This document shows, piece after piece, positions 1-64,000 of a DNA stretch of 64,000 nt. The notes beneath the pieces are model-generated. The model made no database searches and was not told where the DNA came from. It saw nothing but the letters and a program-made list of their open reading frames with translations. The stretch comes from Tomocerus qinae (Eukaryota; Arthropoda; Collembola; Entomobryomorpha; Tomoceridae): the NCBI GenBank assembly GCA_020055645.1, contig JAECZT010000019.1, positions 1 through 64,000 of the forward strand, written 5' to 3'. The position numbers and the translations under genes are program-made. Within the stretch, counting starts at the first letter, position 1, and every line of letters starts with the position of its first letter.

Positions 1-2092
1 AGATATTATTGTAAATTATATATATAAACGAAGTCTTTCGATTATTAGAAATATAATTATGATTTTTACGCAGTATATAAAATTTTTAATAATTTGCCTA
101 TTAACATTTAAATTTGGAACGTCCTCTGCGAAAAGAATAATAGTCAGATAGAAGTATTTTACAATGTGAATACTTCTGTATTATATACTATAACACGGAC
201 TGTCCATAAATGACAATAGTAGAAGCCAGGAAAAACGTCTTTGTTTAAGTATCATTAAGTCAGAACCGAACGACAATATATTACTGGTTACGTTGAATAA
301 TGATTAAAGCATTCTCATTTATATCTGCAATTTCGGTTTACAATTAATAAACTTGAATCTTTGCTGCGAAAAGAATTAATAGTAATTATCAGTTTAGCAT
401 TGCCTTTAAAAAATTAAATTTCACGCTTTGAAAGCACTAACTAATTCAAAGAACTACCACCAAGTGTGAATTGTGAACACGAAACCTTGGTAAATAAATT
501 ATTCATATTTTAAAGAATTAAAATTTCCGGTTTTAACGGGTAATAACTGTTTTTTTCAAATAACCTGAAAAATTATATTTTAAAAAATACAATAAGAAAT
601 GCCATTACGCATTAATTATACTTTTGTGGTAGACAGATATTATTGTAAATTATATAAACGAAGTCTTTCGATTATTAGAAATATAATTATGATTTTTACA
701 GAGTATCTAAAACTGTTTTTAATTTGCCTATAAACATTTAAATTTGGAACGTCCTCTGCGAAAAGAATAACAGAGTCAGATAAAAGCGTTTTACAATAAT
801 AATACTTCAGTATTATATACTATTATATGAACTGTTCAAAAATGACAATAGTAGAAGCTATAAAAAAGGTCTTTGTTTAAGAACTATAAGGTCTGAACCG
901 AACGACAATATATTACTGGTTACGTTGAATAATGATTAAAGTATTCTCATTTATATCTGCAATTTCGGTTTACAATTAATACACTTGAATCTTTACTGCG
1001 AAAAGAATTAATAGTATTTATCAGTGTAGCATTGCCTTTTAAAAATTAAATTTTACGCTTTGAAAGCACTAACTAATTCAAAGAACTACCACCAAGAGTG
1101 AATTGTGAACACGAAACCTTGGTAAATAAATTATTCATATTTTAAAGAATTAAAATTTCCGGTTTTAACGGGTAATAACTGTTTTTTCAAATAACCTGAA
1201 AAATTCTATTTTAAAAAATACAATAAGAATTGCCATTACGCATTAATTATACTTTTGTGGTACACAGATATTATTGTAAATTATATAAACGAAGTCTTTC
1301 GATTATTAGAAATATAATTATGATTTTTACAGAGTATCTAAAACTGTTTTTAATTTGCCTATAAACATTTAAATTTGGAACGTCCCCTGCGAAAAGAATA
1401 ATAGAGTCAGATAAAAGCGTTTTACAATAATAATACTTCAGTATTATATACTATTATATGAACTGTTCAAAAATGACAATAGTAGAAGCTATAAAAAAGG
1501 TCTTTGTTTAAGAACCATAAGGTCTGAACCGAACGACAATATATTAATGGTTACGTTGAATAATGATTAAAGTATTCTCATTTATATCTGCAATTTCGGT
1601 TTACAATTAATACACTTAAATCTTTACTGCGAAAAGAATTAATAGTATTTATCGGTGTAGCATTGCCTTTTAAAAATTAAATTTTACGCTTTGAAAGCAC
1701 TAACTAATTCAAAGAACTACCACCAAGAGTGAATTGTGAACATGAAACCTTGGTAAATAAATTATTCACATTTTAAAGAATTAAAATTTCCGGTTTTAAT
1801 GGGTAATAACTGTTTTTTTCAAATAACCTGAAAAATTCTATTTTAAAAAATACAATAAGAAATGCCATTACGCATTAATTCTACTTTTGTGGTAGACAGA
1901 TATTATTGTAAATTATATAAACGAAGTCTTTCGATTATTAGAAATATAATTATGATTTTTACACAGTATATAAAATTTTCTATCATTTGTCTATAAACAT
2001 TTAAATTTGAAACGTCCTTTGCGAAAAAAATAATAGTCAGATAGAAGTATTTTACAATGTGAATACTTCTGTATTATATACTATAACACGGA
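1..2092 (-). repeat. 630-bp satellite array, minus orientation
   Basis: About 3.3 tandem monomers of the 630-bp satellite, reading as the reverse complement of the array that starts at 2093. It matches 60121-62212 at a constant offset of 60,120 bp with only scattered substitutions and small indels, for example an extra TATA near position 20. No gene is seen. The orientation flips at its right end. Confidence 0.95.
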
Positions 2093-2104
2093 TTAATAAT
2101 AATT
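2086..2104. other. Head-to-head satellite inversion junction, copy 1
   Basis: The minus-orientation monomer breaks off after ACACGGA (ends 2092). After a few bases (TTAAT) the plus-orientation monomer begins at AATAATTTATTTACC. The same break with the same joining bases is present at 62206-62224. It is an inversion breakpoint inside the satellite, not an insertion. Confidence 0.9.
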
Positions 2105-2423
2105 TATTTACCAAGGTTTCGTGTTCACAATTCACACTTGGTGGTAGTTCTTTGAATTAGTTAGTGCTTTCAAAGCGTGAAATTTAATTTTTTAAAGGCA
2201 ATGCTAAACTGATAATTACTATTAATTCTTTTCGCAGCAAAGATTCAAGTTTATTAATTGTAAACCGAAATTGCAGATATAAATGAGAATACTTTAATCA
2301 TTATTCAACGTAACCAGTATTATATTGTCGTTCGGTTCTGACTTAATGATACTTAAACAAAGACGTTTTTCCTGGCTTCTACTATTGTCATTTATGGACA
2401 GTCCGTGTTATAGTATATAATAC

Positions 2424-2451
2424 AGAAGTATTCACATTGTAAAATACTTCT
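2424..2451. other. Stem-loop carried by type A satellite monomers (one example)
   Basis: AGAAGTATT (2424-2432) pairs perfectly with AATACTTCT (2443-2451) across a 10-nt loop. The hairpin is present in the type A monomers. In type B monomers the right half changes to AAACGCTTTT, which destroys the pairing. A structural or protein-binding role is only a guess. Confidence 0.6.
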
Positions 2452-5400
2452 ATCTGACTATTATTCTTTTCGCAGAGGACGTTCCAAATTTAAATGTTAA
2501 TAGGCAAATTATTAAAAATTTTATATACTGCGTAAAAATCATAATTATATTTCTAATAATCGAAAGACTTCGTTTATATAATTTACAATAATATCTGTCT
2601 ACCACAAAAGTATAATTAATGCGTAATGGCATTTCTTATTGTATTTTTTAAAATATAATTTTTCAGGTTATTTGAAAAAAACAGTTATTACCCGTTAAAA
2701 CCGGAAATTTTAATTCTTTAAAATATGAATAATTTATTTACCAAGGTTTCGTGTTCACAATTCATATTTGGTGGTAGTTCTTTGAATTAGTTAGTGCTTT
2801 CAAAGCGTAAAATTTAATTTTTAAAAGGCAATGCTACACTGATAAATACTATTAATTCTTATCGCAGCAAAGATTCAAGTTTATTAATTGTAAACCGAAA
2901 TTGCAGATATAAATGAGAATACTTTAATCATTATTCAACGTAACCAGTATTATATTGTCGTTCGGTTCTGACTTTATGATACTTAAACAAAGACGTTTTT
3001 CCTGGCTTCTACTATTGTCATTTATGGACAGTCCGTGTTATAGTATATAATACAGAAGTATTCACATTGTAAAATACTTCTATCTGACTATTATTCTTTT
3101 CGCAGAGGACGTTCCAAATTTAAATGTTTATAGGCAAATTATAAAAAATTTTATATACTGCGTAAAAATCATAATTATATTTCTAATAATCGAAAGACTT
3201 CGTTTATATAATTTACAATAATATCTGTCTACCACAAAAGTATAATTAATGCGTAATGGCATTTCTTATTGTATTTTTTAAAATATAATTTTTCAGGTTA
3301 TTTGAAAAAAACAGTTATTACCCGTTAAAACCGGAAATTTTAATTCTTTAAAATATGAATAATTTATTTACCAAGGTTTCGTGTTCACAATTCATATTTG
3401 GTGGTAGTTCTTTGAATTAGTTAGTGCTTTCAAAGCGTAAAATTTAATTTTTAAAAGGCAATGCTACACTGATAAATACTATTAATTCTTATCGCAGTAA
3501 AGATTCAAGTGTATTAATTGTAAACCGAAATTGCAGATATAAATGAGAATGCTTTAATCATTATTCAACGTAACCAGTAATATATTGTCGTTCGGTTCTG
3601 ACTTTATGATACTTAAACAAAGACGTTTTTCCTGGCTTCTACTATTGTCATTTATGGACAGTCCGTGTTATAGTATATAATACAGAAGTATTCACATTGT
3701 AAAATACTTCTATCTGACTATTATTCTTTTCGTAGAGGGTGTTCCAAATTTAAATGTTTATAGGCAAATTAAAAACAGTTTTAGGTACTCTGTAAAAATC
3801 ATAATTATATTTCTAATAATCGAAAGACTTCGTTTATATAATTTACAATAAAATCTGTCTACCATAAAAGTATAATTAATGCGTAATGGCATTTCTTATT
3901 GTATTTTTTAAAATAGAATTTTTCAGGTTATTTGAAAAAAACAGCTATTACCCGTTAAAACCGGAAATTTTAATTCTTTAAAATATGAATAATTTATTTA
4001 CCAAGGTTTAGTGTTCACAATTCACACTTGGTGGTAGTTCTTTGAATTAGTTAGTGCTTTCAAAGCGTAAACTTTAATTTTTTAAAGGCAATGCTAAACT
4101 GATAATTACTATTAATTCTTTTCGCAGCAAAGATTCAAGTTTATTAATTGTAAACCGAAATTGCAGATATAAATGAGAATACTTTAATCATTATTCAACG
4201 TAACCAGTATTATATTGTCGTTCGGTTCTGACTTAATGATACTTAAACAAAGACGTTTTGCCTAGCTTCTACTATTGTCATTTATGGACAGTCCGTGTTA
4301 TAGTATATAATACAGAAGTATTCACATTGTGAAATACTTCTATCTGACTATTATTTTTTTCGCAAAGGACGTTCCAAATTTAGATGTTTATAGGCAAATT
4401 AAAAACAGTTTTAGGTACTCTGTAAAAATCATAATTATATTTCTAATAATCGAAAGACTTCGTTTATATAATTTACAATAATATCTGTCTACCACAAAAG
4501 TAGAATTAATGCGTAATGGCATTTCTTATTGTATTTTTTAAAATAGAATTTTTCAGGTTATTTGAAAAAAACAGTTATTACCCATTAAAACCGGAAATTT
4601 TAATTCTTTAAAATGTGAATAATTTATTTACCAAGGTTTCATGTTCACAATTCACTCTTGGTGGTAGTTCTTTGAATTAGTTAGTGCTTTCAAAGCGTAA
4701 AATTTAATTTTTAAAAGGCAATGCTACACTGATAAATACTATTAATTCTTTTCGCAGTAAAGATTTAAGTGTATTAATTGTAAACCGAAATTGCAGATAT
4801 AAATGAGAATACTTTAATCATTATTCAACGTAACCATTAATATATTGTCGTTCGGTTCAGACCTTATGGTTCTTAAACAAAGACCTTTTTTATAGCTTCT
4901 ACTATTGTCATTTTTGAACAGTTCATATAATAGTATATAATACTGAAGTATTATTATTGTAAAACGCTTTTATCTGACTCTATTATTCTTTTCGCAGGGG
5001 ACGTTCCAAATTTAAATGTTTATAGGCAAATTAAAAACAGTTTTAGATACTCTGTAAAAATCATAATTATATTTCTAATAATCGAAAGACTTCGTTTATA
5101 TAATTTACAATAATATCTGTGTACCACAAAAGTATAATTAATGCGTAATGGCAATTCTTATTGTATTTTTTAAAATAGAATTTTTCAGGTTATTTGAAAA
5201 AAAACAGTTATTACCCGTTAAAACCGGAAATTTTAATTCTTTAAAATATGAATAATTTATTTACCAAGGTTTCGTGTTCACAATTCACTCTTGGTGGTAG
5301 TTCTTTGAATTAGTTAGTGCTTTCAAAGCGTAAAATTTAATTTTTAAAAGGCAATGCTACACTGATAAATACTATTAATTCTTTTCGCAGTAAAGATTCA

Positions 5401-8400
5401 AGTGTATTAATTGTAAACCGAAATTGCAGATATAAATGAGAATACTTTAATCATTATTCAACGTAACCATTAATATATTGTCGTTCGGTTCAGACCTTAT
5501 AGTTCTTAAACAAAGACCTTTTTTATAGCTTCTACTATTGTCATTTTTGAACAGTTCATATAATAGTATATAATACTGAAGTATTATTATTGTAAAACGC
5601 TTTTATCTGACTCTGTTATTCTTTTCGCAGAGGACGTTCCAAATGTAAATGTTTATAGGCAAATGATAGAAAATTTTATATACTGTGTAAAAATCATAAT
5701 TATATTTCTAATAATCGAAAGACTTCGTTTATATAATTTACAATAAAATCTGTCTACCATAAAAGTATAATTAATGCGTAATGGCATTTCTTATTGTATT
5801 TTTTAAAATAGAATTTTTCAGGTTATTTGAAAAAAACAGCTATTACCCGTTAAAACCGGAAATTTTAATTCTTTAAAATATGAATAATTTATTTACCAAG
5901 GTTTCGTGTTCACAATTCACACTTGGTGGTAGTTCTTTGAATTAGTTAGTGCTTTCAAAGCGTGAAATTTAATTCTTTAAAGGCAATGCTAAACTGATAA
6001 TTACTATTAATTCTTTTCGCAGCAAAGATTCAAGTTTATTAATTGTAAACCGAAATTGCAGATATAAATGAGAATACTTTAATCATTATTCAACGTAACC
6101 AGTATTATATTGTCGTTCGGTTCTGACTTAATGATACTTAAACAAAGACGTTTTTCCTGGCTTCTACTATTGTCATTTATGGACAGTCCGTGTTATAGTA
6201 TATAATACAGAAGTATTCACATTGTAAAATACTTCTATCTGACTATTATTCTTTTCGCAGAGGACGTTCCAAATTTAAATGTTAATAGGCAAATTATTAA
6301 AAATTTTATATACTGCGTAAAAATCATAATTATATTTCTAATAATCGAAAGACTTCGTTTATATAATTTACAATAATATCTGTCTACCACAAAAGTATAA
6401 TTAATGCGTAATGGCATTTCTTATTGTATTTTTTAAAATATAATTTTTCAGGTTATTTGAAAAAACAGTTATTACCCGTTAAAACCGGAAATTTTAATTC
6501 TTTAAAATATGAATAATTTATTTACCAAGGTTTCGTGTTCACAATTCATATTTGGTGGTAGTTCTTTGAATTAGTTAGTGCTTTCAAAGCGTAAAATTTA
6601 ATTTTTAAAAGGCAATGCTACACTGATAAATACTATTAATTCTTATCGCAGTAAAGATTCAAGTGTATTAATTGTAAACCGAAATTGCAGATATAAATGA
6701 GAATGCTTTAATCATTATTCAACGTAACCAGTAATATATTGTCGTTCGGTTCTGACTTTATGATACTTAAACAAAGACGTTTTTCCTGGCTTCTACTATT
6801 GTCATTTATGGACAGTCCGTGTTATAGTATATAATACAGAAGTATTCACATTGTAAAATACTTCTATCTGACTATTATTCTTTTCGCAGAGGACGTTCCA
6901 AATTTAAATGTTTATAGGCAAATTATAAAAAATTTTATATACTGCATAAAAATCATAATTATATTTCTAATAATCGAAAGACTTCGTTTATATAATTTAC
7001 AATAATATCTGTCTACCACAAAAGTAAAATTAATGCGTAATGGCATTTCTTATTGTATTTTTTAAAATAGAATTTTTCAGGTTATTTGAAAAAAACAGTT
7101 ATTACCCGTTAAAACCGGAAATTTTAATTCTTTAAAATGTGAATAATTTATTTACCAAGGTTTCGTAATCACAATTCATATTTGGTGGTAGTTCTTTGAA
7201 TTAGTTAGTGCTTTCAAAGCGTAAAATTTAATTTTTAAAAGGCAATGCTACACTGATAAATACTATTAATTCTTTTCGCAGTAAAGATTCAAGTGTATTA
7301 ATTGTAAACCGAAATTGCAGATATAAATGAGAATACTTTAATCATTATTCAACGTAACCAGTAATATATTGTCGTTCGGTTCAGACCTTATAGTTCTTAA
7401 ACAAAGACCTTTTTTATAGCTTCTACTATTGTCATTTTTGAACAGTTCATATAATAGTATATAATACTGAAGTATTATTATTGTAAAACGCTTTTATCTG
7501 ACTCTGTTATTCTTTTCGCAGAGGACGTTCCAAATTTAAATGTTTATAGGCAAATTAAAAACAGTTTTAGATACTCTGTAAAAATCATAATTATATTTCT
7601 AATAATCGAAAGACTTCGTTTATATAATTTACAATAAAATCTGTCTACCATAAAAGTATAATTAATTCGTAATGACATTTCCTATTGTATTTTTTAAAAA
7701 TAGAATTTTTCAGGTTATTTGAAAAAAACAGCTATTACCCGTTAAAACCGGAAATTTTAATTCTTTAAAATATAAATAATTTATTTACCAAGGTTTCGTG
7801 TTCACAATCCACACTTGGTGGTAGTTCTTTGAATTAGTTAGTGCTTTCAAAGCGTAAAATATAATTTTTAAAAGGCAACGCTACACAGATAAATACTATT
7901 AATTCTTTTCGCAGTAAAGATTCAAGTGTATTAATTGTAAACCGAAATTGCAGAAATAAATGAGAATGCTTTAATCATTATTCAACGTAACCAGTAATAT
8001 ATTGTCGTTCGGTTCTGACTTTATGATACTTAAACAAAGACGTTTTTCCTGGCTTCTACTATTGTCATTTATGGACAGTCCGTGTTATAGTATATAATAC
8101 AGAAGTATTCACATTGTAAAATACTTCTATCTGACTATTATTCTTTTCGCAGAGGACGTTCCAAATTTAAATGTTAATAGGCAAATTATTAAAAATTTTA
8201 TATACTGCGTAAAAATCATAATTATATTTCTAATAATCGAAAGACTTCGTTTATATAATTTACAATAATATCTGTCTACCACAAAAGTATAATTAATGCG
8301 TAATGGCATTTCTTATTGTATTTTTTAAAATATAATTTTTCAGGTTATTTGAAAAAAACAGTTATTACCCGTTAAAACCGGAAATTTTAATTCTTTAAAA

Positions 8401-11400
8401 TATGAATAATTTATTTACCAAGGTTTCGTGTTCACAATTCATATTTGGTGGTAGTTCTTTGAATTAGTTAGTGCTTTCAAAGCGTAAAATTTAATTTTTA
8501 AAAGGCAATGCTACACTGATAAATACTATTAATTCTTATCGCAGTAAAGATTCAAGTGTATTAATTGTAAACCGAAATTGCAGATATAAATGAGAATGCT
8601 TTAATCATTATTCAACGTAACCAGTAATATATTGTCGTTCGGTTCTGACTTTATGATACTTAAACAAAGACGTTTTTCCTGGCTTCTACTATTGTCATTT
8701 ATGGACAGTCCGTGTTATAGTATATAATACAGAAGTATTCACATTGTGAAATACTTCTATCTGACTATTATTTTTTTCGCAAAGGACGTTTCAAATTTAA
8801 ATGTTTATAGGCAAATGATAGAAAATTTTATATACTGTGTAAAAATCATAATTATATTTCTAATAATCGAAAGACTTCGTTTATATAATTTACAATAATA
8901 TCTGTCTACCACAAAAGTAGAATTAATGCGTAATGGCATTTCTTATTGTATTTTTTAAAATAGAATTTTTCAGGTTATTTGAAAAAAACAGTTATTACCC
9001 ATTAAAACCGGAAATTTTAATTCTTTAAAATGTGAATAATTTATTTACCAAGGTTTCATGTTCACAATTCACTCTTGGTGGTAGTTCTTTGAATTAGTTA
9101 GTGCTTTCAAAGCGTAAAATTTAATTTTTAAAAGGCAATGCTACACTGATAAATACTATTAATTCTTTTCGCAGTAAAGATTTAAGTGTATTAATTGTAA
9201 ACCGAAATTGCAGATATAAATGAGAATACTTTAATCATTATTCAACGTAACCATTAATATATTGTCGTTCGGTTCAGACCTTATGGTTCTTAAACAAAGA
9301 CCTTTTTTATAGCTTCTACTATTGTCATTTTTGAACAGTTCATATAATAGTATATAATACTGAAGTATTATTATTGTAAAACGCTTTTATCTGACTCTAT
9401 TATTCTTTTCGCAGGGGACGTTCCAAATTTAAATGTTTATAGGCAAATTAAAAACAGTTTTAGATACTCTGTAAAAATCATAATTATATTTCTAATAATC
9501 GAAAGACTTCGTTTATATAATTTACAATAATATCTGTGTACCACAAAAGTATAATTAATGCGTAATGGCAATTCTTATTGTATTTTTTAAAATAGAATTT
9601 TTCAGGTTATTTGAAAAAAAAACAGTTATTACCCGTTAAAACCGGAAATTTTAATTCTTTAAAATATGAATAATTTATTTACCAAGGTTTCGTGTTCACA
9701 ATTCACTCTTGGTGGTAGTTCTTTGAATTAGTTAGTGCTTTCAAAGCGTAAAATTTAATTTTTAAAAGGCAATGCTACACTGATAAATACTATTAATTCT
9801 TTTCGCAGTAAAGATTCAAGTGTATTAATTGTAAACCGAAATTGCAGATATAAATGAGAATACTTTAATCATTATTCAACGTAACCATTAATATATTGTC
9901 GTTCGGTTCAGACCTTATAGTTCTTAAACAAAGACCTTTTTTATAGCTTCTACTATTGTCATTTTTGAACAGTTCATATAATAGTATATAATACTGAAGT
10001 ATTATTATTGTAAAACGCTTTTATCTGACTCTGTTATTCTTTTCGCAGAGGACGTTCCAAATGTAAATGTTTATAGGCAAATTAAAAACAGTTTTAGATA
10101 CTCTGTAAAAATCATAATTATATTTCTAATAATCGAAAGACTTCGTTTATATAATTTACAATAAAATCTGTCTACCATAAAAGTATAATTAATGCGTAAT
10201 GGCATTTCTTATTGTATTTTTTAAAATAGAATTTTTCAGGTTATTTGAAAAAAACAGCTATTACCCGTTAAAACCGGAAATTTTAATTCTTTAAAATATG
10301 AATAATTTATTTACCAAGGTTTCGTGTTCACAATTCACACTTGGTGGTAGTTCTTTGAATTAGTTAGTGCTTTCAAAGCGTGAAATTTAATTTTTTAAAG
10401 GCAATGCTAAACTGATAATTACTATTAATTCTTTTCGCAGCAAAGATTCAAGTTTATTAATTGTAAACCGAAATTGCAGATATAAATGAGAATACTTTAA
10501 TCATTATTCAACGTAACCAGTATTATATTGTCGTTCGGTTCTGACTTAATGATACTTAAACAAAGACGTTTTTCCTGGCTTCTACTATTGTCATTTATGG
10601 ACAGTCCGTGTTATAGTATATAATACAGAAGTATTCACATTGTAAAATACTTCTATCTGACTATTATTCTTTTCGCAGAGGACGTTCCAAATTTAAATGT
10701 TAATAGGCAAATTATTAAAAATTTTATATACTGCGTAAAAATCATAATTATATTTCTAATAATCGAAAGACTTCGTTTATATAATTTACAATAATATCTG
10801 TCTACCACAAAAGTATAATTAATGCGTAATGGCATTTCTTATTGTATTTTTTAAAATATAATTTTTCAGGTTATTTGAAAAAAACAGTTATTACCCGTTA
10901 AAACCGGAAATTTTAATTCTTTAAAATATGAATAATTTATTTACCAAGGTTTCGTGTTCACAATTCATATTTGGTGGTAGTTCTTTGAATTAGTTAGTGC
11001 TTTCAAAGCGTAAAATTTAATTTTAAAAGGCAATGCTACACTGATAAATACTATTAATTCTTATCGCAGTAAAGATTCAAGTGTATTAATTGTAAACCGA
11101 AATTGCAGATATAAATGAGAATGCTTTAATCATTATTCAACGTAACCAGTAATATATTGTCGTTCGGTTCTGACTTTATGATACTTAAACAAAGACGTTT
11201 TTCCTGGCTTCTACTATTGTCATTTATGGACAGTCCGTGTTATAGTATATAATACAGAAGTATTCACATTGTAAAATACTTCTATCTGACTATTATTCTT
11301 TTCGCAGAGGACGTTCCAAATTTAAATGTTTATAGGCAAATTATAAAAAATTTTATATACTGCGTAAAAATCATAATTATATTTCTAATAATCGAAAGAC

Positions 11401-13140
11401 TTCGTTTATATAATTTACAATAATATCTGTCTACCACAAAAGTAGAATTAATGCGTAATGGCATTTCTTATTGTATTTTTTAAAATAGAATTTTTCAGGT
11501 TATTTGAAAAAAACAGTTATTACCCGTTAAAACCGGAAATTTTAATTCTTTAAAATGTGAATAATTTATTTACCAAGGTTTCGTAATCACAATTCATATT
11601 TGGTGGTAGTTCTTTGAATTAGTTAGTGCTTTCAAAGCGTAAAATTTAATTTTTAAAAGGCAATGCTACACTGATAAATACTATTAATTCTTTTCGCAGT
11701 AAAGATTCAAGTGTATTAATTGTAAACCGAAATTGCAGATATAAATGAGAATACTTTAATCATTATTCAACGTAACCAGTAATATATTGTCGTTCGGTTC
11801 AGACCTTATAGTTCTTAAACAAAGACCTTTTTTATAGCTTCTACTATTGTCATTTTTGAACAGTTCATATAATAGTATATAATACTGAAGTATTATTATT
11901 GTAAAACGCTTTTATCTGACTCTGTTATTCTTTTCGCAGAGGACGTTCCAAATTTAAATGTTTATAGGCAAATTAAAAACAGTTTTAGATACTCTGTAAA
12001 AATCATAATTATATTTCTAATAATCGAAAGACTTCGTTTATATAATTTACAATAAAATCTGTCTACCATAAAAGTATAATTAATTCGTAATGGCATTTCC
12101 TATTGTATTTTTTAAAATAGAATTTTTCAGGTTATTTGAAAAAAACAGCTATTACCCGTTAAAACCGGAAATTTTAATTCTTTAAAATATAAATAATTTA
12201 TTTACCAAGGTTTCGTGTTCACAAGCCACACTTGGTGGTAGTTCTTTGAATTAGTTAGTGCTTTCAAAGCGTAAAATATAATTTTTAAAAGGCAACGCTA
12301 CACAGATAAATACTATTAATTCTTTTCGCAGTAAAGATTCAAGTGTATTAATTGTAAACCGAAATTGCAGAAATAAATGAGAATGCTTTAATCATTATTC
12401 AACGTAACCAGTAATATATTGTCGTTCGGTTCTGACTTTATGATACTTAAACAAAGACGTTTTTCCTGGCTTCTACTATTGTCATTTATGGACAGTCCGT
12501 GTTATAGTATATAATACAGAAGTATTCACATTGTAAAATACTTCTATCTGACTATTATTCTTTTCGCAAAGGACGTTCGAAATTTAAATGTTTATAGGCA
12601 AATTATAGAAAATTTTATATACTGTGTAAAAATCATAATTATATTTCTAATAATCGAAAGACTTCGTTTATATAATTTACAATAATATCTGTCTACCACA
12701 AAAGTATAATTAATGCGTAATGGCATTTCTTATTGTATTTTTTAAAATAGAATTTTTCAGGTTATTTGAAAAAAACAGTTATTACCCGTTAAAACTGGAA
12801 ATTTTAATCCTTTAAAATGTGATAATTTATTTACCAAGGTTTCGTGTTCACAATTCACTCTTGGTGGTAGTTCTTTGAATTAGTTAGTGCTTTCAAAGCG
12901 TAAAATTTAATTTTTAAAAGGCAATGCTACACTGATAAATACTATTAATTCTTTTCGCAGTAAAGATTCAAGTGTATTAATTGTAAACCGAAATTGCGGA
13001 TATAAATGAGAATACTTTAATCATTATTCAACGTAACCAGTAATATATTGTCGTTCGGTTCAGACCTTATGGTTCTTAAACCAAGACCTTTTTTATAGCT
13101 TCTACTATTGTCATTTTTGAACAGTTCATATAATAGTATA

Positions 13141-13478
13141 CAAAGTTACTGTAGCTATAGTGATTTGAGTATCAGGTTACCTCTTCAGAATGTTTGAAAA
13201 ATGAAAATTCACTTTTTTCATTTGTGGATCTAAATTGGACGATTTAGATCCACAGCCAAATCAGCTCTCAGTTTTGACTTATGAATACTATGACCCAAAG
13301 GTTGGTTGCCATTGGGTACATACAGCTATATAGCTTTGAGTGCAGATTTGGCTGTGGATCTAAATCGTCCAATTTAGATCCACAAATTAAAAAAGTGAAT
13401 TTTCATTTCTCAAACATCCTGAAGAGGTAACCTGATACACAAATACACTGCATACTAGCTAATACTACAGGAACTTTG
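13141..13478. mobile_element. Foldback MITE (non-autonomous DNA transposon), 338 bp
   Basis: The element interrupts a type B satellite monomer. It begins CAAAGTTACTGTAG and ends in the inverted form CTACAGGAACTTTG. It is flanked by a direct 9-bp duplication AATAGTATA (13132-13140 and 13479-13487). Nearly the whole element is an imperfect inverted repeat: roughly 13160-13265 pairs with 13345-13440, leaving a centre of about 80 bp. Each arm also holds its own perfect 12-bp hairpin, GTGGATCTAAAT with ATTTAGATCCAC (13224-13253 and 13354-13383). There is no coding capacity. A 9-bp duplication with long inverted repeats is typical of Mutator-like elements; hAT elements usually give 8 bp, so the superfamily stays open. 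The related monomer at 17881 is an unoccupied site. Confidence 0.88.
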
Positions 13479-16400
13479 AATAGTATATAATACTGAAGTA
13501 TTATTATTGTAAAACGCTTTTATCCGACTCTATTATTCTTTTCGCAGAGGACGTTCCAAATTTAAATGTTTATAGGCAAATTAAAAACAGTTTTAGATAC
13601 TCTGTAAAAATCATAATTATATTTCTAATAATCGAAAGACTTCGTTTATATAATTTACAATAAAATCTATATACCATAAAAGTATAATTAATGCGCAATG
13701 GCATTTCTTATTGTATTTTTTAAAATAGAATTTTTCAGGTTATTTGAAAAAAACAGTTATTACCCGTTAAAACCGGAAATTTTAATTCTTTAAAATATGA
13801 ATAATTTATTTACCAAGGTTTCGTGTTCACAATTCACACTTGGTAGTAGTTCTTTGAATTAGTTAGTGCTTTCAAAGCGTCAAATTTTATTTTTTAAAGG
13901 CAATGCTAAACTGATAATTACTATTAATTCTTTTCGCAGCAAAGATTCAAGTTTATTAATTGTAAACCGAAATTGCAGATATAAATGAGAATACTTTAAT
14001 CATTATTCAACGTAACCAGTATTATATTGTCGTTCGGTTCTGACTTTATGATACTTAAACAAAGACGTTTTGCCTAGCTTCTACTATTGTCATTTATGGA
14101 CAGTCCGTGTTATAGTATATAATACAGAAGTATTCACATTGTAAAATACTTCTATCTGACTATTATTCTTTTCGCAGAGGACGTTTCAAATTTAAATGTT
14201 TATAGGCAAATTATAAAAAATTTTATATACTGTATAAAAATCATAATTATATTTCTAATAATCGAAAGACTTCGTTTATATAATTTACAATAAAATCTAT
14301 ATACCATAAAAGTATAATTAATGCGCAATGGCATTTCTTATTGTATTTTTTAAAATAGAATTTTTCAGGTTATTTGAAAAAACAGCTATTACCAGTTAAA
14401 ACCGGAAATTTTAATTCTTTAAAATATGAATAATTTATTTACCAAGGTTTCGTGTTCACAATTCACTCTTGGTGGTAGTTCTTTGAATTAGTTAGTGCTT
14501 TCAAAACGTAAAATTTAATTTTTAAAAGGCAATGCTACACTGATAATTACTATTAATTCTTTTCGCAGCAAAGATTCAAGTTTATTAATTGTAAACCGAA
14601 ATTGCAGATATAAATGAGAATACTTTAATCATTATTCAACGTAACCAGTATTATATTGTCGTTCGGTTCTGACTTTATGATACTTAAACAAAGACGTTTT
14701 GCCTAGCTTCTATTATTGTCATTTATGGACAGTCCGTGTTATAGTATATAATACAGAAGTATTCACATTGTAAAATACTTCTATCTGACTATTATTCTTT
14801 TCGCAGAGGACGTTTCAAATTTAAATATTTATAGGCAACTTAAAAACAGTTTTAGATACTCTGTAAAAATCATAATTATGTTTCTAATATTTGAAAGACT
14901 TCGTTTATATAATTTACACTAAAATCTATATACCATAAAAGTATAATTAATGTGCAATGGCATTTCTTATTGTATTTTTTAAAATAGAATTTTTCAGGTT
15001 ATTTGAAAAAAACAGTAATTACCCGTTAAAACCGGAAATTTTAATTCTTTAAAATATGAATAATTTATTTACCAAGGTTTCGTATTCACAATTCACTCTT
15101 GGTGGTAGTTCTTTGAATTAGTTAGTGATTTCAAAGCGTAAAATTTAATTTTTTAAAGGCAATGCTACACTGATAATTACTATTAATTCTTTTCGCAGCA
15201 AAGATTCAAGTGTATTAATTGTAAACCGAAATTGCAGATATAAATGAGAATACTTTAATCATTATTCAACGTAACCAGTATTATATTGTCGTTCGGTTCT
15301 GACTTTATGATACTTAAACAAAGACGTTTTTCCTGGCTTCTACTATTGTCATTTATGGACAGTCCGTGTTATAGTATATAATACAGAAGTATTCACATTG
15401 TAAAATACTTCTATCTGACTATTATTCTTTTCGTAGAGGGTGTTCCAAATTTAAATGTTTATAGGCAAATTAAAAACAGTTTTAGGTACTCTGTAAAAAT
15501 CATAATTATATTTCTAATAATCGAAAGACTTCGTTTATATAATTTACAATAATATCTGTCTACCACAAAAGTAGAATTAATGCGTAATGGCATTTCTTAT
15601 TGTATTTTTTAAAATAGAATTTTTCAGGTTATTTGAAAAAAACAGTTATTACCCATTAAAACCGGAAATTTTAATTCTTTAAAATGTGAATAATTTATTT
15701 ACCAAGGTTTCATGTTCACAATTCACTCTTGGTGGTAGTTCTTTGAATTAGTTAGTGCTTTCAAAGCGTAAAATTTAATTTTTAAAAGGCAATGCTACAC
15801 TGATAAATACTATTAATTCTTTTCGCAGTAAAGATTTAAGTGTATTAATTGTAAACCGAAATTGCAGATATAAATGAGAATACTTTAATCATTATTCAAC
15901 GTAACCAGTATTATATTGTCGTTCGGTTCTGACTTAATGATACTTAAACAAAGACGTTTTTCCTGGCTTCTACTATTGTCATTTATGGACAGTCCGTGTT
16001 ATAGTATATAATACAGAAGTATTCACATTGTAAAATACTTCTATCTGACTATTATTCTTTTCGCAGAGGACGTTCCAAATTTAAATGTTAATAGGCAAAT
16101 TATTAAAAATTTTATATACTGCGTAAAAATCATAATTATATTTCTAATAATCGAAAGACTTCGTTTATATAATTTACAATAATATCTGTCTACCACAAAA
16201 GTATAATTAATGCGTAATGGCATTTCTTATTGTATTTTTTAAAATATAATTTTTCAGGTTATTTGAAAAAAACAGTTATTACCCGTTAAAACCGGAAATT
16301 TTAATTCTTTAAAATATGAATAATTTATTTACCAAGGTTTCGTGTTCACAATTCATATTTGGTGGTAGTTCTTTGAATTAGTTAGTGCTTTCAAAGCGTA

Positions 16401-19400
16401 AAATTTAATTTTTAAAAGGCAATGCTACACTGATAAATACTATTAATTCTTATCGCAGTAAAGATTCAAGTGTATTAATTGTAAAACCGAAATTGCAGAT
16501 ATAAATGAGAATGCTTTAATCATTATTCAACGTAACCAGTAATATATTGTCGTTCGGTTCTGACTTTATGATACTTAAACAAAGACGTTTTTCCTGGCTT
16601 CTACTATTGTCATTTATGGACAGTCCGTGTTATAGTATATAATACAGAAGTATTCACATTGTAAAATACTTCTATCTGACTATTATTCTTTTCGCAGAGG
16701 ACGTTCCAAATTTAAATGTTTATAGGCAAATTATAAAAAATTTTATATACTGCGTAAAAATCATAATTATATTTCTAATAATCGAAAGACTTCGTTTATA
16801 TAATTTACAATAATATCTGTCTACCACAAAAGTAGAATTAATGCGTAATGGCATTTCTTATTGTATTTTTTAAAATAGAATTTTTCAGGTTATTTGAAAA
16901 AAACAGCTATTACCCGTTAAAACCGGAAATTTTAATTCTTTAAAATATAAATAATTTATTTACCAAGGTTTCGTGTTCACAATCCACACTTGGTGGTAGT
17001 TCTTTGAATTAGTTAGTGCTTTCAAAGCGTAAAATATAATTTTTAAAAGGCAACGCTACACATATAAATACTATTAATTCTTTTCGCAGTAAAGATTCAA
17101 GTGTATTAATTGTAAACCGAAATTGCAGAAATAAATGAGAATGCTTTAATCATTATTCAACGTAACCAGTAATATATTGTCGTTCGGTTCTGACTTTATG
17201 ATACTTAAACAAAGACGTTTTTCCTGGCTTCTACTATTGTCATTTATGGACAGTCCGTGTTATAGTATATAATACAGAAGTATTCACATTGTAAAATACT
17301 TCTATCTGACTATTATTCTTTTCGCAAAGGACGTTCGAAATTTAAATGTTTATAGGCAAATTATAGAAAATTTTATATACTGTGTAAAAATCATAATTAT
17401 ATTTCTAATAATCGAAAGACTTCGTTTATATAATTTACAATAATATCTGTCTACCACAAAAGTATAATTAATGCGTAATGGCATTTCTTATTGTATTTTT
17501 TAAAATAGAATTTTTCAGGTTATTTGAAAAAAACAGTTATTACCCGTTAAAACCGGAAATTTTAATCCTTTAAAATGTGATAATTTATTTACCAAGGTTT
17601 CGTGTTCACAATTCACTCTTGGTGGTAGTTCTTTGAATTAGTTAGTGCTTTCAAAGCGTAAAATTTAATTTTTAAAAGGCAATGCTACACTGATAAATAC
17701 TATTAATTCTTTTCGCAGTAAAGATTCAAGTGTATTAATTGTAAACCGAAATTGCAGATATAAATGAGAATACTTTAATCATTATTCAACGTAACCAGTA
17801 ATATATTGTCGTTCGGTTCAGACCTTATGGTTCTTAAACCAAGACCTTTTTTATAGCTTCTACTATTGTCATTTTTGAACAGTTCATATAATAGTATATA
17901 ATACTGAAGTATTATTATTGTAAAACGCTTTTATCCGACTCTATTATTCTTTTCGCAGAGGACGTTCCAAATTTAAATGTTTATAGGCAAATTAAAAACA
18001 GTTTTAGATACTCTGTAAAAATCATAATTATATTTCTAATAATCGAAAGACTTCGTTTATATAATTTACAATAAAATCTATATACCATAAAAGTATAATT
18101 AATGCGCAATGGCATTTCTTATTGTATTTTTTAAAATAGAATTTTTCAGGTTATTTGAAAAAAACAGTTATTACCCGTTAAAACCGGAAATTTTAATTCT
18201 TTAAAATATGAATAATTTATTTACCAAGGTTTCGTGTTCACAATTTACACTTGGTAGTAGTTCTTTGAATTAGTTAGTGCTTTCAAAGCGTCAAATTTTA
18301 TTTTTAAAGGCAATGCTAAACTGATAATTACTATTAATTCTTTTCGCAGCAAAGATTCAAGTTTATTAATTGTAAACCGAAATTGCAGATATAAATGAGA
18401 ATACTTTAATCATTATTCAACGTAACCAGTATTATATTGTCGTTCGGTTCTGACTTTATGATACTTAAACAAAGACGTTTTGCCTAGCTTCTACTATTGT
18501 CATTTATGGACAGTCCGTGTTATAGTATATAATACAGAAGTATTCACATTGTAAAATACTTCTATCTGACTATTATTCTTTTCGCAGAGGACGTTTCAAA
18601 TTTAAATGTTTATAGGCAAATTATAAAAAATTTTATATACTGTATAAAAATCATAATTATATTTCTAATAATCGAAAGACTTCGTTTATATAATTTACAA
18701 TAAAATCTATATACCATAAAAGTATAATTAATGCGCAATGGCATTTCTTATTGTATTTTTTAAAATAGAATTTTTCAGGTTATTTGAAAAAACAGCTATT
18801 ACCCGTTAAAACCGGAAATTTTAATTCTTTAAAATATGAATAATTTATTTACCAAGGTTTCGTGTTCACAATTCACTCTTGGTGGTAGTTCTTTGAATTA
18901 GTTAGTGCTTTCAAAACGTAAAATTTAATTTTTAAAAGGCAATGCTACACTGATAATTACTATTAATTCTTTTCGCAGCAAAGATTCAAGTTTATTAATT
19001 GTAAACCGAAATTGCAGATATAAATGAGAATACTTTAATCATTATTCAACGTAACCAGTATTATATTGTCGTTCGGTTCTGACTTTATGATACTTAAACA
19101 AAGACGTTTTGCCTAGCTTCTACTATTGTCATTTATGGACAGTCCGTGTTATAGTATATAATACAGAAGTATTCACATTGTAAAATACTTCTATCTGACT
19201 ATTATTCTTTTCGCAGAGGACGTTTCAAATTTAAATGTTTATAGGCAAATTATAAAAAATTTTATATACTGTATAAAAATCATAATTATATTTCTAATAA
19301 TCGAAAGACTTCGTTTATATAATTTACAATAAAATCTATATACCATAAAAGTATAATTAATGCGCAATGGCATTTCTTATTGTATTTTTTAAAATAGAAT

Positions 19401-22400
19401 TTTTCAGGTTATTTGAAAAAACAGCTATTACCCGTTAAAACCGGAAATTTTAATTCTTTAAAATATGAATAATTTATTTACCAAGGTTTCGTGTTCACAA
19501 TTCACTCTTGGTGGTAGTTCTTTGAATTAGTTAGTGCTTTCAAAACGTAAAATTTAATTTTTAAAAGGCAATGCTACACTGATAATTACTATTAATTCTT
19601 TTCGCAGCAAAGATTCAAGTTTATTAATTGTAAACCGAAATTGCAGATATAAATGAGAATACTTTAATCATTATTCAACGTAACCAGTATTATATTGTCG
19701 TTCGGTTCTGACTTTATGATACTTAAACAAAGACGTTTTGCCTAGCTTCTATTATTGTCATTTATGGACAGTCCGTGTTATAGTATATAATACAGAAGTA
19801 TTCACATTGTAAAATACTTCTATCTGACTATTATTCTTTTCGTAGAGGGTGTTTCAAATTTAAATGTTTATAGGCAAATTAAAAACAGTTTTAGGTACTC
19901 TGTAAAAATCATAATTATATTTCTAATAATCGAAAGACTTCGTTTATATAATTTACAATAAAATCTGTCTACCATAAAAGTATAATTAATGCGTAATGGC
20001 ATTTCTTATTGTATTTTTTAAAATAGAATTTTTCAGGTTATTTGAAAAAAACAGCTATTACCCGTTAAAACCGGAAATTTTAATTCTTTAAAATATGAAT
20101 AATTTATTTACCAAGGTTTAGTGTTCACAATTCACACTTGGTGGTAGTTCTTTGAATTAGTTAGTGCTTTCAAAGCGTAAACTTTAATTTTTTAAAGGCA
20201 ATGCTAAACTGATAATTACTATTAATTCTTTTCGCAGCAAAGATTCAAGTTTATTAATTGTAAACCGAAATTGCAGATATAAATGAGAATACTTTAATCA
20301 TTATTCAACGTAACCAGTATTATATTGTCGTTCGGTTCTGACTTAATGATACTTAAACAAAGACGTTTTGCCTAGCTTCTACTATTGTCATTTATGGACA
20401 GTCCGTGTTATAGTATATAATACAGAAGTATTCACATTGTAAAATACTTCTATCTGACTATTATTCTTTTCGCAGAGGACGTTTCAAATTTAAATGTTTA
20501 TAGGCAAATTATAAAAAATTTTATATACTGTATAAAAATCATAATTATATTTCTAATAATCGAAAGACTTCGTTTATATAATTTACAATAAAATCTATAT
20601 ACCATAAAAGTATAATTAATGCGCAATGGCATTTCTTATTGTATTTTTTAAAATAGAATTTTTCAGGTTATTTGAAAAAACAGCTATTACCCGTTAAAAC
20701 CGGAAATTTTAATTCTTTAAAATATGAATAATTTATTTACCAAGGTTTCGTGTTCACAATTCACTCTTGGTGGTAGTTCTTTGAATTAGTTAGTGCTTTC
20801 AAAACGTAAAATTTAATTTTTAAAAGGCAATGCTACACTGATAATTACTATTAATTCTTTTCGCAGCAAAGATTCAAGTTTATTAATTGTAAACCGAAAT
20901 TGCAGATATAAATGAGAATACTTTAATCATTATTCAACGTAACCAGTATTATATTGTCGTTCGGTTCTGACTTTATGATACTTAAACAAAGACGTTTTGC
21001 CTAGCTTCTATTATTGTCATTTATGGACAGTCCGTGTTATAGTATATAATACAGAAGTATTCACATTGTAAAATACTTCTATCTGACTATTATTCTTTTC
21101 GCAGAGGACGTTTCAAATTTAAATATTTATAGGCAACTTAAAAACAGTTTTAGATACTCTGTAAAAATCATAATTATGTTTCTAATATTTGAAAGACTTC
21201 GTTTATATAATTTACACTAAAATCTATATACCATAAAAGTATAATTAATGTGCAATGGCATTTCTTATTGTATTTTTTAAAATAGAATTTTTCAGGTTAT
21301 TTGAAAAAACAGTAATTACCCGTTAAAACCGGAAATTGTAATTCTTTAAAATATGAATAATTTATTTACCAAGGTTTCGTGTTCACAATTCACTCTTGGT
21401 GGTAGTTCTTTGAATTAGTTAGTGCTTTCAAAGCGTCAAATTTTATTTTTTAAAGGCAATGCTAAACTGATAATTACTATTAATTCTTTTCGCAGCAAAG
21501 ATTCAAGTTTATTAATTGTAAACCGAAATTGCAGATATAAATGAAAATACTTTAATCATTATTCAACGTAACCAGTAATATATTGTCGTTCGGTTCAGAC
21601 CTTATGGTTCTTAAACCAAGACCTTTTTTATAGCTTCTACTATTGTCATTTTTGAACAGTTCATATAATAGTATATAATACTGAAGTATTATTATTGTAA
21701 AACGCTTTTATCCGACTCTATTATTCTTTTCGCAGAGGACGTTCCAAATTTAAATGTTTATAGGCAAATTAAAAACAGTTTTAGATACTCTGTAAAAATC
21801 ATAATTATATTTCTAATAATCGAAAGACTTCGTTTATATAATTTACAATAAAATCTATATACCATAAAAGTATAATTAATGCGCAATGGCATTTCTTATT
21901 GTATTTTTTAAAATAGAATTTTTCAGGTTATTTGAAAAAAACAGTTATTACCCGTTAAAACCGGAAATTTTAATTCTTTAAAATATGAATAATTTATTTA
22001 CCAAGGTTTCGTGTTCACAATTCACATTTGGTAGTAGTTCTTTGAATTAGTTAGTGCTTTCAAAGCGTCAAATTTTATTTTTTAAAGGCAATGCTAAACT
22101 GATAATTACTATTAATTCTTTTCGCAGCAAAGATTCAAGTTTATTAATTGTAAACCGAAATTGCAGATATAAATGAGAATACTTTAATCATTATTCAACG
22201 TAACCAGTATTATATTGTCGTTCGGTTCTGACTTTATGATACTTAAACAAAGACGTTTTGCCTAGCTTCTATTATTGTCATTTATGGACAGTCCGTGTTA
22301 TAGTATATAATACAGAAGTATTCACATTGTAAAATACTTCTATCTGACTATTATTCTTTTCGCAGAGGACGTTTCAAATTTAAATATTTATAGGCAACTT

Positions 22401-22766
22401 AAAAACAGTTTTAGATACTCTGTAAAAATCATAATTATGTTTCTAATATTTGAAAGACTTCGTTTATATAATTTACACTAAAATCTATATACCATAAATG
22501 TTAAAGTAAATAATATGTTATAGGTACGTATTGACCAAGAAATACTAGTGTAAGAATGTTGCTGAATGAGCAACCTACTATTCTGTTATTATTAAGTATG
22601 TAAGTACCTATATTGTTATGATTGGAATTAGCTTAGTTGACACTTACTATTGCATTAGAGTTTATTACTTTTATTGGTGACTAATGCCGACAAATATCTA
22701 TGCTAAGAATTCCTGTTCACCTTCGTACTAGAAATTGTTTTGATCTTTGTTATTGATTCTCTTTAG

Positions 22767-22774
22767 TATAAATA
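22767..22774 (+). promoter_or_regulatory. TATA-like box in the 5' LTR
   Basis: TATAAATA in an AT-rich LTR, 120 bp before the LTR end. A start site would be expected about 25-30 bp downstream, near 22795-22805. The same box lies at 25585-25592 in the 3' LTR. It would drive the genomic RNA that carries the 23034 ORF. Confidence 0.6.
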
Positions 22775-22790
22775 CCTGTAAACTTGAGTT

Positions 22791-22796
22791 AATAAA
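22791..22796 (+). promoter_or_regulatory. Polyadenylation signal AATAAA in the LTR
   Basis: AATAAA lies 17 bp after the TATA-like box. The copy in the 3' LTR (25609-25614) would serve as the 3'-end signal of the element RNA. This short spacing between promoter and poly(A) signal is common in compact LTRs. Confidence 0.5.
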
Positions 22797-22886
22797 CCAG
22801 ACTTTATTTGAGCTTCCTCTTGAACTCATCTAAATATCTCTACCTTTCTTTATGCCCACTTGGCAAGCCGAACCCTTCATCCTTTA

Positions 22887-23033
22887 CGCCATCAGCACGA
22901 AAAGCTCTACGGTCAGCAATATTAAAATTTCTGACAAACCACACCGAGCTACGTTTTCAGAAAACACCGGACAACTTTTCTGAACCATTAGGGAGGACGG
23001 TTAAGGATCATCCCGCAGCAGTCCAAGAAGAAG
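22887..23033 (+). other. Leader between 5' LTR and ORF
   Basis: 147 bp between the LTR and the ATG at 23034. It contains no recognisable primer-binding site (no tRNA 3' end complement with terminal TGG next to the LTR) and no gag zinc knuckle. The ORF frame is open from just after an in-frame TAG at 22989-22991. This suggests that gag was deleted and that the current ATG lies in a former gag-protease region. Confidence 0.5.
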
Positions 23034-25271
23034 ATGCAGCCGAAAGAAAAAGACGACCAATCCCTGGAGGCCGGTAGAGACATATGGGTCGTAAATTTTG
23101 AATGCCATCGTCATGTCTGCAATAACAAGTCTCTATTCATCGAGGGAACGGAGAAGCCCACATCAACCATACTAACTCTTAAGGAGGGGACCCAAGTAAA
23201 TTCTACATTGGCAGGGGACGTCTGTTTGCTGGCACTTGGACCGGAGAAGTTTGAACAACGGATTCTCCGAGAGGTACAGTACATCCCATGGTCACTAAAT
23301 TACATTTCGAAGACGGCATTAAATTATCATGGATACAGCCTAAATTGCGAAGACAAGAAAATCAAGTTTTTGACGCAGAAAGGGGTAACAGCGTTTCAGG
23401 CGACAAAGAACAACCGAGGACTAGCGGTTGTTGCAGCACGGAACATGCGAGAGGCCACTCGCAATCGTTGGCACGAGAGGCTCGGACACCAGAAATATGG
23501 ACTAATCAAGATGGCCCTGGAGAGGAAAGCAGTATATCTGGAGTCAGATCACGCCCTGGAGGAGGAGTTCCACTGCCAGATTTGTGTCCAGAGGAGCCGC
23601 CAACTAACTCTGCCGGAAGAAGATACACAGCATCACTACCTGGAAGAAGGGAGCCTGTATGCAGAGGTGCTGACCACAGACGTAATAAGCAGAAACGGAG
23701 AATTCCATGCCCTATTCATCCGAGAGGGGAGTACTAATTACATCGAAGTGAGGTTCCTGGCGACAAGAAAAATTAAGAAAATCATTGAACAACTCACCAC
23801 AGCCGTAGAAAAATGCCTGACAGTAAGAGGGAAGAAGATAAACCGTGTAGTGACGACATTTACTATCAACGACGATACCTGGGATACTTTCGTTGCGGGA
23901 AAAGAGATCAAGTACGCCAGTGGAAGCAAGCCGGACAGAGTGATGACCAACTCTGTACTACGAATGGCTTGGAGCATGCTAACAGAAGCAGGGATTAATG
24001 AAAAATTCTGGACGGACGCAATCAAACACGCCGTATACCTGCACAATGGGACCATCCCGTTCGGGGGAAGCGTTAGGACCCCCGTGGACCGTAGAACCGG
24101 ACACACAGTAAACATCTCTCAATTGAAAATATTCGGCAGCGAGGTCCAGATGTGCAAACGGGATAATAGAGGACGACTAACAGGGACATTCATCCAGGGG
24201 ATCTATTTGGGGACACAAGATCGGAAAAATATCGTATGGGACAACGGAGACAAGCAAGTGGTTCTGGCGAAACACATTTACAGCTACGAGAGCAAAATCA
24301 TCCCGTACCAGACCCCAAACAAAAACAATCGGGCGTTTCCTACCTTCAGAGAGTGGATGCGGATCACCGAAAAACCAGGTTCGAATAAAAATTCTAAGAA
24401 ATTAACTAACATGTATGACTTGCTGCTAGAGGGAATAAGCAGTAAACCAGGACCAGCAACTGAGGTTGCCAAAGAGGCTCTTAAGGAAGCAGTCCCGCGG
24501 AAGAAGAAAGTCAAGGCAAGTGTCGGAGCAGCTGTTAGACCTCCACAGGGAGTGGACGACCGTGCGGTAGCAGGCAGGACAAGTGTCGGAGCAGCTGTTA
24601 GACCTCCACAGGAAGTGGATGACTGGCGAGCAGGAGCAGCCAAAACCGGGGACAAAGGCAAGAGCAGCGTTGCAGGGAACAGCGGTTCAGATATGGACAT
24701 CCTGGATATTTCATCAGAGCAGCCATCGCTCTGGAGTGAAGAAGCGGAAGAACACTGGGAAAAACTACATGGCATCCGGAATAGCAATCAAGGAGGAAAA
24801 GATAAAAAGAACAAGAAGAAAGAGGACCGGGTTCGTCCTCCGCCCACTGAGTCGAAGACTACCAAACCGATCAAGAAAGAATTAGAAGAGATTACCTCTA
24901 CCCTGAATAAAACGCGTGTCGACCAACCTAAGAAGCGATCCAGAAATAGGTCCAGGTACAACAAGACCAACCCTGCAGGCATGACAGGAAAGGATTTTCT
25001 AAGCACGGAGGCAGAAGAAGCCGAGGCAGACGACCCAACAACTGAGCCGACTACATCCATCGAGGAGGAATGTGAAGCAGCGCATGCAGCCGTGAAAGAG
25101 GAGAGACGGCATTACAAGAAAGAGCTGTTCAAGAAGCTCTTTGGTTTCGATCAACCAGAATACATGCAGCCACACACAGAAAAGTGTGAAAATGGATATG
25201 AAGACAACTTCACCTGGGTCTGCACGTGCTTTCCTTCAGTTAATATTGAAGAACCTTATGTACCCTTATAA
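23034..25271 (+). CDS. Copia-type Pol fragment: protease remnant, pre-integrase zinc finger, integrase-like domain and basic tail
   Basis: A 745-residue intact ORF. Residues 16-29 align with the Copia protease active-site region, but the Asp-Ser/Thr-Gly triad reads Asn21-Phe22-Glu23, so the catalytic aspartate is missing. Residues 146-184 form a GAG-pre-integrase HHCC finger (WHERLGH with His147 and His152; Cys181 and Cys184). Residues 210-420 resemble the integrase core. Asp216 fits the first acidic residue. The second is ambiguous (Asp280 or Asp281). The expected glutamate of the usual AER motif appears as Asp301-Arg302, so DDE catalysis is doubtful. The downstream integrase landmarks remain (ARSML-like at 312-316, FW at 325-326, LKIFG at 364-368). 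Residues 480-660 are Lys/Arg-rich with an internal duplication. RT and RNase H are absent. The ATG follows an in-frame stop 43 bp upstream. Possible roles are a nuclear or chromatin-targeting factor, or a passenger protein. The domain calls come from motifs read by eye. Confidence 0.85.
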   Translation: MQPKEKDDQSLEAGRDIWVVNFECHRHVCNNKSLFIEGTEKPTSTILTLKEGTQVNSTLAGDVCLLALGPEKFEQRILREVQYIPWSLNYISKTALNYHGYSLNCEDKKIKFLTQKGVTAFQATKNNRGLAVVAARNMREATRNRWHERLGHQKYGLIKMALERKAVYLESDHALEEEFHCQICVQRSRQLTLPEEDTQHHYLEEGSLYAEVLTTDVISRNGEFHALFIREGSTNYIEVRFLATRKIKKIIEQLTTAVEKCLTVRGKKINRVVTTFTINDDTWDTFVAGKEIKYASGSKPDRVMTNSVLRMAWSMLTEAGINEKFWTDAIKHAVYLHNGTIPFGGSVRTPVDRRTGHTVNISQLKIFGSEVQMCKRDNRGRLTGTFIQGIYLGTQDRKNIVWDNGDKQVVLAKHIYSYESKIIPYQTPNKNNRAFPTFREWMRITEKPGSNKNSKKLTNMYDLLLEGISSKPGPATEVAKEALKEAVPRKKKVKASVGAAVRPPQGVDDRAVAGRTSVGAAVRPPQEVDDWRAGAAKTGDKGKSSVAGNSGSDMDILDISSEQPSLWSEEAEEHWEKLHGIRNSNQGGKDKKNKKKEDRVRPPPTESKTTKPIKKELEEITSTLNKTRVDQPKKRSRNRSRYNKTNPAGMTGKDFLSTEAEEAEADDPTTEPTTSIEEECEAAHAAVKEERRHYKKELFKKLFGFDQPEYMQPHTEKCENGYEDNFTWVCTCFPSVNIEEPYVPL
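24518..24625 (+). repeat. 63-bp tandem duplication within the Copia-type ORF
   Basis: A segment starting AAGTGTCGGAGCAGCTG at 24518 recurs at 24581, an offset of 63 bp (21 codons). It gives two copies of SVGAAVRPPQ followed by G/E-VDD in residues 496-530. The few differences are point changes, and the frame is preserved. Confidence 0.85.
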
Positions 25272-25308
25272 GTAGGTAGATACTTGATACAGGTACTATA
25301 TACATATT

Positions 25309-25316
25309 AAGGAGGA
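25309..25316 (+). other. Polypurine tract of the Copia-type element
   Basis: AAGGAGGA lies directly before the TG of the 3' LTR. This is the expected plus-strand primer site for reverse transcription. It lies 37 bp after the ORF stop codon. Confidence 0.8.
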
Positions 25317-25704
25317 TGTTAAAGTAAATAATATGTTATAGGTACGTATTGACCAAGAAATACTAGTGTAAGAATGTTGCTGAATGAGCAACCTACTATT
25401 CTGTTATTATTAAGTATGTAAGTACCTATATTGTTATGATTGGAATTAGCTTAGTTGACACTTACTATTGCATTAGAGTTTATTACTTTTATTGGTGACT
25501 AATGCCGACAAATATCTATGCTAAGAATTCCTGTTCACCTTCGTACTAGAAATTGTTTTGATCTTTGTTATTGATTCTCTTTAGTATAAATACCTGTAAA
25601 CTTGAGTTAATAAACCAGACTTTATTTGAGCTTCCTCTTGAACTCATCTAAATATCTCTACCTTTCTTTATGCCCACTTGGCAAGCCGAACCCTTCATCC
25701 TTTA
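25317..25704 (+). repeat. 3' LTR of the Copia-type element
   Basis: 388 bp, with no difference seen from the 5' LTR. It is followed by the target duplication ATAAA and the continuation of the interrupted satellite monomer. Confidence 0.93.
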
Positions 25705-28630
25705 ATAAAAGTATAATTAATGTGCAATGGCATTTCTTATTGTATTTTTTAAAATAGAATTTTTCAGGTTATTTGAAAAAAACAGTAATTACCCGTTAAA
25801 ACCGGAAATTTTAATTCTTTAAAATATGAATAATTTATTTACGAAGGTTTCGTGTTCACAATTCACTCTTGGTGGTAGTTCTTTGAATTAGTTAGTGATT
25901 TCAAAGCGTAAAATTTAATTTTTAAAAGGCAATGCTACACTGATAATTACTATTAATTCTTTTCGCAGCAAAGATTCAAGTGTATTAATTGTAAACCGAA
26001 ATTGCAGATATAAATGAGAATACTTTAATCATTATTCAACGTAACCAGTATTATATTGTCGTTCGGTTCTGACTTTATGATACTTAAACAAAGACGTTTT
26101 TCCTGGCTTCTACTATTGTCATTTATGGACAGTCCGTGTTATAGTATATAATACAGAAGTATTCACATTGTAAAATACTTCTATCTGACTATTATTCTTT
26201 TCGTAGAGGGTGTTCCAAATTTAAATGTTTATAGGCAAATTAAAAACAGTTTTAGGTACTCTGTAAAAATCATAATTATATTTCTAATAATCGAAAGACT
26301 TCGTTTATATAATTTACAATAAAATCTGTCTACCATAAAAGTATAATTAATGCGTAATGGCATTTCTTATTGTATTTTTTAAAATAGAATTTTTCAGGTT
26401 ATTTGAAAAAAACAGCTATTACCCGTTAAAACCGGAAATTTTAATTCTTTAAAATATGAATAATTTATTTACCAAGGTTTAGTGTTCACAATTCACACTT
26501 GGTGGTAGTTCTTTGAATTAGTTAGTGCTTTCAAAGCGTAAACTTTAATTTTTTAAAGGCAATGCTAAACTGATAATTACTATTAATTCTTTTCGCAGCA
26601 AAGATTCAAGTTTATTAATTGTAAACCGAAATTGCAGATATAAATGAGAATACTTTAATCATTATTCAACGTAACCAGTATTATATTGTCGTTCGGTTCT
26701 GACTTAATGATACTTAAACAAAGACGTTTTGCCTAGCTTCTACTATTGTCATTTATGGACAGTCCGTGTTATAGTATATAATACAGAAGTATTCACATTG
26801 TAAAATACTTCTATCTGACTATTATTTTTTTCGCAAAGGACGTTTCAAATTTAAATGTTTATAGGCAAATGATAGAAAATTTTATATACTGTGTAAAAAT
26901 CATAATTATATTTCTAATAATCGAAAGACTTCGTTTATATAATTTACAATAATATCTGTCTACCACAAAAGTAGAATTAATGCGTAATGGCATTTCTTAT
27001 TGTATTTTTTAAAATAGAATTTTTCAGGTTATTTGAAAAAAACAGTTATTACCCATTAAAACCGGAAATTTTAATTCTTTAAAATGTGAATAATTTATTT
27101 ACCAAGGTTTCATGTTCACAATTCACTCTTGGTGGTAGTTCTTTGAATTAGTTAGTGCTTTCAAAGCGTAAAATTTAATTTTTAAAAGGCAATGCTACAC
27201 TGATAAATACTATTAATTCTTTTCGCAGTAAAGATTTAAGTGTATTAATTGTAAACCGAAATTGCAGATATAAATGAGAATACTTTAATCATTATTCAAC
27301 GTAACCATTAATATATTGTCGTTCGGTTCAGACCTTATGGTTCTTAAACAAAGACCTTTTTTATAGCTTCTACTATTGTCATTTTTGAACAGTTCATATA
27401 ATAGTATATAATACTGAAGTATTATTATTGTAAAACGCTTTTATCTGACTCTATTATTCTTTTCGCAGGGGACGTTCCAAATTTAAATGTTTATAGGCAA
27501 ATTAAAAACAGTTTTAGATACTCTGTAAAAATCATAATTATATTTCTAATAATCGAAAGACTTCGTTTATATAATTTACAATAATATCTGTGTACCACAA
27601 AAGTATAATTAATGCGTAATGGCAATTCTTATTGTATTTTTTAAAATAGAATTTTTCAGGTTATTTGAAAAAAAACAGTTATTACCCGTTAAAACCGGAA
27701 ATTTTAATTCTTTAAAATATGAATAATTTATTTACCAAGGTTTCGTGTTCACAATTCACTCTTGGTGGTAGTTCTTTGAATTAGTTAGTGCTTTCAAAGC
27801 GTAAACTTTAATTTTTAAAAGGCAATGCTACACTGATAAATACTATTAATTCTTTTCGCAGTAAAGATTCAAGTGTATTAATTGTAAACCGAAATTGCAG
27901 ATATAAATGAGAATACTTTAATCATTATTCAACGTAACCAGTAATATATTGTCGTTCGGTTCAGACCTTATTGTTCTTAAACAAAGACCTTTTTTATAGC
28001 TTCTACTATTGTCATTTTTGAACAGTTCATATAATAGTATATAATACTGAAGTATTATTATTGTAAAACGCTTTTATCCGACTCTATTATTCTTTTCGCA
28101 GAGGACGTTCCAAATTAAAATGTTTATAGGCAAATTAAAAACGGTTTTAGATACTCTGTAAAAATCATAATTATATTTCTAATAATCGAAAGACTTCGTT
28201 TATATAATTTACAATAAAATCTATATACCATAAAAGTATAATTAATGCGCAATGGCATTTCTTATTGTATTTTTTAAAATAGAATTTTTCAGATCATTTG
28301 AAAAAACAGCTATTACCCGTTAAAACCGGAAATTTTAATTCTTTAAAATATGAATAATTTATTTACCAAGGTTTCGTGTTCACAATTCACACTTGGTGGT
28401 AGTTCTTTGAATTAGTTAGTGCTTTCAAAGCGTAAAATTTAATTTTTTAAAGGCAATGCTAAACTGATAATTACTATTAATTCTTTTCGCAGTAAAGATT
28501 CAAGTGTATTAATTGTAAACCGAAATTGCAGATATAAATGAAAATACTTTAATCATTATTCAACGTAACCAGTAATATATTGTCGTTCGGTTCAGACCTT
28601 ATGGTTCTTAAACAAAGACCTTTTTTATAG

Positions 28631-29290
28631 CAGGGCTTGAAAAACCCAAAAACCCGGGTTTTTGGGTTATTGGGTTTTTGGTTGGGTTTTTGGGTAGCAA
28701 AATTAGCAAAAACCCGGGTTTTTGGGTTTTTGTTATGAAATGGAGTAACTTGAAAACCCAAGGATTAGAGCAGAATACAAGAACTGTAGTTTAAAATATC
28801 CGTTATTCCATTCCCTTAATCAACGAATCAATGTAATAGCCAAATGATATTTATTTGTTTATCAATTTGTTTATTGTTTACATAATTTGTTTATCTCAAT
28901 ATTTTAGAAATAAATGGAATATTTTTAATATTATAGTTTGAAGTTCGTCTATATTAAGTCGCCTCCATACCTAATAACTACTAAAACTTGCAAACCAAAT
29001 ATTTGATCAATATACTTTTGAGTTTACCGTCAAATTAATACTAATCGAATCAACAAATTCATTTACATTGTAATAAAAGTCTTCTTCCAGATCGCCCACA
29101 GAGAAGCAAAATAAATATTATTTTAAGTTTGAATATGGAACAATAATGCTAGAAGTCCAGTGAACCACAGTAGATGGCGGATGCTACAGCAAAAACCCAA
29201 AAACCCCAAAAACCCAAAAACCCAGCAAAAACCCAAAAAGGCGGCTTTTTGGGTTTTTCCTAGGAAAAACCCTGCCTTTTTCATGCCCTG
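28631..29290. mobile_element. Non-autonomous hAT-like DNA transposon, 660 bp, with telomere-like subterminal repeats
   Basis: The element starts CAGGGCTTGAAAAA and ends in the inverted form TTTTTCATGCCCTG. It is flanked by an 8-bp duplication TTTTATAG (28623-28630 and 29291-29298) inside a type B monomer. An 8-bp duplication with CAGGG-type ends fits the hAT superfamily. Both ends carry clusters of GGGTTTTT (plus strand 28656-28694 and 28713-28731) or AAAAACCC (29191-29271), pairing as inverted subterminal repeats. The interior of about 450 bp is AT-rich and has no transposase. The frames that run through the ends are low-complexity artefacts. The mirror site in the right arm (CTATAAAA at about 53415) is empty. 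Confidence 0.88.
28656..28694 (+). other. G-quadruplex-capable GGG cluster at the left end of the hAT-like element
   Basis: Five GGG runs start at 28656, 28664, 28672, 28684 and 28692, separated by loops of 5, 5, 9 and 5 nt. The right end holds a matching motif on the other strand (29196-29223: four C-runs with 5-nt loops), which meets the usual G3N1-7 rule. Folding is inferred from sequence only. Confidence 0.55.
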
Positions 29291-32200
29291 TTTTATAGCT
29301 TCTACTATTGTCATTTTTGAACAGTTCATATAATAGTATATAATACTGAAGTATTATTATTGTAAAACGCTTTTATCTGACTCTATTATTCATTTCGCAG
29401 AGGACGTTCCAAATTTAAATGTTTATAGGCAAATTAAAAACAGTTTTAGATACTCTGTAAAAATCATAATTATATTTCTAATAATCGAAAGACTTCGTTT
29501 ATATAATTTACAATAAAATCTATCTACCTTAAAAGTATAATTAATGCGTAATGGCATTTCTTATTGTATTTTTTAAAATGGAATTTTTCAGGTTATTTGA
29601 AAAAAACAGTTATTACCCGTTAAAACCGGAAATTTTAATTCTTTAAAATATGAATAATTTATTTACCAAGGTTTCGTGTTCACAATTCACTCTTGGTGGT
29701 AGTTCTTTGAATTAGTTAGTGCTTTCAAAACGTAAAATTTAATTTTTAAAAGGCAATGCTACACTGATAATTACTATTAATTCTTTTCGCAGCAAAGATT
29801 CAAGTGTATTAATTGTAAACCGAAATTGCAGATATAAATGAGAATACTTTAATCATTATTCAACGTAACCAGTATTATATTGTCGTTCGGTTCTGACTTT
29901 ATGATACTTAAACAAAAACGCTACTCGAAATCTTTCGAGGCTACTCGAATTCTTTCGATGCCACTCGTATTTTTTCAAAGTTACTCGTATTCTTTCGAGT
30001 CTACTCGAGTTGTTTCGAGGGCACCCGAATCCTTCCAAGGCTACCTGAGTTCTTTCGAAATTACACGAATTTTTTCGAGACTGCTAGAATTCTTTCAGGG
30101 CTACTCGAATCTTTTCGAAGCTATTCGAATTTATTCAAAGCTATTTAAATTGTCTCAAGAGTTTTCGAATTCCATCGAGGCAACTCGGATTCTTTCAAAC
30201 AACAAAGAACTGTTTGGTGGCTACTTGAAATCGTTCAAGGCTATTTTAATTATTTCGAAGCTACTAGAATTCTTTTGAGTCTACTTGAATTCGATCTACG
30301 ACAACTGAAATGTTTCGTGGTGTCTCGAAGCCTGTTTAGGCTACTGGAATTCTTTCGACGCTACTCGAATCTTTTCGAAGTTATTCGAATTTGTTCAAAG
30401 ATGTTTAAATTGTCTCGAGGGTACCCGATATCCTTCGAGGCAACTCTGATTATTTCAAACAACAAAGAGTTGTTTCGTGGCTACTTGAACGCGTTCAAGG
30501 CTATTGGAATTATTTCGAATCTACTAGAATTCTTTTGAGTCTACTTGAATTCTTTCTACGACAACTATAATGTTTCTTGGCGTCTCGAAATCTTTTTAGG
30601 GTACTGGAATTCTTTCGAAGCTACTCAAATTCTTTCGAGGCTACTCGAATTCCTTCGAAGCATTTCGAATTCTTTCGAGGCTACTCGAATCCTTTCGAAG
30701 CTACTTGAATTATTTTAAAGCTATTCGATTTCTTTCAAAGATATTCGAAGTGTCTTAAGGGTACTCGAATTCCTTAGCGGCTACTCGGATACTTTTAAGC
30801 TACAAAGAACTTTTTCGAAGCTACCCGAATTCTTTTGAGGTTACTCGAATTCTTTCGAGGTTATTCGAATTGTTTCGAGGCTACTCGAATCCTTTCAAGG
30901 CTACCTGAATTCGTTCGAGGTTACTCGAATTCTTTCGAGGTTATTCGAATTCTTTCGAGGTTATTCGAATTGTTTCGAGGCTTCTCGAATCCTTTTAAGG
31001 CTACTCGAATTCTTTCGAGGCAACCTGAATTCGTTCGAGGTTACTCGAATTCTTTCGAGGTTACTCGAATTCTTTCGAGGTTACTCGAATTCTTTCGAGG
31101 TTATTCGAATTGTTTCGAGGCTACTCGAATCCTTTTAAGGCTACTCGAATTCTTTCGAGGCTACTCGAATTCCTTCGAAGCATTTCGAATTCTTTCGAGG
31201 CTACTCGAATCCTTTCGAAGCTACTTGAATTATTTTAAAGCTATTCGATTTCTTTCAAAGATATTCGAAGTGTCTTAAGGGTACTCGAATTCCTTAGTGG
31301 CTACTCGGATACTTTTAAGCTACAAAGAACTTTTTCGAAGCTACCCGAATTCTTTTGAGGTTACTCGAATTCTTTCGAGGTTATTCGAATTGTTTCGAGG
31401 CTACTCGAATCCTTTCAAGGCTACTCGAATTCTTTCGAGGCTACCTGAATTCGTTCGAGGTTACTCGAATTCTTTCGAGGCTACTCGAATCCTTTCAAGG
31501 CTACTCGAATTCTTTCGAGGCTACCTGAATTCGTTCGAGGTTACTCGAATTCTTTCGAGGTTATTCGAATTGTTTCGAGGCTACTCGAATCATTTTAAGG
31601 CTACTCGAATTCTTTCGAGGCTACCTGAATTCGTTCGAGGCCCGATTTCTTTCGATGCTACTCGAATTTTTTCGAGGTTACTTGAAATCCTTCGAGGCTA
31701 CTCAAATTCTTCCGAGGCTACTGGAATTCTTTCGATGCTACGCGAATTCTCTTGAGGCTACTCGATTTCATTTGATGCTATTTGAAATCTTGCGAGGCAA
31801 CTCGAATTTTTTCGAGCCTACTCGAATTCTTTCGAGGCTACTCGAACTATTTCGAAGCTACTCGAATTCTTTCGAGACTACTCAAACTCTTCCGAGGCTA
31901 CTCAAACTCTTCCGAGGCTACTCGAATTCTTGCGAGGCTACTAGAATTCTTTGGGGCTCCTCGAATCTTTTCGAAGCTATTCGTATTTTTTCAAAGCTGT
32001 TTAAATTGTCTCGAAGGTACTCGAATTCCTTCGAGGAAACTCGGATTCTTTCAAACAACAAAGAATTGTTTCGTGGCTACTTGAATTCTTTTGAGTCTAC
32101 TCTAATTCGTTCTACGGCAACTGAATTATTTCGTGGGGTCTCGAAAATCTTTTTAGGCTACTGGAAATTTTTCTTGGCTACTCGAATTCTTTCGAAGCAT

Positions 32201-34570
32201 TTCGGATTCTTTCGAGGCTACTCGAATCCTTTCGAAGCTACTTGAATTATTTTAAAGCTATTCGATTTCTTTAAAAGATATTCGAAGTGTCTTAAGGGTA
32301 CTCGAATTCCTTAGCGGCTACTCGGATACTTTCAAGCTACAAAGAATTTTTTCGAAGCTACGCGAATTCTTTTGAGGTTACTCGAATTCTTTCGAGGTTA
32401 CTCGAATTCTTTCGAGGTTACTCGAATTCTTTCGAGGTTACTCGAATTCTTTCGAGGTTACTCGAATTCTTTCGAGGTTACTCGAATTCTTTCGAGGTTA
32501 CTCGAATTCTTTCGAGGTTACTCGAATTCTTTCGAGGTGACTCGAATTGTTTCGAGGCTACTCGAATTCTTTCGAAGCTACTCGAATTCTAGCGAGGCTA
32601 CTCGAATTCTTTCATGGCTATTCGAATTACTTCAAAGCTATTCGAAGTGTCTTGACAGTACTCCAATTTCTTGGAAGCAACTCGGATCCTTTCAAGCTAC
32701 CTAGAATATTTTCGTGGCTACCCGAATTCTTTTGAGGCTACCTTAGTTCGTTCGAGGCTACCCGAGTAATTTCTATGTTACTCGAATTTTTTCGAGGCTA
32801 CTCGAAATCTTTCGAGGCTACTCGAAAGGTTTCGAGGCTACTCGAAATGTTTCGAGGCTACTCGAAATGTTTCGAGGCTACTCGAAATGTTTCGAGGCTA
32901 CTCGAAATGTTTCGAGGCTACTCGAAATCTTTCGAGGCTACTCGAAATCTTTCGAAGCAAGTCGAATTCTTTCGAAGCCACTCGAATTTTTTCAAAGTTA
33001 CTCGTATTCTTTCGAGGCTACTCGAATTCTTTCGAGGCTACTCGAATTCTTTCGTGGCTACCCGAATTCTTTTGAGGCTACCTTAGTTCGTTCGAGGCTA
33101 CCCGAGTAATTTCTATGTTACTCGAATTTTTTCGAGGCTACTCGAAATCTTTCGAGGCTACTCGAAATCTTTCGAGGATACTCGAAATCTTTCGAGGCTA
33201 CTCGAAATGTTTCGAGGCTACTCGAAATGTTTCGAGGCTACTCGAAATGTTTCGAGGCTACTCGAAAACTTTCGAGGCTACTCGAAAACTTTCGAGGCTA
33301 CTCGAAATCTTTCGAAGCAAGTCGAATTCTTTCGACGCCACTCGAATTTTTTCAAAGTTACTCGTATTCTTTCGAGGCTACTCGAATTCTTTCGAGGCAA
33401 CTCCAATTCTTTCGACGCTACTCGAAGTCTTTCGAGGCTACTCGAGTTGTTTCGAGGCTACCCGAATCCTTCCAAGGCTACCTGAATTCTTTCGAAATTA
33501 CTCGAATTCTTTCGAGACTGCTAAAATTCTTTGAAGTCTACTCGAATCTTATCGAAGCTATTCGAATTTATTCAAAGCTATTTAAATTGTCTCGAGAGTT
33601 TTCGAATTCCTTCGAGGCAACTCGGATTCTTTCAAACAACAAAGAACTGTTTGCTGGCTACTTGAAATCGTTCAAGGCTATTGGAATTATTTCGCTACTA
33701 GAATTCTTTTGAGTCTACTTGAATTCGATCTACGACAACTGAAATGTTTCGTGGTGTCTCGAAGCCTGTTTAGGCTACTGGAATTCTTTCGAGGCTACTC
33801 GAATTCTTTCGAGGATACTCGAATTCCTTCGAAGCATTTCGAATTCTTTCGAGGCTACTCGAATCCTTTCGAAGCTACTTGAATTATTTTAAAGCTATTC
33901 GATTTCTTTCAAAGATATTCGAAGTGTCTTAAGGGTACTCGAATTCCTTAGTGGCTACTCGGATACTTTCAAGCTACAAAGAATTTTTTCGAAGCTACCC
34001 GAATTCTTTTGAGGTTACTCGAATTCTTTCGAGGTTACTCGAATTCTTTCGAATTTACTCGAATTCTTTCGAGGTTACTCGAATTCTTTCGAGGTTACTC
34101 GAATTCTTTCGAGGTTACTCGAATTCTTTCGAGGTTACTCGAATTCTTTCGAGGTTACTCGAATTCTTTCGAGGTGACTCAAATTGTTTCGAGGCTACTC
34201 GAATCCTTTCGAGGCTACTCGAATCCTTTCAAGGCTACTCGAATTCTTTCGAGGCTACTCGAATTCTTTCGAGGCTACTCGAATTCTTTCGAAGCTACTC
34301 GAATTCTAGCGAGGCTACTCGAATTCCTTCATGGCTATTCGAATTACTTCAAAGCTATTCGAAGTGTCTTGACAGTACTCCAATTTCTTGGAAGCAACTC
34401 GGATCCTTTCAAGCTACCTAGAATATTTTCGCGGCTACCCGAATTCTTTTGAGGCTACCTTAGTTCGTTCGAGGCTACCCGAGTAATTTCTATGTTACTC
34501 GAATTTTTTCGAGGCTACTCAAAAATCTTTCGAGGCTACTCGAAATCTTTCGAGGCTACTCGAAATCTTT

Positions 34571-34770
34571 CGAGGCTACTCGAATTCTTTCGAGGCTACT
34601 CGAATTCTTTCGAGGCTACTCGAATTCTTTCGAGGCTACTCGAATTCTTTCGAGGCTACTCGAATTCTTTCGAGGCTACTCGAATTCTTTCGAGGCTACT
34701 CGAATTCTTTCGAGGCTACTCGAATTCTTTCGAGGCTACTCGAATTCTTTCGAGGCTACTCGAATTCTTT
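34571..34770 (+). repeat. Homogeneous run of ten perfect 20-bp units
   Basis: Ten consecutive identical units, ended by a single C-to-G change (TTTGGAGG). This is the most homogeneous part of the left array and suggests recent local amplification. A comparable run lies at 49781-49973 in the right arm. Confidence 0.9.
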
Positions 34771-36941
34771 GGAGGCTACTCGAATTCTTTCGAGGCAACT
34801 CCAATTCTTTCGACGCTACTCGAAGTCTTTCGAGGCTACTCGAGTTGTTTCGAGGCTACCCGAATCCTTCCAAGGCTACCTCAATTCTTTCGAAATTACT
34901 CGAATTCTTTCGAGACTGCTAGAATTCTTTCAAGTCTACTCGAATCTTATCGAAGCTATTCGAATTTATTCAAAGCTATTTAAATTGTCTCGAGAGTTTT
35001 CGAATTCCTTCGAGGCAACTCGGATTCTTTCAAACAACAAAGAACTGTTTGCTGGCTACTTGAAATCGTTCAAGGCTATTGGAATTATTTCGAAGCTACT
35101 AGAATTCTTTTGAGTCTACTTGAATTCGATCTACGACAACTGAAATGTTTCGTGGTGTCTCGAAGCCTGTTTAGGCTACTGGATTTCTTTCGTGGCTACT
35201 CGAATTCTTTCGAGGCTACTCGAATTCCATCGAAGCATTTCGAATTCTTTCGAGGCTACTCGAATCCTTTCGAAGCTACTTGAATTATTTTAAAGCTATT
35301 CGATTTCTTTCAAAGATATTCGAAGTGTCTTAAGGGTACTCGAATTCTTTAGTGGCTACTCGGATACTTTTAAGCTACAAAGAACTTTTTCGAAGCTACC
35401 CGAATTCTTTTGAGGTTATTCGAATTGTTTCGAGGCTACTCGAATCCTTTCAAGGCTACTCGAATTCTTTCGAGGCTACCTGAATTCGTTCGAGGTTACT
35501 CGAATTCTTTCGAGGCTACTCGAATCCTTTCAAGGCTACTCGAATTCTTTCGAGGCTACCTGAATTCGTTCGAGGTTACTCGAATTCTTTCGAGGTTATT
35601 CGAATTGTTTCGAGGCCACTCGAATCCTTTTAAGGCTACTCGAATTCTTTCGAGGCTACCTGAATTCGTTCGAGGCCCGATTTCTTTCGATGCTACTCGA
35701 ATTTTTTCGAGGTTACTTGAAATCCTTCGAGGCTACTCAAATTCTTCCGAGGCTACTGGAATTCTTTCGATGCTACGCGAATTCTTTTGAGGCTACTCGA
35801 TTTCATTTGATGCTATTTGAAATCTTGCGAGGCAACTCGAATTTTTTCGAGCCTACTCGAATTCTTTCGAGGCTACTCGAACTATTTCGAAGCTACTCGA
35901 ATTCTTTTGAGACTACTCAAACTCTTCCGAGGCTACTCGAATTCTTGCGAGGCTACTAGAATTCTTTGGGGCTCCTCGAATCTTTTCGAAGCTATTCGTA
36001 TTTTTTCAAAGCTGTTTAAATTGTCTCGAAGGTACTCGAATTTCTTCGAGGAAACTCGGATTCTTTCAAACAACAAAGAATTGTTTCGTGGCTACTTGAA
36101 TTCTTTTGAGTCTACTCTAATTCGTTCTACGGCAACTGAATTATTTCGTGGGGTCTCGAAAATCTTTTTAGGCTACTGGAATTCTTTCGAGGCTACTCGA
36201 ATTCTTTCGAAGCATTTCGGATTCTTTCGAGGCTACTCGAATCCTTTCGAAGATACTTGAATTATTTTAAAGCTATTCGATTTCTTTAAAAGATATTCGA
36301 AGTGTCTTAAGGGTGCTCGAATTCCTTAGCGGCTACTCGGATACTTTCAAGCTACAAAGAATTTTTTCGAAGCTACCCGAATTCTTTTGAGGTTACTCGA
36401 ATTCTTTCGAGGTTACTCGAATTCTTTCGAGGTTACTCGAATTCTTTCGAGGTTACTCGAATTCTTTCGAGGTGACTCGAATTGTTTCGAGGCTACTCGA
36501 ATCCTTTCGAGGCTACTCGAATCCTTTCGAGGCTACTCGAATCCTTTCGAGGCTACTCGAATCCTTTCAAGGCTACTCGAATTCTTTCGAGGCTACTCGA
36601 ATTCTAGCGAGGCTACTCGAATTCCTTCATGGCTATTCGAATTACTTCAAAGCTATTCGAAGTGTCTTGACAGTACTCCAATTTCTTGGAAGCAACTCGG
36701 ATCCTTCCAAGCTACCTAGAATATTTTCGTGGCTACCCGAATTCTTTTGAGGCTACCTTAGTTCGTTCGAGGCTACCCGAGTAATTTCTATGTTACTCGA
36801 ATTCTTTCGAGGCTACTCGAATCCTTTCGAGGCTACTCGAATCCTTTCAAGGCTACTCGAATTCTTTCGAGTCTACCTGAATTCGTTCGAGGTTACTCGA
36901 ATTCTTTCGAGGTTACTCGAATTCTTTCGAGGTTATTCGAA

Positions 36942-39750
36942 TTGTTTCGAGGCTACTCGAATCCTTTTAAGGCTACTCGAATTCTTTCGAGGCTACCTGA
37001 ATTCGTTCGAGGCCCGATTTCTTTCGATGCTACTCGAATTTTTTCGAGGTTACTTGAAATCCTTCGAGGCTACTCAAATTCTTCCGAGGCTACTGGAATT
37101 CTTTCGATGCTACGCGAATTCTTTTGAGGCTACTCGATTTCATTTGATGCTATTTGAAATCTTGCGAGGCAACTCGAATTTTTTCGAGCCTACTCGAATT
37201 CTTTCGAGGCTACTCGAACTATTTCGAATCTACTCGAATTCTTTCGAGACTACTCAAACTCTTCCGAGGCTACTCGAATTCTTGCGAGGCTACTAGAATT
37301 CTTTGGGGCTCCTCGAATCTTTTCGAAGCTATTCGTATTTTTTCAAAGCTGTTTAAATTGTCTCGAAGGTACTCGAATTCCTTCGAGGAAACTCGGATTC
37401 TTTCAAACAACAAAGAATTGTTTCGTGGCTACTTGAATTCTTTTGAGTCTACTCTAATTCGTTCTACGGCAACTGAATTATTTCGTGGGGTCTCGAAAAT
37501 CTTTTTAGGCTACTGGAATTCTTTCGAGGCTACTCGAATTCTTTCGAAGCATTTCGGATTCTTTCGAGGCTACTCGAATCCTTTCGAAGCTACTTGAATT
37601 ATTTTAAAGCTATTCGATTTCTTTAAAAGATATTCGAAGCGTCTTAAGGGTACTCGAATTCCTTAGCAGCTACTCGGATACTTTCAAGCTACAAAGAATT
37701 TTTTCGAAGCTACCCGAATTCTTTTGAGGTTACTCGAATTCTTTCGAGGTTATTCGAATTGTTTCGAGGCTACTCGAATTCTTTCGAGGCTCCCTGAATT
37801 CGTTCGAGGTTACTCGAATTCTTTCGAGGCTACTCGAATCCTTTCGAGGCTACTCGAATCCTTTCAAGGCTACTCGAATTCTTTCGAGGCTACCTGAATT
37901 CGTTCGAGGTTACTCGAATTCTTTCGAGGTTACTCGAATTCTTTCGAGGTTATTCGAATTGTTTCGAGGCTACTCGAATCCTTTTAAGGCTACTCGAATT
38001 CTTTCGAGGCTACCTGAATTCGTTCGAGGCCCGATTTCTTTCGATGCTACTCGAATTTTTTCGAGGTTACTTGAAATCCTTCGAGGCTACTCAAATTCTT
38101 CCGAGGCTACTGGAATTCTTTCGATGCTACGCGAATTCTTTTGAGGCTACTCGATTTCATTTGATGCTATTTTGAAATCTTGCGAGGCAACTCGAATTTT
38201 TTTCGAGCCTACTCGAATTCTTTCGAGGCTACTCGAACTATTTCGAATCTACTCGAATTCTTTCGAGACTACTCAAACTCTTCCGAGGCTACTCGAATTC
38301 TTGCGAGGCTACTAGAATTCTTTGGGGCTCCTCGAATCTTTTCGAAGCTATTCGTATTTTTTCAATGCTGTTTAAATTGTCTCGAAGGTACTCGAATTCC
38401 TTCGAGGAAACTCGGATTCTTTCAAACAACAAAGAATTGTTTCGTGGCTACTTGAATTCTTTTGAGTCTACTCTAATTCGTTCTACGGCAACTGAATTAT
38501 TTCGTGGGGTCTCGAAAATCTTTTTAGGCTACTGGAATTCTTTCGAGGCTACTCGAATTCTTTCGAAGCATTTCGGATTCTTTCGAGGCTACTCGAATCC
38601 TTTCGAAGCTACTTGAATTATTTTAAAGCTATTCGATTTCTTTAAAAAATATTCGAAGCGTCTTAAGGGTACTCGAATTCCTTAGCAGCTACTCGGATAC
38701 TTTCAAGCTACAAAGAATTTTTTCGAAGCTACCCGAATTCTTTTGAGGTTACTCGAATTCTTTCGAGGTTATTCGCATTGTTTCGAGGCTACTCGAATTC
38801 TTTCGAGGCTCCCTGAATTCGTTCGAGGTTACTCGAATTCTTTCGAGGCTACTCGAATCCTTTCGAGGCTAATCGAATCCTTTCAAGGCTACTCGAATTC
38901 TTTCGAGGCTACCTGAATTCGTTCGAGGTTACTCGAATTCTTTCGAGGTTACTCGAATTCTTTCGAGGTTATTCGAATTGTTTCGAGGCTACTCGAATCC
39001 TTTTAAGGCTACTCGAATTCTTTCGAGGCTACCTGAATTCGTTCGAGGCCCGATTTCTTTCGATGCTACTCGAATTTTTTCGAGGTTACTTGAAATCCTT
39101 CGAGGCTACTCAAATTCTTCCGAGGCTACTGGAATTCTTTCGATGCTACGCGAATTCTTTTGAGGCTACTCGATTTCATTTGATGCTATTTGAAATCTTG
39201 CGAGGCAACTCGAATTTTTCGAGCCTACTCGAATTCTTTCGAGGCTACTCGAACTATTTCGAAGCTACTCGAATTCTTTCGAGACTACTCAAACTCTTCC
39301 GAGGCTACTCGAATTCTTGCGAGGCTACTAGAAATCTTTGGGGCTCCTCGAATCTTTTCGAAGCTATTCGTATTTTTTCAAAGCTGTTTAAATTGTCTCG
39401 AAGGTACTCGAATTCCTTCGAGGAAACTCGGATTCTTTCAAACAACAAAGAATTGTTTCGTGGCTACTTGAATTCTTTTGAGTCTACTCTAATTCGTTCT
39501 ACGGCAACTGACTTATTTCGTGGGGTCTCGAAAATCTTTTTAGGCTACTGGAATTCTTTCGAGGCTACTCGAATTCTTTCGAAGCATTTCGGATTCTTTC
39601 GAGGCTACTCGAATCCTTTCGAAGCTACTTGAATTATTTTAAAGCTATTCGATTTCTTTAAAAGATATTCGAAGTGTCTTAAGGGTACTCGAATTCCTTA
39701 CCGGCTACTCGGATACTTTCAAGCTACAAAGAATTTTTTCGAAGCTACCC
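36942..39750 (+). repeat. Tandem higher-order repeat of about 1.02 kb within the 20-bp array
   Basis: The same ordered set of variant units recurs with starts at 36942, 37959 and 38978, a period of 1017-1019 bp. A landmark is the shortened unit GAGGCCCGATTTCTTTCGATG near 37010, 38027 and 39047. Single-copy versions are found near 31640, 35673, 41559 and 44204. The right arm has this block only as single copies, so the triplication is specific to the left arm. Confidence 0.85.
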
Positions 39751-42700
39751 GAATTCTTTTGAGGTTACTCGAATTCTTTCGAGGTTACTCGAATTCTTTC
39801 GAGGTTACTCGAATTCTTTCGAGGTTACTCGAAATCTTTCGAGGTTACTCGAATTCTTTCGAGGTTACTCGAATTCTTTCGAGGTTACTCGAATTCTTTC
39901 GAGGTTACTCGAATTCTTTCGAGGTTACTCGAATTCTTTCGAGGTTACTCGAATTCTTTCGAGGTGACTCGAATTGTTTCGAGGCTACTCGAATCCTTTC
40001 AAGGCTACTCGAATTCTTTCGAGGCTACTCGAATTCTTTCGAGGCTACTCGAATTCTAGCGAGGCTACTCGAATTCCTTCATGGCTATTCGAATTACTTC
40101 AAAGCTATTCGAAGTGTCTTGACAGTACTCCAATTTCTTGGAAGCAACTCGGATCCTTCCAAGCTACCTAGAATATTTTCGTGGCTACCCGAATTCTTTT
40201 GAGGCTACCTTAGTTCGTTCGAGGCTACCCGAGTAATTTCTATGTTACTCGAATTTTTTCGAGGCTACTCAAAATCTTTCGAGGCTACTCGAAATCTTTC
40301 GAGGCTACTCGAAATTTTTCGAGGCTACTCGAAATCTTTCGAAGCAAGTCGAATTCTTTCGACGCCACTCGAATTTTTTCAGTTACTCGTATTCTTTTGA
40401 GGCTACTCGAATTCTTTCGAGGCTACTCGAATTCTTTCGAGGCTACTCGAGTTCTTTCGAGGCTACTCGAATTCCTTCGAGGCAACTCCAATTCCTTCGA
40501 CGCTTCTCGAAGTCTTTCGAGGCTACTCGAGTTGTTTCGAGGCTACCCGAATCCTTCCAAGGCTACCTGAATTCTTTCGAAATTACTCGAATTCTTTCGA
40601 GACTGCTAGAATTCTTTCAAGTCTACTCGAATCTTATCGAAGCTATTCGAATTTATTCAAAGCTATTTAAATTGTCTCGAGAGATTTCGAATTCCTTCGA
40701 GGCAACTCGAAATCTTTCGAGGCTGCTCGAAATCTTTCGAGGCTACTCGAAATCTTTCAAGGCTACTCGAAATCTTTCGAGGCTACTCGAAATGTTTCGA
40801 GGCTACTCGAAATCTTTCGAAGCAAGTCGAATTCTTTCGACGCCACTCGAATTTTTTCAAAGTTACTCGTATTCTTTCGAGGCTACTCGAATTCTTTCGA
40901 GGCTACTCGAATTCTTTCGAGGCAACTCCAATTCTTTCGACGCTACTCGAAGTCTTTCGAGGCTACTCGAGTTGTTTCAAGGCTACCCGAATCCTTCCAA
41001 GGCTACCTGAATTCTTTCGAAATTACTCCAATTCTTTCGACGCCACTCGAATTCTTTCGAGGCTACTCGAATTCCTTCGAAGCATTTCGAATTCTTTCGA
41101 GGCTACTCGAGTCCTTTCGAAGCTACTTGAATTATTTTAAAGCTATTCGATTTCTTTCAAAGATATTCGAAGTGTCTTAAGGGTACTCGAATTCCTTAGT
41201 GGCTACTCGGATACTTTTAAGCTACAAAGAACTTTTTCGAAGCTACCCGAATTCTTTTGAGGTTACTCGAATTCTTTCGAGGTTATTCGAATTGTTTCGA
41301 GGCTACTCGAATCCTTTCAAGGCTACTCGAATTCTTTCGAGGCTACCTGAATTCGTTCGAGGTTACTCGAATTCTTTCGAGGCTACTCGAATCCTTTCAA
41401 GGCTACTCGAATTCTTTCGAGGCTACCTGAATTCGTTCGAGGTTACTCGAATTCTTTCGAGGTTACTCGAATTCTTTCGAGGTTATTCGAATTGTTTCGG
41501 GCTACTCCAATCCTTTTAAGGCTACTCGAATTCTTTCGAGGCTACCTGAATTCGTTCGAGGCCCGATTTCTTTCGATGCTACTCGAATTTTTTCGAGGTT
41601 ACTTGAAATCCTTCGAGGCTACTCAAATTCTTCCGAGGCTACTGGAATTCTTTCGATGCTACGCGAATTCTTTTGAGGCTACTCGATTTCATTTGATGCT
41701 ATTTGAAATCTTGCGAGGCAACTCGAATTTTTTCGAGCCTACTCGAATTCTTTCGAGGCTACTCGAACTATTTCGAAGCTACTCGAATTCTTTCGAGACT
41801 ACTCAAACTCTTCCGAGGCTACTCAAATTCTTGCGAGGCTACTAGAATTCTTTGGGGCTCCTCGAATCTTTTCGAAGCTATTCGTATTTTTTCAAAGCTG
41901 TTTAAATTGTCTCGAAGGTACTCGAATTCCTTCGAGGAAACTCGGATTCTTTCAAACAACAAAGAATTGTTTCGTGGCTACTTGAATTCTTTTGAGTCTA
42001 CTCTAATTCGTTCTACGGCAACTGAATTATTTCGTGGGGTCTTGAAAATCTTTTTAGGCTACTGGAATTCTTTCGAGGCTACTCGAATTCTTTCGAAGCA
42101 TTTCGGATTCTTTCGAGGCTACTCGAATCCTTTCGAAGCTACTTGAATTATTTTAAAGCTATTCGATTTCTTTAAAAGATATTCGAAGTGTCTTAAGGGT
42201 ACTCGAATTCCTTAGCGGCCACTCGGATACTTTCAAGCTACAAAGAATTTTTTCGAAGCTACCCGAATTCTTTTGAGGTTACTCGAAATCTTTCGAGGTG
42301 ACTCGAATTGTTTCGAGGCTACTCGAATCCTTTCGAGGCTACTCGAATCCTTTCAAGGCTACCCGAATTCTTTCGAGGCTACTCGAATTCTTTCGAGGCT
42401 ACTCGAATTCTTTCGAGGCTACTCGAATTCTAGCGAGGCTACTCGAATTCCTTCATGGCTATTCGAATTACTTCAAAGCTATTCGAATTACTTCAAAGCT
42501 ATTCGAAGTGTCTTGACAGTACTCCAATTTCTTGGAAGCAACTCGGATCCTTTCAAGCTACCTAGAATATTTTCGTGGCTACCCGAATTCTTTTGAGGCT
42601 ACCTTGGTTCGTTCGAGGCTACCCGAGTAATTTCTATGTTACTCGAATTTTTTCGAGGCTACTCGAAATCTTTCGAGGCTACTCGAAATCTTTCAAGGCT

Positions 42701-43028
42701 ACTCGAAATCTTTCGAGGCTACTCGAAATGTTTCGAGGCTACTCGAAATCTTTCGAGGCTACTCGAAATCTTTCGAAGCAAGTCGAATTCTTTCGGCGCC
42801 ACTCGAATTTTTTCAAAGTTACTCGTATTCTTTCGAGGCTTCTCGAATTCTTTCGAGGCTACTCGAATTCTTTCGAGGCTACTCGAATTCTTTCGAGGCA
42901 ACTCCAATTCTTTCGACGCTATTCGAGGCTACTCGAGTTGTTTCGAGGCTACCCGAATCCTTCCAAGGCTACCTGAATTCTTTCGAAATTACTCGAATTC
43001 TTTCGAGACTGCTAGAATTCTTTCAAGT

Positions 43029-43482
43029 TGTAAAGTGTATAGGAGTGTTTCTTCTTTGTGCCTTACTTGGACTTGGATTTGTGCTGAAGCCTACTGTTAA
43101 GGTACGTTGTTGCACTCTCCTTAGTCCTGTCTCACTATTCCCCATTAGGCCTATCTAACTTATATTCTAGATTCTAAATTATATGTATTTTATTGAATTG
43201 GATTTTTGTTTCGAAATTTATTTTAAATAATATTATTGGTTTTTCTGTTTTAAACGTACTGGTATTCCTAATTATCATTTCTTTTGCCGCATTAGAGTTA
43301 GTCATAATTATTATTGAAATTTTAGACGAAGGCTTACCTAGTGAAGTTCGTGTCTAATTCTAAGTTAGTAATTATCATTCATATGCTCATGCCTCTACCT
43401 CATCTACATAATATTCAGCCAAGTAGTGGCGATAGTTAGACTGCATTTATTTCATCTTTCTGACAGTTTTGCTATCATTACA
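43029..43482. mobile_element. Probable solo LTR, 454 bp
   Basis: A non-repetitive AT-rich segment interrupts the 20-bp array. It begins TGTAAAGTG and ends ATCATTACA (short inverted termini TGTAA/TTACA). It is flanked by a direct 4-bp duplication AAGT (43025-43028 and 43483-43486). Removing the segment and one AAGT restores the array text found at about 40620 and 34940. TG...CA ends with a 4-bp duplication fit a Gypsy or BEL/Pao solo LTR. No ORF, clear TATA box or AATAAA is seen, so a small DNA transposon is not excluded. Confidence 0.65.
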
Positions 43483-44409
43483 AAGTCTACTCGAATCTTA
43501 TCGAAGCTATTCGAATTTATTCAAAGCTATTTAAATTGTCTCGAGAGTTTTCGAATTCCTTCGAGGCAACTCGGATTCTTTCAAACAACAAAGAACTGTT
43601 TGCTGGCTACTTGAAATCGTTCAAGGCTATTGGAATTATTTCGAAGCTACTAGAATTCTTTCGAGGCTACTCGAATTCTTTCGAGGCTACTCGAATTCTT
43701 TCGAGGCTACTCGAATTCTTTCGAGGCTACTCGAATCCTTTCGAAGCTACTTGAATTATTTTAAAGCTATTCGATTTCTTTCAAAGATATTCGAAGTGTC
43801 TCAAGGGTACTCGAATTCCTTAGTGGCTACTCGGATACTTTTAAGCTACAAAGAACTTTTTCGAAGCTACCCGAATTCTTTTGAGGTTACTCGAATTCTT
43901 TCGAGGTTATTGGAATTGTTTCGAGGCTACTCGAATCCTTTCAAGGCTACTCGAATTCTTTCGAAGCTATCTGAATTCGTTCGGGGTTACTCGAATTCTT
44001 TCGAGGCTACTCGAATCCTTTCAAGGCTACTCGAATTCTTTCGAGGCTACCTGAATTCGTTCGAGGTTACTCGAATTCTTTCGAGGTTACTCGAATTCTT
44101 TCGAGGTTACTCGAATTCTTTCGAGGTTATTCGAATTGTTTCGAGGCTACTCGAATCCTTTTAAGGCTACTCGAATTCTTTCGAGGCTACCTGAATTCGT
44201 TCGAGGCCCGATTTCTTTCGATGCTACTCGAATTTTTTCGAGGTTACTTGAAATCCTTCGAGGCTATTTAAATTCTTCCGAGGCTACTGGAATTCTTTCG
44301 ATGCTACGCGAATTCTTTTGAGGCTACTGGATTTCATTTGATGCTATTTGAAATCTTGCGAGGCAACTCGAATTTTTTCGAGCCTACTCGAATTCTTTCG
44401 AGGCTACTT

Positions 44410-45023
44410 GCAATAAATAAATAGAAAAGACGACTCAGAATCCAAATTCAGCTTAATGTCACTTTTATTTAGTTCATCTGAATGTAGGCGACCGGTTTCA
44501 TAATTTTTATCAAGCCTGTTAGTTTTAAATACAATCAATAAATAATCAAATCCTAAATACTTATAAAATAGTCTTATTATATTAATAAATTTAAGATTAT
44601 CTAAGAATTATGTTTACGTACGAATGCCATTGAAGTTTAACCCACCTGTTTGTTTTTATTGTACTATATTGGTGTGTGACGTGCTACCAGTAAAGTATTG
44701 ATTCAGATTTTAACTGTAAAACCAAAAAGTTACTTAAATTCACCGTGTTAATGTTAACATGTCATTAACTCGACTTAAATTAGGATTATTAACAATTATC
44801 TATATTATGTTAAGTTAATAAAATAATTACCTTTACATATTATGGTCTGTTACTAAAATCTTATAATTTTGTTAATTATAAATAAACAAAGTGCAATTTC
44901 ATTCTTCTGTCAGAATGAACTTCCTGCTGTTCGGTATTTACCGCATAATATGTATTTACGCGCCTTTCGCGTTGGCTTACATTTTTAAGATCTATACAGT
45001 GTAATTTTATTTAATAATGCCCC
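44410..45023 (-). other. 3' region of the Penelope-like element
   Basis: An AT-rich non-coding tail after the RT stop. On the minus strand it contains GAAACCGGTCGCC (44487-44499), a motif that resembles the 3' portions of many arthropod Penelope-like elements. AAATAAAAGT (44461-44470) is a possible poly(A) signal. The end is A/T-rich (TATTTATTTATTG) against the array. No further gene is seen. Confidence 0.55.
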
Positions 45024-45800
45024 TTATTTTTTCAGTATCTGTCTCAATGAGTTTGTCTGTGTGTATGCTACATTGAGACTTAACGATTCAGCCCATAATT
45101 TGTACTTTTCATTTGTGCATTTACGTAATTGTGAATACAATATTTCTTTTACAATATTTCCTATGTTTTTTATATTATTATAAAAAGGCACTACGATAAA
45201 TATCTTATTACCAAAATCACTATAATTAGTTGGATCTATAGTTATATTATATTTTGACAATATTTGTCGGGTATGAATACGTAAATTGCTAATTAATAGA
45301 TCTTTTTTAGGTTTGAGTACACTATGCCTTGTAATAGTTTCGAGTTTATTTTTACTATGTTGTATTATATTATTGGGGTATCCTCTAGATTTAAATTTTT
45401 CCATTTCATTAGTTATTTGGACTTTTGCCTTTTCTTCATCTGAAAAGCATTTAATAATCCTAATGCCTGCTGAATAAGGTAAAGATCTTTTTACATGAAT
45501 CGGATGATTAGATAAGAAATGTAAGTATAAATGTTTGCTCATTGGCTTTTTGTACATTTCTGTGCTTATTTCGTTATTTGTAATGGATATATTTAGATCG
45601 AGAAAATTTACTTTTTCGTATGACCATTCATAGGTAAATGTCAGAAAATTGTGGTTAAAAAGTAATTTTAAGTACTCATCCGGATTCGGTATATTTGTTG
45701 CATCTATAATTAAAATAATATCGTCTATAAACCGATTTCTAAATACAATTTCGTTTTTGTTTTCGAATAGCTTGCTGGTTTCACGTGATACAGTTATATA
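44410..45800 (-). mobile_element. 5'-truncated Penelope-like retroelement at the inversion point
   Basis: About 1.39 kb of unique sequence separates the plus-oriented 20-bp array (ends GGCTACTTG) from the minus-oriented one (begins at AGCTTTAAAATAATTC). The minus strand encodes the C-terminal part of a Penelope-type reverse transcriptase followed by about 610 bp of 3' sequence. The 5' end is cut inside the RT core. The flanking arrays point in opposite directions, so this is not a simple insertion into one array: the element marks, or lies at, an inversion breakpoint. No target duplication could be recognised. Confidence 0.82.
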
Positions 45801-45803
45801 GCT
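45024..45803 (-). pseudogene. Penelope-like reverse transcriptase, C-terminal fragment
   Basis: The open frame runs from the array boundary (an in-frame TAA lies in the array just upstream) to a TAA at 45024-45026, about 259 codons. It has no start of its own; the first Met, at 45557, is internal. Early in the fragment RFIDDIILI corresponds to the catalytic R-Y/F-x-D-D motif of Penelope-like RTs (both Asp near 45723-45729). It is followed by VNFLDLNISI, then MYKKPMSKHLYLHF, SNHP, and the linker FKSRGYP, all in the order usual for this family. It ends in SLRQILKK, where family members often continue into a GIY-YIG endonuclease. No such domain or Cys-rich motif is seen downstream. Upstream RT motifs are lost by truncation. 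Function would have been target-primed reverse transcription; this copy is inactive. Confidence 0.85.
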
Positions 45804-48800
45804 TTAAAATAATTCAAGTAGCTTCGAAAGGATTCGAGTAGCCTCGAAAGAATCCGAAATGCTTCGAAAGAATTCGAGTAGCCTCGAAAGAATTCCAGTA
45901 GCCTAAAAAGATTTTCAAGACCCCACGAAATAATTCAGTTGCCGTAGAACGAATTAGAGTAGACTCAAAAGAATTCAAGTAGCCACGAAACAGTTCTTTG
46001 TTGTTTGAAAGAATCCGAGTTTCCTCGAAGGAATTCGAGTACCTTCGAGACAATTTAAACAGCTTTGAAAAAATACGAATAGCTTCGAAAAGATTCGAGG
46101 AGCCCCAAAGAATTCTAGTAGCCTCGCAAGAATTTGAGTAGCCTCGGAAGAGTTTGAGTAGTCTCGAAAGAATTCGAGTAGCTTCGAAATAGTTCGAGTA
46201 GCCTCGAAAGAATTCGAGTAGGCTCGAAAAAATTCGAGTTGCCTCGCAAGATTTCAAATAGCATCAAATGAAATCGAGTAGCCTCAAAAGAATTCGCGTA
46301 GCATCGAAAGAATTCCAGTAGCCTCGGAAGAATTTGAGTAGCCTCGAAGGATTTCAAGTAACCTCGAAAAATTCGAGTAGCATCGAAAGAAATCGGGCCT
46401 CGAACGAATTCAGGTAGCCTCGAAAGAATTCGAGTAGCCTTAAAAGGATTGGAGTAGCCCAAAACAATTCGAATAACCTCGAAAGAATTCGAGTAACCTC
46501 GAAAGAATTCGGAGTAACCTCGAACGAATTCAGGTAGCCTCGAAAGAATTCGAGTAGCCTTGAAAGGATTCGAGTAGCCTCGAAAGAATTCGAGTAACCT
46601 CGAACGAATTCAGGTAGCCTCGAAAGAATTCGAGTAGCCTTGAAAGGATTCGAGTAGCCTCGAAACAATTCGAATAACCTCGAAAGAATTCGAGTAACCT
46701 CAAAAGAATTCGGGTAGCTTCGAAAAAGTTCTTTGTAGCTTAAAAGTATCCGAGTAGCCACTAAGGAATTCGAGTACCCTTAAGACACTTCGAATATCTT
46801 TGAAAGAAATCGAATAGCTTTAAAATAATTCAAGTAGCTTCGAAAGGACTCGAGTAGCCTCGAAAGAATTCGAAATGCTTCGAAGGAATTCGAGTAGCCT
46901 CGAAAGAATTCGAGTAGCGTCGAAAGAATTGGAGTAATTTCGAAAGAATTCAGGTAGCCTTGGAAGGATTCGGGTAGCCTTGAAACAACTCGAGTAGCCT
47001 CGAAAGACTTCGAGTAGCGTCGAAAGAATTGGAGTTGCCTCGAAAGAATTCGAGTAGCCTCGAAAGAATGCGAGTAGCCTCGAAAGAATACGAGTAACTT
47101 TGAAAAAATTCGAGTGACGTCGAAAGAATTCGACTTGCTTCGAAAGATTTCGAGTAGCCTCGAAACATTTCGAGTAGCCTCGAAAGATTTCGAGTAGCCT
47201 TGAAAGATTTCGAGTAGCCTCGAAAGATTTCGAGTAGCCTCGAAAGATTTCGAGTTGCCTCGAAGGAATTCGAAATCTCTCGAGACAATTTAAATAGCTT
47301 TGAATAAATTCGAATAGCTTCGATAAGATTCGAGTAGACTTGAAAGAATTCTAGCAGTCTCGAAAGAATTCGAGTAATTTCGAAAGAATTCAGGTAGCCT
47401 TGGAAGGATTCGGGTAGCCTCGAAACAACTCGAGTAGCCTCGAAAGACTTCGAGAAGCGTCGAAGGAATTGGAGTTGCCTCGAAGGAATTCGAGTAGCCT
47501 CGAAAGAAAAAAATTCGAGTAGCCTCGAAAGAATTCGAGTAGCCTCAAAAGAATACGAGTAACTGAAAAAATTCGAGTGGCGTCGAAAGAATTCGACTTG
47601 CTTCGAAAGATTTCGAGTAGCCTTCGAAAAATTTCGAGTAGCCTCGAAAGATTTCGAGTAGCCTCGAAAGATTTTGAGTAGCCTCGAAAAAATTCGAGTA
47701 ACATAGAAATTACTCGGGTAGCCTCGAACGAACTAAGGTAGCCTCAAAAGAATTCGGGTAGCCACGAAAATATTCTAGGTAGCTTGGAAGGATCCGAGTT
47801 GCTTCCAAGAAATTGGAGTACTGTCAAGACACTTCGAATAGCTTTGAAGTAATTCGAATAGCCATGAAGGAATTCGAGTAGCCTCGCTAGAATTCGAGTA
47901 GCCTCGAAAGAATTCGAGTAGCCTCGAAAGAATTCGAGTAGCCTTGAAAGGATTCGAGTAGCCTCGAAAGGATTCGAGTAGCCTCGAAACAATTCGAGTC
48001 ACCTCGAAAGAATTCGAGTAACCTCGAAAGAATTCGAGTAACCTCGAAAGAATTCGAGTAACCTCGAAAGAATTCGAGTAACCTCGAAAGAATTCGAGTA
48101 AATTCGAAAGAATTCGAGTAACCTCGAAAGAATTCGAGTAACCTCAAAAGAATTCGGGTAGCTTCGAAAAAATTCTTTGTAGCTTGAAAGTATCCGAGTA
48201 GCCACTAAGGAATTCGAGTACCCTTAAGACACTTCGAATATCTTTGAAAGAAATCGAATAGCTTTAAAATAATTCAAGTAGCTTCGAAAGGATTCGAGTA
48301 GCCTCGAAAGAATTCGAAATGCTTCGAAGGAATTCGAGTATCCTCGAAAGAATTCGAGTAGCCTCGAAAGAATTCCAGTAGCCTAAACAGGCTTCGAGAC
48401 ACCACGAAACATTTCAGTTGTCGTAGATCGAATTCAAGTAGACTCAAAAGAATTCTAGTAGCTTCGAAATAATTCCAATAGCCTTGAACGATTTCAAGTA
48501 GCCAGCAAACAGTTCTTTGTTGTTTGAAAGAATCCGAGTTGCCTCGAAGGAATTCGAAAACTCTCGAGACAATTTAAATAGCTTTGAATAAATTCGAATA
48601 GCTTCGATAAGATTCGAGTAGACTTGAAAGAATTTTAGCAGTCTCGAAAGAATTCGAGTAATTTCGAAAGAATTCAGGTAGCCTTGGAAGGATTCGGGTA
48701 GCCTCGAAACAACTCGAGTAGCCTCGAAAGACTTCGAGTAGCGTCGAAAGAATTGGAGTTGCCTCGAAAGAATTCGAGTAGCCTCGAAAGAATACGAGTA

Positions 48801-51800
48801 ACTTTGAAAAAATTCGAGTGGCGTCGAAAGAATTCGACTTGCTTCGAAAGATTTCGAGTAGCCCCGAAAGTTTTCGAGTAGCCTCGAAAGTTTTCGAGTA
48901 GCCTCGAAACATTTCGAGTAGCCTCGAAACATTTCGAGTAGCCTCGAAACATTTCGAGTAGCCTCGAAAGATTTCGAGTATCCTCGAAAGATTTCGAGTA
49001 GCCTCGAAAGATTTCGAGTAGCCTCGAAAAAATTCGAGTAACATAGAAATTACTCGGGTAGACTCGAACGAACTAAGGTAGCCTCAAAAGAATTCGGGTA
49101 GCCACGAAAGAATTCGAGTAGCCTCGAAAGAATTCGAGTAGCCTCGAAAGAATACGAGTAACTTTGAAAAAATTCGAGTGGCTTCGAAAGAATTCGACTT
49201 GCTTCGAAAGATTTCGAGTAGCCTCGAAAGATTTCGAGTAGCCTCGAAACATTTCGAGTAGCCTCGAAACATTTCGAGTAGCCTCGAAACATTTCGAGTA
49301 GCCTCGAAACATTTCGAGTAGCCTCGAAAGAATTCGAAATGCTTCGAAGGAATTCGAGTAGCCTCGAAAGAATTCGAGTAGCCTCGAAAGAAATCCAGTA
49401 GCCTAAACAGGCTTCGAGACACCACGAAACATTTCAGTTGTCGTAGATCGAATTCAAGTAGACTCAAAAGAATTCTAGTAGCTTCGAAATAATTCCAATA
49501 GCCTTGAACGATTTCAAGTAGCCAGCAAACAGTTCTTTGTTGTTTGAAAGAATCCGAGTTGCCTCGAAGGAATTCGAAAACTCTCGAGACAATTTAAATA
49601 GCTTTGAATAAATTCGAATAGCTTCGATAAGATTCGAGTAGACTTGAAAGAATTCTAGCAGTCTCGAAAGAATTCGAGTAATTTCGAAAGAATTGAGGTA
49701 GCCTTGGAAGGATTCGGGTAGCCTCGAAACAACTCGAGTAGCCTCGAAAGACTTCGAGTAGCGTCGAAAGAATTGGAGTTGCCTCGAAAGAATTCGAGTA
49801 GCCTCGAAAGAATTCGAGTAGCCTCGAAAGAATTCGAGTAGCCTCGAAAGAATTCGAGTAGCCTCGAAAGAATTCGAGTAGCCTCGAAAGAATTCGAGTA
49901 GCCTCGAAAGAATTCGAGTAGCCTCGAAAGAATTCGAGTAGCCTCGAAAGAATTCGAGTAGCCTCGAAAGAATACGAGTAACTTTGAAAAAATTCGAGTG
50001 GCGTCGAAAGAATTCGACTTGCTTCGAAAGATTTCGAGTAGCCTCGAAAGATTTCGAGTATTCTCGAAAGATTTCGAGTAGCCTCGAAAGATTTTGAGTA
50101 GCCTCGAAAAAATTCGAGTAACATAGAAATTACTCGGGTAGCCTCGAACGAACTAAGGTAGCCTCAAAAGAATTCGGGTAGCCGCGAAAATATTCTAGGT
50201 AGCTTGAAAGGATCCGAGTTGCTTCCAAGAAATTGGAGTACTGTCAAGACACTTCGAATAGCTTTGAAGTAATTCGAATAGCCATGAAGGAATTCGAGTA
50301 GCCTCGCTAGAATTCGAGTAGCTTCGAAAGAATTCGAGTAGCCTCGAAAGAATTCGAGTAGCCTCGAAAGAATTCGAGTAGCCTTGAAAGGATTCGAGTA
50401 GCCTCGAAAGGATTCGAGTAGCCCCGAAACAATTCGAGTCACCTCGAAAGAATTCGAGTAACCTCGAAAGAATTCGAGTAACCTCGAAAGAATTCGAGTA
50501 ACCTCGAAAGAATTCGAGTAACCTCGAAAGAATTCGAGTAACCTCGAAAGAATTCGAGTAAATTCGAAAGAATTCGAGTAACCTCGAAAGAATTCGAGTA
50601 ACCTCAAAAGAATTCGGGTAGCTTCGAAAAAATTCTTTGTAGCTTGAAACTATCCGAGTAGCCACTAAGGAATTCGAGTTCCCTTAAGACACTTCGAATA
50701 TCTTTGAAAGAAATCGAATAGCTTTAAAATAATTCAAGTAGCTTCGAAAGGATTCGAGTAGCCTCGAAAGAATTCGAAATGCTTCGAAGGAATTCGAGTA
50801 GCCTCGAAAGAATTCGAGTAGCCTCGCAAGAATTCGAGTAGCCTCGGAAGAGTTTGAGTAGCCTCGGAAGAGTTTGAGTAGTCTCGAAAGAATTCGAGTA
50901 GCTTCGAAATAGTTCGAGTAGCCTCGAAAGAATTCGAGTAGGCTCGAAAAAATTCGAGTTGCCTCGCAAGATTTCAAATAGCATCAAATGAAATCGAGTA
51001 GCCTCAAAAGAATTCGCGTAGCATCGAAAGAATTCCAGTAGCCTCGGAAGAATTTGAGTAGCCTCGAAGGATTTCAAGTAACCTCGAAAAAATTCGAGTA
51101 GCATCGAAAGAAATCGGGCCTCGAACGAATTCAGGTAGCCTCGAAAGAATTCGAGTAGCCTTAAAATGATTCGAGTAGCCGCGAAACAATTCGAATAACC
51201 TCGAAAGAATTCGAGTAACCTCGAACGAATTCAGGTAGCCTCGAAAGAATTCGAGTAGCCTTGAAAGGATTCGAGTAGCCTCGAAAGAATTCGAGTAACC
51301 TCGAACGAATTCAGGTAGCCTCGAAAGAATTCGAGTAGCCTTGAAAGGATTCGAGTAGCCTCGAAACAATTCGAATAACCTCGAAAGAATTCGAGTAACC
51401 TCAAAAGAATTCGGGTAGCTTCGAAAAAGTTCTTTGTAGCTTAAAAGTATCCGAGTAGCCACTAAGGAATTCGAGTACCCTTAAGACACTTCGAATATCT
51501 TTGAAAGAAATCGAATAGCTTTAAAATAATTCAAGTAGCTTCGAAAGGATTCGAGTAGCCTCGAAAGAATTCGAAATGCTTCGAAGGAATTCGAGTAGCC
51601 TCGAAAGAATTCGAGTAGCCTTAAAAGGATTCGAGTAGCCTCGAAACAATTCGAATAACCTCGAAAGAATTCGAGTAACCTCGAAAGAATTCGAGTAACC
51701 TCGAACGAATTCAGGTTGCCTCGAAAGAATTCGAGTAGCCTTAAAAGGATTCGAGAAGCCTCGAAACAATTCGAATAACCTCGAAAGAATTCGAATAACC

Positions 51801-52819
51801 TCGAAAGAATTCGAGTAACCTCGAACGAATTCAGGTAGCCTTGAAAGGATTCGAGTAGCCTCGAAACAATTCGAATAACCTCGAAAGAATTCGAGTAACC
51901 TCAAAAGAATTCGGGTAGCTTCGAAAAAGTTCTTTGTAGCTTAAAAGTATCCGAGTAGCCGCTAAGGAATTCGAGTACCCTTAAGACACTTCGAATATCT
52001 TTGAAAGAAATCGAATAGCTTTAAAATAATTCAAGTAGCTTCGAAAGGATTCGAGTAGCCTCGAAAGAATTCGAAATGCTTCGAAGGAATTCGAGTAGCC
52101 TCGAAAGAATTTGAGTAGCTTCGAAAGAATTCCAGTACCCTAAAAAGATTTCGAGACGCCAAGAAACATTATAGTTGTCGTAGAAAGAATTCAAGTAGAC
52201 TCAAAAGAATTCTAGTAGATTCGAAATAATTCCAATAGCCTTGAACGCGTTCAAGTAGCCACGAAACAACTCTTTGTTGTTTGAAATAATCAGAGTTGCC
52301 TCGAAGGATATCGGGTACCCTCGAGACAATTTAAACATCTTTGAACAAATTCGAATAACTTCGAAAAGATTCGAGTAGCGTCGAAAGAATTCCAGTAGCC
52401 TAAACAGGCTTCGAGACACCACGAAACATTTCAGTTGTCGTAGATCGAATTCAAGTAGACTCAAAAGAATTCTAGTAGCTTCGAAATAATTAAAATAGCC
52501 TTGAACGATTTCAAGTAGCCACCAAACAGTTCTTTGTTGTTTGAAAGAATCCGAGTTGCCTCGATGGAATTCGAAAACTCTTGAGACAATTTAAATAGCT
52601 TTGAACAAATTCGAATAGCTTCGAAAAGATTCGAGTAGCCCTGAAAGAATTCTAGCAGTCTCGAAAAAATTCGTGTAATTTCGAAAGAACTCAGGTAGCC
52701 TTGGAAGGATTCGGGTGCCCTCGAAACAACTCGAGTAGACTCGAAAGAATACGAGTAACTTTGAAAAAATACGAGTGGCATCGAAAGAATTCGAGTAGCC
52801 TCGAAAGATTTCGAGTAGC
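45801..52819 (-). repeat. 20-bp minisatellite array, right arm (inverted)
   Basis: About 7.0 kb of the same 20-bp repeat in opposite orientation, roughly half the length of the left arm. Ordered variant blocks match the left arm in mirror image: 50977-52859 with 29880-31782 (start+end sums 82739, then 82759 after a one-unit shift), 49594-50665 with 33951-34983, 48205-49292 with 32867-33951, and 45814-47288 with 40672-42146 (sum 87960). The arm is thus a shuffled, shortened copy, and the 1.02-kb triplication, the solo LTR and about 2.2 kb of inner array are missing. Confidence 0.93.
49781..49973 (-). repeat. Homogeneous run of perfect 20-bp units, right arm
   Basis: Nine full identical units plus a partial one, ending where AATTCG becomes AATACG. 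It is the counterpart of the run at 34571-34770, but its flanking variant units are not identical to those of the left arm. Confidence 0.88.
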
Positions 52820-55800
52820 GTTTTTGTTTAAGTATCATAAAGTCAGAACCGAACGACAATATAATACTGGTTACGTTGAATAATGATTAAAGTATTCTCA
52901 TTTATATCTGCAATTTCGGTTTACAATTAATACACTTGAATCTTTGCTGCGAAAAGAATTAATAGTAATTATCAGTGTAGCATTGCCTTTTAAAAATTAA
53001 ATTTTACGTTTTGAAAGCACTAACTAATTCAAAGAACTACACCTTGGTAAATAAATTATTCATATTTTAAAGAATTAAAATTTCCGGTTTTAACGGGTAA
53101 TAACTGTTTTTTTCAAATAACCTGAAAAATTCCATTTTAAAAAATACAATAAGAAATGCCATTACGCATTAATTATACTTTTAAGGTAGATAGATTTTAT
53201 TGTAAATTATATAAACGAAGTCTTTCGATTATTAGAAATATAATTATGATTTTTACAGAGTATCTAAAACTGTTTTTAATTTGCCTATAAACATTTAAAT
53301 TTGGAACGTCCTCTGCGAAAAGAATAATAGAGTCGGATAAAAGCGTTTTACAATAATAATACTTCAGTATTATATACTATTATATGAACTGTTCAAAAAT
53401 GACAATAGTAGAAGCTATAAAAAAGGTCTTGGTTTAAGAACCATAAGGTCTGAACCGAACGACAATATATTACTGGTTACGTTGAATAATGATTAAAGTA
53501 TTTTCATTTATATCTGCAATTTCGGTTTACAATTAATACACTTGAATCTTTACTGCGAAAAGAATTAATAGTAATTATCAGTTTAGCATTGCCTTTAAAA
53601 AATTAAATTTTACGCTTTGAAAGCACTAACTAATTCAAAGAACTACCACCAAGTGTGAATTGTGAACACGAAACCTTGGTAAATAAATTATTCATATTTT
53701 AAAGAATTAAAATTTCCGGTTTTAACGGGTAATAGCTGTTTTTTCAAATGATCTGAAAAATTCTATTTTAAAAAATACAATAAGAAATGCCATTGCGCAT
53801 TAATTATACTTTTATGGTATATAGATTTTATTGTAAATTATATAAACGAAGTCTTTCGATTATTAGAAATATAATTATGATTTTTACAGAGTATCTAAAA
53901 CCGTTTTTAATTTGCCTATAAACATTTTAATTTGGAACGTCCTCTGCGAAAAGAATAATAGAGTCGGATAAAAGCGTTTTACAATAATAATACTTCAGTA
54001 TTATATACTATTATATGAACTGTTCAAAAATGACAATAGTAGAAGCTATAAAAAGGTCTTTGTTTAAGAACAATAAGGTCTGAACCGAACGACAATATAT
54101 TACTGGTTACGTTGAATAATGATTAAAGTATTCTCATTTATATCTGCAATTTCGGTTTACAATTAATACACTTGAATCTTTACTGCGAAAAGAATTAATA
54201 GTATTTATCAGTGTAGCATTGCCTTTTAAAAATTAAAGTTTACGCTTTGAAAGCACTAACTAATTCAAAGAACTACCACCAAGAGTGAATTGTGAACACG
54301 AAACCTTGGTAAATAAATTATTCATATTTTAAAGAATTAAAATTTCCGGTTTTAACGGGTAATAACTGTTTTTTTTCAAATAACCTGAAAAATTCTATTT
54401 TAAAAAATACAATAAGAATTGCCATTACGCATTAATTATACTTTTGTGGTACACAGATATTATTGTAAATTATATAAACGAAGTCTTTCGATTATTAGAA
54501 ATATAATTATGATTTTTACAGAGTATCTAAAACTGTTTTTAATTTGCCTATAAACATTTAAATTTGGAACGTCCCCTGCGAAAAGAATAATAGAGTCAGA
54601 TAAAAGCGTTTTACAATAATAATACTTCAGTATTATATACTATTATATGAACTGTTCAAAAATGACAATAGTAGAAGCTATAAAAAAGGTCTTTGTTTAA
54701 GAACCATAAGGTCTGAACCGAACGACAATATATTAATGGTTACGTTGAATAATGATTAAAGTATTCTCATTTATATCTGCAATTTCGGTTTACAATTAAT
54801 ACACTTAAATCTTTACTGCGAAAAGAATTAATAGTATTTATCAGTGTAGCATTGCCTTTTAAAAATTAAATTTTACGCTTTGAAAGCACTAACTAATTCA
54901 AAGAACTACCACCAAGAGTGAATTGTGAACATGAAACCTTGGTAAATAAATTATTCACATTTTAAAGAATTAAAATTTCCGGTTTTAATGGGTAATAACT
55001 GTTTTTTTCAAATAACCTGAAAAATTCTATTTTAAAAAATACAATAAGAAATGCCATTACGCATTAATTCTACTTTTGTGGTAGACAGATATTATTGTAA
55101 ATTATATAAACGAAGTCTTTCGATTATTAGAAATATAATTATGATTTTTACACAGTATATAAAATTTTCTATCATTTGCCTATAAACATTTAAATTTGAA
55201 ACGTCCTTTGCGAAAAAATAATAGTCAGATAGAAGTATTTTCACAATGTGAATACTTCTGTATTATATACTATAACACGGACTGTCCATAAATGACAATA
55301 GTAGAAGCTAGGCAAAACGTCTTTGTTTAAGTATCATTAAGTCAGAACCGAACGACAATATAATACTGGTTACGTTGAATAATGATTAAAGTATTCTCAT
55401 TTATATCTGCAATTTCGGTTTACAATTAATAAACTTGAATCTTTGCTGCGAAAAGAATTAATAGTAATTATCAGTTTAGCATTGCCTTTAAAATTAAAGT
55501 TTACGCTTTGAAAGCACTAACTAATTCAAAGAACTACCACCAAGTGTGAATTGTGAACACTAAACCTTGGTAAATAAATTATTCATATTTTAAAGAATTA
55601 AAATTTCCGGTTTTAACGGGTAATAGCTGTTTTTTTCAAATAACCTGAAAATTCTATTTTAAAAAATACAATAAGAAATGCCATTACGCATTAATTATAC
55701 TTTTATGGTAGACAGATTTTATTGTAAATTATATAAACGAAGTCTTTCGATTATTAGAAATATAATTATGATTTTTACAGAGTACCTAAAACTGTTTTTA

Positions 55801-58800
55801 ATTTGCCTATAAACATTTAAATTTGGAACACCCTCTACGAAAAGAATAATAGTCAGATAGAAGTATTTTACAATGTGAATACTTCTGTATTATATACTAT
55901 AACACGGACTGTCCATAAATGACAATAGTAGAAGCCAGGAAAAACGTCTTTGTTTAAGTATCATTAAGTCAGAACCGAACGACAATATAATACTGGTTAC
56001 GTTGAATAATGATTAAAGTATTCTCATTTATATCTGCAATTTCGGTTTACAATTAATACACTTGAATCTTTGCTGCGAAAAGAATTAATAGTAATTATCA
56101 GTGTAGCATTGCCTTTTAAAAATTAAATTTTACGCTTTGAAATCACTAACTAATTCAAAGAACTACCACCAAGAGTGAATTGTGAACACGAAACCTTGGT
56201 AAATAAATTATTCATATTTTAAAGAATTAAAATTTCCGGTTTTAACGGGTAATTACTGTTTTTTTCAAATAACCTGAAAAATTCTATTTTAAAAATACAA
56301 TAAGAAATGCCATTGCACATTAATTATACTTTTATGGTATATAGATTTTAGTGTAAATTATATAAACGAAGTCTTTCAAATATTAGAAACATAATTATGA
56401 TTTTTACAGAGTATCTAAAACTGTTTTTAAGTTGCCTATAAATATTTAAATTTGAAACGTCCTCTGCGAAAAGAATAATAGTCAGATAGAAGTATTTTAC
56501 AATGTGAATACTTCTGTATTATATACTATAACACGGACTGTCCATAAATGACAATAATAGAAGCTAGGCAAAACGTCTTTGTTTAAGTATCATAAAGTCA
56601 GAACCGAACGACAATATAATACTGGTTACGTTGAATAATGATTAAAGTATTCTCATTTATATCTGCAATTTCGGTTTACAATTAATAAACTTGAATCTTT
56701 GCTGCGAAAAGAATTAGTAGTAATTATCAGTGTAGCATTGCCTTTTAAAAATTAAATTTTACGTTTTGAAAGCACTAACTAATTCAAAGAACTACCACCA
56801 AGAGTGAATTGTGAACACGAAACCTTGGTAAATAAATTATTCATATTTTAAAGAATTAAAATTTCCGGTTTTAACGGGTAATAGCTGTTTTTTCAAATAA
56901 CCTGAAAAATTCTATTTTAAAAAATACAATAAGAAATGCCATTGCGCATTAATTATACTTTTATGGTATATAGATTTTATTGTAAATTATATAAACGAAG
57001 TCTTTCGATTATTAGAAATATAATTATGATTTTTATACAGTATATAAAATTTTTTATAATTTGCCTATAAACATTTAAATTTGAAACGTCCCTCTGCGAA
57101 AAGAATAATAGTCAGATAGAAGTATTTTACAATGTGAATACTTCTGTATTATATACTATAACACGGACTGTCCATAAATGACAATAGTAGAAGCTAGGCA
57201 AAACGTCTCTTGTTTAAGTATCATTAAGTCAGAACCGAACGACAATATAATACTGGTTACGTTGAATAATGATTAAAGTATTCTCATTTATATCTGCAAT
57301 TTCGGTTTACAATTAATAAACTTGAATCTTTGCTGCGAAAAGAATTAATAGTAATTATCAGTTTAGCATTGCCTTTAAAAAATAAAATTTGACGCTTTGA
57401 AAGCACTAACTAATTCAAAGAACTACTACCAAGTGTGAATTGTGAACACGAAACCTTGGTAAATAAATTATTCATATTTTAAAGAATTAAAATTTCCGGT
57501 TTTAACGGGTAATAGCTGTTTTTTCAAATAACCTGAAAAATTCTATTTTAAAAAATACAATAAGAAATGCCATTGCGCATTAATTATACTTTTATGGTAT
57601 ATAGATTTTATTGTAAATTATATAAACGAAGTCTTTCGATTATTAGAAATATAATTATGATTTTTACAGAGTATCTAAAACTGTTTTTAATTTGCCTATA
57701 AACATTTAAATTTGGAACGTCCTCTGCGAAAAGAATAATAGAGTCGGATAAAAGCGTTTTACAATAATAATACTTCAGTATTATATACTATTATATGAAC
57801 TGTTCAAAAATGACAATAGTAGAAGCTATAAAAAAGGTCTTGGTTTAAGAACCATAAGGTCTGAACCGAACGACAATATATTACTGGTTACGTTGAATAA
57901 TGATTAAAGTATTCTCATTTATATCCGCAATTTCGGTTTACAATTAATACACTTGAATCTTTACTGCGAAAAGAATTAATAGTATTTATCAGTGTAGCAT
58001 TGCCTTTTAAAAATTAAATTTTACGCTTTGAAAGCACTAACTAATTCAAAGAACTACCACCAAGAGTGAATTGTGAACATGAAACCTTGGTAAATAAATT
58101 ATTCACATTTTAAAGAATTAAAATTTCCGGTTTTAATGGGTAATAACTGTTTTTTTCAAATAACCTGAAAAATTCTATTTTAAAAAATACAATAAGAAAT
58201 GCCATTACGCATTAATTCTACTTTTGTGGTAGACAGATATTATTGTAAATTATATAAACGAAGTCTTTCGATTATTAGAAATATAATTATGATTTTTACA
58301 CAGTATATAAAATTTTCTATCATTTGCCTATAAACATTTAAATTTGAAACGTCCTTTGCGAAAAAAATAATAGTCAGATAGAAGTATTTTACAATGTGAA
58401 TACTTCTGTATTATATACTATAACACGGACTGTCCATAAATGACAATAGTAGAAGCTAGGCAAAACGTCTTTGTTTAAGTATCATTAAGTCAGAACCGAA
58501 CGACAATATAATACTGGTTACGTTGAATAATGATTAAAGTATTCTCATTTATATCTGCAATTTCGGTTTACAATTAATACACTTGAATCTTTACTGCGAA
58601 AAGAATTAATAGTATTTATCTGTGTAGCGTTGCCTTTTAAAAATTATATTTTACGCTTTGAAAGCACTAACTAATTCAAAGAACTACCACCAAGTGTGAA
58701 TTGTGAACACGAAACCTTGGTAAATAAATTATTTATATTTAAAAGAATTAAAATTTCCGGTTTTAACGGGTAATAGCTGTTTTTTTCAAATAACCTGAAA

Positions 58801-61800
58801 AATTCTATTTTAAAAAATACAATAGGAAATGCCATTACGAATTAATTATACTTTTATGGTAGACAGATTTTATTGTAAATTATATAAACGAAGTCTTTCG
58901 ATTATTAGAAATATAATTATGATTTTTACAGAGTATCTAAAACTGTTTTTAATTTGCCTATAAACATTTAAATTTGGAACGTCCTCTGCGAAAAGAATAA
59001 CAGAGTCAGATAAAAGCGTTTTACAATAATAATACTTCAGTATTATATACTATTATATGAACTGTTCAATAATGACAATAGTAGAAGCTATAAAAAAGGT
59101 CTTTGTTTAAGAACTATAAGGTCTGAACCGAACGACAATATATTACTGGTTACGTTGAATAATGATTAAAGTATTCTCATTTATATCTGCAATTTCGGTT
59201 TACAATTAATACACTTGAATCTTTACTGCGAAAAGAATTAATAGTATTTATCAGTGTAGCATTGCCTTTTAAAAATTAAATTTTACGCTTTGAAAGCACT
59301 AACTAATTCAAAGAACTACCACCAAATATGAATTGTGATTACGAAACCTTGGTAAATAAATTATTCACATTTTAAAGAATTAAAATTTCCGGTTTTAACG
59401 GGTAATAACTGTTTTTCAAATAACCTGAAAAATTCTATTTTAAAAAATACAATAAGAAATGCCATTACGCATTAATTCTACTTTTGTGGTAGACAGATAT
59501 TATTGTAAATTATATAAACGAAGTCTTTCGATTATTAGAAATATAATTATGATTTTTACGCAGTATATAAAATTTTTTATAATTTGCCTATAAACATTTA
59601 AATTTGGAACGTCCTCTGCGAAAAGAATAATAGTCAGATAGAAGTATTTTACAATGTGAATACTTCTGTATTATATACTATAACACGGACTGTCCATAAA
59701 TGACAATAGTAGAAGCCAGGAAAAACGTCTTTGTTTAAGTATCATAAAGTCAGAACCGAACGACAATATATTACTGGTTACGTTGAATAATGATTAAAGT
59801 ATTCTCATTTATATCTGCAATTTCGGTTTACAATTAATACACTTGAATCTTTACTGCGAAAAGAATTAATAGTATTTATCAGTGTAGCATTGCCTTTTAA
59901 AAATTAAATTTTACGCTTTGAAAGCACTAACTAATTCAAAGAACTACCACCAAATATGAATTGTGATTACGAAACCTTGGTAAATAAATTATTCACATTT
60001 TAAAGAATTAAAATTTCCGGTTTTAACGGGTAATAACTGTTTTTTTCAAATAACCTGAAAAATTCTATTTTAAAAAATACAATAAGAAATGCCATTACGC
60101 ATTAATTCTACTTTTGTGGTAGACAGATATTATTGTAAATTATATAAACGAAGTCTTTCGATTATTAGAAATATAATTATGATTTTTACGCAGTATATAA
60201 AATTTTTTATAATTTGCCTATAAACATTTAAATTTGGAACGTCCTCTGCGAAAAGAATAATAGTCAGATAGAAGTATTTTACAATGTGAATACTTCTGTA
60301 TTATATACTATAACACGGACTGTCCATAAATGACAATAGTAGAAGCCAGGAAAAACGTCTTTGTTTAAGTATCATAAAGTCAGAACCGAACGACAATATA
60401 TTACTGGTTACGTTGAATAATGATTAAAGCATTCTCATTTATATCTGCAATTTCGGTTTACAATTAATACACTTGAATCTTTACTGCGATAAGAATTAAT
60501 AGTAATTATCAGTTTAGCATTGCCTTTAAAAAATTAAATTTCACGCTTTGAAAGCACTAACTAATTTAAAGAACTACCACCAAGTGTGAATTGTGAACAC
60601 GAAACCTTGGTAAATAAATTATTCATATTTTAAAGAATTAAAATTTCCGGTTTTAACGGGTAATAGCTGTTTTTTTCAAATAACCTGAAAAATTCTATTT
60701 TAAAAAATACAATAAGAAATGCCATTACGCATTAATTATACTTTTATGGTAGACAGATTTTATTGTAAATTATATAAACGAAGTCTTTCGATTATTAGAA
60801 ATATAATTATGATTTTTACAGAGTATCTAAAACTGTTTTTAATTTGCCTATAAACATTTAAATTTGGAACGTCCTCTGCGAAAAGAATAACAGAGTCAGA
60901 TAAAAGCGTTTTACAATAATAATACTTCAGTATTATATACTATTATATGAACTGTTCAAAAATGACAATAGTAGAAGCTATAAAAAGGTCTTTGTTTAAG
61001 AACTATAAGGTCTGAACCGAACGACAATATATTACTGGTTACGTTGAATAATGATTAAAGTATTCTCATTTATATCTGCAATTTCGGTTTACAATTAATA
61101 CACTTGAATCTTTACTGCGAAAAGAATTAATAGTATTTATCAGTGTAGCATTGCCTTTTAAAAATTAAATTTTACGCTTTGAAAGCACTAACTAATTCAA
61201 AGAACTACCACCAAGAGTGAATTGTGAACACGAAACCTTGGTAAATAAATTATTCATATTTTAAAGAATTAAAATTTCCGGTTTTAACGGGTAATAACTG
61301 TTTTTTTTTCAAATAACCTGAAAAATTCTATTTTAAAAAATACAATAAGAATTGCCATTACGCATTAATTATACTTTTGTGGTACACAGATATTATTGTA
61401 AATTATATAAACGAAGTCTTTCGATTATTAGAAATATAATTATGATTTTTACAGAGTATCTAAAACTGTTTTTAATTTGCCTATAAACATTTAAATTTGG
61501 AACGTCCCCTGCGAAAAGAATAATAGAGTCAGATAAAAGCGTTTTACAATAATAATACTTCAGTATTATATACTATTATATGAACTGTTCAAAAATGACA
61601 ATAGTAGAAGCTATAAAAGGTCTTTGTTTAAGAACCATAAGGTCTGAACCGAACGACAATATATTAATGGTTACGTTGAATAATGATTAAAGTATTCTCA
61701 TTTATATCTGCAATTTCGGTTTACAATTAATACACTTAAATCTTTACTGCGAAAAGAATTAATAGTATTTATCAGTGTAGCATTGCCTTTTAAAAATTAA

Positions 61801-62212
61801 ATTTTACGCTTTGAAAGCACTAACTAATTCAAAGAACTACCACCAAGAGTGAATTGTGAACATGAAACCTTGGTAAATAAATTATTCACATTTTAAAGAA
61901 TTAAAATTTCCGGTTTTAATGGGTAATAACTGTTTTTTTCAAATAACCTGAAAAATTCTATTTTAAAAAATACAATAAGAAATGCCATTACGCATTAATT
62001 CTACTTTTGTGGAAGACAGATATTATTGTAAATTATATAAACGAAGTCTTTCGATTATTAGAAATATAATTATGATTTTTACACAGTATATAAAATTTTC
62101 TATCATTTGCCTATAAACATTTAAATTTGAAACGTCCTTTGCGAAAAAAATAATAGTCAGATAGAAGTATTTTACAATGTGAATACTTCTGTATTATATA
62201 CTATAACACGGA
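52820..62212 (-). repeat. 630-bp satellite array, minus orientation, right arm
   Basis: About 15 monomers. The junction to the 20-bp array (GCGTTTTTGTTTAAGTATC) is the reverse complement of the one at about 29917, apart from no visible change. Moving outward, the first 3.5 kb is collinear with the left arm, allowing for the hAT-like insertion there and a 26-bp deletion here near 53040. Farther out, unit-specific variants correspond to left-arm units at about 21.6 kb, 13.0 kb and 12.2 kb, so the arms differ by higher-order block gains and losses. There is no insertion or gene in this stretch. Confidence 0.93.
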
Positions 62213-62224
62213 TTAATAATAATT
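62206..62224. other. Head-to-head satellite inversion junction, copy 2
   Basis: Same sequence as the junction at 2086-2104, exactly 60,120 bp away: minus monomer to ACACGGA, then TTAAT, then plus monomer. The preceding 2.09 kb matches 1-2092 closely. Confidence 0.9.
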
Positions 62225-64000
62225 TATTTACCAAGGTTTCGTGTTCACAATTCACACTTGGTGGTAGTTCTTTGAATTAGTTAGTGCTTTCAAAGCGTGA
62301 AATTTAATTTTTTAAAGGCAATGCTAAACTGATAATTACTATTAATTCTTTTCGCAGCAATGATTCAAGTTTATTAATTGTAAACCGAAATTGCAGATAT
62401 AAATGAGAATACTTTAATCATTATTCAACGTAACCAGTATTATATTGTCGTTCGGTTCTGACTTAATGATACTTAAACAAAGACGTTTTTCCTGGCTTCT
62501 ACTATTGTCATTTATGGACAGTCCGTGTTATAGTATATAATACAGAAGTATTCACATTGTAAAATACTTCTATCTGACTATTATTCTTTTCGCAGAGGAC
62601 GTTCCAAATTTAAATGTTAATAGGCAAATTATTAAAAATTTTATATACTGCGTAAAAATCATAATTATATTTCTAATAATCGAAAGACTTCGTTTATATA
62701 ATTTACAATAATATCTGTCTACCACAAAAGTATAATTAATGCGTAATGGCATTTCTTATTGTATTTTTTAAAAATATAATTTTTCAGGTTATTTGAAAAA
62801 ACAGTTATTACCCGTTAAAACCGGAAATTTTAATTCTTTAAAATATGAATAATTTATTTACCAAGGTTTCGTGTTCACAATTCATATTTGGTGGTAGTTC
62901 TTTGAATTAGTTAGTGCTTTCAAAGCGTAAAATTTAATTTTTAAAAGGCAATGCTACATTGATAAATACTATTAATTCTTATCGCAGTAAAGATTCAAGT
63001 GTATTAATTGTAAGCCGAAATTGCAGATATAAATGAGAATGCTTTAATCATTATTCAACGTAACCAGTAATATATTGTCGTTCGGTTCTGACTTTATGAT
63101 ACTTAAACAAAGACGTTTTTCCTGGCTTCTACTATTGTCATTTATGGACAGTCCGTGTTATAGTATATAATACAGAAGTATTCACATTGTAAAATACTTC
63201 TATCTGACTATTATTCTTTTCGCAGAGGACGTTCCAAATTTAAATGTTTATAGGCAAATTATAAAAAATTTTATATACTGCGTAAAAATCATAATTATAT
63301 TTCTAATAATCGAAAGACTTCGTTTATATAATTTACAATAATATCTGTCTACCACAAAAGTAGAATTAATGCGTAATGGCATTTCTTATTGTATTTTTTA
63401 AAATAGAATTTTTCAGGTTATTTGAAAAAAACAGCTATTACCCGTTAAAACCGGAAATTTTAATTCTTTAAAATATGAATAATTTATTTACCAAGGTTTA
63501 GTGTTCACAATTCACACTTGGTGGTAGTTCTTTGAATTAGTTAGTGCTTTCAAAGCGTAAACTTTAATTTTTTAAAGGCAATGCTAAACTGATAATTACT
63601 ATTAATTCTTTTCGCAGCAAAGATTCAAGTTTATTAATTGTAAACCGAAATTGCAGATATAAATGAGAATACTTTAATCATTATTCAACGTAACCAGTAT
63701 TATATTGTCGTTCGGTTCTGACTTAATGATACTTAAACAAAGACGTTTTGCCTAGCTTCTACTATTGTCATTTATGGACAGTCCGTGTTATAGTATATAA
63801 TACAGAAGTATTCACATTGTAAAATACTTCTATCTGACTATTATTTTTTTCGCAAAGGACGTTTCAAATTTAAATGTTTATAGGCAAATGATAGAAAATT
63901 TTATATACTGTGTAAAAATCATAATTATATTTCTAATAATCGAAAGACTTCGTTTATATAATTTACAATAATATCTGTCTACCACAAAAGTAGAATTAAT
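62213..64000 (+). repeat. 630-bp satellite array, plus orientation, window end
   Basis: About 2.8 monomers. The first matches the first monomers after 2093. By 63481 the unit matches the one at 3991 (CCAAGGTTTAGTG variant) rather than 3361, so one monomer is missing relative to copy 1. The array runs off the window. Confidence 0.93.

What the first reader, a model, noticed from the sequence alone, without database searches (positions are those of the whole stretch)
1..64000. Possible 60-kb tandem macro-repeat built from an inverted satellite palindrome
The head-to-head junction ACACGGA-TTAAT-AATAATTT occurs at 2092 and again at 62212, in the same orientation, 60,120 bp apart. About 2.09 kb of near-identical sequence precedes it, and at least 1 kb of similar sequence follows. 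A specific breakpoint with filler bases is unlikely to arise twice, so one is probably a copy of the other. The simplest reading is that the unit [plus 630-mers, plus 20-mers, Penelope fragment, minus 20-mers, minus 630-mers] is tandemly repeated, giving alternating orientations along the chromosome.
Basis: partly seen in the sequence, partly recalled or inferred. Interest (0 to 1): 0.8.

Follow-up and report, generated by a model that had tools for sequence, protein, structure and literature searches.

The report
Tandemly duplicated inverted satellite array
A stretch of repeated animal DNA seems first to have folded back into a mirror-image pair and then to have been copied once more in tandem, with a piece of a jumping gene at the seam, which gives a readable history of how such arrays grow.

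Summary
The junction ACACGGA-TTAAT-AATAATTT occurs twice, at 2086 and 62206, in the same orientation, and nowhere else on either strand of the contig. The same breakpoint and filler twice imply one event that was copied.

The window is bases 1-64000 of contig C19 (144,160 bp) in a 334-Mb genome. I read the rest of the contig. It holds a second plus arm (62218-129696) with the same hAT-like insertion at the same site. It holds no third junction, no second Penelope-type fragment and no second minus arm. The plus array instead runs into another 20-bp repeat family. So the proposed 60-kb unit is not repeated to the right.

A better phase fits. The copied unit is a palindrome centred on the junction, [minus arm - junction - plus arm], and the retroelement fragment (44409-45797) lies at the single seam seen. 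The hAT insertion is in both plus arms but not in the minus arm M. This orders events: fold-back, hAT insertion, tandem duplication; a Copia-like element then inserted in one plus arm.

The contig starts 2.09 kb left of junction 1, so the left side is unresolved. The locus is a small, readable member of a known kind (satellite macro-dyads).

The parts
1..2092 (-). L: end of a minus-oriented 630-mer array, cut off by the contig start; monomer types 3-2-1-0 read outward from the junction
2086..2105 (+). Junction J1: minus monomer position 305 / TTAAT filler / plus monomer position 1
2098..29920 (+). P arm, 630-mer part, plus orientation, with three insertions
13141..13479 (.). 339-bp insert with long internal inverted repeat (84% over about 290 bp); no other copy in the contig
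22499..25704 (+). Copia-like LTR element: identical LTRs (22498-22886 and 25316-25704 match at 389/389, one flanking base included), target-site duplication ATAAA, one 759-aa frame with Pol_BBD and weak gag_pre-integrase and SH3 matches; no other copy in the contig
28631..29290 (.). hAT-like MITE with 8-bp target-site duplication TTTTATAG; same insertion in Q (contig 97159-97826), empty site in M
29920..44408 (+). P arm, 20-bp repeat family A, plus orientation
44409..45797 (-). 5'-truncated retroelement fragment (Penelope-type by recalled motifs; open frame 45024-45803 on the minus strand) at the single seam seen; 3' end at 44406-44409 as in four other copies, 2-bp microhomology (AT) at the truncated end
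45798..52819 (-). M arm, 20-bp repeat family A, inverted copy of the P/Q array
52820..62212 (-). M arm, 630-mer part, inverted and collinear with the P and Q arms; lacks the hAT-like insertion
62206..62225 (+). Junction J2, same 20-mer as J1 and identical over 200 bases around it
62218..64000 (+). Q arm, first three 630-mers (third cut by the window end); continues outside it to 98456 (630-mers), 129696 (family A), then family B to the contig end at 144160

Best explanation
The region is a satellite locus that grew in two large steps. Step 1 (inferred from anatomy): a fold-back template switch or end joining inside the plus 630-mer array made a head-to-head palindrome V = [minus arm - J - plus arm], with a 5-bp filler and about 1.6 kb of unpaired spacer at J. 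Step 2 (order shown against M): a hAT-like MITE inserted in the plus arm only. Step 3 (order shown, mechanism inferred): V was copied in tandem, giving V1 = L-J1-P and V2 = M-J2-Q. The only seam seen between them holds a 5'-truncated Penelope-type retroelement fragment. Its normal 3' end is joined to P and its truncated 5' end to M with 2 bp of microhomology, as expected if target-primed cDNA bridged two broken ends. Step 4: a Copia-like element inserted in P; it is absent from M and Q. Unequal exchange and conversion between monomers have since changed arm lengths (P 42 kb, Q 67 kb to the end of family A).
For: J is present twice in direct orientation and not inverted in the contig. M is an inverted, collinear copy of the plus arms: 15 of 15 M monomers pair in order with P (65 differences in 9,148 bp) and with Q (63 in 9,146); order scores of 28.9 and 24.3 exceed all 200 shuffles (maxima 20.3 and 18.5). 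Inverted 20-mer matches reach 950 bp exact; M read unreversed gives no exact run of 40 bp against P. P and Q are direct copies: 33 of 37 P monomers pair in order with Q (score 60.8, maximum of 200 shuffles 38.4); the 20-mer arrays share exact runs to 960 bp. The hAT-like insertion sits at the same site in P and Q with the same 8-bp duplication; M has the uninterrupted site. The P and Q hAT copies differ by 1 substitution and one 8-bp indel, while the next near-full-length genomic copy listed is 92% and one partial copy 94% (40 of 410 candidates scored). No second Penelope fragment, J or minus 630-mer occurs in 62213-144160. Of six other genomic copies of the retroelement, four start at the same 3' end and all six run on past 45803. 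At both J the first 499-503 bp of the type-0 monomer pair at 98-99% across a 1,594-bp spacer.
Against: Only V2 is nearly whole; V1 is cut by the contig start, so whether L continues like M is unknown. The last 527 bp of P before the retroelement (43882-44408) have no match above 94.8% as a whole; its two parts match separate places at 98-99%, so the end of P is a mosaic and the right boundary of the copied unit is unclear. A 70-mer ending at 44408 recurs at 14 other places, so no single empty site in Q can be named. Nearest-neighbour monomers often lie in other arms or positions, so array exchange blurs ages; L and M differ at 24 columns, and L's outermost monomer is nearer to plus monomers than to M's. 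Some pairs are poor: up to 21 differences in P-Q, 15-16 for m58104 and 12 for m59994 against P. Fragment monomers were dropped before that count (p12822, p13480, p28353, p29298, q96881, q97834, m52819; hAT-split ones were entered as flank-joined p28353x and q96881x). At J, longer pairings in other registers exist at 93-94%, and only the first plus monomers after J fit a simple fold-back. No reads were available to check the assembly.
Confidence: 0.6

Rival explanations
1. One reading: a long tandem array of a 60-kb unit [plus 630s - plus 20s - Penelope fragment - minus 20s - minus 630s], with J the unit-to-unit joint and at least three units touched by the window.
For: J twice in direct orientation, 60,120 bp apart. 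L has the same monomer-type order 3-2-1 as M next to J. The left flank is not in the contig, so a unit there is possible.
Against: The third unit (Q) has no Penelope fragment, no minus 630-mer and no J in 82 kb. Its family-A array runs 31 kb and then changes to another 20-bp family near to the contig end. In the capped genome searches all 630-mer matches listed are on this contig, save one 74-bp piece on C11, so further units were not seen; that does not prove they are absent from the organism.
Confidence: 0.2
2. One fold-back (sister-chromatid fusion) at the Penelope fragment produced M from P, with no tandem copying.
For: P and M are inverted copies around the fragment, with a 3.6-kb spacer and closely matching 20-mers next to it.
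Against: Such a fold-back of [L-J1-P] would put the junction at the far end in inverted orientation; J2 is in direct orientation and no inverted J exists in the contig. M lacks the hAT insertion that P carries.
Confidence: 0.05
3. Assembly artefact: the assembler walked one palindrome twice or joined two haplotypes of one palindrome into a single contig.
For: The contig is short (144 kb), apparently all satellite with a few insertions, and begins 2.09 kb from J1. Long near-identical inverted repeats are hard to assemble (general knowledge).
Against: The copies differ: L and M at 24 columns, P and Q by a 3.2-kb LTR element, a 339-bp insert and many monomer gains. The seam holds retroelement sequence with the family's usual 3' end, present once in the contig. 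There is no N in the contig. A join of two haplotypes at a false seam is not excluded.
Confidence: 0.15

Closest known systems
Macro-dyad symmetries of satellite arrays in Tribolium beetles (PMC13081366; passages seen)
   Same: Two intermingled satellite families; arrays change orientation to give palindromes of tens of kilobases; the inversion sites have conserved, many times repeated sequences
   Different: There they are thousands of inversion sites over megabase putative (peri)centromeric regions; here one 144-kb contig with two copies of one junction, and transposon insertions that order the events. Sequence relation to the Tribolium satellites was not tested
Higher-order repeats and inverted blocks in centromeric or Y heterochromatin satellites (recalled; related titles seen in the listing)
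   Same: Amplification of multi-monomer blocks with local inversions
   Different: The copied block here is itself a palindrome, and its seam carries a retroelement fragment
Retrotransposon insertion with rearrangement at the target (recalled from LINE-1 work; PMC6278893, passage seen, calls it conceivable that Penelope invasions raised transposon activity and so inversions in the virilis group)
   Same: Usual 3' end, truncated 5' end, microhomology, DNA of different orientation on the two sides
   Different: No target-site duplication can be shown, and a later break inside an older insertion would look the same

Membership tests
Satellite macro-dyad symmetry | Tandem arrays that switch orientation to give long inverted subarrays | tested here: met
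Satellite macro-dyad symmetry | Same inversion-site sequence recurs | tested here: met
   J identical at two places; only two copies seen
Satellite macro-dyad symmetry | Megabase-scale abundance at (peri)centromeres, as in Tribolium | tested here: not met
   630-mers listed on one 144-kb contig plus one 74-bp piece (capped searches, lower bounds); chromosomal position unknown; I take this as a trait of the Tribolium case rather than of the kind
   absent from 62213-144160; left side not in the contig
Penelope-like element | Reverse transcriptase in the element | tested here: met
   684-aa frame of copy L019 matches RVT_1, E 1.9e-08, 34.7 bits over the cut-off of 29.6; the fragment itself had no Pfam match
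Penelope-like element | Penelope-type RT clade, GIY-YIG endonuclease or terminal hammerhead | tested here: inconclusive
   no GIY-YIG match in that frame; no Rfam match at gathering scores in the window; RT phylogeny not done; the name rests on recalled RT motifs
hAT-type MITE | 8-bp target-site duplication, terminal inverted repeats, many copies | tested here: met
   TTTTATAG duplication and CAGGGC/GCCCTG ends; many genomic copies; no transposase link tested
Copia-like LTR retrotransposon | LTR pair, target-site duplication, copia-type pol domains | tested here: met
   identical LTRs, ATAAA duplication, Pol_BBD at its cut-off, gag_pre-integrs and SH3_retrovirus below theirs; no RT match in the frame, so not autonomous as it stands (inference)

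The most novel reading that the evidence does not exclude
A retroelement cDNA, primed on a broken satellite end, bridged to a sister or neighbouring palindrome. In one event it fixed the tandem copy of a whole satellite macro-dyad. Fold-back followed by retroelement-bridged tandem copying would then be a route by which small satellites acquire the alternating orientations seen in macro-dyad arrays.
Probability: 0.25. Interest if true: 0.6.

Novelty: new member of a known kind. Interest (0 to 1): 0.35.

Why it matters
How satellite arrays come to alternate in orientation has to be inferred largely from finished, homogenised megabase arrays (general knowledge). Here the locus is small and young enough that transposon insertions and breakpoints still record the order of events: fold-back, insertion, tandem copying, insertion. 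It also corrects the phase of the repeat: the retroelement marks a seam seen once, not the middle of a repeated unit.

Tried and rejected
Rejected: chance or independent recurrence of the junction (same breakpoint and filler twice, within near-identical flanks). Rejected: simple fold-back at the Penelope fragment (J2 would be inverted). Rfam search of the window gave nothing at gathering scores. The junction 30-mer gave 0 matches in viral contigs. The Penelope fragment had no Pfam match even at E 10 and no PDB match at E 0.01. The 684-aa relative gave 26 weak PDB matches, nearly all U1A (best E 0.0054, residues 3-75), which I did not follow. COX1 was sought to learn the taxon, but I could not name the species; TTAGG arrays are many (235 forward and 296 reverse matches), which suggests an insect or other arthropod (recalled). 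Paper searches: 630-bp satellite with Penelope and inversion, 0 papers; 'macro-dyad symmetries' with satDNA, 2 papers, one of them only in its reference list. One search used a wrong plus-array start and was replaced; one search used a wrong LTR start, so LTR identity rests. Genome searches are incomplete: those for families A and B did not even list all copies on C19, so absence from their lists proves little.
Full report
WHAT WAS CHECKED. The junction ACACGGATTAATAATAATTT is present at 2086 and 62206 on the + strand only, 60,120 bp apart. The sequence before it, 1-2092 and 60125-62212, is 98.85% identical; the sequence after it, 2098-3880 and 62218-64000, is 97.5% identical. Other 630-mers in the window are 91-100% identical to the first one after J1, so the flank identity alone is not decisive; the shared breakpoint and filler are. 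In monomer coordinates the junction joins minus position 305, the filler TTAAT, and plus position 1.

WHERE IT LIES. The window is bases 1-64000 of contig C19, 144,160 bp, in a genome of 334,443,149 bases and 115 contigs. Nothing to the left of base 1 is in the contig. I fetched 64001-144160, all that was missing. The 630-mer was listed only on C19, apart from a 74-bp piece on C11. The two 20-bp families occur elsewhere as more divergent arrays: the best listed outside C19 is 80% for a family-A query and 82% over the full length, 90-92% over parts, for a family-B query. These searches score only some candidates and missed known copies on C19 itself, so their counts are lower bounds.

LAYOUT OF THE CONTIG. 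L, minus 630-mers, 1-2092. J1. P: plus 630-mers 2098-29920, then 20-mer family A 29920-44408. Retroelement fragment 44409-45797. M: family A in minus orientation 45798-52819, then minus 630-mers to 62212. J2. Q: plus 630-mers 62218-98456, then family A 98456-129696, then another 20-bp family B 129694-144135, near the contig end. Between 62213 and 144160 there is no further J, no retroelement fragment and no minus 630-mer.

M IS AN INVERTED COPY. Read backwards, 15 of 15 M monomers pair in order with P monomers (65 differences in 9,148 bp) and with Q monomers (63 in 9,146). Both order scores exceed all 200 shuffles; an earlier test with P alone exceeded all 500 shuffles. Most pairs differ by 0-7 bases; m58104 (15-16) and, against P, m59994 (12) are poor. 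Seven fragment monomers were left out. In the stretch 45798-53080 (7,283 bp, mostly 20-mers), chains of exact inverted matches cover 6,412 bp against P and 6,871 against Q under the same settings; unreversed, none (an earlier setting gave 6,441 for P). M's best long match to P starts at 42162, so the fold around the fragment leaves a 3.6-kb spacer.

P AND Q ARE DIRECT COPIES. 33 of 37 P monomers pair in order with Q, score 60.8 against a shuffle maximum of 38.4, 194 differences in 20,324 bp, with some poor pairs. From 29653 to 44408, P shares exact runs up to 960 bp with Q, and a collinear chain covers 14,002 of 14,756 bp; Q is longer, apparently through internal duplication. The strongest evidence is the hAT-like insertion. 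It sits at the same site in P (28631-29290) and Q (97159-97826) with the same duplicated TTTTATAG, while M has the uninterrupted site. The two copies differ by one substitution and one 8-bp indel; the next near-full-length genomic copy listed is 92%, and one partial copy 94%. So M was separate from the plus arm before the insertion, and P and Q separated after it, unless conversion removed or spread the element.

THE FRAGMENT MARKS A SEAM. Of six other genomic copies fetched, four begin at the same 3' end as the window fragment, within the two or three bases (CT or ACT) that the array shares with them. The other two align from further in, though L027 shows the same terminal motif just upstream. 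All six continue past the point where the window copy stops. At the truncated end the retroelement and the inverted array share two bases (AT). P on one side and M on the other are in opposite orientation, so this is not a plain insertion in an array. A 684-aa frame of copy L019 matches RVT_1 (E 1.9e-08).

READING. Two J, one seam, and no repeat of the seam to the right are what one tandem copy of a J-centred palindrome gives: V1 = L-J1-P, V2 = M-J2-Q. The order of events is fold-back at J, hAT insertion in the plus arm, tandem copying of V with the retroelement at the seam, and the Copia-like insertion in P (LTRs identical at 389 of 389 bases of the matched stretch). At both junctions the type-0 monomers pair at 98-99% over about 500 bp across a 1,594-bp spacer, though longer pairings in other registers exist at 93-94%. 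Shown: the anatomy and the hAT order. Inferred: the fold-back mechanism, the bridging by cDNA, and that L once extended like M.

WHAT DOES NOT FIT WELL. The last 527 bp of P have no match above 94.8% as a whole; two parts of it match separate places at 98-99%, so the end of P is a mosaic. L is not specially close to M beyond the junction: L and M differ at 24 columns, against 18 and 16 to the plus copy 8709-10799, and m1 is closer to plus monomers (3 differences in 500) than to m59994 (8 in 500). The right flank of J2 lacks a monomer like p3358 at the expected place: p3358 and p63478 differ at 32 of 523 positions, and p3988 and p63478 at 11 of 523. These fit ongoing exchange in the array but also limit the proof.

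KNOWN KINDS. Satellite arrays with long inverted subarrays and recurring inversion sites are described in Tribolium as macro-dyad symmetries; that paper states that they had been documented only in that genus (PMC13081366, passages seen). The present locus meets the structural description but is small, seen on one contig and unplaced. I file it as a new member of a known kind. My searches (listings only, except the passages named) did not show a described case of a tandemly copied satellite palindrome with a retroelement at its seam; they cover one open-licence library and few words, so this is weak evidence of novelty.

After the report was sent back I made and mended the statements on the end of P, the hAT and 20-mer copies elsewhere, and the closeness of the left arms.

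Noticed in passing
13141-13479: 339-bp insert in one 630-mer with an 84% inverted repeat over most of its length, with no other copy in the contig: a fold-back type element or MITE by its look.
   Followed up: partly
about 53041 (M), compared with 29653-29720 and 98189-98260: About 26 bp missing in M in the last monomer before the 20-mers, where P and Q agree: a deletion private to M among these three.
   Followed up: no
L035 (C1:36670928-36672268), four further places on C1, two on C81, one on C11: One near-full-length and several partial COX1 matches with TGA inside, mostly in the 140-Mb contig C1; probably nuclear copies of mitochondrial DNA.
   Followed up: no
genome, e.g. C1:6315544-6315648: Many short interstitial TTAGG arrays along C1 (235 forward and 296 reverse pattern matches genome-wide, overlapping registers counted; control pattern 0).
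   Followed up: no
24514-24634: A 62-bp near-repeat (88.7%) inside the Copia-like reading frame.
   Followed up: no
C61 (629-36712): Four copies of relatives of the hAT-like MITE (81-83%) on one small contig, possibly another repeat block that carries it.
   Followed up: no
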